NCBI RefSeq assembly: GCF_000166295.1 | Contig: NC_017506.1 | Coordinates: 2,604,001 to 2,668,000 of the forward strand | Direction: 5' to 3' | Length of the DNA stretch: 64,000 bases | Source of the DNA: Marinobacter adhaerens HP15 | Lineage (GTDB): Bacteria; Pseudomonadota; Gammaproteobacteria; Pseudomonadales; Oleiphilaceae | Part shown: one piece after another, positions 1-64,000 of the stretch | How positions within the stretch are numbered: position 1 is the stretch's first letter | How the letters are laid out: each line of letters opens with the position of its first letter | Notes under the pieces: model-generated | What the model saw: the letters and a program-made list of their open reading frames with translations, nothing else | Database searches by the model: none | What the model was told of the DNA's origin: nothing | Program-made: the position numbers and the translations under genes

Positions 1-2
1 AT

Positions 3-839
3 CTGGGCGAGTGCCCGTTCAGCGCCTGGCTGAAAGACTACCTGGAAGACAAGCAAACCTTCGGCGCCATGACCGACCGCCTGTTCGGACAGTGGCAGGA
101 GCTCCTGACCGGCAGTCAGGAAGAGTTCGATGGCCACCTGATGATTGTCCATGATGCCCTGGCGGACGCCGAGGTGGTTTACCTGTTTATCCTGGAAACC
201 GACAGCGCCATGCGCTTCGATGGCAACCAGTCACTGGATGCCACCGACGTTCTCAGTCTGTCCCGTTTGAATCTGGCGGTTCGCATCGAGCTGGATGACT
301 GGCGGGGTAACAACCCGGCGGAAAACTATCTGACACTGGTCCACGGCCGCGGCACCGGCGAGCCGGGCGAGCTGTTTATCCGTTTGTGCGGGTTTACCAA
401 TCAGGTGGATGTGGAAAAGGAAACCATGACCTTCCTGGACGCGGTCGAGGCCTTCGCGAAGTCCTCGGAGCCCGAAAAAGCCGGCGAGGTTCGCAACAAG
501 GCCTATGAGTTCTGTAAGGAGCAGCATGCCCTGGGCGAGCCGGTCGAAATCGAGGCATTGTCCGGCTACCTGGACGAGAGTGAGCCGCAACGCTTCAAGG
601 AGTTTGCCTCAAAAACTGCTGAACTGCCGGAAAGCGGCGTGCTGCACCCGGACCACCGGAAAGTGAAAAAGTTGGTACGGATTGCAGGCTCGGGAGGCGG
701 AATGAGCGTGTCCTTCTCTTCCGACCTGGTAAATCAGGCGATTTACTATGACCGTGACAAAGATGCCCTGACGATTACCCGGCTTCCCAAGGCTTTGCGG
801 GAGCAGCTTCAGCGGTATCTTGAGGCTCGCGAGGAGTAA
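3..839 (+). CDS. Nucleoid-associated protein, NdpA/YejK family (5' partial)
   Basis: The reading frame is already open at the left edge of the window, so the N-terminus is missing. 278 residues are visible, and the family is usually about 335 long. The internal ATG at position 69 is probably not the true start. The C-terminal half, with a YYDRDKDALTI segment followed by a basic RLPKALREQLQR helix, matches the NdpA/YejK family, proteins that co-purify with the nucleoid and whose exact role is unsettled. The gene converges on trmH, with an imperfect inverted repeat between them. Family assignment is from recalled sequence character. Confidence 0.8.
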   Translation: MGECPFSAWLKDYLEDKQTFGAMTDRLFGQWQELLTGSQEEFDGHLMIVHDALADAEVVYLFILETDSAMRFDGNQSLDATDVLSLSRLNLAVRIELDDWRGNNPAENYLTLVHGRGTGEPGELFIRLCGFTNQVDVEKETMTFLDAVEAFAKSSEPEKAGEVRNKAYEFCKEQHALGEPVEIEALSGYLDESEPQRFKEFASKTAELPESGVLHPDHRKVKKLVRIAGSGGGMSVSFSSDLVNQAIYYDRDKDALTITRLPKALREQLQRYLEAREE

Positions 840-882
840 TGGGCTCTAGCTTTTGCTAAGTAGCCTGCTCGATTTGGGGGCT

Positions 883-975
883 GGTCCAGAGGTGGGAGAC
901 CTTTTCTCCTGGGAAAAGCAACTCGCTTCGCTCAGACATCTTTTCTCGACAGAAAAGACCTCCCACCCCCGGACC
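883..975. repeat. Imperfect 36-bp inverted repeat between convergent genes
   Basis: Arms at 883-918 and 940-975 pair at about 28 of 36 positions. They contain GGTGGGAG, CTTTTCT and GAAAAG blocks and enclose a 21-nt loop that includes the self-complementary stretch CGCTTCG. It sits between the convergent ndpA-like and trmH genes, so a bidirectional transcription stop is plausible, although neither side has a classical T-run directly after the stem. Its loop differs from the five GGA elements elsewhere in the window, so it is a separate repeat type. Confidence 0.6.
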
Positions 976-1001
976 GATCTCACAGAAGAGTAATTTTCTT
1001 T

Positions 1002-1739
1002 TTATTGCTCATCTGCGGTGACTTTGGGTTCGTCATCCCACCGTGGGCGATTCGCCCTTAACTTTCTTACTTCCTGCATCCAGCCCACACCATCGACCAA
1101 CTCACCCGTTTCCAGATCTATCGGCGGATACGGCAAATTGCGGTCGTCGCAGTAGCGTTTGACGGTGGGCTGACACCAACAGAATAAAAGGCGGTTGTAC
1201 TCGTCATCCGGCATCCGGCGCTGATCGAACATGCCGGCCAGCTTCCGCTGCCTCTGGGCTTCGGACAGGACAATCGCGCAGGCAGACGATACGTTCAGCG
1301 ACTCCACCATCCCCATCATTGGGATAACGATGTGCTCGTCAGCCTGAGCCGCGGCATCGACGCTGACGCCATCCACTTCGTTACCCAGGATTATCGTGCA
1401 CGGCAGGGTGTAATCCACATCCCGGAAATCGATAGCCCGGTCGGAGAGCTGCGCCGCATAGAGCTTGTGGCCCTGCACTTTCAGACTCTGGATCGCTTCG
1501 TCCATGCTCCGGTGGGTGTGGGTTGTTACCCAGTTGTAGCTGCCACCGGCGGTTTTGCGAAATGCCCGGAAGCCTTCTTTTGGCCAGACCACGTGCATGT
1601 TCGCCAAGCCAAACGCATCGCAGGAGCGGATGATGGCGGACAGATTCCGGGGCTTGTGGACCTGGTCGGTTAGGACGCTCAGGTCCGGCTGCCGGGTGTT
1701 CAGGGTTTGTTTGATTCGGGCGAGGCGTTCGGGGGTCAT
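1002..1739 (-). CDS. trmH: tRNA (guanosine(18)-2'-O)-methyltransferase TrmH
   Basis: SpoU-class (SPOUT, trefoil-knot) methyltransferase that methylates the 2'-OH of G18 in the tRNA D-loop using S-adenosylmethionine. All three SpoU motifs are visible: N32...R38 in motif 1 (NLSAIIRSCDAFG), LGNEVDGVS at 118-126 in motif 2, and IPMMGMVESLNVSSA at 139-153 in motif 3. The C-terminal extension rich in basic and aromatic residues fits TrmH rather than the rRNA enzyme RlmB. At 245 residues it is slightly longer than the E. coli protein. It is divergently oriented from miaB, another tRNA-modification gene. Confidence 0.9.
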   Translation of the reverse strand: MTPERLARIKQTLNTRQPDLSVLTDQVHKPRNLSAIIRSCDAFGLANMHVVWPKEGFRAFRKTAGGSYNWVTTHTHRSMDEAIQSLKVQGHKLYAAQLSDRAIDFRDVDYTLPCTIILGNEVDGVSVDAAAQADEHIVIPMMGMVESLNVSSACAIVLSEAQRQRKLAGMFDQRRMPDDEYNRLLFCWCQPTVKRYCDDRNLPYPPIDLETGELVDGVGWMQEVRKLRANRPRWDDEPKVTADEQ

Positions 1740-1822
1740 GATCGTGTTCGGGCTTGATTGTCGATTTAAATAACCAAAAATAATACCACAAGCGGACTAG
1801 CAACTAGCCGAGACAAAGGTGG

Positions 1823-1848
1823 TTGAAGTTTAAGCACCCCGTTATAAT
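1823..1848 (+). promoter_or_regulatory. Putative miaB promoter
   Basis: A perfect TATAAT lies at 1843-1848, with TTGAAG at 1823-1828 upstream. The 14-nt spacer is short, so the -35 is uncertain and the -10 is the better-supported part. The box lies inside the 5' extension of the miaB reading frame, which argues that translation starts at 1925 rather than at 1823. Confidence 0.4.
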
Positions 1849-1924
1849 ACGCAGTTCCTTTTTGCTGGCGCCCCGTTTCAAACACCAGTTCCCGGCGCAA
1901 CATCCATTAGATTACGTGAGACCC

Positions 1925-3271
1925 ATGGCCAAGAAGCTGTACATCAAAACCCACGGCTGTCAGATGAACGAGTATGACTCTGCCCGCATGGCAGACCTGC
2001 TCAAAACCGGTGAAACCGTCGAAATGACCGATTCACCCGATGACGCCGACATTCTGCTGCTGAACACCTGCTCCATTCGGGAAAAAGCCCAGGAGAAGGT
2101 GTTCCACCAGCTTGGCCGCTGGAAAAAGCTGAAAAGCAAAAAGCCGGAAATGATCATCGGCGTGGGTGGCTGTGTGGCTTCCCAGGAAGGCCAGGCGATC
2201 ATTGACCGCGCACCTTACGTGGACATGGTCTTCGGCCCCCAGACCCTGCATCGCCTGCCGGACATGATTACCGAAGTGCGCGCCAAGGGTAACGGTGTTG
2301 GCGTGGTGGACGTCAGCTTCCCGGAAATCGAAAAATTCGACAACCTGCCCGAGCCCGGCGCCGATGGCCCCTCCGCGTTTGTTTCAATCATGGAAGGCTG
2401 CAGCAAGTACTGCACGTTCTGCGTGGTGCCCTATACCCGCGGTGAAGAAGTCAGCCGCCCGGCAGACGATGTGATCGCCGAAGTGGCCCACCTCGCCAGC
2501 CAGGGTGTTCGCGAGGTTAACCTGTTGGGCCAGAACGTGAATGCCTACCGTGGCGAAACCCACGACGGCGACACGATGGACCTGGCGGAACTGATTGAGC
2601 TGATCGCCACCATCGACGGCATTGATCGCATCCGGTACACCACATCCCATCCGGTGGAGTTCTCCGATGCTCTCATTGATGTCTATGAGCGCGTTCCGGA
2701 GCTGGTCAGCCATCTGCACCTGCCAGTTCAGAGCGGTTCCGACCGCATTCTGGCGGCCATGAAGCGTGGCCATACAGCGCTGGAGTACAAATCCAAACTC
2801 CGCCGCCTTCGCAAGATCCGCCCGGACATCAGCTTTTCGTCCGACTTCATCATCGGCTTCCCGGGCGAAACCGAGAAGGACTTTGAAGACACCATGAAGC
2901 TGATCAACGACATCGGCTTCGACATGTCCTTCAGCTTCGTCTACAGCGCACGGCCCGGCACGCCGGCATCAGATCTGCCGGACGATACGCCGATGGACAT
3001 CAAGAAACAGCGGCTTAGCATCCTGCAGGATCGCCTTAACCAGAATGTAATGGACATCAGCCGCAAGATGGTTGGCAGCACCCAGCGGATTCTGGTGACT
3101 GGCCTGTCCAAGAAAGACCCTGGCGAATACGCAGGGCGTACCGAGAACAACCGGATTGTGAATTTCCGGCATGAGAATCCGGAGGTTGTCGGGCACTTTA
3201 TTGATGTCAATATTGTGGAGGCCTATCCCAACTCACTTCGCGGTGTGCCCGTGAGCTCAGAGCTTTATTGA
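1925..3271 (+). CDS. miaB: tRNA-2-methylthio-N6-dimethylallyladenosine synthase MiaB
   Basis: Radical-SAM methylthiotransferase that adds the 2-methylthio group to i6A37 of tRNAs reading UNN codons; MiaA (encoded at 36.6 kb) makes its substrate. The N-terminal UPF0004 domain has the three auxiliary-cluster cysteines C12, C49 and C83. The radical-SAM motif is C159-x3-C163-x2-C166 (CSKYCTFC), and a TRAM-type RNA-binding tail follows. I chose ATG 1925 ([12 protein letters not shown]), giving 448 residues as expected for the family; the frame stays open back to 1823, but that extension overlaps the likely promoter and is not conserved in type. Confidence 0.95.
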
Positions 3272-3308
3272 ATCCTGTTCCCTATTCGTCTTGGGCTTGG
3301 AGTTTGGC

Positions 3309-3414
3309 GAGTGGTGCGTATCCCTTCCCAAAAAACGCTACGAGCACATCCATGGGCGCTTGGCGTCGGCCATCCTTGGCCGCCGACATTTTTGGGAAGG
3401 GATACGCACCACTC
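3309..3414 (-). repeat. GGA double-hairpin element, copy 1
   Basis: A perfect 26-bp inverted repeat (3309-3334 with 3389-3414) encloses a 54-nt core. On the minus strand the core holds two small hairpins: GGCCAAGGATGGCC (octamer at 3371-3378) and one with CATGGATG at 3347-3354. The core is nearly identical (51 of 54) to copy 5 at 43.8 kb, but the outer arms are unrelated, so the stem is kept while its sequence is not. It lies in the 444-bp gap between miaB and phoH, oriented opposite to both genes. Confidence 0.9.
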
Positions 3415-3459
3415 TCCGTCGGCCGCACAGCCGTCTGCTTGGTAGAAACTGCGCATTCA

Positions 3460-3493
3460 TAGGTTGGATTAGACGAAGTCGTAATCCGACCTA
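3460..3493. repeat. Short palindromic intergenic repeat (TAGGTYGGATTA type)
   Basis: Arms TAGGTTGGATTA (3460-3471) and TAATCCGACCTA (3482-3493) pair with one G-U-type mismatch around a 10-nt loop. This resembles a short palindrome I recall as common between genes in many proteobacteria. It separates copies 1 and 2 of the larger element. Confidence 0.6.
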
Positions 3494-3532
3494 CTTGTTT
3501 TTCAACAATCGGGCCTGCACATAGAATAATCA

Positions 3533-3645
3533 GGGCAAGGGCCGGGCGGACTTTCCAAAAACGTGGAGCGCCAGGGATGGCGCGACCGAGCCCTACATGG
3601 ACGTATTCATGGGCGTTTTTTGGAAAGTCCGCCCGGCCCTTGCCC
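3533..3645 (+). repeat. GGA double-hairpin element, copy 2
   Basis: A perfect 29-bp inverted repeat (3533-3561 with 3617-3645) encloses a core of about 55 nt. On the plus strand the core has hairpin GCGCCAGGGATGGCGC (octamer at 3572-3579) and a second hairpin with CATGGACG at 3596-3603. It faces away from copy 1, so the two form a divergent pair. The GGA strand is the sense strand of phoH, whose start is about 70 bp downstream. Confidence 0.9.
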
Positions 3646-3715
3646 GTTAACCGAAAAATAGAAACACCTACTCCCAAACGAGAAACCAGGGGGAGTAAAT
3701 CAAAACGGAGCACTT

Positions 3716-4699
3716 TTGAACGCCAACGATCACAGACAATTTGACCTGCACCCGGTGGACCAGCGTCGGCTGGCGACGCTTTGTGGCCAGTTTGATGAAA
3801 ACCTGAAGATGATTGAAAAACGCCTGCACGTGAAAGTCGGCAGGCGCGGCCATCATATCCGAGTTGAGGGTGAGACCGAGCATGTGGCGGCGGCCGTTGA
3901 GGTTATCCGGCATCTTTATCGGGAAACCGAGGCTACCGATGACCTTCCTCCGGATACCGTGCATCTGTATATCCGGGAAACCGGTTTTGAACGCCTGCCC
4001 GAAGACGTGCCCTACGATGGCGCTGTGACGGTCATCAAGACCCCCAAGCTTCAGGCCAAGCCGCGGGGTGCGAATCAGCAGAAGTATGTGCACAATATCC
4101 GCACCCACGATATCAACTTCGGGATTGGGCCGGCGGGTACCGGCAAGACCTGGTTGGCGGTGGCCTGTGCCGTTGAGGCTCTGAAAGACGAGCAGGTGAA
4201 GCGGATTTTGCTGGTTCGGCCCGCGGTCGAGGCCGGCGAGAAGCTTGGTTTTCTTCCTGGCGATCTCGCGCAAAAGGTCGACCCATACCTGCGCCCGCTT
4301 TACGACGCGCTTTATGAAATGCTTGGGTTTGACCAGGTTACCCGGCTGATTGAGAAAAGCGTGATTGAGATTGCGCCGCTGGCGTTCATGCGCGGCCGCA
4401 CGCTGAACAACTCGTTCATCATTCTGGACGAAAGCCAGAACACCACCCGGGAGCAGATGAAGATGTTTCTGACCCGGATCGGCTTTGGCTCCACGGCTGT
4501 GATTACCGGCGACACCACTCAGGTAGACCTGCCACGGGGTCAGAATTCAGGGCTTATTCACGCTGCCGGGGTTCTGAGCAAGGTATCGGGTATTGGGTTC
4601 ACACGGTTCGAAGCAAAGGACGTTGTTCGGCACCCGCTGGTACAGCGGATTGTTGAAGCCTACGATTCCTTTGACGACGGGAGTGCGACGGGCCAGTGA
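3716..4699 (+). CDS. ybeZ: PhoH-like ATPase (YbeZ)
   Basis: P-loop NTPase of the PhoH family, cytoplasmic, consistently encoded beside ybeY and thought to act with it in rRNA processing. An N-terminal KH-like region (about 1-110) precedes the ATPase domain with Walker A GPAGTGKT at 138-145 (K144, T145) and Walker B FIILDES with D238-E239. The start is a TTG preceded by ACGGAG with a 5-nt spacer; no ATG gives a comparable N-terminus. It overlaps ybeY by 4 bp (GTGA), so the two are translationally coupled. Confidence 0.9.
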
Positions 4700-5170
4700 A
4701 TAAGCTGACTGTGGATTTTCAGCAGGTTTTCGAGGCGCCGGGGATACCTTCGGAGACGCAGGTTCAAAAATGGGCGCAACTTGCCTGGCAGGGCGAGGAT
4801 CCGTCCGAGGTGACGGTCCGTATTGTCGGAACCGAAGAAAGCCAGGCCCTGAATCATCAGTACCGTGGGCGGGACTACCCGACCAACGTGTTGTCCTTCC
4901 CATTTGAGGCGCCAGCCGGTATAACGGTGCCATTGGCCGGAGATCTGGTGATTTGTGCACCGGTTGTCGAGAAAGAGGCCATGGAACAGGAAAAAAAACC
5001 TGGTCGCCCACTGGGCGCACATGGTGGTGCACGGCATGTTGCATCTCCAGGGTTTTGATCATATTGAAGACGAAGATGCCGAGGTCATGGAAGCCCTCGA
5101 AGTCCGACTGCTTGCGCAGCTCGGATTCGGCAATCCCTACGAAGCAGAGGAAACGGAACAAGACTCATGA
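4696..5170 (+). pseudogene. ybeY: Endoribonuclease YbeY, frameshifted in the sequence given
   Basis: YbeY is a metal-dependent endoribonuclease for 16S rRNA 3'-end maturation and ribosome quality control. The first frame (from GTG 4696) runs to about residue 100 with recognisable YbeY sequence ([19 protein letters not shown]). It then turns to nonsense after an A8 run at 4991-4998. Reading with seven A's restores the family's zinc motif [11 protein letters not shown] and a normal C-terminus ending at 5170, where it overlaps corC by 4 bp. The gene is rarely dispensable and its second half shows no decay, so a base-calling error is the likeliest cause. Confidence 0.85.
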
Positions 5171-6012
5171 GCGACGATCAGTCGAGTCGCAGTCAGGGCG
5201 GCAAGTCCTGGCTGGAACGTATATCCCAGGCCTTCTCCAGCGGGCCTGAGTCCGTTGAGGACGTGCTGGAAATCCTGCGGGACGCCGAGTCCCAGAACAT
5301 CATCGATGTTGATGCCATGAGCATCATCGAAGGTGCCATGCAGGTGATCGACATGCGGGTGGATGAGATTATGATTCCCCGCTCCCAGATGGTCACCGTC
5401 AAGGCATCCCAGGAGCCCAAGGAGTTCCTGGGCGAAATCATGGATTCTGCACACAGCCGGTTCCCGGTCATCGGGGACAGCCAGGACGACGTGATTGGCG
5501 TTCTTCTTGCCAAGGATCTGCTTCCACTGGCTCTGAACAACGACCTCAACTGGAATCGTATCCGGGAAATTCTGCGCCCGCCCACTTTCGTACCCGAGAG
5601 CAAGCGTCTGAACCAGTTGCTCAAGGAATTCAAGGAAAACCGTAACCACATGGCGATTGTGGTCGATGAATACGGTGGTACGGCCGGCCTGATCACTATT
5701 GAAGACGTGCTGGAACAGATTGTGGGCGAAATCGAAGATGAGCATGATTTCGATGAAGAGACCCATATCAAGGCCCGGGGCGATGGCAGCTATGCCGTAA
5801 AAGCGGTAACACCCATTGATGATTTTAATGAGTTCTTCGAGACCGAACTGGACGAAGAGGAATTCGACACCATCGGTGGCGTGGTTCTCAAGGAATTCGG
5901 ACACCTGCCCAGACGGGGCGAATCGGTTGAATTCGGCGGTTTGCGCTTTACCATTGCCAACGCCGATAACCGTGTAATCCGTCTGCTGCAGGTAACCCGA
6001 AGTGAACAGTGA
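5167..6012 (+). CDS. corC: CorC/HlyC-family CBS-domain transporter-associated protein
   Basis: 281-residue soluble CorC-type protein, linked in the family to magnesium and cobalt efflux. Two CBS domains (about residues 65-190; first segment [14 protein letters not shown], second with [24 protein letters not shown]) bind nucleotide. A C-terminal CorC_HlyC domain follows (about 200-277, with [21 protein letters not shown]). There is no membrane segment, unlike the larger CNNM/YfjD-type members. The start ATG overlaps the ybeY stop (ATGA), and the end overlaps lnt by 11 bp, so phoH-ybeY-corC-lnt reads as one operon. Confidence 0.88.
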
Positions 6013-7564
6013 CGCGAAAAATACTAGAGCGCTGAAGACCCCGCTTTCCTCAAACGCATTACTTGGCGCAGCAACCCTTCTGGTTGCCGGCGCCATGCAA
6101 ACCCTGACCTTTTCACCGTTCAACCTCTGGTGGCTGGGACCGGTTTCAGTCCTTCTTATTCTCCTCGTGACGGTTCCGCTGGCTCCAGAGAAGCTCTTCC
6201 GGGCCGGTTGGCTTACTGGCCTGGGGCTGTTCGGCAGCGGCGCCAGCTGGGTCTACGTCAGTATCAGCGAACACGGTAATACCGCCATTCCGATTGCCGT
6301 TTTGTTGACGGTTCTCTTTGTTGCAGGGCTGGCGCTGTTCCACGGTCTGGCGTTCTGGTTCTGGGGCAAGCTTGCCAAGGAGAGTCCCGCCCGGCGTCTG
6401 ATACTGTTTCCCGCTATCTGGATACTTGGCGACTGGCTTCGGGGCTGGCTGCTTACCGGTTTTCCCTGGCTGTATCTGGGCACAGCACACACGGACGGAC
6501 CGCTCGCCGGGCTGGCACCTCTGACCGGCGTGCATGGCATCACTTTCTGGATAACGGCCACAGGGGCCGCACTCTACGGGAGTTGGTGGCTCCTGAAACA
6601 CGCCAAGCCGGTTGCTGCAGGCATCACTCTTGCGGTGGCGCTGATTCCCTGGCTGATTGCCCCGGCCATGAACCGTGTCGAGTGGACGGAGCTAAACGAG
6701 GAGCCTACCTCGTTTGCCGCCATGCAGGGCAATATTCCCCAGCAGATCAAATGGGATCCCGAGTTCCTGAAGGATCAGATCGTTACCTACCTCGGCATGA
6801 CCGAGGATCACTGGGACACGGATCTGATCCTGTGGCCCGAGACCGCCATTCCGATCCCTCAGGACCAGGCTGGCAAGATCATTGATCACATCAGTGAACA
6901 GCTGGGCGACAACAGTACGCTGATTACCGGGATACCCTGGTACGGCTTCAGTGACCGTATTGAAGATTTCACGTTTCACAACAGCATCATGGCCATCGGC
7001 AATGGCGAAGGGATCTACCACAAGCAGAAGCTCGTGCCTTTCGGCGAGTACGTGCCACTGCAAAGCGTGCTGCGGGGCCTGATCGGTTTCTTCGATTTGC
7101 CAATGAGCGATTTCAGCCGGGGACCGGCGTGGCAGGATCCACTCAAGGCCAATGGCGTCAATGTGATGCCATTCATTTGCTACGAGGTCGCCTACCCGGA
7201 TTTCGTCGCCTTCAATGCCCGGGGCGCGGGCCTGCTACTGACCATCAGCAACGATGGCTGGTTCGGCGACTCCATTGGCCCGTTGCAACACCTGCAGATT
7301 GCCAGAATGCGGGCTCTGGAGACGGGTCGTTACATGCTCCGCGGCACCAACAATGGCGTCACCGCGATCATTAACAACCGCGGTCAGCTGACCGAAACCA
7401 TCCCCCATTTCGAGCGCGCCACCCTGACTGGCGAGGTATTCACCGCCACCGGCAGCACGCCTTACATGCAGACCGGCTCCTGGCCCGTCCTGACCCTGGC
7501 GGTCATTCTGATTGTCTTTGTCCGGGAGCGGGTCATTCCTCCTGTTTCGGCCAGCGGCTCGTAA
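6002..7564 (+). CDS. lnt: Apolipoprotein N-acyltransferase Lnt
   Basis: Inner-membrane enzyme that adds the third acyl chain to the N-terminal cysteine of lipoproteins. A multi-helix membrane region (about 1-220) precedes a periplasmic nitrilase-fold domain. The catalytic triad is visible as E280 (LILWPETAIP), K343 (KLVPFGEY) and C393 (FICYEVAYPDF). A final helix closes the protein near residue 500. The start is GTG 6002 inside the end of corC. At 520 residues it has family length. The 3' end overlaps ybeL tail-to-tail by 32 bp. Confidence 0.95.
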   Translation: MNSDAKNTRALKTPLSSNALLGAATLLVAGAMQTLTFSPFNLWWLGPVSVLLILLVTVPLAPEKLFRAGWLTGLGLFGSGASWVYVSISEHGNTAIPIAVLLTVLFVAGLALFHGLAFWFWGKLAKESPARRLILFPAIWILGDWLRGWLLTGFPWLYLGTAHTDGPLAGLAPLTGVHGITFWITATGAALYGSWWLLKHAKPVAAGITLAVALIPWLIAPAMNRVEWTELNEEPTSFAAMQGNIPQQIKWDPEFLKDQIVTYLGMTEDHWDTDLILWPETAIPIPQDQAGKIIDHISEQLGDNSTLITGIPWYGFSDRIEDFTFHNSIMAIGNGEGIYHKQKLVPFGEYVPLQSVLRGLIGFFDLPMSDFSRGPAWQDPLKANGVNVMPFICYEVAYPDFVAFNARGAGLLLTISNDGWFGDSIGPLQHLQIARMRALETGRYMLRGTNNGVTAIINNRGQLTETIPHFERATLTGEVFTATGSTPYMQTGSWPVLTLAVILIVFVRERVIPPVSASGS

Positions 7565-8081
7565 CCCGCTCGTAGTAGTGGGAGCCGCAGGCTTCACAGG
7601 GTTCAAGGTGGCTGGTGGCTGTCAGGCAGCGCATATGCCCGCAGTTCAGGCACTGGAACATGCCAGCAGTAGCCACCTCGCCTGAAATGTACTGGCCCAC
7701 TTCCTTGTTTTCCAGTTTCTGTCTGAGTTCCAGAAAGTCGACGACGGTTTTATCAGCAACCGAGAACAAACTGTCCGCCAACTGGTGTTCCAGCAGCGCG
7801 ATATCAAGCTGCAACCATTCGCTCAGGCCTTCACCAGTCTCCTCGACAAAATGCAGCAGGTGTTCAAGATCCCGCTGCAGATAAGCACCCAGGAGGTTTG
7901 CCTCATCCCGGGTCATTTCCTCGAGTTCGTACTCAAACTCCACCGCTTTCTGGACCTCTTCTTCGAGGTTCTGGAGCGATGTTTCTTCCAGGTCATGGAG
8001 ACGCGTTTTTACCCGCTCCAGCATACGGTCGTAAACTTCCAGTGCCTTGCCTGAGAGATGACTTCTTTCTGGTTGTGTCAT
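7533..8081 (-). CDS. ybeL: YbeL-like zinc-ribbon protein (DUF1451 family)
   Basis: 182-residue cytoplasmic protein of unknown function. Residues 10-130 are highly charged and predicted helical or coiled coil. The C-terminus has a four-cysteine zinc ribbon: C144-x2-C147 and C162-x2-C165. The family member YbeL lies next to leuS in E. coli too, which supports the assignment. It is divergent from leuS, with two GGA elements in the 440-bp gap, and its 3' end overlaps lnt on the opposite strand. Confidence 0.8.
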   Translation of the reverse strand: MTQPERSHLSGKALEVYDRMLERVKTRLHDLEETSLQNLEEEVQKAVEFEYELEEMTRDEANLLGAYLQRDLEHLLHFVEETGEGLSEWLQLDIALLEHQLADSLFSVADKTVVDFLELRQKLENKEVGQYISGEVATAGMFQCLNCGHMRCLTATSHLEPCEACGSHYYERVTSRWPKQEE

Positions 8082-8122
8082 ATCGACTCCTTGAATACCG
8101 CAGTCAGGTGCAAGAGCCGCGC

Positions 8123-8216
8123 TGGGGGCCTTCGTGCCGGGACACGCTGTAAATACATCCCTGTAAGCTTGACTGCAGCATCCATGCTGCAGACAGTCCC
8201 GGCACGAAGGCCCCCA
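8123..8216 (-). repeat. GGA double-hairpin element, copy 3
   Basis: A perfect 21-bp inverted repeat (8123-8143 with 8196-8216) encloses a 52-nt core. On the minus strand: hairpin GCAGCATGGATGCTGC (octamer at 8179-8186) and hairpin TTACAGGGATGTATTTAC (octamer at 8156-8163). The core is clearly homologous to copy 4, while the outer arms are unrelated. The GGA strand is sense for ybeL, which starts 42 bp away, so the element could sit in the ybeL 5' untranslated region. Confidence 0.9.
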
Positions 8217-8270
8217 TCACGGTTCCCAAACCTCTGGAACACGCCTGTTGACTCCACTGACTTTGTCTGG

Positions 8271-8379
8271 GGTTCTGGCGGGGATGGCTTCCCGGGACTG
8301 TGAGCAGCATGGATGCTGCGATCAAGCCTACACGGACGTATTCACGGCGTGTCGCGGGAAGCCATCCCCCGCCAGAACC
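8271..8379 (+). repeat. GGA double-hairpin element, copy 4
   Basis: The outer arms 8271-8298 and 8351-8379 pair almost fully, with one bulged G and one mismatch. The core on the plus strand has GCAGCATGGATGCTGC (octamer at 8308-8315) and CTACACGGACGTATTCAC (octamer CACGGACG at 8331-8338). It is divergent from copy 3, as copy 2 is from copy 1. The GGA strand is sense for leuS, about 145 bp downstream, but the likely leuS promoter lies between, so it may not be in the leuS transcript. Confidence 0.88.
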
Positions 8380-8416
8380 TCCCCCATGACTATAAGTCTG
8401 GCACAAGAACAGAAAA

Positions 8417-8454
8417 TTGGCAGACTACCTGTAAAGGCTAGTGTGCGTTAGAAT
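8417..8454 (+). promoter_or_regulatory. Putative leuS promoter region
   Basis: Two overlapping assignments are possible: TTGGCA (8417-8422) with TAGTGT (8439-8444, 16-nt spacer), or TACCTG (8426-8431) with TAGAAT (8449-8454, 17-nt spacer). The block GAAAATTGGC followed by TACCTGTAAAG recurs before queG near 42.04 kb, which suggests a real shared element. Confidence 0.4.
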
Positions 8455-8476
8455 GTTCGGCCCGCTCCGGACGTGA

Positions 8477-11116
<2,640 letters not shown>

Positions 11117-11117
11117 T

Positions 11118-11705
11118 ATGTCCCGGCACTCCGCTCTGAAATCGTCAGCACGCCTGATGCTGACCGCTGTGATGGCGGCGCTGCTTGGTGGTTGCGGATT
11201 CCAGTTGCGGGGTGCGCCACCGGTTTCTTCGGCCCTCGAGCCTCTTGCCGTGGATTGCTCCTCACAGGTGCCCGACACGCTGTGCCGTTCCTTGCGTGAA
11301 CAGCTGAACCTGGGCAATGTCCGTATGGCGCCATTGGCGGAGGCCGACTACATTCTGCGGCTGAAGAACTTCGAGCGTGACCGTCGCGCAAGTGCCATCA
11401 CCGCCCAGGCCGCAGCCGCGGAATACACGCTGCGTCACTCTGTTGATCTTGAAGTAATCAGCGCGGATCGGATTCCCATGGTGGGCACGACACGCCTGAC
11501 CACTAGCGAGAGTTACCGCTACGACGAAACCAACGTGCTGGCAAGACAGCGGGAAGAAGAGACCCTCCGCCAGCAAATGGACGATCGTCTTGCGCAGCAG
11601 GTGATATTCCGGCTGGCACCATTGACCCCGCAGCGCATCGACGCCATCCGGGCGAATTACCAGCGTGAACAGGAAGCCGACGCCCCAGCCACAGGCCAGC
11701 CATGA
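11118..11705 (+). CDS. lptE: LPS-assembly lipoprotein LptE
   Basis: Outer-membrane lipoprotein that plugs the LptD barrel and helps insert lipopolysaccharide. A lipoprotein signal peptide ends in the lipobox LLGGC, with the acylated cysteine at residue 26 and GFQLRG after it, the family hallmark. The rest (195 residues) is a small alpha/beta domain and a charged tail. It lies between leuS and holA, overlapping holA by 4 bp (ATGA), the same order as in E. coli. Its acylation depends on Lnt, encoded just upstream. Confidence 0.92.
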   Translation: MSRHSALKSSARLMLTAVMAALLGGCGFQLRGAPPVSSALEPLAVDCSSQVPDTLCRSLREQLNLGNVRMAPLAEADYILRLKNFERDRRASAITAQAAAAEYTLRHSVDLEVISADRIPMVGTTRLTTSESYRYDETNVLARQREEETLRQQMDDRLAQQVIFRLAPLTPQRIDAIRANYQREQEADAPATGQP

Positions 11706-12709
11706 AGACCAATCCAGGCCAGTTATCCCAGCTGCTGAAAAAGGGCCTTTCGCCCGTCTATCTTATATCCGGGGACGAACCCCTGCTGGTTCAGGAGTGT
11801 TGTGACCAGGTTCGCAAGGCCGCAAAAGACGCCGGTTTTCATGACCGCCTGACCTTTCACGCTGACCACCAACTGGACTGGAACGCCGTTGGTGAGGAAT
11901 TCAGTGCCATGTCCCTGTTCGCGGAAAAACGGCGCATCGAGATTCACTTGCCAACCGGCAAGCTGGGCGACGGCCGCGCGGTACTGGAACGAGTCCTGGC
12001 CGACCCTCCCGACGATATCATCCTCGTGCTCATCAGTGCCCGTCTGGACGCGGCGGAAACCCGCCGCAAATGGTACAAGGAGCTTCAGGGAAAGGGCGTG
12101 CACGTACCGGTGTGGCCCGTCGACGCCGACAAGTTCCAGGGTTGGCTGCAGCAGAGGGCCAGCAACCGCGGCCTTAGCCTGACCCGGGGTGCCCTGGCCA
12201 TCATGAGCGAACGCCTCGAGGGCAATCTGCTCGCCGCGAGCCAGGAGCTCGATAGACTGTCACTGCTCGCAAACGGCAATACCATTGATGAGGAAACCGT
12301 TGAACAGGCGGTCCAGGACAGTTCCCGATTCAATGGCTTTGAACTCGTGACCGAGCTGATCAGTGGCCGCGCGCCCCACGCCGGCAAGATGATCACTGTG
12401 CTTCAGCAAGAGGGAGAAAACCCGCTCGGTTTGCTGTCGGTTCTCAGCCGGGATCTGAACCTGCTGCTTGAGTTGAAATCTGCGGCCGGCCAGTCGGAAA
12501 ATCCCGCCGCATTCCTGAAAAAACGGGGCGTATTCCAGCCGCAACGTGCCCGCGCAATGGAACAGGCCGCTCGCCGGCTGAACCGGAACCAACTGAATAA
12601 GGCCATCACCCTGTGCAGCCAGATCGACCGCGCGGCGAAAGGCTTCGATTCCCTCTCCCCCTGGCACTATTTGCGGGATATGTCTGCCCTGCTGGCCGGC
12701 CGTTCCTGA
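11702..12709 (+). CDS. holA: DNA polymerase III subunit delta
   Basis: Delta subunit of the clamp loader, which opens the beta sliding clamp. 335 residues with the typical N-terminal PVYLISGDEPLLVQE segment, degenerate AAA+ fold and C-terminal helical collar (SPWHYLRDMSALLAG). It starts inside the end of lptE by a 4-bp overlap. No terminator is evident after it, and an apparently independent promoter region for the next small gene begins about 50 bp downstream. Confidence 0.94.
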   Translation: MKTNPGQLSQLLKKGLSPVYLISGDEPLLVQECCDQVRKAAKDAGFHDRLTFHADHQLDWNAVGEEFSAMSLFAEKRRIEIHLPTGKLGDGRAVLERVLADPPDDIILVLISARLDAAETRRKWYKELQGKGVHVPVWPVDADKFQGWLQQRASNRGLSLTRGALAIMSERLEGNLLAASQELDRLSLLANGNTIDEETVEQAVQDSSRFNGFELVTELISGRAPHAGKMITVLQQEGENPLGLLSVLSRDLNLLLELKSAAGQSENPAAFLKKRGVFQPQRARAMEQAARRLNRNQLNKAITLCSQIDRAAKGFDSLSPWHYLRDMSALLAGRS

Positions 12710-12820
12710 TTTGAATCAAACTCAGCCTTCGTTGTGCCCTGTTGGCCCTGCCGGCCCCTTGACAGTTTTTTACGATCGGGCGCATTGTAAGCACACCAAC
12801 AATCCAAGGAGGTGCTTGAT

Positions 12821-13084
12821 ATGAGTCTTCAAGAAGAACTCAAGAAGCTGTCGGAAAAAGTGAAACAATACCGGGATGAGGCGCGCGTCCAGATGCATCT
12901 GGCCCGTGAAGACGTTAAGGACGAATGGGAGGATCTCGAACAGGATTGGGATCGTTTCAGAAGCAAGATCGATGAAGTTCTGCACGATGCCGAGAACGCG
13001 TCTCAGGAAGCTCGTCAGACCGCATCAAAACTTGGCGAAGACCTGAAAACCGGTTACCAGAACATCCGCAACAAACTGAAGTAA
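12821..13084 (+). CDS. Small charged coiled-coil protein, unknown function
   Basis: 87 residues, strongly charged, with heptad-like spacing through most of its length and no cysteine, signal or membrane segment. I recall similar small proteins described as stress-related in other bacteria, but I cannot name the family with confidence. The start at ATG 12821 is fixed by a near-perfect Shine-Dalgarno AAGGAGGT at 12806-12813 with a 7-nt gap; a GTG at 12812 lies inside that site and is unlikely. A TTGACA at 12759-12764 could be the -35 of its own promoter. The strong initiation site suggests high expression. Confidence 0.8.
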   Translation: MSLQEELKKLSEKVKQYRDEARVQMHLAREDVKDEWEDLEQDWDRFRSKIDEVLHDAENASQEARQTASKLGEDLKTGYQNIRNKLK

Positions 13085-13126
13085 TACTGTTAACCCGTTA
13101 ACATTACGCCACAAATTTCTAGCCTG

Positions 13127-13149
13127 GAGGCTCCGTGGTTTGGAGCCTC
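13127..13149. other. Hairpin GAGGCTCC...GGAGCCTC
   Basis: An 8-bp perfect stem with a 7-nt loop, 43 bp after the small coiled-coil gene. No T-run follows, so it is either a weak or Rho-assisted 3' end or an unrelated structure. Confidence 0.4.
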
Positions 13150-13271
13150 TGTGCCATACTTCACAGTATCCGTGAACAAAGCGTCATTGTTTTGACCCGC
13201 TTGATCAGATCCTGACCAGTGAGGCCCGAATTGACAGGGTGCTTGAACACACTGCGAGGTATAAAAGGCGT

Positions 13272-13907
13272 ATGAAACGATTCTTACTGATACCCACAGC
13301 ACTTGGCCTATTGCTCACCACTACCCTCGTGATTGGCCAGAATACCCGGTTCAGTGATCCAAAAACCGTTGTTACCGATCACTTCTGGGGCGACCTTTAC
13401 GCCAGTGGCGGCAATTCCTTCTTCTGCAACACCGCCTTTACAAGCAAAGGATTCGTTCTGACGGACGGTTATGTCTATCCACTGGCCGATGTCCGCAGCG
13501 CACTCGACTGTGGCACCTCGCGTCAATGTGAACAGGATAACCGCTACCGTCAGATCGCGTCCGACATGCACAACATGGTACCGGTGCGCAGCCGGACCGA
13601 GATGGGCCGGCGAAACGCTCGTTACGAGGACCTGGGCTCGTCAGTAAGCGAAGACGAATGCGGCATTCGCCAGAGCGCCCAGTTCTTTGAGCCCCCGGGG
13701 CGGGTAAAGGGAGATGTGGCGCGCACGGTGGCCTACATGGTGGACACCTATGATTTGCCCTGGCTTGGCTCCTCAGCGGTGTTCAAGGGCTGGAACAGGC
13801 TGGACCCGCCGGATGATAGCGAGCTGACCCGTCATGGCCGCATTGTCGAAATCCAGGGTAATGACAATCCCTTTATTACCAATCCGGAGAGAATGGAACG
13901 ACTCTGA
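13272..13907 (+). CDS. Endonuclease I family protein with altered catalytic motif
   Basis: 211 residues with an N-terminal signal peptide (about 1-23), so periplasmic or secreted. The body follows the EndA/NucM fold order: FFCNTAF at 50-56, DMHNMVPV at 98-105, RRNARYEDLG at 113-122, EPPGRVKGDVARTVAYM at 140-156 and QGNDNPFI at 195-202. The active-site motif EHVVPA of the family is replaced by GYVYPL at 66-71, so the general-base histidine aligns with Y67. It may be inactive or use another residue. I chose ATG 13272; the frame opens at 13239, but that would put charged residues before the signal. Confidence 0.75.
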   Translation: MKRFLLIPTALGLLLTTTLVIGQNTRFSDPKTVVTDHFWGDLYASGGNSFFCNTAFTSKGFVLTDGYVYPLADVRSALDCGTSRQCEQDNRYRQIASDMHNMVPVRSRTEMGRRNARYEDLGSSVSEDECGIRQSAQFFEPPGRVKGDVARTVAYMVDTYDLPWLGSSAVFKGWNRLDPPDDSELTRHGRIVEIQGNDNPFITNPERMERL

Positions 13908-13943
13908 GAGTCCGGGAAACTCGTCCTGCTGACCAGTTAACCA

Positions 13944-13973
13944 TAAAAAAACAGGCCCGAGGGCCTGTTTTTT
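13944..13973. terminator. Bidirectional intrinsic terminator
   Basis: A-run, perfect stem CAGGCCC/GGGCCTG with a very short loop, then a T-run. It works on both strands and separates the convergent endonuclease-like gene and the acyl-CoA dehydrogenase gene. Confidence 0.9.
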
Positions 13974-13996
13974 TGTGCCTGAGTCTCGCTGGCTAA

Positions 13997-15787
13997 TCAG
14001 AACTCTTCAGCCGTCAGCGCCATCATGGAGTCGCTGCCGCTGCGAATACCTTCAGCCAGTGAAACGGTCTTGGGCAGCAGGCGGTCAAAGTAGAAGCGCG
14101 CGGTCTTCAGTTTACCGCTGTAGAATCCGGAGGTATCTGAATCCGCCTGGGGCGCAGCCGCTTTGACGATCTTCGCCCACATATAACCCAGAGCGGTCAG
14201 GCCAAACAGATCCAGATAGTCCACAGACGCTGCCCCAATGGCATTCGGGTTATCGCCAGCCTGTTTGATCACGTGCTCGGTAACGTCATCAAGACGCTCA
14301 ACCGCAGCAGCAAGCGGCTCAAGGAACGGGCGCAGATGATCGTTACCACTGTTCTCCTCCAGGAAGTTTGCGACGTCCTGGGCAAACAGCTCGTAAAGCT
14401 TGCCCTGGGTGCCGACCACTTTCCGGCCCATCAGATCCAGTGCCTGGATACCATTGGTTCCTTCGTAGATCTGGGTAATCCGGCAGTCACGAACCAGTTG
14501 CTCCTGGCCCCACTCGCGGATGAAACCATGACCACCAAAGACCTGCTGACCCATGATGCAGGTATCAAGGCCGCGATCGGTGAGAAATGCCTTGGCCACC
14601 GGTGTCAGCAACGCCACCATACCTTCGGCGTGTTTGCGACGCTCATCATCCTCGGCAAACTTGGCGATATCCAGCCACTGGGCCACGTACGTTGAGAAAG
14701 TACGACCGCCCTCCACATAGCTTTTCATCGTGAGCAGCATGCGCCGGACATCCGGGTGCACGAGGATTGGGTCTGCCGCCTTCTCAGGCTGTTGGGCACC
14801 GGTCGGTGCACGGCTCTGGATACGATCAAGGGCGTATTCCCGAGCGCTTTGCAGAGAGGCTTCGGCCGCGCCGATCCCCTGGATACCAACGCCCAGGCGC
14901 TCGTAGTTCATCATGGTGAACATCGCCGCCAGACCCTTGTTTTCTTCGCCGACCAGCCAGCCTTTCGCGCCATCGAAGTTCATTACGCAGGTCGCAGAAC
15001 CCTTGATGCCCATTTTCTTCTCGAGGGAACCACAACTGAAGCTGTTGCGCTCACCCAGGGAACCATCGTCATTCACCAGGAACTTGGGTACCAGGAACAT
15101 GGAAATGCCCTTTGGACCTTTCGGCGCATCCGGCAGTTTGGCCAGCACCAGGTGGATGATGTTCTCCGCCATGTCGTGCTCGCCCCAGGTGATAAAGATC
15201 TTGGTACCTGTAACGTTGAAGGAGCCGTCATCGTTCGGTTCCGCCTTGGTGCGGATGATCCCGAGGTCTGTGCCGGCGTGGGGCTCGGTCAGATCCATGG
15301 CGCCGGACCAGACACCGGAATACATGTTAGGCAGGTACTTTTCTTTCAGCTCATCACTGCCGTGGGCGTCCAGCGCGAGGCAGGCGCCGGCCGTAAGCAT
15401 CGGGGCCAGCCCGAATGCCATGTTGGCACCCTGCATCATTTCCTCGAACTGCGCGACGAGGGTCTTAGGCATGCCCATACCGCCAAAGTCCGGGTTGCCG
15501 CCAAGACCGTTCCAGCCGCCTTCAACGATGGTCTGGTACGCTTCCTTGAAGCCCTCCGGAGACGTTACCTCACCGTCGTTCCATTTGCAGCCCTGCTCGT
15601 CACCCTCGCGGTTCAGGGGCGCAAGTACACCACTGCTGATCTTGCCGGCTTCTTCAAGAATGGCGTCCGCCGTTTCCGGGTCAACATGCTCGGCAACCTT
15701 GGGCAGTGAGGCCCACAGTGCGGGGGCATCGAAAACCTCATTCAGAACAAAGCGCATGTCACGTAGGGGTGCCTGATAATCAGCCAT
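13997..15787 (-). CDS. Acyl-CoA dehydrogenase (large, C-terminally extended type)
   Basis: FAD-dependent dehydrogenase for the first oxidation step of fatty-acid beta-oxidation, 596 residues. It has the extra N-terminal segment (YQAPLRDMRFVLNEVF) and C-terminal extension of the roughly 600-residue class seen in pseudomonads. Visible family motifs include MDLTEPHAGTDLG, TKIFITWGEHDMAENI, MNYERLGVGIQG and QVFGGHGFIREWG. It is paralogous to the adjacent upstream gene (15999-17798), clearly a tandem duplication now well diverged. The intervening 211 bp holds a terminator for the upstream gene, so this copy may have its own promoter. Confidence 0.92.
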   Translation of the reverse strand: MADYQAPLRDMRFVLNEVFDAPALWASLPKVAEHVDPETADAILEEAGKISSGVLAPLNREGDEQGCKWNDGEVTSPEGFKEAYQTIVEGGWNGLGGNPDFGGMGMPKTLVAQFEEMMQGANMAFGLAPMLTAGACLALDAHGSDELKEKYLPNMYSGVWSGAMDLTEPHAGTDLGIIRTKAEPNDDGSFNVTGTKIFITWGEHDMAENIIHLVLAKLPDAPKGPKGISMFLVPKFLVNDDGSLGERNSFSCGSLEKKMGIKGSATCVMNFDGAKGWLVGEENKGLAAMFTMMNYERLGVGIQGIGAAEASLQSAREYALDRIQSRAPTGAQQPEKAADPILVHPDVRRMLLTMKSYVEGGRTFSTYVAQWLDIAKFAEDDERRKHAEGMVALLTPVAKAFLTDRGLDTCIMGQQVFGGHGFIREWGQEQLVRDCRITQIYEGTNGIQALDLMGRKVVGTQGKLYELFAQDVANFLEENSGNDHLRPFLEPLAAAVERLDDVTEHVIKQAGDNPNAIGAASVDYLDLFGLTALGYMWAKIVKAAAPQADSDTSGFYSGKLKTARFYFDRLLPKTVSLAEGIRSGSDSMMALTAEEF

Positions 15788-15931
15788 CTAAAACTCTCCA
15801 AAAATTCTGTCAGTCTGTTCAGGTGGCAAAAGGGCCTCAGTCTGGGCCAGTCACACCTGCTCGGGCTATGTGTCCGCTGAAGATTATTTTTATGGGCGCC
15901 TATTCTACCCTAAAAGCGGACCGCAACTCAT

Positions 15932-15966
15932 GAAAAAAGCCCGCCTCCGGGGAGCGCGGGCTTTCT
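15932..15966 (-). terminator. Intrinsic terminator after the upstream acyl-CoA dehydrogenase
   Basis: On the minus strand a GAAAGCCCGC stem pairs with GCGGGCTTTTTT and ends in a T-run, 33 bp after the stop at 15999. It should limit transcription into the second dehydrogenase gene. Confidence 0.8.
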
Positions 15967-15998
15967 GTCCTCTGGAACCGTCCTTCGGTGCCCGCGCC

Positions 15999-17798
15999 TT
16001 AGATGGCGAAGGCTTCCTCCGGCATGTCCATCAGGCTGTCAGCGCCAGCCAGCATGCTTTCTGCGTGGCCCTTGGCCCGGGGCAACATACGCTTGAAGTA
16101 GAAGCGCGCAGTCTGGATCTTGGCGTTGTAGAACATCTCTTCAGTGGTACCCTCAACCATCTTGTCCAGGGCAACCTTGGCCATACGGGCCCACAGGTAG
16201 GCAAACACTGCGTAACCGGAGTACATCAGGTAGTCCACAGAGGCCGCGCCCACTTCCTCACGGTTCTTCATGGCAGACATACCAATTTTGGTGGTCAGCT
16301 CGCCCCATTCCTTATTCATCGCCGCCAACGGCTCGATGAATTCCTTCAGCTGCTCGTCTTCCGCGTTTTCCTTGCAGAACAGATGCACCTGCTTGGTGAA
16401 GCCTTTCAGGGATTCGCCCTGGGTCATCAGAACCTTGCGGCCCAACAGATCCAGCGCCTGAATACCGGTGGTGCCTTCATAGATCATGCCGATACGGGCG
16501 TCACGAACGTTCTGCTCCATGCCCCACTCGGAGATAAAGCCGTGACCACCAAAGACCTGCATACCCAGGTTCGCTGCCTCGTAACCGATTTCGGTCAGGA
16601 ACGCCTTGGCGATCGGTGTCAGGAAGCCCAGCGCCTCATCGGCTGCCTTGCGCTCTTCTTCGGTTTTGCCGCTGTGAACAACGTCTGCCTGCTGTGCCGT
16701 CAGGTAAATCAGGGCACGGGCGCCTTCGGCAACCGCTTTCTGTGTCAGCAGCATGCGACGAACGTCCGGGTGAACAATGATCGGATCAGCAATGCCTTCC
16801 GGGTTCTTCGGACCGCTCAGTGAACGCATGGCCAGACGCTCTTTGGCGTAGGCGAGTGAACCCTGGAAGCCCAGCTCGGCGGCACCCAGCCCCTGGATCG
16901 CGGTACCGATACGTGCAGTGTTCATGAAGGTGAACATGCAGTTCAGGCCCTTGTTTTCCGGCCCGATCAACCAGCCCTTGGCGCCGTCGAAGTTCATCAC
17001 GCAAGTGGCGTTGCCGTGGATACCCATCTTGTGCTCGATGGAACCGCAGGAAACGGCGTTGCGCTCACCAGCAGAGCCATCTTCGTTCGGCAGACACTTG
17101 GGCACGATAAACAGGGAGATGCCCTTGGTGCCTTCCGGTGCGCCCGGCAGACGCGCAAGAACGATATGGACGATGTTCTCGGCCATGTCGTGCTCACCGG
17201 CAGATATAAAGATCTTGGTACCGGTGATGGCGTAGGTGCCATCGGCATTCGGCTCGGCCTTGGTGCGCAGGGTGCCGAGATCGGAACCGCAGTGCGGCTC
17301 GGTCAGACACATGGTGCCGGTCCACTCGCCGCTGATCAGCTTGGTGAGGTAAGTCTGTTTCTGCTCTTCGGTACCATGCTCTTCAATGGTGTTGGTTGCA
17401 CCGTGGCTCAGGCCCGGGTACATGCCAAAGGACCAGTTGGCGGTGCCCACCATTTCACTCATGACCAGACCGAGAGAGTGCGGCAGTCCCTGGCCACCGT
17501 AGTTGGGATCGGCGGTCATGGACGGCCAGCCGCCTTCCACATACTGCTGGTAAGCTTCTTTGAAGCCAGTCGGTGTCTTCACACCGTCTTCGCTCCAGGT
17601 ACAGCCTTCCTTGTCACCCACCTGGTTCAGCGGAGACAGAACCTGCTCACAGAACTTGGCACCTTCCCCGATAATGGCATCCACCATATCCGGAGTAGCG
17701 TCTTCGGCACCTTCCAGGTTGGCGTAGTGCTGCTCGCTGTTCAGCAGCTCGGTCATTACGAATTTGATGTCACGCAGGGGCGCTTTGTACTCAGGCAT
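15999..17798 (-). CDS. Acyl-CoA dehydrogenase (large type), first of tandem pair
   Basis: 599 residues, same class as its downstream neighbour: MPEYKAPLRDIKFVMTELL at the N-terminus, MCLTEPHCGSDLG, TKIFISAGEHDMAENI, MNTARIGTAIQG and QVFGGHGFISEWG. Role: FAD-dependent alpha-beta dehydrogenation of acyl-CoA. The start at 17798 is supported by GAGGTGG 5 nt upstream; the frame extends to 17870 but lacks such a site. Two PsrA-like operators lie about 100-130 bp upstream, fitting fatty-acid-responsive control. A terminator follows. Confidence 0.92.
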   Translation of the reverse strand: MPEYKAPLRDIKFVMTELLNSEQHYANLEGAEDATPDMVDAIIGEGAKFCEQVLSPLNQVGDKEGCTWSEDGVKTPTGFKEAYQQYVEGGWPSMTADPNYGGQGLPHSLGLVMSEMVGTANWSFGMYPGLSHGATNTIEEHGTEEQKQTYLTKLISGEWTGTMCLTEPHCGSDLGTLRTKAEPNADGTYAITGTKIFISAGEHDMAENIVHIVLARLPGAPEGTKGISLFIVPKCLPNEDGSAGERNAVSCGSIEHKMGIHGNATCVMNFDGAKGWLIGPENKGLNCMFTFMNTARIGTAIQGLGAAELGFQGSLAYAKERLAMRSLSGPKNPEGIADPIIVHPDVRRMLLTQKAVAEGARALIYLTAQQADVVHSGKTEEERKAADEALGFLTPIAKAFLTEIGYEAANLGMQVFGGHGFISEWGMEQNVRDARIGMIYEGTTGIQALDLLGRKVLMTQGESLKGFTKQVHLFCKENAEDEQLKEFIEPLAAMNKEWGELTTKIGMSAMKNREEVGAASVDYLMYSGYAVFAYLWARMAKVALDKMVEGTTEEMFYNAKIQTARFYFKRMLPRAKGHAESMLAGADSLMDMPEEAFAI

Positions 17799-17897
17799 GG
17801 AATCCACCTCGGTTCTCGGGCTCAGCTGAATCAGGTTTGACAGCTTCTGGCCTTGGGTTTGCTCAGACACCGCAACGCGATGCGCTGCAGCCTTAAT

Positions 17898-17925
17898 TAA
17901 ACACTTGTTTGAAACATACGTTTAC
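17898..17925 (-). promoter_or_regulatory. Tandem PsrA-like operators upstream of acyl-CoA dehydrogenase
   Basis: Two adjacent palindromes fit the Pseudomonas PsrA pattern AAAC-N4-GTTT: 17899-17910 (AAACACTTGTTT) and 17912-17923 (AAACATACGTTT). PsrA is a TetR-type repressor that releases DNA on binding long-chain fatty acids. The position just upstream of a beta-oxidation gene supports a functional site. Exact promoter boxes are not clear. Confidence 0.6.
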
Positions 17926-18067
17926 AGGCACAGAATTGTCAATAGCCGGATGCAAAATTTGTGTTGCGAACTGTCACCGGATCACGCGCCACAGCAGCGC
18001 ATGAAGCCGGATCGCACCTTAAGTGCCGGATATCTATGAAAGGACCTGGATGTTGGAAATTAACCGG

Positions 18068-18736
18068 TCAGGCAGACACCGGTTGGAAAGAAGAAACGCG
18101 GTTTTCGTCACCACTCTGATCAGACTCTCCCATGGCGGAGACCTCACGATAAGCATCGCTCGCGGTTCTTGACGAAGCGCCCGTTTCGGCGGCCAGCTCC
18201 GACTGGGCCTGGAGCATGATCTGCATCGCCTGGGCAGCCACCGCTCGATCCTGGCCGGACGGCTCCGCCGGCGCCATGGCCGCCGCCCGGACAATTCGCA
18301 TTTTCTCGATAGTGGCCTGGGGATCACCCTGCACCGGGGACAGATCAATGGAGACTTCACCTCCCACCGCATACTGGGCGCCGTCAGGCCCCCGCTGGTA
18401 GGTGAACGACATGGCGCCGGCGTACTGGCCGCCAACCGCCTGGTGCGCGGCTTCGTGGGCACGAACTTCACGATCCCGCGCTTTCAGCTCGGTCAGTTGT
18501 TTCAGCTCTTGCTCTGTGAGTCCCTGAGGATTGTCGGATTCCCCGCTCCGGGGCCCGGAGTCGGGATTTTCCCGCGCAGATTCGGCTTTGCCTGCAGCCT
18601 CAGTAGATCTGGCTCCGGCGGTCGGCGCCTCCGGCTTTGCCGATACTGGGCCCGTGGCCTGGACTCGCGGAGAAACCTGGCCCTGAAACGAGGCCGCTGG
18701 GATAGGTGGGGGAGCAGGGGGGAGAGATGAAAGCAC
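18068..18736 (-). CDS. SprA-related putative metalloprotease
   Basis: 222 residues. Residues 1-70 are proline/alanine-rich and low complexity, then comes a conserved block with HEAAH at 94-98, a zinc-protease HExxH motif, in EVRAHEAAHQAVGGQYAGA, followed by YQRGPDGAQYAVGGEVSID. This combination is the SprA-related (PF12118-type) family, whose biological substrate is unknown. No signal peptide is seen. The start appears to be GTG 18736 with a weak ribosome site, so the N-terminus is uncertain. It lies between the acyl-CoA dehydrogenases and the biotin cluster. Confidence 0.75.
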   Translation of the reverse strand: MLSSLPPAPPPIPAASFQGQVSPRVQATGPVSAKPEAPTAGARSTEAAGKAESARENPDSGPRSGESDNPQGLTEQELKQLTELKARDREVRAHEAAHQAVGGQYAGAMSFTYQRGPDGAQYAVGGEVSIDLSPVQGDPQATIEKMRIVRAAAMAPAEPSGQDRAVAAQAMQIMLQAQSELAAETGASSRTASDAYREVSAMGESDQSGDENRVSSFQPVSA

Positions 18737-18758
18737 GAGCCAGGCGCCCTTTCAGTAA

Positions 18759-19004
18759 TCAGGCCATGATATCAAGCAGCGTTCCGAGTGTTTCGTCAGC
18801 GGTTTTCACCACTTGTGCGGACGCTTCGACACTTCGCTCGTAAATCTTGAGATCAACAATGGGTTCAACGAGGCTGCCCGCGCCTTCCGCGGTCCCCTGG
18901 GGACCATCAGTACCACCACGAGCAATCTTGCGGGCGGCATTTTCCATACCCACCATGCCATCCTGGATGCCCTGAATCCCAACTGCAAGAGTGTTACTGA
19001 TCAT
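18759..19004 (-). CDS. Orphan flagellar-rod-like small protein
   Basis: 81 residues from ATG 19004. The N-terminus (NTLAVGIQGIQDGMVGMENAARKIA) and the C-terminus (LVEPIVDLKIYERSVEASAQVVKTADETLGTLLDIM) resemble the two helical ends of flagellar rod/hook proteins such as FlgC and FlgG, with the middle domain missing. Rod proteins are exported without cleavage, so it might be a flagellar axial component, but no other flagellar structural gene is nearby. I recall a similar small gene beside bioD in Pseudomonas. A TTG start at 19049 would add 15 residues. Function unknown. Confidence 0.6.
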   Translation of the reverse strand: MISNTLAVGIQGIQDGMVGMENAARKIARGGTDGPQGTAEGAGSLVEPIVDLKIYERSVEASAQVVKTADETLGTLLDIMA

Positions 19005-19055
19005 AACTGCGCTGCCCGATGACCATAAATTGACTTCATTAAGCCACAAACCTGG

Positions 19056-19748
19056 TCAATTTTCAAACAGCCCATCGATATTCAGATAACCAGCCAGTAT
19101 TTCAGGCCGCGCCTGCTCCAGCCACGGAAGAATACCCAGACAGGGCGCTCCCATGTGGTTAACCAGATAGTTCAGGGTGTCCTGTTCGCAACTCATGGGT
19201 TCAGGCTCGGTGCGATTGGCAACCCACCCTGCCACTCTGAGACCGTCACTTCTGATGGCCTCTGCCGTAAGAAGCGCATGATTAATACAGCCAAGGCGCA
19301 GTGAAACCACGAGAATGACCGGCATGGACAGCTGGCGCGGAAACTCTGAATAGGTTTCCCGATCGTTAAGCGGGACCCGCCAGCCGCCGGCACCCTCAAC
19401 CAGCAGAAGGTCCGCCGGACGAATCTGCAATCCGCGGCAGAATCCAACCAGACGATCAGATGTAATGTGTCGCCCAGCCTGCTCAGCCGCAACATGCGGT
19501 GCAATGGCAGGCTCTAGCGCCACCGGGTTGATCAACTCGTAGGCCAGTGGCTCAGTAATGGCGTTCTGCAGGATAAGGGCATCTTCGTTGCGAAGGCCTT
19601 CCGGCGTCCGATCGCAACCCGAGGCGATGGGCTTCATCGCCAGGGTGTGCTTACCCATGGCCTTTGCCGCCTGAAGAATGGCTGCGGATACCAGGGTTTT
19701 CCCAACCCCGGTGTCGGTGCCCGTTACGAAAAAGGATTGCTTGGCCAT
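19056..19748 (-). CDS. bioD: Dethiobiotin synthetase
   Basis: ATP-dependent closure of the ureido ring from 7,8-diaminopelargonate and CO2. The P-loop GTDTGVGKT is at 9-17, followed by the KPIASGCD segment and LLVEGAGGWRVPL, all family marks. 230 residues. It is last in the bioB-F-H-C-D series. Its start lies 22 bp after the bioC stop, so it is likely co-transcribed. Confidence 0.94.
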   Translation of the reverse strand: MAKQSFFVTGTDTGVGKTLVSAAILQAAKAMGKHTLAMKPIASGCDRTPEGLRNEDALILQNAITEPLAYELINPVALEPAIAPHVAAEQAGRHITSDRLVGFCRGLQIRPADLLLVEGAGGWRVPLNDRETYSEFPRQLSMPVILVVSLRLGCINHALLTAEAIRSDGLRVAGWVANRTEPEPMSCEQDTLNYLVNHMGAPCLGILPWLEQARPEILAGYLNIDGLFEN

Positions 19749-19770
19749 GTGTATTTCCAGTTAACGACTC

Positions 19771-20592
19771 TTACGGTTTCTGCCAGTACACCCAGGCAGC
19801 CTCATAGCTTGCCATGATAGTGCCGTCCGGCTCTTTGGGGTACTGCCTGCACATTTCCCGCATCCGCCCCGGTGCCGTGGCCGCTCGTCGCCGGCCAGCG
19901 CCGCGGAAGCCCGCGCCAAGATGGCGAAGCTCACCCGCCAGGGCCATCGGCGATTCGTAGGGTAAGCTGATAGTGCGTTCTTCAACAACGGCATCCGGTA
20001 ACTCGGCACGCACCTTGGCCTGCAAGGCAAGGTCAGTCTCGAAGCGATTTACGTGCTGATGGCCAGGATCCGCCGCCTGCCAGGCCGATTTCAACTCACG
20101 GAGCGTACCGTCAAGGAGTGTGGAGACCATCAGATCCCCACCTGGCCGCAGGATCCGCCGGCATTCCCGAAGCACGGCGCCGGGGTCATCACACCACTGA
20201 ATCATGAGATTGCTGAAAATCACATCGACACTGCTATCCGGCAAAGGCAGGTGTTCGGCATCGCCCACGATCCAGCTGATTCCCGCGTGCCCATTCTTGC
20301 GAGCCTGTTCCAACATTCCAGGCGACAGATCAACCCCACTCAACGATTCAATCTGCCCGAAATCCGCAAACTTACGGGTAAACCAACCCGTGCCACACCC
20401 CAGGTCCAGCAATGTTAGATCATGATCCTGACTTTCCCGGAACTCGAACTTCTGCAGCATGGTATTGCCCATGAAGCGCTGCAGTCTTGAGGCACTTTCA
20501 TAGGTGCCACTGGCAATGCCAAAGCCCCGGGCAATATCAGACTTGCGAGTGTCGGAAATGCCCCGGGCTATCTGGTTGGTCGAGATGCTCAT
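19771..20592 (-). CDS. bioC: Malonyl-ACP O-methyltransferase BioC
   Basis: SAM-dependent enzyme that disguises malonyl-ACP as a methyl ester so that fatty-acid synthesis can build the pimeloyl chain. SAM-binding motif LDLGCGTGWFTRKFA, then DAEHLPLPDSSVDVIFSNLMIQWC. The start is ATG 20592 because its ATGA overlaps the bioH stop; the frame runs on to 20649 inside bioH. 273 residues. Paired with BioH, which removes the methyl group. Confidence 0.92.
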   Translation of the reverse strand: MSISTNQIARGISDTRKSDIARGFGIASGTYESASRLQRFMGNTMLQKFEFRESQDHDLTLLDLGCGTGWFTRKFADFGQIESLSGVDLSPGMLEQARKNGHAGISWIVGDAEHLPLPDSSVDVIFSNLMIQWCDDPGAVLRECRRILRPGGDLMVSTLLDGTLRELKSAWQAADPGHQHVNRFETDLALQAKVRAELPDAVVEERTISLPYESPMALAGELRHLGAGFRGAGRRRAATAPGRMREMCRQYPKEPDGTIMASYEAAWVYWQKP

Positions 20593-21344
20593 AACGCCCA
20601 TGACAACGCCTTTTGAGTGGCAAAAAACGCCTGTATCGCCTCCCAGCAATCCGAAGCCGAGCAGCCGCCCGGCCAGTGCGCCATACCCGGTACAACCGCA
20701 TGACCGCTTGACGTCGGAATAGCGAGATCACCCGCCCACGACCTGACCACAATATCGTTCTCACCCATCACATGAAGGGCCGGTGTGGCGAGTGAACGCC
20801 ATAACGCCCTCTGATCCCCGCTTTCCAGCCAGGCAAGACTCGTGACGAGGTGTTCATGCGAGACCAGAGTGCCTTTCTCAAGCCACGGCTTGAGCCTCTG
20901 CCGCTCCAGTTTTTCGTCCGCAGAACCGTTGATCATCAACAACAGAAAATGCAGCCAGTAGCGCTGTGGGTCCCGGCGGATACCACGGGCAAACGCCCGA
21001 AAGTCGCTTTCCGCCATACCATTGAGCCAGCGTTCGTCGGCCACAAACTTCGGAAAACCACCGAGGGTAATAACACAGGACACTGCACCGGTCTCACGCC
21101 CGGCGGCCTCCATCACAACCTGACTGCCCAGGGACCAGCCCATCCAAACTGACGGCTCCGGATAAAGTGACAACAGCTCGTCCGTCACCTCCGAGAGAGA
21201 CTGGCAGCGGCTCAGCAGCTCATCGTCCAGAGACACGGCAACCACCTCCCCCGGCCAATAGCCATAGAGCCCAGATAACATCTCTGCACGAACGCCCCAG
21301 CCAGCAACCACCACCAGACGCGGACAGACCCTGCAGGAACTCAT
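20589..21344 (-). CDS. bioH: Pimeloyl-ACP methyl ester carboxylesterase BioH
   Basis: Alpha/beta hydrolase that cleaves the methyl ester of pimeloyl-ACP. Nucleophile elbow GWSLGS with S71, acid in MGENDIVV and histidine in GMAHWPGG. The start ATG 21344 overlaps the bioF stop by 4 bp, and this sets the length at 251 residues. It is less conserved than the other biotin genes, as usual for BioH, so part of the assignment rests on the operon position. Confidence 0.88.
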   Translation of the reverse strand: MSSCRVCPRLVVVAGWGVRAEMLSGLYGYWPGEVVAVSLDDELLSRCQSLSEVTDELLSLYPEPSVWMGWSLGSQVVMEAAGRETGAVSCVITLGGFPKFVADERWLNGMAESDFRAFARGIRRDPQRYWLHFLLLMINGSADEKLERQRLKPWLEKGTLVSHEHLVTSLAWLESGDQRALWRSLATPALHVMGENDIVVRSWAGDLAIPTSSGHAVVPGMAHWPGGCSASDCWEAIQAFFATQKALSWAL

Positions 21345-22516
21345 ACCGCCATGTCCGTTTTTTGAACCAGATGCCGGCAGTCTGACAGCGCGGTCAACAG
21401 ACAATCCAGGTTCGCCTGGGAATGAGCGGCACTGAACGTAACCCGCAAACGCGCCTCCCCCGCGGGAACCGTCGGCGGGCGAATGGCCGAGACCAGCAAA
21501 CCGCGCTCCTCCAATGCCTGACTGAGCGCCAGCGCGTCGTGATTGTCGCCAACCATAATCGGCTGGATCGGAGTACGTGAAGGCATCAATTCATACCCCA
21601 TGGCCGAGGCTTCCCGACGAAACCGCGAAACCAGACCCAATACATGCTCGCGGCGCCCCTGATCCCGCTCAATAAGATCCAGACTCGAAATGGTTGCCAT
21701 GGCAAGAGCCGGCGGCATCGCCGTCGTATAGATATAGGTTCTGGCTTTCTGAACCAGATAATCCATCAGCAGCGATGGCCCGGCCACGAATGCGCCACTG
21801 GTTCCGACCCCCTTGCCCAGGGTGCCGATCAACACGGGGACATCCTCTTCGGACAACCCCGCTTCAGCGACGCTGCCCCGCCCTTCAGGTCCGAGTACGC
21901 CAATTCCGTGAGCATCATCAACCACCAGTAACGTATCGTGGAACCGGCAGACCCGGGCCAGCTCCGCCAGGGGCGCAATATCGCCGTCCATGCTGAAAAC
22001 CCCGTCGGTCACCACCAACTTGTGCCCGGACGTCTCCGCCAGCATCGCCTCCAGCGCCGCGACATCGCCATGGGCATAACGTCGAACCCTGGCCCGGCTC
22101 AGGATACAGCCGTCGATGATGGATGCATGATTCAGCCGATCCGAAAAAATCGTATCGCCCCGCCCGGCCAGTGCCGAAATAACGCCCATATTCGCCATGT
22201 AGCCAGTGGAGAAAAACAGCGCCGAACTGCGTCCGGTAAACTCCGCCAGACGAAGCTCCAACTGGTGATGGGCATCATGGTGACCACAAATCAGATGGGA
22301 AGCCGCGCCCCCAAGGCCTGTTTCGGAAAGCGCATCACGGAGGGCCTCGATATTGGCAGGGTTATTGGCAAGACCAAGGTAATCATTACTGCAGAACGAC
22401 AACAAAGGTTTGCCGTCAGCAATGAGAGAGGGCCTCTGAGGACCGGCTACATGCCGACGCGTCCGATACAGACCGGCCTGTTTCCGCTCTTCGAGTTCAA
22501 GGGCAAAATCCCGCAC
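21341..22516 (-). CDS. bioF: 8-amino-7-oxononanoate synthase
   Basis: PLP enzyme condensing pimeloyl-ACP with alanine. 391 residues, with LSFCSNDYLGLANNP near the N-terminus, FSMDGDIAPL, VDDAHGIGVLGPEGRG, and the PLP-lysine segment GTLGKGVGTSGAFV. The start at 22516 lies 73 bp after the bioB stop, the only sizeable gap in the operon. It couples to bioH by an ATGA overlap. Confidence 0.95.
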   Translation of the reverse strand: MRDFALELEERKQAGLYRTRRHVAGPQRPSLIADGKPLLSFCSNDYLGLANNPANIEALRDALSETGLGGAASHLICGHHDAHHQLELRLAEFTGRSSALFFSTGYMANMGVISALAGRGDTIFSDRLNHASIIDGCILSRARVRRYAHGDVAALEAMLAETSGHKLVVTDGVFSMDGDIAPLAELARVCRFHDTLLVVDDAHGIGVLGPEGRGSVAEAGLSEEDVPVLIGTLGKGVGTSGAFVAGPSLLMDYLVQKARTYIYTTAMPPALAMATISSLDLIERDQGRREHVLGLVSRFRREASAMGYELMPSRTPIQPIMVGDNHDALALSQALEERGLLVSAIRPPTVPAGEARLRVTFSAAHSQANLDCLLTALSDCRHLVQKTDMAV

Positions 22517-22589
22517 GATAGCACCTGGAGGTTAACTCAACGATCCGGGCAACGAGCGGGTGAGCTCGCTGCCTCCCAAGATCAAATAC

Positions 22590-23648
22590 TCAGGCAGATT
22601 CCCGCGTAGCGTCGTAGAACATGTGACGGGTCGCCTCATACTCCACGGCCTCGGCAATCGCCTCCTCTTCCTGCTCCTCCGACGCACACTGCTCCCGCTG
22701 CTCTGGGCGAATACCGAGGCGTTTGAACAACAGCATATCGGCATCGGCCTCCGGATTGGCGGTGGTCAGGAGCTTCTCGCCGTAGAAGATCGAGTTGGCA
22801 CCAGCCATGAAACACAGAGCCTGCATCTGCTCATTCATGTTTTCACGCCCAGCTGACAGGCGAACGTGGGAAGCCGGCATCAAGATCCGCGCCACCGCAA
22901 TAATCCGGATAAACTCGAACGGATCCAGGTCCTCGACGTCCTCCAGAGGCGTGCCTTTCACCTTCACCAGCATATTCACAGGCACACTTTCCGGATGATG
23001 GGGCAGGTTCGCGAGCTGAACCAGCAGTCCGACCCGGTCATCCTCGTCTTCGCCCATACCCATAATGCCACCGCAACAAACCTTCATTCCGGCCTTGCGA
23101 ACATTGTCGAGAGTGTCCAGTCGATCCTGGTAGGTTCGAGTGGTGATGATGTGGCTGTAGTACTTCTCAGAGGTATCCAGGTTATGGTTGTAGTAATCCA
23201 ACCCGGCATCGGCCAGTTCTGCCGCCTGCTCCTCTTTGAGCATGCCAAGGGTCATGCAGGTCTCAAGCCCCAGGGACTTGACCTGTTTGACCATGTCCAG
23301 AACATAAGGCATATCCTTCTTCGAAGGGCTGCGCCAGGCGGCGCCCATGCAAAACCGGGAAGCCCCCTTTTCTTTCGCAGCCCTGGCCTCAGCCACCACC
23401 TTTTCAATTTCCAGCAGCTTCTCTTTCTCGAGGCCGGTGTTGTAATGACCGCTCTGGGGACAGTATTTGCAATCCTCCGGGCAGGCGCCGGTCTTGATCG
23501 ACAGCAAGGTGCTTACCTGCACCTCGTTAGGATCAAAATACTGGCGATGCACACTCTGGGCACGGAACAGTAGATCGTTAAAAGGGAGTTCAAAAAGCTC
23601 GCGAGCTTCCTGCAGTGTCCAGTCGTGGCGGAGTTCTGTAGCGGTCAT
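22590..23648 (-). CDS. bioB: Biotin synthase
   Basis: Radical-SAM enzyme inserting sulfur into dethiobiotin. The motif C56-x3-C60-x2-C63 (CPEDCKYC) binds the 4Fe-4S cluster, and later conserved blocks [17 protein letters not shown] and SAGRENM line the substrate and second-cluster region. 352 residues. It is first gene of the biotin operon, with a BirA-like operator directly upstream of its start. Confidence 0.96.
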
Positions 23649-23658
23649 GTAAAAGTCC

Positions 23659-23688
23659 TGTTAACCTTTCCCGGTCTCTGGGTTTACG
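23659..23688. promoter_or_regulatory. BirA-like biotin operator between bioB and comF
   Basis: TGTTAACC (23659-23666) and GGTTTACG (23681-23688) are separated by 14 nt. This matches the bacterial BirA operator pattern of GTAAACC/GGTTTAC-type half-sites with a spacer of about 14-16 nt. The site starts 11 bp upstream of the bioB start codon and ends at the comF start codon, so bound BirA would block bioB initiation and might affect comF. Biotin repression is inferred. Confidence 0.65.
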
Positions 23689-23689
23689 G

Positions 23690-24433
23690 ATGAATCAGAT
23701 GATAAAGGGACTGAACTGGCTGTCAACCTTCATGGACAAAAAGGTTAACAGCATCAGGCACGGCGGACTGTGTGTCGCCTGCCTTTCCTCACAGGCATTC
23801 AACGGTTTATGCCAGCCTTGCCGGGGCGACCTACCAGTGAACCGCTGGCACTGTCGCTGCTGCGCCCTGCCCCTGGCTTTTCCCTCCTCGGAGCTGCTCT
23901 GCGGTGACTGCATGAAACACCCGCCGGCTTTCGATAGCTCTTTTATTCCCTGGCGCTACCAGTACCCACTCGACGGCATGATTGGCCGATACAAGTATCG
24001 GGGCCAGCGCAAGTTCGGAAGACCATTGATGGCGGATTTTGCTGACTTGGTGCAGAAGGCTCGGCTCGATGGTGCTATCGCAATGCCAGAAGTACTGGTA
24101 CCCGCGCCAATGGATGCGCGGCGACGCCGGCAACGCGGCTTCAATCAGGCCCAGGACATTGCCGAGACGATTGCCAGCACCCTGGACGTCCCGGTCGCCA
24201 ACGGACTTGTCAGAAGGGTTCGCCGTGTCCGGTCTCAACGGGAGTTGAACCGGGAGGCCCGACTGGCGAATCTTCGCGGGGTATTTGAGGTCATCCCGCC
24301 AGTGCCAGAGCGAATAGCGATTGTCGATGATGTGGTGACCACCGGCGCGACCGTCAGGGTTTTATCATCAGCACTTCGGGAGGCCGGGGCCCGGAACATT
24401 CAGGTTTGGGCACTAGCCCGGACGCCAGGTTAA
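23690..24433 (+). CDS. comF: ComF-family phosphoribosyltransferase-like protein
   Basis: 247 residues, ComF/GntX family, linked to DNA uptake and use in competent bacteria. Cysteine pairs near the N-terminus (CVACLSSQAFNGLCQPC and CRCCALP...LCGDC) look like a zinc-binding double-zinc-ribbon. The C-terminal half carries the PRPP-binding motif IVDDVVTTGATV. Start ATG 23690 or 23699 cannot be decided. It is divergent from bioB, sharing the operator region, and its end overlaps the next minus-strand gene by 4 bp. Confidence 0.85.
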   Translation: MNQMIKGLNWLSTFMDKKVNSIRHGGLCVACLSSQAFNGLCQPCRGDLPVNRWHCRCCALPLAFPSSELLCGDCMKHPPAFDSSFIPWRYQYPLDGMIGRYKYRGQRKFGRPLMADFADLVQKARLDGAIAMPEVLVPAPMDARRRRQRGFNQAQDIAETIASTLDVPVANGLVRRVRRVRSQRELNREARLANLRGVFEVIPPVPERIAIVDDVVTTGATVRVLSSALREAGARNIQVWALARTPG

Positions 24434-25539
24434 GACAGCAAAGCTTTTACACGTTCAGCAATTGCCAGGCAGGATGTTAAACCCGGCGATTCGATACCGA
24501 ACAGATTAACCAGTCCCGGCAAACCGTGCGTCTCTGGACCATCAATCCGGAAATCCGCGAAGCCACCATCGGGGCCTATCAGCTTCGGTCGGATGCCGGC
24601 ATAGGCGGGCTGAAGTCGGGTCGGGTCGAGTCCTGGCCACCATTGGCGGATGCCTCTGGCGAAGCCTTCCTGGCGGCTGGGTTCCACGGTGTAGTCTTCC
24701 TTTTCGATCCACTCTACATCCGGACCGAAACGGGCCTGGCCAGCGAGATCGAGAGTCAGGTGGATACCCAGGCCCCCAGGTTCAGGAACCGGATAGATCA
24801 GGGTCCTGAAAGGTGTTCGTCCGCTGTAGCTGAAGTAGACGCCCCTCGCGAACCATTGCCGGGGAATGCAGTCGTCGGGCAGACCTGCCCAGTTTTTTGC
24901 CAGCGGGACGGCGCCGAGCCCGGCGGCGTTAATGACATTTTTCGCTTCCAGAATTAGCGGGGTTTCGCCTGCCACGTTTAGACGGTGCCGCTGGCTATCC
25001 GATTCAGCAGCCGCTACCGGCGAGCGTAGAGCGAGCTGGCCGCCGGCATCATGGAGCTCGCCAAGCAAGGACAGCATCAGCCCGTGGCTGTCGACAATAC
25101 CGGTTTCGGGAGACCAGAGCCCCGAGCTGGCGCAAATACCCGGAACACCTTGGGCGACTCTTTCGCCATCATAAAACTCAAGTTCAACACCATTGCTGGC
25201 TGCCGCAGCCTTAATATCACAGAGCTTGTCATTCTGTGCCTCGTCGACGGCAACAATCCACTTACCGCATTTACGGTGTCCAACCTTGTGCGTCAGGCAG
25301 TAATCATAAAGCTGCTGTCGGCCCTCAACACACAATTCCGCCTTCAGTGACCCTTGGGGGTAATAAATGCCGGCATGAACGACTTCGCTGTTTCGTGAGG
25401 AGATGCCCTCACCAAACCGGTCTGAGCTTTCCAGAACGATGACCTCATGCCCGGCTCTCGCCAGAGCGCGGGCAATAGCCAGCCCAATGACACCGGCGCC
25501 GATGACAACGGTTTGTGTTTCAAAGTTTTCTTGGTGCAC
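24430..25539 (-). CDS. FAD-dependent oxidoreductase, L-2-hydroxyglutarate oxidase-like
   Basis: 369-residue DAO-family flavoprotein. The dinucleotide-binding motif GAGVIGLAIARALARAG begins at residue 13, followed by E36-type ribose contact (VLESSDRFGEGISSRNSEVVHAGIYYP), the signature of the LhgO/YgaF-like group that oxidises L-2-hydroxyglutarate and passes electrons to the quinone pool. The substrate is not proven from sequence; related glycerol-3-phosphate-type oxidases are the alternative. It stands alone, converging on comF. Confidence 0.75.
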   Translation of the reverse strand: MHQENFETQTVVIGAGVIGLAIARALARAGHEVIVLESSDRFGEGISSRNSEVVHAGIYYPQGSLKAELCVEGRQQLYDYCLTHKVGHRKCGKWIVAVDEAQNDKLCDIKAAAASNGVELEFYDGERVAQGVPGICASSGLWSPETGIVDSHGLMLSLLGELHDAGGQLALRSPVAAAESDSQRHRLNVAGETPLILEAKNVINAAGLGAVPLAKNWAGLPDDCIPRQWFARGVYFSYSGRTPFRTLIYPVPEPGGLGIHLTLDLAGQARFGPDVEWIEKEDYTVEPSRQEGFARGIRQWWPGLDPTRLQPAYAGIRPKLIGPDGGFADFRIDGPETHGLPGLVNLFGIESPGLTSCLAIAERVKALLS

Positions 25540-25776
25540 TCTCGTTCGCCTTCACCCCACTGCCGAGGTATAGAGAATACCCCATTCTAATACCTGCAAG
25601 AACGTCGTTCTGTCTTTGCGACTCATTACTAGTGGAAAGATAACGGTTATACTTGGCTGCGACGAAAAATACTCGCCTTTTCCGCACTGGCATTGCCCGG
25701 TCGGAGCTGGACGAAAACTGGTACCATCTGCAAACCATGAAATCCAAATACGACACAAGGCTCTGAAACGCCCTTT

Positions 25777-26793
25777 ATGACCCATGACCCCTCACTTGCG
25801 GCATCCACCCACCCCTACGATTCCCTGACGCCGGATATCATTCTGGATGCTATGGAAGAGGCAGGGTTTGCGGTAAGTGGCCGGCTGTTCGCGTTGAACA
25901 GCTATGAAAACCGGGTCTATCAGGTAGGCCTGGATGAAGGCGCCCCGGTAATTACCAAGTTCTATCGGCCGGGCCGATGGAGCGAAGCGGAAATCCGCGA
26001 GGAACATACATTCACCCTGGAGCTCCTGGAAGCCGACATTCCGGTTGTAGCACCCATGAAGCTGGCGACCGGGGACACGCTAGGACGCCATGGTGAGTTC
26101 CTGTTTGCGGTATTTCCGCAGCGTGGCGGGCAAGCACCAGACACAAGTGTTACCGATACCCTTTACCGGCTGGGGCAATGGCTGGGGCAGATCCACAATA
26201 TTGGCGCCAAAAAACCGTTTGCCCATCGCTCGGGCATGGATTTGCTGGATGGCATCGAAGCCAGCAATCGGCTTTTGTTACGGGGAGACTGGATTCCGAC
26301 GGATCTCAGGCCAGCCTGGGACAGCCTGATTCCTGACCTGCAAAGACTCTGTGCCGCTCGGGTTGACGAAGCCGGCCCGGTGGAAAGCCTGCGACTTCAT
26401 GGCGACTGCCATGCCGGCAATATTCTCTGCCGGGACGAACAGATGCTGTTCGTGGATCTCGACGATTGCCGCACCGGACCCGCCATTCAGGATATGTGGT
26501 TGCTGCTGAACGGAGACGACTTCGAGCGCGGCGCCCAGTTGGGAGAGTTGCTGGAAGGCTATGAAATGTTCCGTGATTTCAATCGCCGCGAGCGCCACCT
26601 GATTGAGCCGCTACGCTGCTTCCGGCAGATTGCCCATTGCGCGTGGCTGGCAAAGCGCTGGGATGACCCTGCATTTCCGCGCTTCTTTCCCTGGTTTGCC
26701 CAGCCACGGTTCTGGTCAGACCAGATTCTGTCGCTCCGGGAGCAGTTATCAGCCTTGCAGTCACCGGCCATCACGGTGCCGGGACAATACTGA
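25777..26793 (+). CDS. srkA: Stress-response kinase A (SrkA/YihE family)
   Basis: 338-residue aminoglycoside-phosphotransferase-fold Ser/Thr kinase. E. coli SrkA counters MazEF-driven death under stress. Visible motifs: NSYENRVYQVG in the nucleotide lobe, the catalytic loop LHGDCHAGNILC with its aspartate, and FVDLDDCRTGPAIQDMW for metal binding. 237 bp upstream are non-coding and hold no clear promoter. A small membrane-protein gene follows, then cmoA. Confidence 0.9.
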   Translation: MTHDPSLAASTHPYDSLTPDIILDAMEEAGFAVSGRLFALNSYENRVYQVGLDEGAPVITKFYRPGRWSEAEIREEHTFTLELLEADIPVVAPMKLATGDTLGRHGEFLFAVFPQRGGQAPDTSVTDTLYRLGQWLGQIHNIGAKKPFAHRSGMDLLDGIEASNRLLLRGDWIPTDLRPAWDSLIPDLQRLCAARVDEAGPVESLRLHGDCHAGNILCRDEQMLFVDLDDCRTGPAIQDMWLLLNGDDFERGAQLGELLEGYEMFRDFNRRERHLIEPLRCFRQIAHCAWLAKRWDDPAFPRFFPWFAQPRFWSDQILSLREQLSALQSPAITVPGQY

Positions 26794-26827
26794 CCAACAC
26801 TTTTAATTCGTTTGATTTGAGGTATGC

Positions 26828-27196
26828 ATGAGCCAGAATGAGGCCCGTTACACCGTCCGTAGCCTGATCGTAACCGCTGTGGTTGCGGCTATTGGCACCG
26901 TTCTTGTATTGGAGATGAGCGGCAGGATCAACCACAGCGAGAACAAGGATCACGTGCCTGTTGGCGATTTCCAGGCCATCCATGTAACCGAGGAGGATCC
27001 GTTTCGCATGTCGCCCAAAGCCTCGGAACTGCACGCCGTGTGCGAAAATGGTTACCTGGCAATTGCCGCCGATGTGGATCCCTCGTTCCGGGGAATCCTG
27101 GTGGACTATAAAAATCGCGGCGTACGCTGCTCAAGGCCCTCCCCGACCGGGCCTGCCGTTCTGCCCGCCCCCGAGACTCCGGACACCAATGAATAA
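26828..27196 (+). CDS. Small single-pass membrane protein, unknown function
   Basis: 122 residues. One hydrophobic segment at about 12-30 (SLIVTAVVAAIGTVLVLEM) near the N-terminus, so membrane anchored or a poor signal peptide, then a soluble domain with two cysteines (HAVCENGYLAI and RGVRCSRP), and a proline-rich tail. Shine-Dalgarno GAGGT precedes ATG 26828. It overlaps cmoA by 8 bp, so it is probably co-transcribed with srkA and cmoAB. I do not recognise the family. Confidence 0.7.
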   Translation: MSQNEARYTVRSLIVTAVVAAIGTVLVLEMSGRINHSENKDHVPVGDFQAIHVTEEDPFRMSPKASELHAVCENGYLAIAADVDPSFRGILVDYKNRGVRCSRPSPTGPAVLPAPETPDTNE

Positions 27197-27965
27197 ATCC
27201 CGCAAGCCGTCGGAGGCACCCGAGCAGATCACGGACCGGCTGTTTGCCACAGAGCGCCGGCCGGAGGACTTCCGATTCGACGCATCGGTGGCAAGGGTGT
27301 TTCCGGATATGATCCGGCGCTCGGTGCCGGGCTACACCACCATCATTCCGATGATCGAGGTTATCTCGGAGCAATATGCCCAGCCCGCCACCAACTGCTA
27401 TGACCTGGGCTGCTCACTCGGCGCTTCCACGCTGGCAATGCGCCATGGTATCGCCCATGCGGACTGCAGCCTGATCGGAGTGGATAACTCGAGCGCCATG
27501 ATCGAACGCTGCGAGCATTACATTGCACTGGACGACAGTGCGCTCCCCGTTACCCTCAGGTGCGAGGATATTCTGGACACCGAGCTGAGTAATGCTTCGG
27601 TGACCACTCTGAATTTCACCTTGCAGTTTGTCGATCCGGAGAAGCGGGCCGGCCTGCTCGCGCGCATTGCTGATGCCACGCGTCCTGGCGGTGTCCTGAT
27701 CCTGTCGGAGAAAGTTCGCTTTGAATCTGAAGACGAGCAAGCCATTCAGACCCGACTGCATCACGAATTCAAGCGCGCCAACGGCTATTCGGATCTTGAA
27801 ATAAGCCAGAAACGCACGGCGATCGAACAGGTGCTGATTCCTGAAACACTGGCTGCGCACAAGGCGCGCCTGTTGTCGGCAGGTTTCGATGACGTGGTGG
27901 TGTGGTATCAGTGCTTCAACTTTGTTTCCATGCTCGCCATAAAGGCCAACCAAACCACCGAATGA
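27189..27965 (+). CDS. cmoA: Carboxy-S-adenosyl-L-methionine synthase CmoA
   Basis: Converts SAM and prephenate to carboxy-SAM, used by CmoB. Methyltransferase fold with YDLGCSLGASTLAMRHG, and RSVPGYTTIIPMI before it as usual for CmoA. ATG 27189 (MNKSRKPSEAP) gives 258 residues; the frame is open further upstream over the preceding gene, without support. It is joined to cmoB by an ATGA overlap. Confidence 0.93.
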   Translation: MNKSRKPSEAPEQITDRLFATERRPEDFRFDASVARVFPDMIRRSVPGYTTIIPMIEVISEQYAQPATNCYDLGCSLGASTLAMRHGIAHADCSLIGVDNSSAMIERCEHYIALDDSALPVTLRCEDILDTELSNASVTTLNFTLQFVDPEKRAGLLARIADATRPGGVLILSEKVRFESEDEQAIQTRLHHEFKRANGYSDLEISQKRTAIEQVLIPETLAAHKARLLSAGFDDVVVWYQCFNFVSMLAIKANQTTE

Positions 27966-28960
27966 CCATGGCAGACTTTGACTGGAAAGCCCGGTTCGGG
28001 CCTATCATCGATGAACTTGAGAAAGACGGCCTGGAGCACTGGGCGACGCAACTCCAACAGCAACTGACCCACCGCTTTGAGGACCGCCCCCACGGCGATC
28101 TCGATCGCTGGCAAGCTGCCCTTGACCAGCTACCCGGTCTGACTCAGGTAGACGCGCAACTGGACCAATCCGCGGTAACCCTGACCTCCAGACAGCCCCT
28201 GACCGTGGCACAACGGGAGCAACTGGAACTCGGATTACGCGGCCTGATGCCCTGGCGCAAAGGCCCCTTCAACTTCTTCGGTACCTACATCGATACCGAA
28301 TGGCGCTCTGACTGGAAATGGGACCGCGTGTCGCCCTATCTTTCAGACCTTTCTGGTCGTCGCATACTGGATGTGGGTTGTGGCTCCGGGTATCACTGCT
28401 GGCGCATGCTGGGCGAAGGCGCGGGTCGGGTGATCGGCATCGACCCGGGGCTGCTGTTCCTGTTCCAGTTCTTCAGCGTCAAGGACTACCTCGGTGATGT
28501 CCCGATAGACCTGCTGCCCGTTCGGATGGAAGACCTCCCCGCCGACCTTGAAACCTTCGACACCACCTTTTCCATGGGGGTTCTCTATCATCGGCGCTCA
28601 CCGCTCGATCATCTGCTTGAACTGAAGGGGACGCTTCGCAGGGGCGGGGAACTGGTGCTGGAAACACTTGTCGTTGAGGGCCCTGAGGGCTTCAGCCTGA
28701 TGCCCGAGGATCGCTATGGGCAGATGCGGAACGTCTGGTTCCTCCCCTCCTCCGACACACTGCTGCGCTGGCTGGACCGCACCGGCTTCCGGAATGCCCG
28801 GGTGGTCGATGTCACCCCTACAACCACAGAAGAACAGCGAAGCACCGACTGGATGCGTTTCAACTCCCTCCAGGATTTTCTGGATCCGTTCGACCCCACA
28901 AAAACCGTGGAAGGATACCCGGGGCCGTTGCGTGCTACCGTGATTGCCGAGAAGCCCTGA
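27962..28960 (+). CDS. cmoB: tRNA U34 carboxymethyltransferase CmoB
   Basis: Transfers the carboxymethyl group from carboxy-SAM to 5-hydroxyuridine at tRNA position 34, giving cmo5U. 332 residues from ATG 27962. Conserved blocks are LMPWRKGPFNFFGTYIDTEWRSDWKW, the nucleotide motif ILDVGCGSGYHCWRM, and SMGVLYHRRSPLDHL. The cmoA-cmoB pair ends at a strong terminator. Confidence 0.94.
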   Translation: MTMADFDWKARFGPIIDELEKDGLEHWATQLQQQLTHRFEDRPHGDLDRWQAALDQLPGLTQVDAQLDQSAVTLTSRQPLTVAQREQLELGLRGLMPWRKGPFNFFGTYIDTEWRSDWKWDRVSPYLSDLSGRRILDVGCGSGYHCWRMLGEGAGRVIGIDPGLLFLFQFFSVKDYLGDVPIDLLPVRMEDLPADLETFDTTFSMGVLYHRRSPLDHLLELKGTLRRGGELVLETLVVEGPEGFSLMPEDRYGQMRNVWFLPSSDTLLRWLDRTGFRNARVVDVTPTTTEEQRSTDWMRFNSLQDFLDPFDPTKTVEGYPGPLRATVIAEKP

Positions 28961-28964
28961 ACAC

Positions 28965-29003
28965 AAAAAAACCGCCGTGCCTTTTGGGCAGGGCGGTTTT
29001 TTT
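28965..29003. terminator. Bidirectional intrinsic terminator between cmoB and purA
   Basis: A7 run, stem CCGCC with further pairing of GCC/GGC, then GGCGG and T7. It is symmetric, so it serves both the plus-strand cmoAB operon and the minus-strand purA. Confidence 0.9.
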
Positions 29004-29014
29004 AACGCTGGCGA

Positions 29015-30319
<1,305 letters not shown>

Positions 30320-30393
30320 TCAATGCGGCTGCCCCGCAGGACAGGCGTTTCGCAAATTTACCTGTAAATGAATTCACCGAGGCCCCGGGGGCA

Positions 30394-31575
30394 TCAGCCC
30401 AGCTTCTGCACAACCCATTGGCCACCCTGTTTGACCAGCTCACGGTCACAGCCTCTGGCGGCAGGGTTAACGCCCTCGTCTTCGGGAAGGGCACGAACAA
30501 CGGTTTCCGTCATTCTCAGACCGGAGATCACGCCTTCCAGGGCGGGGTCGTCATCCGCCGGCGCCCAGACAGCGCCGGCACTGCGAGTCACGCGCTCGCC
30601 AAGAGAGACGAGCGAGCGAATATCAAGACTGAATCCCGTTGCCGGGCGGGCGCGGCCAAAGTCACTTCCGATGGCATCATAACGGCCACCCTTGGCCACG
30701 GAATCGCCGTGGCCCGGCACGTAGGCTGCGAACACCAGGCCCGTGTGGTAGTTGTAGCCACGAAGCTCACAGAAATCGAATCCGAAGCTGATATCCGGGT
30801 AATCTCTTCCCAGCATGTCAGACACACGCCCAAGCTGGTCGAGTGCCGCGTCCAGGCTGTCAGAGGCACCCTGCAGGATCCGACGGGCCTCGTTCAAGGC
30901 TTCCGGGCCACCACTGACCCGGGCAAGCTCACGCAAACGAGCACCCGCAGAGCCTGGAGGGCAATGACCGAGCAGTTGATCAAGCTCCGGCACCGATTTA
31001 CGGGCCATGGCATCAAAAATGGCGCTCTCCGTATCCCGATCAAAGTCCGCCTCGCCGATCAGACTCTCATAGATGGCAACGTGAGCCAGATCCAGATGGA
31101 TACGGGGCAAGCCGGCAACCCTGAGGGTTTCCAGCATCAGGCTGATCACTTCCATATCCGCTGCTTCGGAGCCACTGCCAAACAGTTCGCAGCCGGCCTG
31201 AATCGGTGTTCGACCTGTCAGCATGTGCCTTGGGCGGGTGTGGAGTACGTGCCCGGCATAGCAAAGACGGGTGATCCCTTCCTGGCCCAGGGTATGAGCA
31301 TCAATGCGCGCCGCCTGAGGCGTCATATCGGCGCGAACACCCATCATCCGCCCGGTCAACTGATCGGTGAGCTTGAAAGTCTGAAGCTCCAGATCGTTTC
31401 CGGTTCCGGTAAACAGGGATTCGAGATATTCAATGAGCGGTGGGATTACCAGCTGGTAGCCCCAGCGCTGGCAGGTATCCATTACATCCCGACGCAGGGA
31501 TTCGATCCGTCCGGCCAGTGGGGGAAGAATGTCCTCTACCCCGTCTGGCAGTAACCAGCGATCAGATACTGTCAT
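30394..31575 (-). CDS. hisZ: ATP phosphoribosyltransferase regulatory subunit HisZ
   Basis: Class II aminoacyl-tRNA-synthetase-like protein that binds the short-form HisG, activating histidine synthesis and carrying feedback control. 393 residues with the motif-2-like LCYAGHVLHTRPRHMLTGRTPIQAGCELFG, and YNYHTGLVFAAYVPG near the C-terminus. It lacks a tRNA-binding C-terminal domain, separating it from HisS. Its place between hflC and purA matches the pseudomonad order. A terminator lies between hflC and hisZ, so it probably has its own promoter. Confidence 0.92.
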   Translation of the reverse strand: MTVSDRWLLPDGVEDILPPLAGRIESLRRDVMDTCQRWGYQLVIPPLIEYLESLFTGTGNDLELQTFKLTDQLTGRMMGVRADMTPQAARIDAHTLGQEGITRLCYAGHVLHTRPRHMLTGRTPIQAGCELFGSGSEAADMEVISLMLETLRVAGLPRIHLDLAHVAIYESLIGEADFDRDTESAIFDAMARKSVPELDQLLGHCPPGSAGARLRELARVSGGPEALNEARRILQGASDSLDAALDQLGRVSDMLGRDYPDISFGFDFCELRGYNYHTGLVFAAYVPGHGDSVAKGGRYDAIGSDFGRARPATGFSLDIRSLVSLGERVTRSAGAVWAPADDDPALEGVISGLRMTETVVRALPEDEGVNPAARGCDRELVKQGGQWVVQKLG

Positions 31576-31698
31576 GAGATTCCGTTGTCCGTTATATCCG
31601 CTCCGGCACAGTCGGCTGGGGGATCACACAGGATTTAAGGCGGCACTCGGCAAAAGCCCGACACAAAACCGGCAGAATTTTACACGGTTGCCGGGCAC

Positions 31699-31732
31699 AA
31701 AAAAACCGGAATACAGAGGTATTCCGGTTTTT
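31699..31732 (-). terminator. Intrinsic terminator after hflC
   Basis: A 13-bp stem (AAAAACCGGAATA with TATTCCGGTTTTT) and, on the minus strand, a T-run of seven, 18 bp after the hflC stop. Confidence 0.88.
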
Positions 31733-31749
31733 GGTCTCAACGTGCAGGG

Positions 31750-32625
31750 TTAACGGGCACCCTGCGGATCGTTCAGGAACTTCATGAACGCGCTGTTGGA
31801 ATCAATCACCATGATGTCATCCTTGCTCATGAAGGTATTGCGGTAAGCCTGCAGGCTTCGGTAGAAGCTGTAGAATTCCGCGTCGGAGCCGTAGGCATCG
31901 GCGTAAATTCTGGCCGCTTGACCGTCACCTTCACCCCGGGTTTCTTCTGACTGGGCAAAGGCTTCAGCCAAAATAACGGTTCTCTGACGATCCGCATCGG
32001 CCCGAATACCTTCGGCCAACTCCCTACCCCGCGAACGGAATTCCTGAGCCAGTTTCTCACGCTCGGTCGCCATCCGACGGTAGACGTTTTCGCTCACCTG
32101 ACCCGGGAATTCGATAGCCTTGACACGAATGTCCAGGACCTCGATCCCGAATTCATTCTGGGCGGTCTGGTTTACGCGATCCCGCAGAGTGTGCATCAGC
32201 TCATCCCGCTGGCCCGAGACCACTTCGACCATGGTCCGGATACCAAACTCGTCCCGCAGGCCGTTATCAACACGGGAGGACAACAGAGACTGAGCGCGGA
32301 ACTCGTCACCGCCGGTCGCCCGATAAAACTGGTCCACATCACGGATCTTCCAGGCAATATACGAATCCACATCCAGCGGTTTCTTCTCCACGGTCAGATA
32401 CTGCCGTGAGGGCAGATCCATGGTGAGAACCCGGATGTCGAATTCACGAACCTGGTCGATAACCGGAACCTTGAAATGGATACCGGCCTGGATATCGGTC
32501 TCTACCAGCTCACCGAACCGGAGCAGAACACCCCGATGGGTTTCCGGAATGATGTACACACTGGACAGTACCAGCAGGACAACGATCAGGGCGCCTGCAA
32601 GGCCCACTACACCTTTAGGTCCCAT
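31750..32625 (-). CDS. hflC: HflC, inner-membrane regulator of FtsH
   Basis: SPFH/prohibitin-domain protein that with HflK forms a large cage around the FtsH protease. One N-terminal membrane anchor (about 6-25, VVGLAGALIVVLLVLSSVYI), then the band-7 domain facing the periplasm, with the long helical AEGIRADADRQRTVILAEA region. 291 residues. It starts 2 bp after the hflK stop. Confidence 0.94.
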   Translation of the reverse strand: MGPKGVVGLAGALIVVLLVLSSVYIIPETHRGVLLRFGELVETDIQAGIHFKVPVIDQVREFDIRVLTMDLPSRQYLTVEKKPLDVDSYIAWKIRDVDQFYRATGGDEFRAQSLLSSRVDNGLRDEFGIRTMVEVVSGQRDELMHTLRDRVNQTAQNEFGIEVLDIRVKAIEFPGQVSENVYRRMATEREKLAQEFRSRGRELAEGIRADADRQRTVILAEAFAQSEETRGEGDGQAARIYADAYGSDAEFYSFYRSLQAYRNTFMSKDDIMVIDSNSAFMKFLNDPQGAR

Positions 32626-32627
32626 AA

Positions 32628-33815
32628 TTATCTGCTCCTCCGAACGGTAGTATCCTGCCTGCTTCGCAGTTCCTGAAGAACCTGATCAGTCAGGGTCTGG
32701 ATGTCCACGTTGCCCTGGTTGTTGCCGGAGGATGATCCACCGGTATGGGGCAGCGAGCCCCGGGTCAGTCGATCAAGCGGCAGGTACATCATGTTGCCAC
32801 TGCTCTCCGTGTCAACCAGGATCTTGCTGCTGTTAGCAAGGACTTCTTCGACCGTCTGTAGGTACAAACGTTCGCGAGTGACTGTCGGAGACATCTGATA
32901 GACGGCCAGAAGCTCAAGGAAACGCGAGGTCTCACCACGTGCCCGCTCGATCACCTCTTCCTTGTAGGCGTTGGCTTCTTCGATCATGCGCTGGGCCTCA
33001 CCACGAGCCTCCGGAACGATCCGGTTGCGGTAGGTTTCAGCTTCTTCCTTCACCCGCTGCTCGTCCTCACGGGCCCTCTGGACTTCACGGAAGGCATCCT
33101 GGACCGCTGGTGGTGGCTGGGTGCTTTCAACGTTAACCCGCACCAATTCCAGGCCGGTGCCGTATTCCCGCAGGAACATCTGGAGCCTTTGCTCGACCCG
33201 CACGGCCAGTTCTGCACGACCTTCGGTCAGTACGTCGTCGAGTGTCGAGCTACCGACCTCGTGACGGATCGCACTATCCGTTGCAAAGGCCAGTGCCTGG
33301 TTGGAGTCACGCACATTCAGCACGTAGGCTTCTGCGTCGCCAACGCGGTACTGCACCTGGAGGTCAACCGTTACCAGGTTTTCGTCCTGGGTCAGCATCT
33401 GGCCACTGGACTCAGCGGTACGCACGTTAGTCACGCGGACCTTGGTGACGCTATCGATCAGCGGCACCTTGAATCTCAGGCCAGGATTCTCGGTCTGGTG
33501 GTATTCACCGAAACGGAGAACCACCGCCCGCTCCTGTTCGTCCACGGTATAGAAGGACTGGAAGATGACATAGCCGACCACCAGTATGGCTGCCAGTGCG
33601 AGAATCGCACCAAAACCACCGGCGCTGCCGCCGCTACTGCCACCGCTGCCGCCGGACTTGCCACCCTTGCCGCCCAGCATCTTGTTGAGCTTGTCGAGAC
33701 CTTTTTTCAGCGCCTCATCGAGGTCTGGCGGCCCCTGATCATTGCCGCGTCGACCACCACCGGTACCCCAGGGGTCATTGTCGTTACGGTTTCCACCCGG
33801 TTCGTTCCAGGCCAT
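32628..33815 (-). CDS. hflK: HflK, inner-membrane regulator of FtsH
   Basis: Partner of HflC. The glycine-rich cytoplasmic head (GGNRNDNDPWGTGGGRRGNDQG, then a GGKGGKSGG run to about residue 68) is typical. A membrane segment at about 70-90 and the SPFH domain with FGEYHQTENPGLRFKVPLID follow. 395 residues, ending in a Ser/Gly/Gln-rich tail. Located 83 bp after hflX. Confidence 0.94.
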   Translation of the reverse strand: MAWNEPGGNRNDNDPWGTGGGRRGNDQGPPDLDEALKKGLDKLNKMLGGKGGKSGGSGGSSGGSAGGFGAILALAAILVVGYVIFQSFYTVDEQERAVVLRFGEYHQTENPGLRFKVPLIDSVTKVRVTNVRTAESSGQMLTQDENLVTVDLQVQYRVGDAEAYVLNVRDSNQALAFATDSAIRHEVGSSTLDDVLTEGRAELAVRVEQRLQMFLREYGTGLELVRVNVESTQPPPAVQDAFREVQRAREDEQRVKEEAETYRNRIVPEARGEAQRMIEEANAYKEEVIERARGETSRFLELLAVYQMSPTVTRERLYLQTVEEVLANSSKILVDTESSGNMMYLPLDRLTRGSLPHTGGSSSGNNQGNVDIQTLTDQVLQELRSRQDTTVRRSR

Positions 33816-33898
33816 AGTGCTCTCCGTTACTGACTTATAAATAGAATGGCTGCAAATACTAGGGATTTATCTCCGCCCCGGCAATAGCCGCTGCGGTT

Positions 33899-35197
33899 TC
33901 AGGCGTGACCCACGTCCAGCCTGACTGACTTTTCATTCACACCGGCGCGGCTCAACAGCTGATGCCAATCCCGGTTCTGCAGACGCACCTCAACCACCGT
34001 GTCGCCGGTATCCCGGTATTCCTCGCTGATCACCGATCCTGCCTCATGCAAAAGTGCACGCAGTTTGCCATCCGCGGGACCCAGCAGGACAAAGTGGTGA
34101 ACGACGTCTTCGGCCACACGCTCCACGATCGCATCGAACAAGCCGTCCAGGCCTTCGCCAGTAACCGCGGAAACCCACGCTCTCACCGGGATACCCTCTT
34201 CGTTGCGCTCAACCCGAGGCGTGAAATTTTCAAGCAGATCAATCTTGTTGAACACCTGCAGCATGGGAATGTCGTCCGCCCCGATCTCCGCAAGCACTTC
34301 CTCAACCTGCTCAATGTTCTCCTCGCGGCGCGGGTCATGGCTGTCGATGATGTGAAGCAGCAGCGTCGCCTGTGTTGTTTCCTCAAGCGTCGCCCGGAAC
34401 GCCTCAACCAGCTTGTGCGGCAGATGCCGGATGAAGCCCACGGTGTCGGCCATTACGACCGGCCCGACATCCGGAAGTTCCAGCCGCCGCAACGTCGGAT
34501 CCAGCGTGGCGAACAGCTGGTCTGCAGCATATACGGAGGAAGTGGTAATACGGTTGAATAAAGTGGATTTACCGGCGTTGGTATATCCAACCAGCGATAC
34601 GGTGGGAATGTCAGCCCGCTGTCGGGCCCTGCGGCCCTGGTTGCGCTGGCGACGAACCTTTTCCAGACGCTTGTGGATAGACTTGATGCGCTCCCGCAAG
34701 AGCCGGCGGTCGGTTTCCAGCTGGGTTTCACCAGGCCCGCGCAGCCCGATACCACCTTTCTGTCGCTCAAGGTGGGTCCAGCCCCGAACCAGTCGCGTGG
34801 ACATATGCTCGAGCTGCGCCAACTCTACCTGAAGCTTACCTTCGTGAGTCCGTGCCCGCTGAGCGAAGATATCAAGAATCACACCGGTGCGGTCCAGCAC
34901 ACGGCACTTGAGCTCGTGCTCAATGTTGCGCTCCTGGCGTGGGCTCAGGGCATGGTTGAACAACACCACATCCGCTTCGTTCGCCGCTACTGCATCACGA
35001 ATTTCTTCCAGCTTGCCCTCACCAACGAAAAATCTGGGGCTGGGCTGCTTGCGGGACCCGGTAACGGTTGAGACAGGCTCGACACCGGCAGAGGTGACCA
35101 GTTCCCGGAACTCACCGGGGTCTTCGGTACCATCGTGGGCAGTAAAATCGATGTGGACGAGGACCGCGCGCTCACCGACATCAGGACGTTCAAACAA
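33899..35197 (-). CDS. hflX: Ribosome-splitting GTPase HflX
   Basis: GTPase that rescues stalled or heat-damaged ribosomes by splitting 70S particles. The N-terminal HflX domain contains VLFNHALSPRQERNIE. A coiled-coil linker leads to the G domain: G1 GYTNAGKST, G3 DTVGFI, G4 NKID. The C-terminal tail ends KSVRLDVGHA. 432 residues. It lies downstream of hfq, as in E. coli. Confidence 0.95.
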   Translation of the reverse strand: MFERPDVGERAVLVHIDFTAHDGTEDPGEFRELVTSAGVEPVSTVTGSRKQPSPRFFVGEGKLEEIRDAVAANEADVVLFNHALSPRQERNIEHELKCRVLDRTGVILDIFAQRARTHEGKLQVELAQLEHMSTRLVRGWTHLERQKGGIGLRGPGETQLETDRRLLRERIKSIHKRLEKVRRQRNQGRRARQRADIPTVSLVGYTNAGKSTLFNRITTSSVYAADQLFATLDPTLRRLELPDVGPVVMADTVGFIRHLPHKLVEAFRATLEETTQATLLLHIIDSHDPRREENIEQVEEVLAEIGADDIPMLQVFNKIDLLENFTPRVERNEEGIPVRAWVSAVTGEGLDGLFDAIVERVAEDVVHHFVLLGPADGKLRALLHEAGSVISEEYRDTGDTVVEVRLQNRDWHQLLSRAGVNEKSVRLDVGHA

Positions 35198-35315
35198 TTG
35201 GCATCAACTCCGGGGTAAACCCATGATGAGGGTCATAAAAACAAACACCCGCGGCCACAAGACCCCTTGTCGGGATCCTCTGGAACGCGGGTGGCAAGAT
35301 CGGGAAACGGATGGA

Positions 35316-35567
35316 TCAGTCTTCAGACTCGCCCTCTCCTCCCGGAGCCTGCTGCGGAATGCGGACATTTCGGGCAGGAACCACAGTGGAAATAGCGTGC
35401 TTGTAGACCATCTGGCTGACAGTATTTTTCAGCAAAATCACGAACTGGTCGAAAGACTCAATCTGGCCCTGAAGCTTGATACCGTTGACCAGAAAGATGG
35501 AAACCGGAATGCGTTCCTTGCGCAATGCATTGAGGTAAGGGTCTTGTAACGAATGCCCTTTTGACAT
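35316..35567 (-). CDS. hfq: RNA chaperone Hfq
   Basis: 83-residue Sm-like hexameric RNA chaperone for small-RNA regulation. [24 protein letters not shown] opens the Sm1 motif, and [22 protein letters not shown] is Sm2 with the conserved YKHA. The short tail ([13 protein letters not shown]) is of Pseudomonas type rather than the long E. coli tail. AGGAG lies about 7 nt before the ATG. The miaA reading frame, as sequenced, runs 130 bp into this gene in another frame. Confidence 0.97.
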
Positions 35568-36631
35568 GTGTTTTCTCCTGTTTTTAGTAAATGCAGATCG
35601 TCATTTGTCAAAATTAAATGTGGTGCGAAGTCGGATTTTTTCAAGGCTACCTCAGCGATATGTTTGTCGCCGCTGTCCAGCCAGTCCACATCTGACCACT
35701 TGCGCAACCAGGTCAACTGCCGCTTCGCCAGTTGGCGTGTTGCTGCCACTCCCTTGCTGACAAATGTCTCGTAGTCGTCTTCCCCGGACAAATAGCTCCA
35801 GGCCTGGCGATATCCGACACAACGCATGGAAGGGAGATCAGGGTGCAGGTCGTCCCGGATCATCAGAGCCCGAACTTCATCAACGAACCCCGACTCCAGC
35901 ATTTTCAGAAACCGCAGGCGAATCCGCTCATGAAGCACCCGCCGCTCAGGCGGCGTCATGGCAAGTTGAATTACAGTATACGGAAGCAAAGATGTTTCGT
36001 CTGCCTGCCAGCGAGTGAAATAGGTGTAATCCTCAATGTCGCCGACCTGCGCCACTGCCGTCGTTTGCTCACAGGCACCCTGATCGGCTCGCCAGAACTC
36101 CGAAATCGGCTTGCCGGTAAGGCGCAATACCTCCAGGGCCCGCATCAGACGCTGCCGGTTGTTCGGATGGATCCGCTCGGCTGCCACCGGATCACTGGCC
36201 CGCAGCTCTTCATGCAAAGCCTCCCAACCCCGCTCCTCTGCCTCCTGCTCCAGCGCCCGTCGTACGTCGGGGCTGGCGGATGGCAGACCGGACATTCCAT
36301 GCAGCAACGCTTTGAAATACATCATGGTGCCGCCGACTAGAAGCGGGATCCTGCCTGCGGCCGTTATTTCGGCCATGGCGGTCAGCGCGTCCCGACGGAA
36401 ATCCGCAGCGGAGTATGTTTCCGCCGGATCGCAGATATCAATCAGCCTGTGGGGCGCCCGCGCGAGCTCTGCGGCCGTGGGTTTGGCCGTTCCGATATCC
36501 ATACCCCGATAGATCATTGCGGAATCTACGCTGATGATGTCGCAAGGCAGGTGGTCGCAGAGCGCCATGGCCAGGTCGGTCTTTCCGGAAGCCGTGGGCC
36601 CCATCAGAAAGATGGCAGGAGGCAGTGGCAC
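35438..36631 (-). CDS. miaA: tRNA dimethylallyltransferase MiaA (3' end uncertain)
   Basis: Adds the dimethylallyl group to A37 of tRNA, the first step before MiaB. P-loop GPTASGKT at 11-18, then [16 protein letters not shown] and [16 protein letters not shown]. The start is GTG 36631, 1 nt after the mutL stop. The frame gives 397 residues, about 70 more than the family, because it continues through the first 130 bp of hfq. If the A6 run (35636-35641, minus strand) had five A's, the protein would end at 35614 with about 339 residues, leaving a normal gap to hfq. I favour that reading. Confidence 0.85.
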
Positions 36632-36632
36632 C

Positions 36633-38542
36633 TCAGCGCCCCCGGAGAAACAGCTTGTCCAGCTCAGACATGGTCACCAGGGTCCATGTCGGCCGGCCAT
36701 GGTTGCACTGGCCACTGCGCTCGGTCGCCTCCATGTCCCTGAGCAGCGAATTCATCTCGGGAATGGTCAACTGCCGGTTGGCACGCACCGAACCATGGCA
36801 TGCCATGGTGCCGAGCAGCTCATGCGTCACCGCCTCGACGCGATCACTCTGACCGTGCTCAATGAGATCCGCCAGAACGTCACGCACCAGCTGTTCTGTG
36901 TCAGCACCCCGCAGAAGCGCGGGCACCTGCCGCACGGCGAGGGTTTCCGGACCAATCCGCTCAATCTGGAGACCCAGCTTCTGCAGTTCTTCACCGTGAC
37001 TCTCGGTCAGGGCGGCTTCTTTTGGCTGACCGCCAGCGACAGCGGCACCAGCAACGGCTGGCTTTTAAGGTCCTGCTCGGCAAGCGCCCGCTTCATTCGC
37101 TCATAGGTAATGCGCTCGTGGGCCGCGTGCATGTCCACAACAATGAGCCCCGCACGACCCTGGGCAAGAATATAGATCCCGTGCAGCTGGGCGATGGCAT
37201 ATCCGAGCGGCGGCTCCTGGTCACTGTCTGCAGGCGGTGTTGGCATTGGCGTGGCGGCGCGATCGCTTACGGGCATGGCCTGCTGTCCGTCGCTCCCGCC
37301 ACCGGCATTCAGGGACTGATAAAACGCCATCTGATCGCTGGCGCGCCACTCCTGTTGGGGCTGCGACTGTCCGCCAAAGCCAGCGCCTGAGCCGCCGGGG
37401 TAACCATAGCTGGATACCGATGGCTGGCCGTTCCAGCCCGCCTCTGCAGAGGCACCGGTGGCCGGAACGGCTTCCTGACCCTGGGTGACTGCTTCGCGAC
37501 CAAAGGACTGCGCCACCGCGCCGCGGAAATGATCGTCCGGCCGGACATCGGCCAGCGCCTTGTGCAGGGTTCTGAAGATGAAATCGTGAACCAGCCGACC
37601 ATCCCGGAACCGGACCTCGTGCTTGGTCGGGTGGACGTTTACATCGACGGTGGCGGGGTCGACTTCCAGATACAATACAAACGCCGGGTGCCGGTTATTG
37701 TAGAGCACATCCCGATAGGCCTGGCGCACGGCATGAGCTACCAGGCGGTCACGAATAACGCGGCCGTTGACGAAGAAATACTGAAGATCGGCCTGGCTGC
37801 GCGAAAATGTGGGAAGAGCGACCCAACCCCACAGGCGCAGCCCGGTGGCCTCCGCATCAATAACCACCGCGTTATCGATAAACTGCTGGCCGCACAGGGA
37901 TCCAATCCGACGCTCGCGATCGAGGGCCGATTCCGCTGGCCTGAGGCTTTGAACGACACGCTGGTTATGGCGCAACGTGAAGCCGGCATCGAAACGGCTC
38001 AGCGCTTGGCGCCGCACACATTCTTCGACGTGATTGAATTCTGTCTTTTCAGTACGCAGGAATTTGCGGCGAGCCGGGGTGTTAAAAAACAGGTCGCGCA
38101 CTTCAACGGTCGTTCCGACAGGGTGCGCTGCCGGCGAAATTCTCGCGTCCATTTCCCGGCCCTCGACCTCGACCCGAGAGGCCGCTTCCTGCGACTCGGT
38201 CCTTGAGGTCAGGGTAAGACGAGAGACAGAGCTGATACTGGCAAGCGCTTCTCCCCGGAAACCCAGGGACGCCACGGCTTCCAGATCGTCCAGACTGGCA
38301 ATCTTGCTGGTCGCATGGCGGCTTAGCGCCAGGGGAAGATCGTCTTCCTCAATACCACTGCCGTCATCCCGAACTCGAATCAGCTTGACGCCGCCCTGCT
38401 CCACCTCAACATCGACGCGGTTGGCGCCGGCATCCAGGGCATTTTCAACCAGTTCTTTGACGACAGACGCGGGGCGCTCAACCACCTCACCCGCGGCAAT
38501 CTGGTTCGCGAGCCGTGGTGACAGCAATCGAATGGGGGGCAT
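36633..38542 (-). pseudogene. mutL: DNA mismatch repair protein MutL, frameshifted in the sequence given
   Basis: MutL couples MutS mismatch recognition to repair. The N-terminal GHKL ATPase is complete: [42 protein letters not shown]. The variable linker is Gln/Gly/Ser-rich, and the C-terminal dimerisation domain begins with [26 protein letters not shown]. The frame stops at 37007 after SQKKPP. A single G missing near 37019 would continue it as [15 protein letters not shown] into a second frame, ending LDKLFLRGR at 36633. As given, the C-terminal domain is cut; error or true mutator allele. Confidence 0.88.
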
Positions 38543-38562
38543 GTTACAGAAAAACCTCTTGA

Positions 38563-39921
38563 TCAGGACGCGGGAATACGAATGGTTTGCCCTACCATAA
38601 CACGGTCGTCCCGAAGGTCGTTAAACTGCATCAGCTCACTGACGGTCGTCTGATTTTTCCGGGCCACGCCGGATAGCGTGTCTCCACGCTGTATCCGGTA
38701 GTGACTGATGCTGTTTTCACCCTGGCGATTCTGTTTTTGCCACGCCAGCAGGGTTCCAGGCGGCGGCGTTTTCTGGAAGTAGTCATCAATGCCTTTCATG
38801 ATGGCGCCGGCCAGCTTGTTGCGATACCACTCAGTGGCCAGGTTTTTCTCTTCCTGGGGATTCGATATGAAGCCCGCTTCCACGAGGATGGAGGGAATAT
38901 CCGGTGATTTCAGAACCGCAAAAGCGGCCTGCTCCACGCCAGGCTTGTGCAACTTCGCCACGCCGCCCAATTTGCCCAGGACCGAACTGCCAACCCCCAG
39001 ACTGGCGTTGATACTGGCCGTCATGGAGAGGTCCAGCAGAACACCGGCAAGCATGTCGTCACGGCCATCAAGGGACAGCCCGCCGGCACCGCCGATCAGA
39101 TCCGACCGGTTCTCACTATTGGCCAGCCAACGGGCAGTTTCACTGGTGGCGCCGCGTTGGGAAAGGGCGAAGACCGAGGCACCTTTGGGTTGTGGTGTAC
39201 GGAAGGCGTCGGCATGGACCGAGACGAACAGGTCAGCGCTGTATTTCCTGGCCAGAATCGTGCGATTGCGAAGGCCAATGTAGTAGTCCCCGGTTCTGGT
39301 CAGCTTGGCGGTATAACCCGGCCGATCATTGATGAGGTTGGCCAGGGTTTTCGCCATTTTCAGAACCACGTCCTTTTCACGGGTTCCCCGCGGACCAATA
39401 GCACCCGGATCTTCCCCGCCGTGCCCGGCATCAATGACCACAATAACGTCCCGCTTCCCGGATGAATCCTGGGTCACGGTGGGCGTTGTCGCCTTTTCCA
39501 GCCGGCTACCGCTTTCATCAATCAGGTCGACCACCAGTCTGTGGCCGTACTGCTGATTCGGCTCGAGCTGAAAACTCCGCGGTTTGATGTCAGCCTTGAG
39601 ATCCAGAACGACGCGCAAATCGGTGCCGTTTCTGGGGGCACTGCGGATTCTCTTGATCGGACTGCCGGAAAGGTCCAGACCGGAAAAATCGGTCTTCAGG
39701 TTGGCATTCTTGAGATCGATCACCAGCCGCGCCGGGCCGCTCAGGGAGAAAATGTTGTGCTCCACCTGCCCGCCAGTGTCCAGCACCAGCCGGGTATGAT
39801 CGGGCGCGGGCCAGATACGGGCACTCTCGACCTGTGTCGCCGCCGAACCGTGAAACGCCAATGTCACAAGCAATAGCGCAATCGGCCAAACCAGTTGTTT
39901 ACTCAGCTTTGCACAATTCAT
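38563..39921 (-). CDS. amiB: N-acetylmuramoyl-L-alanine amidase AmiB
   Basis: Periplasmic zinc amidase that splits septal peptidoglycan at division. From ATG 39921: a signal peptide to about residue 27, an AMIN domain (about 30-125) for septal targeting, Amidase_3 catalytic domain with [15 protein letters not shown] and [12 protein letters not shown], and a C-terminal LysM ([23 protein letters not shown] to IRIP). 452 residues. The frame stays open to 40125 over tsaE, but that part has no signal-peptide character. Gene order tsaE-amiB-mutL is conserved in E. coli and Pseudomonas. Confidence 0.93.
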
Positions 39922-39959
39922 AAAGCTTACCTGCCAGTTTATTCCCGGTTCCGAGCTCA

Positions 39960-40457
39960 CTATGACGCCGGACCAATCAACTCCAGTTCGTTCAGCACCC
40001 CGGCGCCCAGCTCTGAGCGGGCCCTGAGGACTACAGAGCGCCCCTCTCCCCGGGTTTCGAGATGAACCTCCAGGTCCGGCTCGGGCAATATGCCCTTGCC
40101 TCTCTCGGGCCACTCGATCAGGCACAGGTTTTCGGCGGAAAAATAATCGCGGATGCCCATGTATTCCAGTTCTTCGGCGTCGCCCAGGCGATAAAGATCA
40201 AAATGGTATGTCGGTGGATTCAGAGTCTCGTAGGGCTCTACCAGGGTATAGGTCGGGCTCTTTACGGCCCCCTCATGACCCAATCCGCGCATGACGCCCC
40301 GACTGATGGTGGTTTTACCCATGCCAAGCTCACCATCCAGATAAACAACCAGGCCATGGCCAGACTCCACGACGGTCCTGGCCAGCTCCCGACCGAGATG
40401 CTCGGTTTCGGCCTCGTTCTCCAGAAAAACCCGACGCTCGTTACCCATTATGCTCAT
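39960..40457 (-). CDS. tsaE: tRNA t6A biosynthesis ATPase TsaE
   Basis: 165-residue P-loop ATPase needed with TsaB, TsaC and TsaD for N6-threonylcarbamoyl-A37. Walker A GELGMGKTT, then SPTYTLVEPYE and the HFDLYRLGDAEELEYMG segment, all typical. It overlaps the nnr stop by 4 bp (ATGA). Confidence 0.93.
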   Translation of the reverse strand: MSIMGNERRVFLENEAETEHLGRELARTVVESGHGLVVYLDGELGMGKTTISRGVMRGLGHEGAVKSPTYTLVEPYETLNPPTYHFDLYRLGDAEELEYMGIRDYFSAENLCLIEWPERGKGILPEPDLEVHLETRGEGRSVVLRARSELGAGVLNELELIGPAS

Positions 40458-42007
40458 AACGATTCAGCCCCCGGACTCCTTTCAGATTCCCGAAACACCG
40501 ACGGCAGCGCATCGATGACATCGGTCGGTATCAGCCCGATAAACCCCGTGGTTCTCGCAGCACGGTCAGCCGCAGCAAGGTGCACGGATGCGCCCAGCAC
40601 GGCCGCTTTCTGTCCGTCGCCAATCTGAGCCAGAACAGCCGCAACAATACCTGAGAGCACATCTCCCATTCCGCCAGTCGCCATTCCGGGATTGCTGCCA
40701 CTGATGATATCCAGGCCGCCGTCCTCAGACGCGACAACGGTGCCGGCGCCTTTCAAAAGCACCGTGCCGCCGTAAAGCGCCTGCAGCATTCTGGCGGCGG
40801 CCATCCTGTCTGCCTCAACCTCGGGTACCAGGCAATTCAGCAACCTGGCCGCCTCGCCCGGATGAGGAGTCAGGATGTGATTATCTGCCGGGATGGCTAC
40901 CCGACCAGACAAAAGGTTCAGCGCATCCGCATCCAGCACCCTCGGCTTGCCGCTGGCAACCACCTGCTCGAGCATCTGCTGGCCCCAGGCGCTTCGCCCG
41001 ATACCCGGGCCACACACGACAACCGAGGCAGCATCAAGCAACGTCGGCAACTCCGAGCCATGAATCAGTCCATGAACCATGACGGATGGACATCTTGCCA
41101 GGGCCGCTGTCACATGCTCGGGGCGGGTTGCCAACGACACGAGCCCGGCACCCGATCGCGCCGCAGCCTCTGCCGCCAGCAGACCTGCCCCGCCGAATCC
41201 GCGATCACCCGCAACCACCAGCACATGCCCGAATCTTCCCTTGTGAGCGTTGGCAGGCCGGGGTGGTAGCCAGGGCATCACAGAACCCCAGTCACGACGG
41301 CGGGCGATAGGCTTCTGGCCGCTATCGGCGATACCCTCGTCTGTATCCAGAGATTCGAAAACCACCTCGCCGCACGCTGCTGCACCTTGCCCCGTGAACA
41401 AGCCAGCCTTGAGCCCGATAAAGGTCACTGTCCTGGCCGCATTAACCACATCCCCCTCGGCCGCTCCCGTGGTCGCATTAAGCCCGGAGGGCAGATCCAC
41501 CGCAAGGACAGGCGCTGAAGCGCTGTTACACCGGCTTATCAGAGTCGCAAAGGGTTCCCGGGGGGCACCGGACACGCCAGTACCGAGCATAGCATCAACA
41601 ATCAGGCCCGCGCTGGCAAACAGATCACCCAGCGATGACTCGCCGAGAGCCTCGAGGTCAAGAACATCGACACCGTCCGCCAGGGCCTTTTGCCAGGCTT
41701 TACGGGCGTCGCCGGACAATTTGCCGGTTGGCGCAACCGCGACACAGCTGACGTCCAGACCGTGCCTTTTCGCACTTGCCGCGACCAGGTAACCGTCACC
41801 ACCGTTGTTACCCGCACCGCACAGGACCAGCACCGAGCCGCAGTTTGGCCAATGCCGTACCAGGCAGCGAAAAACGGCGTGGGCGGCGGACTGCATCAGT
41901 TCAAAACCATCAACACCTTGCTGATCAATCACATAGCGATCGATCTGCCTCACCGCATCGGCGGAAAACAGTGCGTCTGGTAGACTGTGCCCAGCGGACG
42001 GCGGCAT
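40454..42007 (-). CDS. nnr: Bifunctional NAD(P)H-hydrate epimerase / ADP-dependent dehydratase
   Basis: Metabolite-repair enzyme that rescues hydrated NADH and NADPH. The N-terminal YjeF epimerase domain (about 1-220) has LCGAGNNGGDGYLVA and VDAMLGTGVSG. The C-terminal ribokinase-like dehydratase domain (about 235-505) has VVAGDRGFGGAGLLAAEAAARSGAG, LTPHPGEAARLL and the NPGMATGGMGDVLSG nucleotide site. 517 residues. It is the first gene of the minus-strand operon and is divergent from queG. Confidence 0.94.
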   Translation of the reverse strand: MPPSAGHSLPDALFSADAVRQIDRYVIDQQGVDGFELMQSAAHAVFRCLVRHWPNCGSVLVLCGAGNNGGDGYLVAASAKRHGLDVSCVAVAPTGKLSGDARKAWQKALADGVDVLDLEALGESSLGDLFASAGLIVDAMLGTGVSGAPREPFATLISRCNSASAPVLAVDLPSGLNATTGAAEGDVVNAARTVTFIGLKAGLFTGQGAAACGEVVFESLDTDEGIADSGQKPIARRRDWGSVMPWLPPRPANAHKGRFGHVLVVAGDRGFGGAGLLAAEAAARSGAGLVSLATRPEHVTAALARCPSVMVHGLIHGSELPTLLDAASVVVCGPGIGRSAWGQQMLEQVVASGKPRVLDADALNLLSGRVAIPADNHILTPHPGEAARLLNCLVPEVEADRMAAARMLQALYGGTVLLKGAGTVVASEDGGLDIISGSNPGMATGGMGDVLSGIVAAVLAQIGDGQKAAVLGASVHLAAADRAARTTGFIGLIPTDVIDALPSVFRESERSPGAESL

Positions 42008-42038
42008 GAACCTTTGCTCCCGTTACAGAAACCGGTTT

Positions 42039-42084
42039 AAGAAAATTGGCCAGATACCTGTAAAGCATAGCAAAACAGTAGAAA
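42039..42084 (+). promoter_or_regulatory. Putative queG promoter block similar to the leuS one
   Basis: GAAAATTGGC, then TACCTGTAAAG at 42055-42065, and a TAGAAA at 42079-42084. The 11-mer TACCTGTAAAG is identical to that before leuS at 8426-8436, with the same GAAAATTGGC upstream at equal distance. Confidence 0.35.
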
Positions 42085-42154
42085 AGGTCATAACTTAATC
42101 AGATTAAATATCCGTACACGGGTTCAGCACCGAATTCCAGCATCGGCAGTCACT

Positions 42155-43234
42155 ATGAGCACCACAGCAACCTGTACCACGACACACCCGGAACTTGCGG
42201 ATCTGCCGTCGCTCATCCGCCAGTGGGCAGCTGAATTCGGGTTTGCCGATGTGGGCATTACCAACGCGGACACGGGCGAGCACGCCGACCATCTGAAGGA
42301 CTGGCTTGCGGCAGGTTACCAGGGCGAAATGGATTACATGGCCCACCACGGTGACAAGCGCTATACGCCTGCCTCTCTGGTGCCGGGCACCACGCGGGTT
42401 ATATCCGTGAGAATGGACTATTTGCCCTCACCAGACAGTCCGAAAGAAGCGCTTACTAACCGTGAGAGTGCTTATGTCACCCGTTATGCGCTGGGTCGGG
42501 ATTACCACAAACTGATCCGCAAGCGTCTTGCACAGCTGGCAGCCAAGATTGATGAGGCCGTTAGCGGATACGATTACCGGGCTTTTGTAGACAGCGCTCC
42601 GGTGCTGGAACGCGCACTGGCGCAGAGAGCGGGTCTCGGCTGGATCGGCAAGAACAATATGCTGATTCACCCGAAGGCCGGCTCGTTCTTTTTCCTCGGG
42701 GAAATCTTCACCAGCGCCCCCCTGCCCATTGATGAACCCTTTGAAACGGATCATTGCGGCAGCTGTTCGGCCTGCCTCGACCTTTGCCCGACGGACGCCT
42801 TTGTTGGCTCGCACAAGCTTGATGCCCGACGTTGCATCAGCTATCTCACCATCGAGCTGAAAGGGAGTATCCCAGAGGAGCTGCGACCGCTTATGGGCAA
42901 CCGGGTTTTCGGTTGCGATGACTGCCAGCTGGTGTGTCCATGGCAGAAGTTCAGCAAACCGACCAGCGAAAAGGACTTTCAACCGAGGCACGGGCTGGAC
43001 AACAGTTCCCTGGCAGAGCTTTTTCTCTGGACCGAGGAGCAGTTCCTTAAACGCACCGAGGGCTCTGCGATTCGGCGAACAGGCTACGAGGGCTGGCTCC
43101 GCAACCTGGCGGTCGGGCTGGGCAATGCGCCGTCAACCATTCCGGTAATTGAGGCCCTGAAAAAGCGCGCGGACCACCCTTCCGAGATGGTCCGCGAGCA
43201 CGTCCAGTGGGCCCTGAAGCGGCATGGCCTATAG
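42155..43234 (+). CDS. queG: Epoxyqueuosine reductase QueG
   Basis: Cobalamin- and iron-sulfur-dependent enzyme for the last step of queuosine synthesis in tRNA. Two 4Fe-4S motifs are visible, [12 protein letters not shown] and [10 protein letters not shown], and the N-terminal segment [10 protein letters not shown] and [11 protein letters not shown] fit the family. A HEAT-like C-terminal portion closes the 359 residues. Divergent from nnr, convergent with orn (6-bp overlap of the ends). A shared promoter-like block with leuS lies upstream. Confidence 0.94.
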
Positions 43235-43771
43235 CTTGAAGAATTGTTCCCGGTAATGACGCAGTTCGTTGATGGAGTCCCGGATGTCGTCGAGTGCAAG
43301 GTGGCTACCTTTCTTTTTTACGCCGGCGAGGACATCCGGGCGCCAGCGGCGAGCAAGTTCTTTCACTGTGGATACGTCGAGATTCCGGTAATGGAAGAAG
43401 CCCTCCAGCTCGGGCATGTATTTGACGAGGAACCGGCGATCCTGGCCAATGCTGTTGCCGCACAGGGGTGACTGGCCTTTCTCTACGTGTTTTTTCAGGA
43501 ATTCGATGGTCTGCTGTTCGGCTTGAGACTCGGAGATATCGCTTTCCTGAACGCGTTTGGTCAGTCCGCTTTCACCATGGGTACGGGTGCACCATTCGTC
43601 CATAGAGTCCAGAAAGGATTGTGGCTGATGGACGGCAATAACCGGTCCTTCCGCGACAATATTGAGTTCCGAATCGGTGATGATTGTGGCCATTTCGATG
43701 ATCCGTTCTTTTTCCGGATCCAGGCCTGTCATTTCCAGATCGATCCATACGAGGCGATTGCTTTCTGCCAT
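43229..43771 (-). CDS. orn: Oligoribonuclease
   Basis: 3'-5' exonuclease of the DEDDh class that clears 2-5 nt RNAs, including pGpG from c-di-GMP breakdown. The acidic motif [19 protein letters not shown] is at the N-terminus, [16 protein letters not shown] and [11 protein letters not shown] supply the remaining acids and histidine. 180 residues. Relevant to the FimX/EAL c-di-GMP genes later in the window because it finishes c-di-GMP turnover. A GGA element lies about 30 bp upstream of its start. Confidence 0.96.
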
Positions 43772-43801
43772 TTTGTTACCAGCCTTCTGAGTGCGGTGGT
43801 A

Positions 43802-43909
43802 GTGGTGCTGGGTCCGGCTTTCCGGAAACCGCTACGAGCACATCCATGTGCGCTTGGCGTCGGCCATCCATGGCCGCCGACATTTCCGGAAAGCCGGACC
43901 CAGCCCCAC
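43802..43909 (-). repeat. GGA double-hairpin element, copy 5
   Basis: 27-bp arms (43802-43828 and 43883-43909) pair with one mismatch around a 54-nt core. On the minus strand: hairpin GGCCATGGATGGCC (octamer at 43865-43872) and hairpin GCACATGGATGTGC (octamer at 43841-43848). The core matches copy 1 at 51 of 54 positions, yet the arms are different. It lies between orn and rsgA (divergent), with its GGA strand sense for orn and about 30 bp from the orn start. Confidence 0.9.
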
Positions 43910-44024
43910 TGCGAAATCAGGTGATATACCCTCGACGTCTCGGCATTGCCCAAGCCGAGTAGCTACGATTGCAGTATGATGGCACATCAAAGGCGAAACT
44001 TTCATCTGGTTATCCGGGACATAA

Positions 44025-45080
44025 ATGGCAAAACGGCGACTGAACAAACAGCAACAATTCCGTATCAAGAAAGTCCAGGAAGAGCGTGCGGCCCGGGCGG
44101 CGCGCAAGGAGAAGAAGGTTCAGGAGCAGGCCGACGCCGGCGAGCTCGGGCCAGAGCAGGAAGGGTTGGTCATCGCTCACTATGGGCAACAGCTGGATGT
44201 CGAAGCGCTTGAAGGCGACCAGGAAGGCGATGTGGTTCGCTGCTTTGTTCGGGCCAATATCGATAGCCTGGTAACTGGCGACAAGGTTGTCTGGCGGCCG
44301 GGTAAGAATGAGACGGGGGTTATCGTTGCCCGCAGTGAGCGCCGCAATCTGCTGCAGCGGCCGGATAATTTTGGTGCCCTGAAGCCGGTGGCCGCAAACA
44401 TTGATCATATTATTCTTGTGATTGCGCCGGAGCCGGAACCTCACGATAACCTGATTGACCGGTATCTGGTTGCATCCGAGATCACAGACATTCCGGCAGT
44501 GATTCTGTTGAACAAGACCGATCTGATCACCGACAGCAACCGGGAGTACATCGACGCGCTTCTGGGCCGGTATGAGGCTCTGGGCTATGAGGTGGTTCGA
44601 ACGTCTGCGGCTGAGTCCGGTGATAAACCTTCGCCAGAGGTTGAGGCACTGGTGAAGGATCAGACCAGTGTGTTTGTGGGGCAATCCGGGGTGGGCAAGT
44701 CATCCATAATCCAGACCCTGATGCCCGATGAGGCCATTCGCGTGGGGGCTGTGTCGGAGAGCACCGGCAAGGGGATTCACACGACAACCACGGCTAAACT
44801 GTTCCACCTGCCGCTCGGAGGCGATCTGATTGACTCGCCGGGGATCCGTGAGTTCGGGCTCTGGCATATGACAGCGCAGGAGATCGAGTATGGCTTTCGG
44901 GAAATTCGGGAGGTGATCGGCACCTGCAAGTTCCGCAACTGCCGGCACATGGGTGACCCCGGTTGCGCCATCGACAGAGCTGCAGAGGAAGGGAAAATCA
45001 GCCCGGAGCGGCTGAAAAGCTTCCACCGGATTCTTCAGGATATGACGGAGCAGCAGGCCCGCGGGCTGAAGCTGGACTGA
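44025..45080 (+). CDS. rsgA: Small-subunit ribosome biogenesis GTPase RsgA
   Basis: Circularly permuted GTPase acting late in 30S assembly. The order G4-G1-G3 is seen: LLNKTDL, then GQSGVGKSS, then DSPGIREFG. An OB-fold precedes it and a zinc site follows (CKFRNCRHMGDPGC). The N-terminus is rich in lysine and arginine. 351 residues. Convergent with motB, with only 15 bp between stops. Confidence 0.95.
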   Translation: MAKRRLNKQQQFRIKKVQEERAARAARKEKKVQEQADAGELGPEQEGLVIAHYGQQLDVEALEGDQEGDVVRCFVRANIDSLVTGDKVVWRPGKNETGVIVARSERRNLLQRPDNFGALKPVAANIDHIILVIAPEPEPHDNLIDRYLVASEITDIPAVILLNKTDLITDSNREYIDALLGRYEALGYEVVRTSAAESGDKPSPEVEALVKDQTSVFVGQSGVGKSSIIQTLMPDEAIRVGAVSESTGKGIHTTTTAKLFHLPLGGDLIDSPGIREFGLWHMTAQEIEYGFREIREVIGTCKFRNCRHMGDPGCAIDRAAEEGKISPERLKSFHRILQDMTEQQARGLKLD

Positions 45081-45095
45081 CGGACCCGAACGGCC

Positions 45096-46054
45096 TTACC
45101 AGTTGAGCTCGCCAGGGGCCGGCTCTTCTTTTTCCTGCAACCATTCCCCGCTTTCCAGACGCTCACGGGCCGCCTCCCGCTCCGCCTCGGTCGGCTGGGT
45201 CAGATCAATCAGGGGCTCATCTGACTGGCCGGCAGTGCTCTGAATATTATCGACGGTCTTCTTGTTCAGAACGATAATGGAGATGCGTCGATTCACCGGC
45301 GCGTTCGGATCTTCCTTGTCGAACAGTACGGAATCGCTCAGGCCAACCACGCGGGCAATCTGCTGCTGACGAACACCCCCTGCAACCAGCGCTCTTCGGG
45401 CGGTATTTGCCCGGTCTGCCGATAATTCCCAGTTCGTGTAACCCGGCCGGCCGCTAAATGGCGTGGAGTCGGTGTGCCCGGTAATACTGAGCTTGTTGTT
45501 CACTGAACCCAGAGTTTTCGCAAGCTCAAACAGAATATCCTGAGAGTAGTACTTCAGCTCGGCCCGGCCGCTGTCGAACATGGGGCGGCCGGAGCGATCG
45601 ACGATCTGGATGCGCAGGCCCTCGTCGGTTATATCGATCAGCAACTGATCCTTGAACTCCTGCAAAGTCTCATCCTGCTTGATTTGCTCCTTCAGCTCCT
45701 GAAACAACTCCTGCATACGTCGCTGTTCAAGAGTTTCAGAGAGCTCATCCACCACTTCGTCTTCAATCTGGATCTGGCTCGATTCGATATCCGGACTCGC
45801 CTCATTGACGACCGAGGCACTGCCCTCAAGATCCACAGGGTTTGGAGAACCACCCTCGGTGAAGCCAACGGGATCCCGGAAGTAACCCTCAACCGCTTTT
45901 TTTGCTCCGGCGATGCCGTAGCGGTTAACCAGAGAACCAGAAAGAAAGCCATCATGGCGGTGGCGAAATCGGCAAACGCGACCTTCCAGGAGCCACCGTG
46001 ATGGCCACCTGCAACAACCTTTTTCCGTTTGATGATGATCGGCTGTTCTTCCAC
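45096..46054 (-). pseudogene. motB: Flagellar motor protein MotB, frameshifted in the sequence given
   Basis: Stator protein that anchors to peptidoglycan and with MotA conducts protons. The first frame (start 46054) holds the membrane helix with the proton-carrying aspartate (KVAFADFATAMMAFFLVLWL). It leaves the family after SPEQKK at an A7 run (45897-45903, minus strand). With eight A's the protein continues as AVEGYFRDPVGFTEGG into the second frame, whose OmpA-like domain (LSITGHTDSTPF, NWELSADRANTARR, NRRISIIVL) is complete and ends at 45096. As given, no full MotB is made. Confidence 0.88.
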
Positions 46055-46085
46055 GAATCGGCTCCGGGTTCAGATGAGGGCGGTA

Positions 46086-46937
46086 TTACTTGGAACGAAC
46101 GTGATCATTAAGCTCCTGGAACCCAGGACGCTTATCCGTGGGCAACGCCTTGCGGCCAAACTCAATGGCCATTTGCGGCGCTTGCCCGGAAACCGTCGCC
46201 ACAATCGCTGATTTGACGCACTCGTAAGCCTTCAATTCGTACTTCGCAGCGTGCTCCATGGCGATAGAAGCAGGACCCACAAAACCATACCCCATGAAAA
46301 TACCCAGAAAAGTACCCACCAGTGCTGCAGCCACACTGAGACCAATTTTTTCCGGGCCTTCAGTGAGAAAGTTCATGGTAATTACGATACCCAGCACCGC
46401 AGCGACAATACCAAGCCCCGGCAGCGCATCGGCAATTTTGTTGACCGCGTGAGCAGGCTCCTCAAGCTCGTGCTGACGACTGTCGATCTCATTCTCCATC
46501 ATGCCTTCCAGCTCGTGGGTCGCCATATTTCCGGAACTGATGATGCGGAGATAGTCCGTGATGAACGCAAGCAGTTCCTTGGACTTCATGACAGCTGGGT
46601 ATCGACTGAAAATCTGGCTTGCCTCGGGATTATCGATGTCCTCCTCGATCGCCATGACGCCTTGTTTACGGGATTTATCGAAGATCTCGTAAAGCAGACT
46701 CAACAGATCCATGTAGAAAGCCTTTTTGTAGGGTGAGCCTGTCAGTAACTGGACTCCCTTACCAAAGACCTCTTTGAGCGTATGGACGGGGTTAGCAATG
46801 ATGAACGAGCCCAGAGCTGCCCCGAAAATGATTAACACTTCGGTTGGCTGCCAGAGCACCATCAGATTGCCGCCGTGGAGAACATAGCCAGTCAGTACGC
46901 TGGCCAGAACAATAATCGAACCGACGATCAGTAACAT
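46086..46937 (-). CDS. motA: Flagellar motor stator protein MotA
   Basis: Proton-conducting stator subunit, 283 residues. Four membrane segments can be picked out: two near the N-terminus (IVGSIIVLASVLTGYVL, VLIIFGAALGSFIIA), two near 170-220 (LPGLGIVAAVLGIVITMNF and VAAALVGTFLGIFMGYGFVGP). The cytoplasmic loop has the charged residues that contact FliG. It is upstream of motB by 31 bp and divergent from psd. Confidence 0.94.
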   Translation of the reverse strand: MLLIVGSIIVLASVLTGYVLHGGNLMVLWQPTEVLIIFGAALGSFIIANPVHTLKEVFGKGVQLLTGSPYKKAFYMDLLSLLYEIFDKSRKQGVMAIEEDIDNPEASQIFSRYPAVMKSKELLAFITDYLRIISSGNMATHELEGMMENEIDSRQHELEEPAHAVNKIADALPGLGIVAAVLGIVITMNFLTEGPEKIGLSVAAALVGTFLGIFMGYGFVGPASIAMEHAAKYELKAYECVKSAIVATVSGQAPQMAIEFGRKALPTDKRPGFQELNDHVRSK

Positions 46938-47111
46938 AGAATCTACGCACGCCTTATTTTATTGGTTATCGGCCGGAGCCGGAAGCTGTCACGCAAAAGG
47001 TGACACGATAATAGCAAGGCCGCGTCATAACCGCGAAGCCATGAAACAATTTCTATACAGGTAGCAGTCTTTGGTAAACTTCGCGCCTTTGAGCGCAAAG
47101 GATCACATCTA

Positions 47112-47966
47112 ATGTTCGACAAGCTTTTTGTTCTTAGCCAGTACATCACGCCGCAACTGGGGGTATCCAACCTCGCCGGCCGTCTGGCGGACAATGACCG
47201 CTCCCCTGCGCTCAAGAACCGGGTTATAAAATGGTTTATCGGCCGCTATGGCGTTGACATGAGCGAAGCCGCCGAGCCTAACCCTGAAGCCTACGCCACG
47301 TTCAACGATTTCTTCACCCGGGAGCTGAAGCCTGGCATCCGCCCCCTGGCGGACGGCGAAAAAACCCTGGTCAGCCCCGTTGACGGAGCCATCAGCCAGC
47401 TCGGCCAGGTCACCGGAGACCGGGTTTTCCAGGCAAAGGGCCAGTCGTTCAGCCTGAGCGAGCTGCTCGGTGGCGAAGAGGCGACCACCGCCCCGTTTGC
47501 CGATGGCGAATTTTCTACAATCTACCTCTCGCCCAAGGACTATCACCGGATCCACATGCCGATGGCCGGCACGCTTCGACAGATGATCCATGTTCCCGGC
47601 AAGCTTTTTTCGGTCAACCCGGTAACCGCCGAAAATGTCCCGAATCTGTTCGCCCGCAATGAGCGGGTTGTCTGCATCTTCGACACCGCTTCCGGCCCCA
47701 TGGCCCTGGTACTGGTTGGCGCCATGATTGTCGGCAGCGTGGAAACCCGCTGGGCAGGCGTTGTTGTGCCCGGCAGTCGGCAGGTCACATCAACACGGTA
47801 CGAAGGCGAGCAGGCCATCAGCTTCGATAAGGGTGAAGAAATGGGCCGGTTCCGCCTGGGCTCCACTGTGATTATGGTTATGCCAAAAGGCTCCGTCAGT
47901 TGGAACAGCGATCAGGTGGCCGGCAAAACCGTTCGCATGGGCGAGGCGTTCGGCGCCCTGGCGTGA
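47112..47966 (+). CDS. psd: Phosphatidylserine decarboxylase proenzyme
   Basis: Makes phosphatidylethanolamine at the inner membrane. The self-cleavage motif LGST (FRLGSTVIMVMP, near residue 255) yields the pyruvoyl group on the serine; FNDFFTRELKPGIRP and SPVDGAISQLGQV are family marks. 284 residues. Convergent with epmA. Confidence 0.95.
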   Translation: MFDKLFVLSQYITPQLGVSNLAGRLADNDRSPALKNRVIKWFIGRYGVDMSEAAEPNPEAYATFNDFFTRELKPGIRPLADGEKTLVSPVDGAISQLGQVTGDRVFQAKGQSFSLSELLGGEEATTAPFADGEFSTIYLSPKDYHRIHMPMAGTLRQMIHVPGKLFSVNPVTAENVPNLFARNERVVCIFDTASGPMALVLVGAMIVGSVETRWAGVVVPGSRQVTSTRYEGEQAISFDKGEEMGRFRLGSTVIMVMPKGSVSWNSDQVAGKTVRMGEAFGALA

Positions 47967-47981
47967 TCACGTTCGGCAGGC

Positions 47982-48950
47982 TCAAGCCCGCTCGAACGGA
48001 AACGCCAAGACCTCACGGATGTCCTGCACTCCCAGCTTGAGCATCAGCAGCCTGTCCAGCCCGAGTGCGACACCGGAGCACTCGGGCAAGCCCTGATCAA
48101 GCGCAGCGAGAAAAGCCTCATCCAGCCCCATTTCAGGCTTCCCAGATCGCCTGCGCAGCTCGTTATCGGCCTCAAAGCGCAGCCTCTGTTCTCCTGGATC
48201 GGTCAATTCCCAGTAACCGTTACAAAGCTCCAGACCATCAACATAGAGCTCAAAACGATGCGCGGTCTCATAGCCGTCAGACTTCGAAACTCTGGCCAGT
48301 GAAGCCTGCGAGGCCGGATATCCCGTTATAAACACGGGCCTGCGACGTCCCAGATTCGGCTCCACGGCAAAACTCATCAGCAGATCGAGGCAGCCATCCC
48401 GACCAAGGTCAGCCAATTGCTCTGGTTCCAGCCACTCCTCACAGCGGCGCATCAGTTCACGGTCCGTCGCTGCGAACGGGTCAATGTGCGCCCATCGCCT
48501 GAGTGCATCGCGATACTGAATGATTTCCGGCCGCTCGCAGCCCAGCCAGCCACAGACAAGGTCCGACACCTCAGCCATGAGCGTCACATCGTCAAAGCCT
48601 GTCCGATACCATTCGAGCATGGAGAATTCGGGGTTGTGACGACGCCCCTGTTCGCCATTGCGGAACACCCTGGAGATCTGAAAAATGGATCCACAGCCGG
48701 CCGCAAGCAAGCGCTTCATGTGGTACTCGGGAGACGTCTGGAGCCACCCGCCTGTGCGTGTGCCGGCAGAAACCTGCGCGGGGATGCCGTCAAGATTGAC
48801 ATCGGTAACGCCACATCGCCCAAGCACTGGGGTTTCGACTTCCAGCACTCCTCGCTTCGCAAAAAAGCCGCGCACAAACGACAGTTGTTGTGCGCGGCTT
48901 TTCAGGGCAGCCTGCGAGGCAGAGGGCTGCCAGACAGGTTCGCGGGTCAT
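47982..48950 (-). CDS. epmA: Elongation factor P-(R)-beta-lysine ligase EpmA
   Basis: Lysyl-tRNA-synthetase paralogue (GenX/PoxA) that attaches beta-lysine to EF-P. Conserved WQPSAS at the N-terminus, GVLEVETPVLG, TSPEYHMKRLLAAGCG, FRNGEQGRRHNPEFSMLEWYR and the C-terminal GVALGLDRLLML. No anticodon-binding domain, so not LysS. It follows efp by 7 bp on the same strand. A complete terminator-like hairpin is embedded at about codons 17-31, which should limit expression from the efp promoter. Confidence 0.93.
   Translation of the reverse strand: MTREPVWQPSASQAALKSRAQQLSFVRGFFAKRGVLEVETPVLGRCGVTDVNLDGIPAQVSAGTRTGGWLQTSPEYHMKRLLAAGCGSIFQISRVFRNGEQGRRHNPEFSMLEWYRTGFDDVTLMAEVSDLVCGWLGCERPEIIQYRDALRRWAHIDPFAATDRELMRRCEEWLEPEQLADLGRDGCLDLLMSFAVEPNLGRRRPVFITGYPASQASLARVSKSDGYETAHRFELYVDGLELCNGYWELTDPGEQRLRFEADNELRRRSGKPEMGLDEAFLAALDQGLPECSGVALGLDRLLMLKLGVQDIREVLAFPFERA
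48861..48902 (-). terminator. Intrinsic-terminator structure inside the start of epmA
   Basis: On the minus strand a perfect 15-bp stem (48888-48902 with 48863-48877), 10-nt loop and T6 tail. It begins about 55 nt after the efp stop and lies wholly within conserved epmA codons (KSRAQQLSFVRGFF). It looks like the efp terminator built into the next gene. Confidence 0.75.
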
Positions 48951-48957
48951 GACCGGA

Positions 48958-49533
48958 TCAACTGCTCTTTACCCGGCTCACGTACTCGCCAGAGCGGGTA
49001 TCCACCTTCAGGACTTCTCCGATGGTGATGAAGAGGGGTACGTTGACAACCGCACCGGTAGAAAGAGTTGCCGGCTTGGAACCACCCTGGGCGGTGTCAC
49101 CCTTCATGCCCGGATCGGTATCAACCACCTCAAGTTCAACGAAGTTGGGGGGCGTTACGGACAGCGGCGAGCCGTTGTAAAGCGTTACCGTATAAACGTC
49201 CTGCTCTTTCAGCCACTTCAGCGCGTCGCCAACCGCCTTGGCATCGGCCGGGTACTGCTCGAAGGAGCCGTCAGTCAGCATGAAGTGCCAGAATTCACCG
49301 TCGGTATAGAGGTATTCCATGTCCTGATCAATGACATCTGCGGCTTCCAGACTTTCGCCGGACTTGAACGTGCGCTCCCAGACCCGGTTGGTCATGAGGT
49401 TACGCAGCTTGACGCGGTTGAAGGCCTGCCCCTTACCGGGCTTTACAAACTCGTTCTCGAGAATGATGCAGGGGTCGCCATCCAGCAAAACCTTAAGACC
49501 GCCGCGAAATTCGTTGGTAGAATATGAAGCCAT
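48958..49533 (-). CDS. efp: Elongation factor P
   Basis: Relieves ribosome stalling at consecutive prolines. 191 residues in three beta-barrel domains. The N-terminal loop KPGKGQAF carries the lysine that EpmA/EpmB modify with beta-lysine, in agreement with both genes being adjacent. ATG 49533 has AGGTGG 7 nt upstream. The frame is open further upstream to 50181 across epmB, which is a shadow. Confidence 0.96.
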
Positions 49534-49578
49534 GAAATGTCCACCTGACAAAATGCTGTTTAGAATTCGAGGGGCGTT

Positions 49579-50619
49579 ATGATACAGCGAACCCCCGCCC
49601 GTATAGAAGCCCACCTTTCCGACCACGAACAACGCAGCTGGCAGCAACTGCTGTCGGGCGCTGTTACGTCGCCGAAGGAGCTGCTCCGCCGCCTGGAGTT
49701 GCCCGAGGAACCGTGGCTTGCAGGGGCAGAACAAGGCCACCGGCTTTTTCAGATCCGGGTACCTGAACCCTTCCTCAACCGGATGGAGAAGGGCAATCCG
49801 GCCGACCCTTTGCTTAGACAGGTGCTTCCGCTGGCCGACGAAGCCGGCCACGCGCCCGGTTTTGTCAGCGATCCTCTCGAAGAATCCGGCGCCATCGCCA
49901 CCACCGGGCTCATCCGCAAGTACCGCAGCCGGGCCCTGCTCATGGTAACCGGACAGTGCGCGATCAACTGCCGGTACTGCTTCCGCAGGCACTTTCCCTA
50001 CGACGAGCAACGCCTGAGCCCTCACGACCGGCAGCGGGTAATTGATGTCCTTGGCGCCAGCCCGGAAATCAACGAAGTCATCTTCAGCGGCGGCGATCCC
50101 CTGGCCGTCAATGATCGCCTGCTCAGTCAGTGGGCAAGCGCTATCAGCGGCATACCCCACATTCGCCGGCTGCGCCTGCATACCCGCTTGCCAGTTGTGA
50201 TTCCCCAGAGGGTTTGCGACGAGTTACTGAAGTGGCTGTCGACGACTCCGCTCCAGGTAGTGATTGTCCTGCACATCAACCACCCGGCAGAGATCGACGG
50301 CCCCACTCGCCGTGCGCTCGGATACCTCCGGGCCGCAGGCGCAACGCTCCTGAACCAGAGCGTGATCCTCAGGGGTGTAAATGATCGAACGGCGGTGCTT
50401 GAAGAGTTGAGCGAGACCCTGTTTGATGCGGGCGTCCTGCCCTATTACCTGCACGCATTTGATCCGGTGACAGGCGCTCACCATTTCGACGTATCCGATG
50501 ATGAGGCCCGAAATTTGGTGCGTGAGCTGCTGGCGCGCCTGCCCGGTTTTCTGGTGCCGAAGCTGGTGAGAGAAGAGCCTGGCAAGGAAAGCAAGACCCC
50601 GATCAACCTGTTACCGTGA
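49579..50619 (+). CDS. epmB: EF-P beta-lysylation protein EpmB (lysine 2,3-aminomutase-like)
   Basis: Radical-SAM/PLP enzyme that converts (S)-alpha-lysine to (R)-beta-lysine for EF-P. Motif [15 protein letters not shown], then [25 protein letters not shown] and [17 protein letters not shown]. 346 residues. Divergent from efp, with only about 45 bp between the two starts, so their promoters must overlap. The 222-bp gap after it shows no clear terminator. Confidence 0.93.
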
Positions 50620-50841
50620 CCGGTTTCGCAAAAAACGGCCCAAATTCACTTGTCAAAGATTGTCAACTCATGATCTTCTCGCTTTTTACGACTGGTTTGC
50701 TACTTTAAAGTCCAGTACCGTTAACGATAAAAACATGTATTTACGGCGTTTTCCTGACAGGCCGGCGGACAACCGGTAACCGCCAGCCAGGCAGGGCCAA
50801 CCCCGGAATACCACCTGTGGTCCAGACATTGGCATGCATTC

Positions 50842-52647
50842 ATGGAAGGTAAGACCCTGAAACCTGATCTCCGCGTTCCCGAACAGAAAACGGCCAGCCT
50901 GTCGTTCTGTGACACGACGCCCAAGGCGTTCCGGGTCTGGATAGACCAATTGCCGATGGCCAATATCGGCGAGGTGTCACGACAGCTTTACCACGCCATT
51001 ATCGAACTGAATCACCTTTTCCTGGCGCCCCAGCAGCGCATGCAGTTCCTGGAATTGATTCGGGAAAAGATTCATTTTGTCTGTAATGAGCTCTCCCGCC
51101 ACTACCTCGGTCTTGCCGTGGCGCTGCCCGAAAAACAAAGGAAGATCGCCAATCTGTCCCAGGCGCTCCAATTACATCTGGCCGGCGGCTACAAGCTGTG
51201 CGTTCTGGAGTTTATCGACAACGGGGGACTGGACAAGAATCGGCGCCAGATTGCCACAGCCGCACACCGGGCCATTTCCGAGCTGTCGGCAACTATTCTG
51301 AGATCGCACCAGCTCTACTGCCCGAGCCCCGCCCAGAGCTGGCTGGAGTGCCACCGTCTATTCCGGTTTGCACACCGCAACAAGCTCTCAGTAGTACAGG
51401 TGGAGGACGACACACTTCAGCATCGCCGCACCAGCTCGGTCGCCGACAGCTACAAGCGTATCCTCCTGCTGGGCTGTGCGCGCCCGAATCAGCTGCGACA
51501 GGCTGAGCTTCTGCACGTCTATGAACTCTTCGAATCCTGGACGGACCATACCCGGTGCGGACCGGATGTTGAGGACGACAGCCTGTTTGTAATCAACATG
51601 GAACGGGACAACCCGCCGGTTTACCGCAGCCTTCTCGAACAGAAACCAGGTGACGACAGCTTCGGCTTTGATACCCGGGATCTCTCGGCGATGCTGTCGG
51701 AGACGCTCCATGCCCGTCGCGAGCACAAAGATACCGATCACGAACTTCAGGTGCCGGCAAAGGTAAGCGACACCCTGCTCACCCACCTCAGCCAGGCCCT
51801 CGGCATTCTCGCGAAGCGGAACTTCAACCGTATCGCGAGCCAGGGGTCCCTTGAAGTCTGCGTGGGCCTCACAGCCGCGCACTACTTCATTGCCGGTGAG
51901 AAAACCTTTACGGAATTCGTGAATGGCAACGACAACGGCCATCATGAAGAAGAAAACCTGTTCGTAAGATCGTCGCGCCAGAAGCAGGACGCCTGGTCAG
52001 GCGCCCACGACGCCAGTCCCAGCGACGAACGGCTTCACGCCGGCGACACGCCGATCAACTTCAAGGGTTCCTACGGCAACTCCCAGGCCCCGTCGACCGA
52101 CCGGAACCGGCCAAAGTCACACCACTCTTTCCTGATCAACACCAGCCCCGGTGGCTACTGCGTTGCCTGGGAAAGCAATGTGCCTCCGTCATTGCAGGCC
52201 GGCGAGGTTCTGGGCGTTCGTGAGCAAAGCTCACATCCCTGGAGCGTGGCGGTGGTGCGCTGGATTCGACAGATCAAGAACCAGGGCACCCAGGTGGGCA
52301 TTGAGCTGCTCGCACCGAGCGCTTCACCCTGCGGTGTGCGCCTGATCCAGAAAGTGGGCAACAGCAGTGAATACCTGCGCGGCCTGCTGTTACCGGAAAT
52401 CAGCGTGGTCAACCAGTCAGCCACACTGATCACGCCTCGCCTGCCATTCCAGTCGGGGAGCCGCATCTCCCTGCTCCATGATGGCCGGGAAGATCAGGGT
52501 CAGTTGTCTCGCAAGGTGTCCTCCACTGGCAGCATCAGCCAGTTCGAGCTCAAGCTGCAGAACGCGGCAACGCTGAATGCTGGCGCACCGCCTGCATCCT
52601 CCGGAGCCAGCGAGGACGAATTCGACTCGCTCTGGCCATCTCTATAA
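50842..52647 (+). CDS. Uncharacterised protein upstream of fimX, possible PilZ-like domain
   Basis: 601 residues, no signal peptide or membrane helix. The N-terminal two thirds is predicted helical with conserved VSRQLYHAIIELNHLFLAPQQRMQFLELIREKIH. At about 426-493 (HSFLINTSPGGYCVAW to RWIRQIKNQGTQVGIELLAP) the sequence has a PilZ-like look, an RxxxR-lacking variant, so c-di-GMP binding is not assured. I recall a gene of this size in the same place (between psd and fimX) in P. aeruginosa. The fixed pairing with fimX suggests a shared role in c-di-GMP-dependent pilus control. Function otherwise unknown. Confidence 0.6.
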   Translation: MEGKTLKPDLRVPEQKTASLSFCDTTPKAFRVWIDQLPMANIGEVSRQLYHAIIELNHLFLAPQQRMQFLELIREKIHFVCNELSRHYLGLAVALPEKQRKIANLSQALQLHLAGGYKLCVLEFIDNGGLDKNRRQIATAAHRAISELSATILRSHQLYCPSPAQSWLECHRLFRFAHRNKLSVVQVEDDTLQHRRTSSVADSYKRILLLGCARPNQLRQAELLHVYELFESWTDHTRCGPDVEDDSLFVINMERDNPPVYRSLLEQKPGDDSFGFDTRDLSAMLSETLHARREHKDTDHELQVPAKVSDTLLTHLSQALGILAKRNFNRIASQGSLEVCVGLTAAHYFIAGEKTFTEFVNGNDNGHHEEENLFVRSSRQKQDAWSGAHDASPSDERLHAGDTPINFKGSYGNSQAPSTDRNRPKSHHSFLINTSPGGYCVAWESNVPPSLQAGEVLGVREQSSHPWSVAVVRWIRQIKNQGTQVGIELLAPSASPCGVRLIQKVGNSSEYLRGLLLPEISVVNQSATLITPRLPFQSGSRISLLHDGREDQGQLSRKVSSTGSISQFELKLQNAATLNAGAPPASSGASEDEFDSLWPSL

Positions 52648-52725
52648 GGTCTCCAAACTGAGACACCGGAAGCCCGCAGAGGGTTGTTATTGATCGGCAA
52701 CCCCTGCATCATTCAGCGTTAGTGA

Positions 52726-54840
52726 ATGAACCGTGTATCACGAGATGCCCTTCGAATGCAGAAAAAGAACGCGACCGTACACCTGCTGATTCTGGATCCA
52801 TCGCAAAACGATGCCGAATCGCTGGTCAGCCTGCTCCGCAATTCCGGCAAGGCTACCCGAGCCCACAGAATCACCTCGGAAGAGGATCTGGAAGAAACGC
52901 TCAAGGCCGGAAACTGGGATCTGCTTCTGGCCCGCGACCTGGAGCAGGAATTTTCGGCCGACGACGCCCTCGCCATGATCCGCCGGATGGACAAGGACAT
53001 TCCGTTCATTCTCCTGACGGAACAAGAAAGCCGGGAGCGCACAGTAGGTATGATGAAGGCAGGCGCCCAGGATACGGTGTCGTTCGAGCACACCGATCTT
53101 ATTGTGCTGAAGGTCAATCGTGAGCTGGCAGCTCTAGACGAACGTCGCCGGCGCCGTGTTCTGGAGTCCCATCTGCGGGAAGCGGAACAGCGGTGCCAGT
53201 TGCTGCTGGAAAGCTCCAAGGATGCGATTGCCTACATCAATGATGGCATGCACATCTACGCCAACCAGTCGTACATGGAGTTTCTCGGGTACGATGACAT
53301 CGACGATCTCATCTGCGTTCCGGTGCTGGACACCCTCACCCCGGAAAGCCAGGAGAAGTACAAGGAATTCATGAAGTCGTTTGCCGAAAAGGGCGAAGAC
53401 GGCATGACCATGAATTGCACGGCTCGACGCAGCGACGACCACGAACTGAACGTGACCATGTCGGTCTCGGCCGCTACCTACGACGGTGAGGAATGCACGC
53501 AGATCGTTCTGCAGCCAGAGCACAGCGATGCAGAGCTGGAAGAAAAGCTGCGCCAGATCAGCAGCCAGGACCTTCTGACCGGGCTGTACAATCGTCAGTA
53601 CCTGATGGATGCACTCGCTGAAGCAATTGCCAACGCCGGCAAGAAGAATGAAACCGGTGCACTCGCCTATATCGCCCTCGATAACTTCATGAGCATGAAG
53701 GGCCAGGTGGGCATTTCCGGCGCCGACCTGCTGCTTGGAGATCTGGCAAACCTGCTCAAGGAGCAGGCCGGTGACGACCTTGCCCTGGCCCGATTGAGCG
53801 ACGATGCCTTCAGTCTGCTGAGCCAGCCCTGCGATGAATCTACCATGGCAGGACACGCCGAGCGCATCCGCAAGGCGGTTGAGGACCATCTGTTTGATAT
53901 CAATGGCCGCACGGTCCAGCTGACCGTGAGCATCGGTGTCGCCGCGATTACCGAGAATTCGCCGAAGGCCGAGGAACTCATGGCCAGGGCGCATACGGCA
54001 TCGGCGGAAGTGCGCAAGCTAGAGGGTCATGCCGAGGGCAACGGTGTGGTGGTCTACAACCCTGCCGACTTCGAAACTCTGGATCAAAGCAATTCAGTGG
54101 AGGCGATTCAGAAGGCTCTGGAAGAAAACCGCTTCCGGCTGCTGTTCCAGCCAATCATCAACCTGCGTGGCGAAGGCGAGGAACATTACGAGGCCTTCGT
54201 GCGCATGCTCGACAAGGACGATGAGGAAGTCTCACCCTATGACTTCCTGCCGCCAACAGGTCCGAGCGACACCGCGATCAAGATTGACCGCTGGGTTATT
54301 CTGCAGACCATCAAACAGCTGTCCAGCCATCGCTCACGGGGCCACGACACCCGCCTGTTCCTCAATGTGACGGCCGAAACCCTGCAGGATAAAACCTTCA
54401 CTCCCTGGCTGAGCGTTGCCCTGAAAGCCGCACGGCTGCCGGGCGATTCCCTGATCTTCCAGATCCGGGAAGGCGATGCCAACAATTACATGAAGCAGGC
54501 GAAAGACTTCACCAAGGCGGTTCACGAGCTTCACTGCAAGGTATCCATCTCCCAGTTCGGCTGCGCCCTCAATCCGTTCAACACCCTGAAACACATCGAT
54601 ACGGACTATGTGAAGATCGATGGCTCCTTCACGGAAGAAATCCAGAAGAGCGACGAGGCCAAAGAACAGGTCAAGGAAATGGTCAAGAGCCTGCAGTCCA
54701 GCGGCAAACTCACCATCATCCCGCTGGTGGAGAATGCCGGCGTTCTCGCCACCCTGTGGCAGGCTGGCGTGAACTATATTCAGGGCTACTACCTGCAGGC
54801 ACCAGTACCTGAAATGAACTACGACTTCGGCGACAACTGA
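52726..54840 (+). CDS. fimX: FimX-like degenerate c-di-GMP receptor (REC-PAS-GGDEF-EAL)
   Basis: 704 residues in the FimX order: REC-like (about 15-130), PAS (about 145-260), GGDEF-like (about 275-430) and EAL-like (about 445-695). GGDEF is SDDAF at 358-362, EAL is EAF at 489-491, and the metal-binding DDFG is SQFG, so it should neither make nor cleave c-di-GMP but may bind it. In Pseudomonas and Xanthomonas FimX acts in type IV pilus assembly and twitching. ATG 52726 or 52756 (MQKKNATVHLLILD) could be the start; the second matches FimX better. Lies 78 bp after the 601-residue gene. Confidence 0.85.
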   Translation: MNRVSRDALRMQKKNATVHLLILDPSQNDAESLVSLLRNSGKATRAHRITSEEDLEETLKAGNWDLLLARDLEQEFSADDALAMIRRMDKDIPFILLTEQESRERTVGMMKAGAQDTVSFEHTDLIVLKVNRELAALDERRRRRVLESHLREAEQRCQLLLESSKDAIAYINDGMHIYANQSYMEFLGYDDIDDLICVPVLDTLTPESQEKYKEFMKSFAEKGEDGMTMNCTARRSDDHELNVTMSVSAATYDGEECTQIVLQPEHSDAELEEKLRQISSQDLLTGLYNRQYLMDALAEAIANAGKKNETGALAYIALDNFMSMKGQVGISGADLLLGDLANLLKEQAGDDLALARLSDDAFSLLSQPCDESTMAGHAERIRKAVEDHLFDINGRTVQLTVSIGVAAITENSPKAEELMARAHTASAEVRKLEGHAEGNGVVVYNPADFETLDQSNSVEAIQKALEENRFRLLFQPIINLRGEGEEHYEAFVRMLDKDDEEVSPYDFLPPTGPSDTAIKIDRWVILQTIKQLSSHRSRGHDTRLFLNVTAETLQDKTFTPWLSVALKAARLPGDSLIFQIREGDANNYMKQAKDFTKAVHELHCKVSISQFGCALNPFNTLKHIDTDYVKIDGSFTEEIQKSDEAKEQVKEMVKSLQSSGKLTIIPLVENAGVLATLWQAGVNYIQGYYLQAPVPEMNYDFGDN

Positions 54841-54851
54841 GCCTGAACGGC

Positions 54852-56084
54852 TCAGAAGTCGGCGTTTTCCAGACTCTGATTGGTTTCGCTCTCACGGAAA
54901 CCAATCAGATACAGGATCGCATCCAGCCCCAGCGTCGAAATCGCGTGACGCGCTGATTCCTTGACCAGGGGCTTGGCGCGGAAAGCCACACCCAGGCCTG
55001 CCTGGCTCAGCATCGGAAGGTCGTTGGCGCCATCACCGACGGCAATAACCTGTTCCCGGGAAATATGCTCTTTCTCGGCGATTTCCAAAAGCAGTTCCGC
55101 CTTTCGCTTGCCGTCGACAATCTGCCCGGAAACCTTGCCTGTGACCTTGCCACCCTCAATCTCGAGTTCATTGGCGTAGATGTAATCGATACCGAGTTTG
55201 CGCTGAAGGTGGCGCGCAAAGTAGGTGAAGCCGCCCGACAGGATTGCAGTGCGATATCCCAGCGCCTTGAGACTGAGGATCAGGTGCTCTGCACCCTCGG
55301 TCATCCGCAACCGCGAGGCGATTCCCTCGAGGACCGATTCATCCAGGCCTTTCAGAAGTGCCAGGCGCTCGGCAAAACTTTGGCTGAAATCCAGCTCGCC
55401 CTGCATGGCCCTTTCAGTAATCTCTGCCACCTGCTCCCCGACTCCGGCCTCCGCAGCCAGCTCGTCGATCACTTCGGCTTCGATCAACGTGGAATCCATG
55501 TCAAAGACCACCAGCCGGCGATTGCGGCGGAAGATGGAATCTTCCTGGAAGGCGATATCCACATTCATTTCGCCAGCGATGTGCAAGAAATCCGCACGAA
55601 GTTTCTCAAGATCTGATGGTGTGCCTCTTACCGAGAACTCGACACAGGCGATACGATTGTCTGCGGCATTCAGCGAGGGCCTGGCAGACAGGCGTGAGAT
55701 GTTATCGATGTTCAGACCATGACGCGCCGTGATGGCGGAAACCCGGGCAATCTGTTCCGCTTTGATATCCCGGGCAAGCAGCGTCACGATGTAGCAGGCC
55801 CGATTCCGGGCCGCGGCCCAGGATTGGTACTCCTCGACGGTGATCGGCGCGAACCTGACCTGCAGATCCAGAGCGTGTAGCCGGAACAGCAGGTCACGAA
55901 TGACGGGCGAGGATTTGGACTCATCCGGAATCTCGATCAGGATGCCCCACGTCAGGTGGTCGTGGATTACCGCCTGGCCGATATCCAGGATACGCACATC
56001 GTAGCGCCCCATGATGCCGGTGATTTCCGACGTCAGACCAGGCTTGTCACGCCCTGAGACGTTAATCAGTACGAGCTCACTCAC
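54852..56084 (-). CDS. serB: Phosphoserine phosphatase (long, ACT-containing)
   Basis: Final step of serine synthesis. A 410-residue form with two N-terminal ACT-like regions (about 1-85 and 95-175) ahead of the HAD phosphatase. The catalytic motif is [17 protein letters not shown], followed by [11 protein letters not shown] and [20 protein letters not shown]. The start is GTG 56084 within the end of parC (8-bp overlap). Convergent with fimX. Confidence 0.94.
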
Positions 56085-58386
56085 TATCGGTACCCTCGCT
56101 GTCAGAGCCCGCTTCTTCCTGCGCTCGGGCGGCGGAAGGAATCACGTCAATGCCATCCACCCGCTGCAGCCCCCTGGGCAGTTTGTGGCCGCGACGGCCT
56201 CGTTCACCGAGGTAGTGTTCGAGATCACTGAACTGTAGCCCCATCTTGCGCTTACCAGCGCGTATCTCCAGCTGGTCATCCTCGGCAAAGACTGCTACTG
56301 CCACCACATATTCTTCACGGCTCTGAACCCTGGCCGAGGGAATGCTGATGATCTTGTTGCCTTTACCCTTGGCCAGTTCCGGCAATTCGCTCAGCGGGAA
56401 CACCAGCATCCGTCCCTCGTTGGACACCGCCCCCAGATACAGCGTTTTCTCGGTCGTCGGTATGGTCAGTGGAGGCATGATCCTCGCGCCCTTGGGGACA
56501 CTGACTACTGCCTTGCCATTGCGGTTCTTGCTGATCATGTCGTTCAGCGACGTAACAAACCCGTAGCCACCGTCGGTAACCAGCAACGCCTTACGGGACG
56601 GATCTCCCATCAACAGGCCTGAGAAGCTGGCACCGGAGGGCGGGTTGATGCGCCCCGTCAGCGGCTCACCCTGACCTCTGGCAGATGGAAAACTGTGAGC
56701 CATCAAGGAATAGGCCCGCCCGGTAGAATCCAGGAATATCGTCTGCTGGTTGTTCCGTCCCCGAGCCGCGAGGGAGAAACGGTCACCGGCTTTATAACTC
56801 AGACCTTCCGGCTCAATGTCATGCCCCTTGGCGGCGCGAACCCAGCCTTTTTCAGACAGCACCACCGTCACGGGGTCGTTCGAGATCAGGTCCACTTCAC
56901 TGAATGCCTTGGCCTCCTCACGCTCAACTATCGGTGAGCGACGATCATCGCCAAAGGTCTCGGCATCGGCTTGCATCTCGCTCTTGATAAGCTCTCGCAG
57001 GCGATCCTCGGAACCCAGAATGGATTGGAGCTCATCCCGTTCAGCCGCGAGCTCATCCTGCTCGCCCCGGATTTTCATTTCCTCAAGCTTGGCCAGGTGA
57101 CGCAGCTTCAGTTCGAGGATGGCTTCGGCCTGATCGGCGGACAACCCGAAACGGGCCATCAGCTCGGCCTTGGGTTTGTCTTCGGTACGGATGATCTCGA
57201 TCACTTCATCAATATTGAGATAAGCAATCAGCAAGCCTTCCAGGATATGCAGGCGAGCGAGAACCTTGTCCAGACGATGCTGGAGCCGGCGGATCACGGT
57301 GGTTCGACGGAAGGTCAGCCATTCGGTGAGGATCTGGTGCAAACCCTTCACGCCAGGCCTGCCATCGTTACCGATCACATTGATGTTCACCCGATAGGTT
57401 TTCTCCAGATCGGTACTGGCAAACAGGTGCGCCATCAAACCATCCAGATCAACCCGGTTGGATCGGGGCACGATCACCAGGCGAGTCGGGTTTTCATGAT
57501 CGGATTCGTCACGAAGGTCCGCCACCATCGGTAGCTTCTTGGTCTGCATCTGATGGGCAATCTGCTCCAGAACCCGGTTGCCAGAGACCTGGTGCGGCAG
57601 ATCCGTAACCACGATCTCACCACTCTCGCGGATCCAGCGGGCCCGCATCCGCAGCGACCCGCGACCGGTTTCGTACATCTGACGGATGTCCTTGCGGGGG
57701 GTAATGATTTCCGCCTGGGTCGGAAAATCCGGGCCCTTGATGTGCTCGCAGAGTTCATCAACCGTCGACTCCGGCTGGTCCAGCAGACGTATGCAAGCTG
57801 CGGTGACTTCCCGAACGTTATGCGGCGGGATATCCGTGGCCATACCAACGGCGATACCGGTGGTGCCATTAAGCAGAACATGGGGCAACCGGGCCGGAAG
57901 CACTGACGGCTCATCCATGGTGCCATCAAAGTTGGGCACCCAGTCCACCGTTCCCTGCCCCAGCTCTCCCAGCAGAACTTCTGCAAACGGCGCCAGGCGG
58001 GATTCGGTATAGCGCATGGCAGCAAAGGACTTGGGATCGTCCGGGGAGCCCCAGTTACCCTGCCCGTCTACAAGAGGGTAGCGGTAGGAAAAAGGCTGGG
58101 CCATGAGCACCATGGCCTCGTAACAGGCGCTGTCGCCATGGGGATGAAATTTACCCAGCACATCACCCACGGTACGGGCAGACTTCTTGTACTTCGAGGT
58201 GGATTTAAGTCCCAACTCGGACATGGCATAGACGATTCGCCGCTGAACCGGTTTCAGGCCATCGCCGACATTCGGAAGTGCCCGGTCGAGAATGACGTAC
58301 ATGGAATAATCGAGATAGGCCTTTTCCGTGTAATCCCGGAGCGAAACCCGCTCGAAGCCTTCATCCGTTGTCTGAAACTCTGGCAT
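56077..58386 (-). CDS. parC: DNA topoisomerase IV subunit A
   Basis: Breaks and rejoins DNA to decatenate chromosomes. ATG 58386 ([19 protein letters not shown]) gives 769 residues; the frame runs back to 58515 without support. Catalytic tyrosine in [13 protein letters not shown]. The quinolone-resistance region [20 protein letters not shown] shows serine and glutamate at the positions equal to E. coli S80 and E84, the susceptible state. The C-terminal beta-pinwheel region is present. Confidence 0.95.
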
Positions 58387-58665
58387 GGATGCCTCTTTGA
58401 TTGCCTGTATTGCCTGATTTGAATAGTGTCCGTGATCCTGCTTCCCGGGCCGGGAATAATCAACGCAGAAACGGGAGCGGACATTATATGGAGCACGGCG
58501 CCGATACACCAACAACCGGCGAATTTATTGGCCAAAACCGTCACACCCTTGCACAGGCATCTGATTCCAATAGCGGAATTCCCGCATGGAGTGTCCTCAA
58601 GGTGAGCCGTATTCTGCTCTTCAGTGAATAGAAGACCGTTTTACTTCTCTAACAAGCGGAACACT

Positions 58666-58908
58666 ATGAAACCCAACATCAAAGCCTGCGGGCAAGCCAT
58701 GGTGACAGCCCTGGTAAATGCGGTTCTGGCGGTGACGCTGATGCTTCTGGTTGAGTTTGCAATCAGCGGCAGTTTCCAGGTTCCGGAGACCTATCTCTGG
58801 GCAGGATTACTGATCTGGGTCGTTATTTTCGCGGGACAGTTCTGGCGCCAGAGGCACCTTTGCCAATCCGGTGACACTCACCGGGAATCACCAGACCCTT
58901 CCAGATAA
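58666..58908 (+). CDS. Small two-helix membrane protein, unknown function
   Basis: 80 residues. Two hydrophobic segments (about 10-33 and 43-62), short charged ends. Start ATG 58666; the frame is open to 58624. Weak GCGGA ribosome site. It lies between parC (divergent) and a chemoreceptor gene. I do not recognise it. Confidence 0.55.
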   Translation: MKPNIKACGQAMVTALVNAVLAVTLMLLVEFAISGSFQVPETYLWAGLLIWVVIFAGQFWRQRHLCQSGDTHRESPDPSR

Positions 58909-59034
58909 CCTGTCCATGCTCCCGGCAAGTCACTTCTAACTGATCGGGAGCAATTTCTCTACTGTTTCTCAAATCAACCGTCTTCCCGGTGCTATATTTG
59001 GCAATAAGCCATTCTGGCAATGCGGGAGAGACGT

Positions 59035-60672
59035 ATGGATTTTGGTAAGCGCCTGGGACTCCGGGTAAAAATTGCTTTGCCTTTTGTTATCACGGCTGTC
59101 GCCCTGGTTGTTATCGGACTGTTTGCCGTCAGCACTGTCCGAAACCTGGTATCCGACACTGACAATATTGCCGACACCTATCTGCCTTCCGTCAGCGAAA
59201 TCCTCAACGGCGACCGGGATCTCTACCAGGCGCTGGTTGCCCAGATGGCCTATGTGGACGCCCAGTCCAACGATGAAGATGGCGAGAATTACCTGGCCAG
59301 TTTTGACGAGAATGCCGGCCAGGCCCTGGACCGCTTCAAAACAGCAGTTGGCAGGCTTGAGGGTACGGGCGTCTCCGACGTTGCTCGAGGATTCGATGCT
59401 GCCTATGAGCGCTGGCTGGGATCCGCCCAACGGGTTCTTGAGCTGGCAGAAACAGGGGACCCGGAGCAGGCAAGAGCCCTGGCAGCCAGCGAAACCAACA
59501 ACCTCTTCGACAATCTCAGAAATTACTTCGACGAGGTCGGCGCTCACGCTGACGCACGTGCCCAGATTCGCGCGGGTGAAGCCTCTTCAGAGGGCCAGAG
59601 CAGCTCGGTCACCATCCTGCTAATCACAGCCGTCGCTATCCTGATCAGTATTGGGCTGTTTGCCGTGTTCCTGAAATTGATCATCAGCTCTATCGCGGCG
59701 CTTCGGGATCAACTGGACAATATTGCCCAGGGTGAAGGCGATCTGACCCAGCGGATCCCTGTGGAGATGGATGATGATCTGGGCAAACTCGCAAAAAGCT
59801 TCAACCTGGTTCTCGAGAACCTGCAATCCATGATTGGTTCCATCCAGCAGTTGACCCGGGAGCTTGGCACTGGAGCCACAGATCTCGCCCGGGCGGCGAA
59901 GGACAATAATGATGGCGTGACTCGACAGACCGACTCTATTTCCATGGTCGCCACAGCCATCAACGAAATGCAGAGTGCGATCGAAGAGGTTGCCGGTAAT
60001 GCCTCAAGAGCGGCCGAGATTACCCGCGATGCCGAAGAAAAGGGCAAGAACGGCGCACGAATTATCCGCAACTCCTCAGAGCAGGTGCATCGTTTGGCCG
60101 CACAGATTTCAAAAGCTGTGGAGGTTATCCGCAAGCTATCTGACGATTCCGACAACATCACATCCGTGCTGGACGTTATCAGGGGCATCGCAGAACAAAC
60201 CAACCTGCTGGCGTTGAATGCGGCCATTGAGGCGGCGCGAGCCGGTGAGCAGGGACGCGGCTTTGCTGTGGTTGCCGATGAAGTGAGGACCCTGGCGCAA
60301 CGGACCGGTCAGTCGACGGAAGATATCCAGAAAATGATCACAACTTTGCAGGCTGGCGTTGCCGACATCGTGTCGGTGATGGAAACGGGTAGCAAAGAGG
60401 CGAGCGAAACCGAGAAGCTGGCCACCGATGCGGAGTCTGAGCTCAAGGCCATTCTTGAAGCCATGGCCAATATTGCAGACGTGAATACCAGTGTCGCGTC
60501 GGCCACCGAGGAGCAGACTCAGGTTGTGGATGAGATCAACCGCAGTATTACCGAGATCAACGATCTGGCTACGGAGAGCGCAAGCCGGTCGAGGGATATC
60601 GACGGAATCAGTGAGTCCCTGGAAGGCTATGCGAGAGAACTGGAAAGTCAGACCGGCAGATTCCGGGTCTAG
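59035..60672 (+). CDS. Methyl-accepting chemotaxis protein
   Basis: 545 residues. Membrane helix at about 12-35, periplasmic four-helix sensor (about 36-190, with an [21 protein letters not shown] opening), second membrane helix at about 192-218, HAMP domain, then a long signalling coiled coil with the hairpin tip [38 protein letters not shown]. No C-terminal CheR-tethering pentapeptide. Ligand unknown. ATG 59035 is preceded by GGGAG at 8-12 nt. Confidence 0.92.
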
Positions 60673-60707
60673 GCCCGGAATCTGACAGTGGCAGGGGTCG
60701 GCCAGTA

Positions 60708-61289
60708 TTACTGCCGGATACCCTCGACAGAAATGATGATCTCGACGGTCTCGGAGGCCTTTCCGAGATCCATCGGGATGCCGAAGTCCTTGAGGCGAAG
60801 CTCAGTTTCAGCTTCAAAACCCATGCGGTAGCCACCCCACGGGTCTTCCCCGTGGCCCAGCATTTCCGCGTCAAGGGTCACTTCTTTGGTCACACCACGG
60901 AGGGTCAGGTCGCCGATAATGTCGGCCTCGCCTTCTTCATCCAGAACAACGCGCTTGCTCTTGAAGGAAGCCTCAGGAAACTCGTCGACGTACAGGAAAT
61001 CTTCACTACGAAGATGCTTGTCCCGCTCGGCGTGATTGGAATCCACGCTCGCGGTGTCAATGGTGACGTTAACGGTGCTGTTTTCCGGGTTCTCGGCGTC
61101 GTAAACGAATTCGCCGTCGAAATCGTTGAATCGACCGTAAAGCCAGCTGTAGCCAAGATGAGAAATCTTGAAGGTTATGAACTGATGGGCGCCCTTTTTA
61201 TCAAACGCATAGGTGCCACTGTGTTCGTTAGCATTGACTGCACCTACAAGCGCCATCGACACGGCCGAGGCAAGCAGAACTTTTTTCAT
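60708..61289 (-). CDS. YceI-family periplasmic lipid-binding-like protein
   Basis: 193 residues with a signal peptide (about 1-20, cleavage after VNA) and a lipocalin-like YceI domain: [35 protein letters not shown] at the N-terminus. The family binds isoprenoid or amphiphilic ligands and often sits beside cytochrome b561, as here. Confidence 0.92.
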
Positions 61290-61356
61290 GGTTATCTCCC
61301 TTGTTGCATTGGTGCCCGACTTCCGGGCGTTAAACGATAACTAAACGGCCGGCCAG

Positions 61357-61902
61357 TCACTTTCCTAACATACGCCGTAATGTGCGGTCGCGATCAAGCA
61401 AATGATGTTTGAAGGCGCCAGCCGCGTGAATGGCAGCAAGACCGACAATGGCCCAGGTGGACCAGTAATGAACGGTTCCGGCGGTGTCCTCCATTCCCTT
61501 TATCTGGCCAGTGACCGATGGCACTTCAAACCAGCCGAACACGCTGATCGAAGACCCGTCGGCGGTCGATATCAGGTAGCCGCTGACCATGGCGACGAAA
61601 ATCAGCACGTACAGGAGAAGGTGGGCCGCATGGGCGCTTCGAATCTCCCAGCGCTTGTGCCCATCCAGCGGATCCGGCGAAACATTCACCGCTCTCCAGA
61701 CCACCCGGAAAAGCATCAATAAAAACAGAAGTATGCCAACGCTGCGATGAACATCCGGACCGCGGCGATACCAGTCGTCGTAATAGGACAAATCCACCAT
61801 CCAGAAGCCGAGCCCGAACAGGCCGAAAACAGCCAGAGCAACGACCCAGTGATTCACGATGGTTACAAGACCGTAGTCGGCTGAGGTATTCCTGATTTGC
61901 AT
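61357..61902 (-). CDS. Cytochrome b561
   Basis: 181-residue di-haem b cytochrome of the inner membrane with four helices. Histidines in IVNHWVVALAVFG, DVHRSVGILLFLLMLFRVVWR, SAHAAHLLLYVLIFVAMVSGY and GLAAIHAAGAFKHH are the likely haem ligands. It is 67 bp upstream of the yceI gene and may pass electrons to or from a periplasmic partner. Confidence 0.92.
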   Translation of the reverse strand: MQIRNTSADYGLVTIVNHWVVALAVFGLFGLGFWMVDLSYYDDWYRRGPDVHRSVGILLFLLMLFRVVWRAVNVSPDPLDGHKRWEIRSAHAAHLLLYVLIFVAMVSGYLISTADGSSISVFGWFEVPSVTGQIKGMEDTAGTVHYWSTWAIVGLAAIHAAGAFKHHLLDRDRTLRRMLGK

Positions 61903-62397
61903 GATGAAAATTCACCCTGTTCCCTGGTTACATCGTTGAAGCCAAGTCTAGAAACTTGGTTGTATGAAAAAAATCAAAATCTTTTGCAGCGCTACATCAG
62001 AAATTCTGACCATTCGCCCGGGCGTTTGCCTTTGGTCGCATAGGGGTTTTACGGATTGTTCAAAATTATAGCAACGATAAACTTGGCCCATACTTAAACG
62101 CCCCGTCTGGGGCCTCATTGACCGAGAGGACAGGACATGGAACTCGAATTCGACGAAAGCGTGGTTGTACCCAGTAATAACTGATTCTCTGGCGGTCCGT
62201 CCGGACCGCTGGGCTCCCCTCTCTTCTTTTCTCTTGCAGACCCTCAAAGATACAAACCGTTTCCAGTTTCTACATGAAACAGTGGTAATAAACGCGTTTT
62301 TTTGGCAATCTTCCTTCCAACTATCAGTAACTTCCCGATTTTTCTGGCGAAACCTGTACTGATAAAAGACAGTTCAGGCGCCAAACTGGGGCGACTG
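61903..62397. other. 495-bp region between cytochrome b561 and EAL genes
   Basis: The first 190 bp should hold the divergent promoter for cytochrome b561. The middle holds the 15-codon ORF and two hairpins. The rest (62210-62397) is C/T- and A/T-rich, with no conserved signal I can name; the EAL frame is open from 62302. Confidence 0.5.
62137..62184 (+). CDS. Possible 15-codon leader or small peptide gene
   Basis: ATG 62137 to TGA 62184 encodes MELEFDESVVVPSNN. It has a good ribosome site, GAGAGGA at 62124-62130 with a 6-nt gap, rare for a chance ORF. It is framed by two small perfect hairpins, GCCCC/GGGGC just upstream (62100-62113) and GCGGTCC/GGACCGC just downstream (62192-62209). Three GGA triplets fall at the start region. 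It could be a leader peptide for the EAL gene, which begins about 210 bp on, or a small protein in its own right. No homologue known to me. Confidence 0.4.
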   Translation: MELEFDESVVVPSNN

Positions 62398-63714
62398 ATG
62401 CGTTCGTTAAATCAACCAGAATCATCTATGTCGAGACGCCTCCCTGAAAAGCTGACAGCTCCGGAAGTGGACCTGTTGTCTCCTATGCTGAACAGGGACG
62501 GTGACACATGGACCGCAGATTTTCGCGGACTGACGTTGAGAACAGCGCTCCAGCCGATTTACAGCATTTCACACAAGCGTATCGTCGGCTATGAGGCCCT
62601 GATCCGGGCCTTTGATACGGATAACTCCGCGGTACTGCCGCTGCACCTGTTCCAGCTACCGGCCTCCGAGGCGGAGAATCTTCTCCTTGACCGCCTGTGC
62701 CGCTATCTGCACATACGCAATTACAGCGGCATCCGCGATCAGCTGAACTGGCTGTTCCTCAACGTTTCGCCCCAGGTGGTAACCAGCGGCAGCCAGGCCG
62801 ATTCGTTCTTCGGACAGCTTCTGGCCAAAACCGGCCTACCTCCACACCGGATTGTCATGGAAATTGTTGAGCAACCCACAGACGACGCCGAAAGGCTTCG
62901 GGAAACGGTTGCCTATTACAAGAAACTGGGCTGTCTGACGGCCATTGATGATTTCGGTGCCGGCCACTCCAATTTCGAGCGAATCTGGAACCTGTCACCC
63001 GACATCGTGAAACTGGATCGAAAACTGCTTACCCGTGCGACAGACGATCACAAGGCACGCCAGATTCTGAACGGCATCGTGTCACTGCTGCACCAGTCCG
63101 GCTGCCTGGTTCTTCTGGAAGGCGTGGAAACCCGTGATCAGGCAATGATTGCGATCGATGCGGGCGTGGATTTCGTTCAGGGCTTCTATTTCCGCAGACC
63201 GAGCACAGACCTCGACCAACTGACCCACTCACCCGCCGATTTCGATCATCTGTTGCAGGAATACAAGACCCGCAACCAGGTTACCCTGGACCCGACCCGG
63301 CAACTGGTGGAGTTTTTCAGTGGCTTCTTCGATCATGCAATCACGAAGCTTCGCAGCGGGATGAGCATGCAGCAATCCTGTCTGGAATTGTTGAACCACC
63401 CAGCCGTTTCCCGCTGCTACCTGGTCGACGACAAAGGCGTTCAGATGGACGACACCCTGGTTTCCGACGCGGGCACACGCAGTATGGACCCGCGTTTCAA
63501 ACCCCTGGAGAGCACCAGCAGCGCCGACTGGTTTCGCCAGCAGTACCTTCGCCAGGCGCTGGCTCAACCGGAAAGCCTGCACGTAACCGCCCCCTACCTT
63601 TGCGTTACCGGAGCCTATATGTGCGTGACCCTTTCACTGGGGTACTATCAGGACGGCAAGCTTCAGGTGCTGTGCTGCGACATTCTCGCCAACCCGACCG
63701 AACAGCGCTCATAA
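62398..63714 (+). CDS. EAL-domain c-di-GMP phosphodiesterase, likely active
   Basis: 438 residues from ATG 62398; TTG 62302 and ATG 62428 are alternatives. The EAL domain occupies about residues 40-280 and keeps all key residues: YEALIR, LNVSPQ, MEIVEQ, IDDFGAGHSN, VKLDRKLL, LLEGVET. It therefore should hydrolyse c-di-GMP to pGpG, which Orn finishes. The C-terminal 150 residues (GMSMQQSCLELLNHPAVSRCYLVDDKG) look like the sensory C-terminal domain of YkuI-type EAL proteins. No membrane segment. Confidence 0.85.
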   Translation: MRSLNQPESSMSRRLPEKLTAPEVDLLSPMLNRDGDTWTADFRGLTLRTALQPIYSISHKRIVGYEALIRAFDTDNSAVLPLHLFQLPASEAENLLLDRLCRYLHIRNYSGIRDQLNWLFLNVSPQVVTSGSQADSFFGQLLAKTGLPPHRIVMEIVEQPTDDAERLRETVAYYKKLGCLTAIDDFGAGHSNFERIWNLSPDIVKLDRKLLTRATDDHKARQILNGIVSLLHQSGCLVLLEGVETRDQAMIAIDAGVDFVQGFYFRRPSTDLDQLTHSPADFDHLLQEYKTRNQVTLDPTRQLVEFFSGFFDHAITKLRSGMSMQQSCLELLNHPAVSRCYLVDDKGVQMDDTLVSDAGTRSMDPRFKPLESTSSADWFRQQYLRQALAQPESLHVTAPYLCVTGAYMCVTLSLGYYQDGKLQVLCCDILANPTEQRS

Positions 63715-64000
63715 ACCGGGAGTGATGTCGTAGACCACGGCAATAACCACAACGGTAACGGCACCAACAAACACGTTCATGGGTAAACCAACCCGCACGA
63801 AATCACTGAACCGGTAACCACCAGGCCCGAATACCATCATGTTGGTCTGATACCCAAGCGGCGTGGCAAAACTGGCGGACGCGGCCATCATCACCGCAAT
63901 CACAAACGGCTCGGCGGCCACGCCCATACTGTTCGTCATCGACAGAACGATGGGAATGACCAGGACCGCCGCCGCATTGTTGGTAATAACCTCGGTCAGG
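63709..64000 (-). CDS. SLC13/DASS-type anion transporter (partial)
   Basis: The C-terminal 96 residues of a membrane transporter, running off the right edge. TEVITNNAAAVLVIPIVLSM is the second SLC13 SNT-like motif, followed by SASFATPLGYQTNMMVFGPGGY and a last helix. The substrate (dicarboxylate, sulfate or similar) cannot be told from this part. It overlaps the EAL gene end by 6 bp. Confidence 0.85.
   Translation of the reverse strand, partial: LTEVITNNAAAVLVIPIVLSMTNSMGVAAEPFVIAVMMAASASFATPLGYQTNMMVFGPGGYRFSDFVRVGLPMNVFVGAVTVVVIAVVYDITPGL

Follow-up and report, generated by a model that had tools for sequence, protein, structure and literature searches.

The five intergenic elements in the window (the whole 64,000-nucleotide stretch of the Marinobacter adhaerens HP15 genome analysed here) are very probably part of an extensive, scattered family of TwoAYGGAY type. 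In this family the loops and the fold of the GGA strand are constrained whatever the gene context, and the arms remain complementary despite changing sequence. New here are the 3–143 copies per Marinobacter genome, arms able to change concertedly, core flips, close pairs that are always divergent, the strand asymmetry and the lack of a sense preference. The most likely reading is that the GGA strand would bind CsrA when transcribed, a putative role whose main rival is a strand-specific single-stranded-DNA element.

The window elements and their family

Each window element carries two CANGGANG hairpins 23–24 nt apart (Table 1). All ten octamers listed in the preliminary description were found at their positions and strands, with octamer distances of 24, 24, 23, 23 and 24 nt for elements 1–5. 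The two hairpins it reported per element are present, but that account was incomplete, as the dominant feature is a long, nearly perfect outer stem of 16–33 bp whose sequence differs from copy to copy. Its statement that the opposite strand is free of GGA is correct for the core, where all five elements have 0, but not for the whole element, as the arms of each element contain 1–3 GGA. For element 4 the gapless stem spans 8280–8369, and the limits in Table 1 require one bulged base. This element lies upstream of a conserved promoter-like sequence of leuS, as judged by eye. All five elements fold far beyond shuffled sequences on either strand (RNA z −7.9 to −10.6). Single octamers occur in the window at chance level (46 vs 46.4 expected); octamer pairs with 12–20 nt between them number 95 in the whole genome, vs 7 for the reversed pattern.

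Table 1. Elements and hairpin octamers in the window
Feature	Position	Strand	Description
Element 1	3309..3414	-	26-bp outer stem and two GGA hairpins; gap flanked by miaB-like and phoH-like genes (names inferred from Pfam)
Element 1, hairpin-1 octamer	3371..3378	-	CAAGGATG
Element 1, hairpin-2 octamer	3347..3354	-	CATGGATG
Element 2	3533..3645	+	Divergent partner of element 1
Element 2, hairpin-1 octamer	3572..3579	+	CAGGGATG
Element 2, hairpin-2 octamer	3596..3603	+	CATGGACG
Element 3	8123..8216	-	Gap flanked by DUF1451 and leucyl-tRNA synthetase genes (Pfam)
Element 3, hairpin-1 octamer	8179..8186	-	CATGGATG
Element 3, hairpin-2 octamer	8156..8163	-	CAGGGATG
Element 4	8271..8379	+	Divergent partner of element 3
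Element 4, hairpin-1 octamer	8308..8315	+	CATGGATG
Element 4, hairpin-2 octamer	8331..8338	+	CACGGACG
Element 5	43802..43909	-	Gap flanked by RNase_T exonuclease and rsgA-like genes (Pfam)
Element 5, hairpin-1 octamer	43865..43872	-	CATGGATG
Element 5, hairpin-2 octamer	43841..43848	-	CATGGATG, within ACATGGATGT

A covariance model (R1), built from 28 seed copies picked by octamer pattern and with the NGGA letters (octamer letters 3–6 only) masked, returned 85 copies in this genome. This number is a lower bound: a further copy at C1:3553329, an octamer-pattern match recognised by eye, is missing from the R1 list. Twelve of the 95 octamer-pattern matches are not R1 copies, and most of these are coding-like. 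GGA is intact in 170/170 loops of the 85 copies, though invisible to the masked model; the many copies lacking GGA that would have spoken against CsrA recognition did not appear among them. Any of the four letters can precede GGA. A2 is present in 170/170 loops and C1 and G8 in 169/170 each, a constancy that is partly built in because those letters were visible to R1 (the loop finder likewise scores C1, A2 and G8, not GGA); A2 is nevertheless retained even where position 7 is not T (37/85 in hairpin 2). At least two CANGGANG are present in 83/85 cores, and the remaining two retain GGA in both loops. Two pairs of copies are duplicated segments whose members were counted singly, and the copies share ancestry, so that p values are too small.

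Across 25 Marinobacter genomes there are at least 1,742 element matches; R1 counts in the large samples, where scoring covered 13 or 16 candidates in each genome, are lower bounds. The largest number, 143, was found in genome G010, where all 64 distinct copies read have at least two octamers. Counts for the relatives use 69 of 82 matches, 13 weaker opposite-strand echoes being omitted. From 58 matches, 38 copies occupying sites in named genomes remain once the five copies of the window, 12 echoes on the opposite strand and three matches that are weak or lie at an edge (in L131, L127 and L140) are set aside. Two octamers are present in 33 of these 38, three in one and a single octamer in four; in the last group GGA is lost in two and kept in a changed loop in two (the latter by eye). 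With the core consensus as query, plasmids gave one partial match and phages none. Common ancestry alone, in which a decaying repeat has GGA loops that have not yet changed, would account for the nearly identical cores of three neighbouring copies. It is already disfavoured, and we regard it as very improbable, because GGA has been kept through the divergence of the arms (median between-copy identity 50%) and of the stems of the hairpins, and because the 38-copy set so largely retains two octamers.

Strand asymmetry and gene context

Pairing holds in 98.1% of cells, with changes on both sides in 17/24 pairs. Arm mismatches read on the GGA strand are G.T in 55 cases vs A.C in 11; the G.T:A.C ratios are 20:1 and 18:2 outside the model and 9:3 and 8:5 inside it. 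A second genome gave 21 G.T vs 1 A.C, and in distant genera the asymmetry is weaker (13 vs 6). An excess of this size indicates that the fold of the GGA strand is constrained, and it disfavours the strand-symmetric DNA cruciform that had been offered as an alternative in the preliminary description. In DNA, too, G.T pairs better than A.C, which leaves room for a strand-specific DNA element.

In tandem contexts 21 copies are sense and 20 antisense, and antisense copies show constraint and G.T excess similar to those of sense copies. The lack of sense bias together with similar constraint disfavours ordinary mRNA-borne CsrA sites, and that part of the original CsrA proposal is not supported as a general rule. 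Its other part is supported by the retention of GGA in every loop, the constraint on the GGA strand and the two csrA genes of this genome.

Gene neighbourhoods could instead suggest a two-way transcription stop or a protector of mRNA 3′ ends, for which any long stem after a stop codon would suffice. A gene 3′ end lies within 60 nt in 52/83 classed copies (the gene caller is crude, with start codons uncertain by tens of nucleotides, and 2/85 copies are unclassed), and convergent gaps are over-represented (23/74 classed regions vs 4/43 gaps of 120 bp or more that contain no element in the stretches examined). Such a function leaves the two GGA loops and the strand asymmetry unexplained, however, and 15/83 classed copies lie between divergent genes. 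The T run that follows the stem of an intrinsic terminator is rare in the GGA direction, where the flank is T-poor (TTTT within 60 nt past the stem in 5/85), though it occurs in 25/85 in the opposite direction. We therefore consider this explanation improbable. Single copies have no preference for the 3′ or 5′ side of the nearest gene (33 vs 32); the bias of the full set (51 vs 32) is due to the pairs.

Pairs, flips and the candidate role of CsrA

Close neighbours are always arranged −,+ (divergent), in 9/9 cases in this genome and 22/22 in G010 (31/31 together), although most copies are singles. In 28 pair spacers sigma70-like promoters score no higher than in shuffled sequence (mean best score 7.21 vs 7.42). 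The spacers scored come from 20/22 of the G010 pairs and the nine local ones, with one spacer below 40 nt omitted; singles were counted for simple motifs alone. At single loci the core can be seen by eye to be inverted within similar arms. In genome G104 copies are carried inside a MITE-like unit and are flipped in 2/11, a count that covers 11 of 13 matches, the remaining two having other arms. In 3570 comparisons, identical arm pairs occur only in two duplicated segments with like flanks, so that there is no sign of the element having recently jumped by itself. Movement of cores independently of their arms, suggested by copies with nearly identical cores, is weakened as an explanation, the arms of the copies at 3751223 and 3754409 being 81% alike. 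The target site is disfavoured as a general source of arms because the differences between orthologous arms are matched (by eye). We suggest that arm complementarity may be kept at least partly via arm-to-arm copying, a process that could also invert cores. The near-identical G104 copies would then provide a natural record of arm-to-arm palindrome correction.

These features bear on the main rival, a dispersed or selfish single-stranded-DNA hairpin element, independent of transcription, whose GGA loops would be read by a DNA-handling protein such as a transposase, recombinase or replication protein. Independence from gene orientation, the range of copy number, the resemblance of the divergent pairs to inverted REP doublets, the flipped copies in the MITE-like unit and the pairing of G.T in DNA all speak for it. 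Against it, the loops match the CsrA/Rsm octamer consensus in fixed and free positions alike, and no lone jump is recorded. The Y1 (RAYT-type) transposase domain PF01797 has no match in this genome or in 11/24 same-genus relatives, including G024 with its 122 elements, while G004 has 22 PF01797 matches and 6 elements. That distribution rejects a REP-type transposase as partner, and on balance we think the single-stranded-DNA element rather unlikely.

For the preferred reading, CsrA is the somewhat favoured putative ligand, and chances are even that the loops are kept by virtue of a putative CsrA-binding RNA. The GGA strand would be transcribed in 3′ or 5′ UTRs, in read-through or in antisense transcripts, and the long variable stem would yield a stable RNA on which a single CsrA/RsmA dimer could find two sites. 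Jointly, the numerous copies might form a distributed, low-level CsrA decoy and not switches of particular genes; as the function of the elements this putative decoy is possible but doubtful. Still more speculative is the full proposal that TwoAYGGAY elements form a genome-wide CsrA decoy, in which 85–143 copies, independent of orientation and bearing up to 286 sites, would multiply, flip and let their arms drift through arm-to-arm copying while host or element keeps both CsrA loops of the GGA strand. Were it true, the amount of free CsrA, a global RNA-binding regulator, would be determined by a repeat family.

Among genomes at least 90% complete, csrA is present in 46/47 with elements vs 234/267 in which none were found (Fisher p 0.04). 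The association is weak, probably confounded with reduced genomes, and only suggestive of a requirement for CsrA. Genome G233, 98% complete in 270 contigs, has no CsrA match above cut-off despite four element matches, and the loops are intact in the one of these that was read. Such points weigh against the CsrA-binding RNA, as do the lack of sense bias, the constraint and G.T excess of antisense copies, the missing sigma70-like excess in the pair spacers, the position of element 4 and the weaker asymmetry in distant genera.

Comparison with TwoAYGGAY RNA and other known systems

TwoAYGGAY RNA (Rfam RF01731) was described from Gammaproteobacteria (Weinberg 2010; PMC2864571), and a CsrA-sequestering role, which is thus not a new idea, was already proposed for it in 2014 (PMC4333381). 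The link to RF01731 emerged solely at a permissive threshold and on relatives; microRNA and Yersinia sRNA matches at that threshold were to the long stem and were taken as chance. At gathering scores Rfam has no match anywhere in the window. None of the five window copies reaches the curated RF01731 cut-off of 43 bits, and by Rfam's own rule they are relatives, not members. Two other copies in this genome, nearly identical and part of one duplicated segment, score 44.7 and 43.6 bits, and the cut-off is reached in 8/38 genomes. At E up to 0.01 RF01731 gives 8 matches in this genome (54/203 candidates scored), against 85 for R1. The family shares with RF01731 its occurrence in Gammaproteobacteria, the side-by-side GGA-loop hairpins on one stem (85/85 copies here; L120 was aligned to the model) and a poorly conserved outer stem.

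In the accessible portions of the TwoAYGGAY literature we found no description of dispersion, pairs or flips and no published test of the CsrA hypothesis. The core words, sought in paper texts, matched one unrelated paper, and the available part of a report on Alcanivorax small RNAs (PMC9788540) names two CsrA-related sRNAs without the word TwoAYGGAY. TwoAYGGAY has been an orphan motif with a single hypothesis since 2010, and its status as a high-copy, strand-specific, orientation-independent repeat alters what explanations must cover. Either a dispersed repeat family would buffer CsrA activity or a DNA-level process would copy the CsrA recognition rule, and both alternatives are testable in culturable Marinobacter.

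The CsrA-sequestering sRNAs CsrB/CsrC and RsmX/Y/Z likewise present the CsrA octamer in hairpin loops containing GGA. They are, however, single genes with many sites, whereas here two sites per copy are spread over many dispersed copies for which no promoter of their own was detected (sigma70-like, 28 pair spacers). REP/REPIN sequences (PMC3116915) are also short, high-copy intergenic palindromes with inverted doublets, but the present elements are about 100–120 bp long and differ in arm sequence between copies. In its described features the Pseudomonas fluorescens intergenic repeat R178 (PMC2718517), 101 bp long with inverted repeats of 11 bp inside it and 9–28 copies per strain, resembles them in length, inverted repeats and copy number.

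Architecture and abundance of the element

Each of the five copies in the window (elements 1–5) forms a nearly perfect Watson-Crick long stem topped by two small hairpins, and the ten eight-letter CsrA/RsmA-type loop motifs that they carry (octamers) lie at the positions, on the strands and with the spacings reported in the preliminary description. Singly, octamers occur in the window at chance level (46 against 46.4 expected), but spaced doublets do not, with 95 in the 4.65-Mb HP15 genome versus 7 when the pattern is reversed. The window corresponds to C1:2604001-2668000, and the closest matches of the HP15 phoH are named Marinobacter records, one metagenome record labelled Halomonas being the exception. 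We aligned 28 copies picked by the octamer pattern, with NGGA (four letters) masked in every loop (alignment A1). In this alignment 98.1% of cells are paired, changes on both sides are seen in 17 of 24 pairs, and on all five measures the alignment exceeds every one of 500 shuffles and every slid version. The covariance model built from A1 (R1) found at least 85 copies in the HP15 genome at E ≤ 3e-9, with 150 of 2104 first candidates scored; at least one further copy, seen by eye (Table), makes this count a lower bound. Outer stems have a median length of 26 bp (range 16 to 33 bp). In their arms the inner edge is shared (often CTTTCCAAAAC), as is a weak G-rich portion further out. Median arm identity between HP15 copies is 50% over 3570 comparisons, and the two identical pairs among these are both duplicated segments.

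Although hidden from R1 by the masking, GGA is present in all 170 loops of the 85 copies, preceded by any of the four bases. Of the octamer letters that the model could see, A2 is invariant across the 170 loops, C1 and G8 are each kept in 169, and position 7 varies freely in hairpin 2 (T48 C32 A4 G1). In this the loops agree with the CsrA/RsmE octamer consensus, both at its fixed and at its free positions.

Copies were found in all 24 same-genus genomes searched (3 to 125 each) and in 3 of 13 genomes from elsewhere in the order; a fuller search of genome G010 gave 143. The class sample yielded matches in 56 of 369 genomes and the phylum sample in 14 of 299, all 14 within the same class as HP15. 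The same plan is kept across the 69 listed copies from relatives and distant genera, among which hairpin 1 has lost GGA in loci L098 and L228. The loops of L123, L231 and one L232 copy are altered yet by eye still contain GGA, and a copy in L226 is truncated.

Strand asymmetry and gene context

On the strand that carries the octamers (the GGA strand), arm mismatches comprise 55 G.T and 11 A.C among 4004 pairs in the 85 HP15 and 69 other copies (p 4e-8; the relatedness of copies makes such p values too small, though the direction of the excess repeats). The ratio is 20 to 1 (HP15) and 18 to 2 (others) outside the stretch covered by the model and 9 to 3 and 8 to 5 inside it; it is 13 to 6 in distant genera taken by themselves, 21 to 1 in G010 (1722 pairs, 64 copies) and 6 to 2 in 38 copies in named genomes (model stretch only). 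Since strand-symmetric mutation alone should yield equal numbers of G.T and A.C, the fold of the GGA strand is probably under constraint, as RNA or as single-stranded DNA. Such an excess is not expected of a symmetric cruciform, which is disfavoured.

The 83 classed HP15 copies lie in tandem (41), convergent (27) and divergent (15) gaps. Of the 41 tandem copies, 21 have the GGA strand in the sense of both adjacent genes and 20 have it antisense to both. The two sets are alike in arm mismatches (16 of 548 pairs and 12 of 496, respectively) and in G.T over A.C (6 to 1 and 7 to 1), so the constraint is not visibly dependent on the neighbours' transcripts. This orientation-independence is the strongest fact against a reading in which RNA copies of the element bind CsrA, and is better accommodated by a strand-specific single-stranded DNA hairpin element, an alternative that we hold to be possible if rather doubtful.

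In 52 of the 83 classed copies the 3′ end of a gene is no more than 60 nt away. Of 74 element regions 23 are convergent, compared with 4 of the 43 gaps of at least 120 bp that lack elements in the stretches examined. The 3′ flanks of HP15 elements are A-rich and T-poor in every context; this is weak in distant genera. Given the likeness among several Marinobacter loci of the sequence just upstream of element 2 (Table), the phoH transcript may start near the left arm of that element.

Pairs, inversions and carrier units

Neighbouring copies less than 450 bp apart are always arranged − then + (9 of 9 in HP15, 22 of 22 in G010); the G010 pair gaps are 65–230 and the next gap is not below 901. Pair spacers show no excess of sigma70-like promoters. 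Of the 19 loci in which leuS is within reach, 10 have elements in the gap between DUF1451 and leuS. By eye, similar arms there enclose the core in + orientation in L130 and L133, in inverted orientation in L135 and as a hybrid in L127. In genome G104 (L235–L245), 11 near-identical copies are carried inside a MITE-like unit whose ends read CAGCCTGTCGGACTT; for three of these 11 loci (L236, L242, L245) the exact ends lie 196 bp apart. Among three arm changes in G104, two appear in both arms (one being a one-base length change) and the third in only one. In 2 of 11 copies the block is inverted with respect to the flanking sequence. These matched changes and inverted blocks point to arm-to-arm copying and inversion through the arms. 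A search for REP-type transposases left REP-type mobilisation unsupported.

Table. Positions of individual copies and neighbouring features
Sequence	Position	Feature	Observation
HP15 contig C1	3553329	Further copy	Found by eye
HP15 contig C1	3751223, 3754409, 3758449, 3979306	Four elements	Cores nearly identical, arms differ; arms of the first two 81% alike; three within 7.3 kb
Window	3461-3494	Second palindromic repeat between elements 1 and 2 (AGGTTGGATTAGACGAAGTCGTAATCCGACCTAC)	Its kind also in several G010 pair spacers, often as inverted doublets
Window	3495-3524	Sequence directly upstream of element 2 (TTGTTTTT ... GGCCTGCACATAG)	Similar in several Marinobacter loci (by eye)
L127	4664-4722	Hybrid core	Resembles a product of recombination within hairpin 1 or via the arms
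L135	10155-10234	Inverted core	Resembles a product of recombination within hairpin 1 or via the arms
L314 (genome G578)	448-1812	227-bp unit in six tandem copies	Holds element and TGTAGGAGCGGCTTCAGCCGCGAT hairpin
L120	1771-2057	Near element in another genome	Strong Rfam 5_ureB_sRNA match, 117 bits

CsrA and the relation to TwoAYGGAY

HP15 has two csrA genes, and csrA is found in 52 of the 56 element-bearing genomes of the class sample. Among genomes at least 90% complete it is found in 46 of 47 with elements versus 234 of 267 in which no elements were found (p 0.04). G233 (98% complete, 270 contigs) has elements and no CsrA above the cut-off, as do three less complete element-bearing genomes. 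This co-distribution is consistent with a role for CsrA and is not proof of it. The reading that we judge most likely, at roughly even chances, is that CsrA binds the GGA strand when it is copied into RNA; it is favoured because two constraints, on the loop letters and on the strand-specific fold, coincide with the CsrA rule.

The CsrA idea, central to the preliminary description, is already published, as sequestration of CsrA by TwoAYGGAY was proposed by Gardner and Eldai (2014), who called validation work in progress (PMC4333381); our literature search turned up no test of it. A 2010 table lists TwoAYGGAY, from human gut, Gammaproteobacteria and Clostridiales, as probably an RNA and probably not cis-regulatory (PMC2864571). 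At permissive thresholds Rfam matches our family to TwoAYGGAY (RF01731), which exceeds its cut-off in 8 of 38 genomes. The five window copies fall below that cut-off. HP15 has eight RF01731 matches at E ≤ 0.01, of which the two above the cut-off are near-identical copies of one duplicated segment, and all five of the HP15 matches listed are R1 copies.
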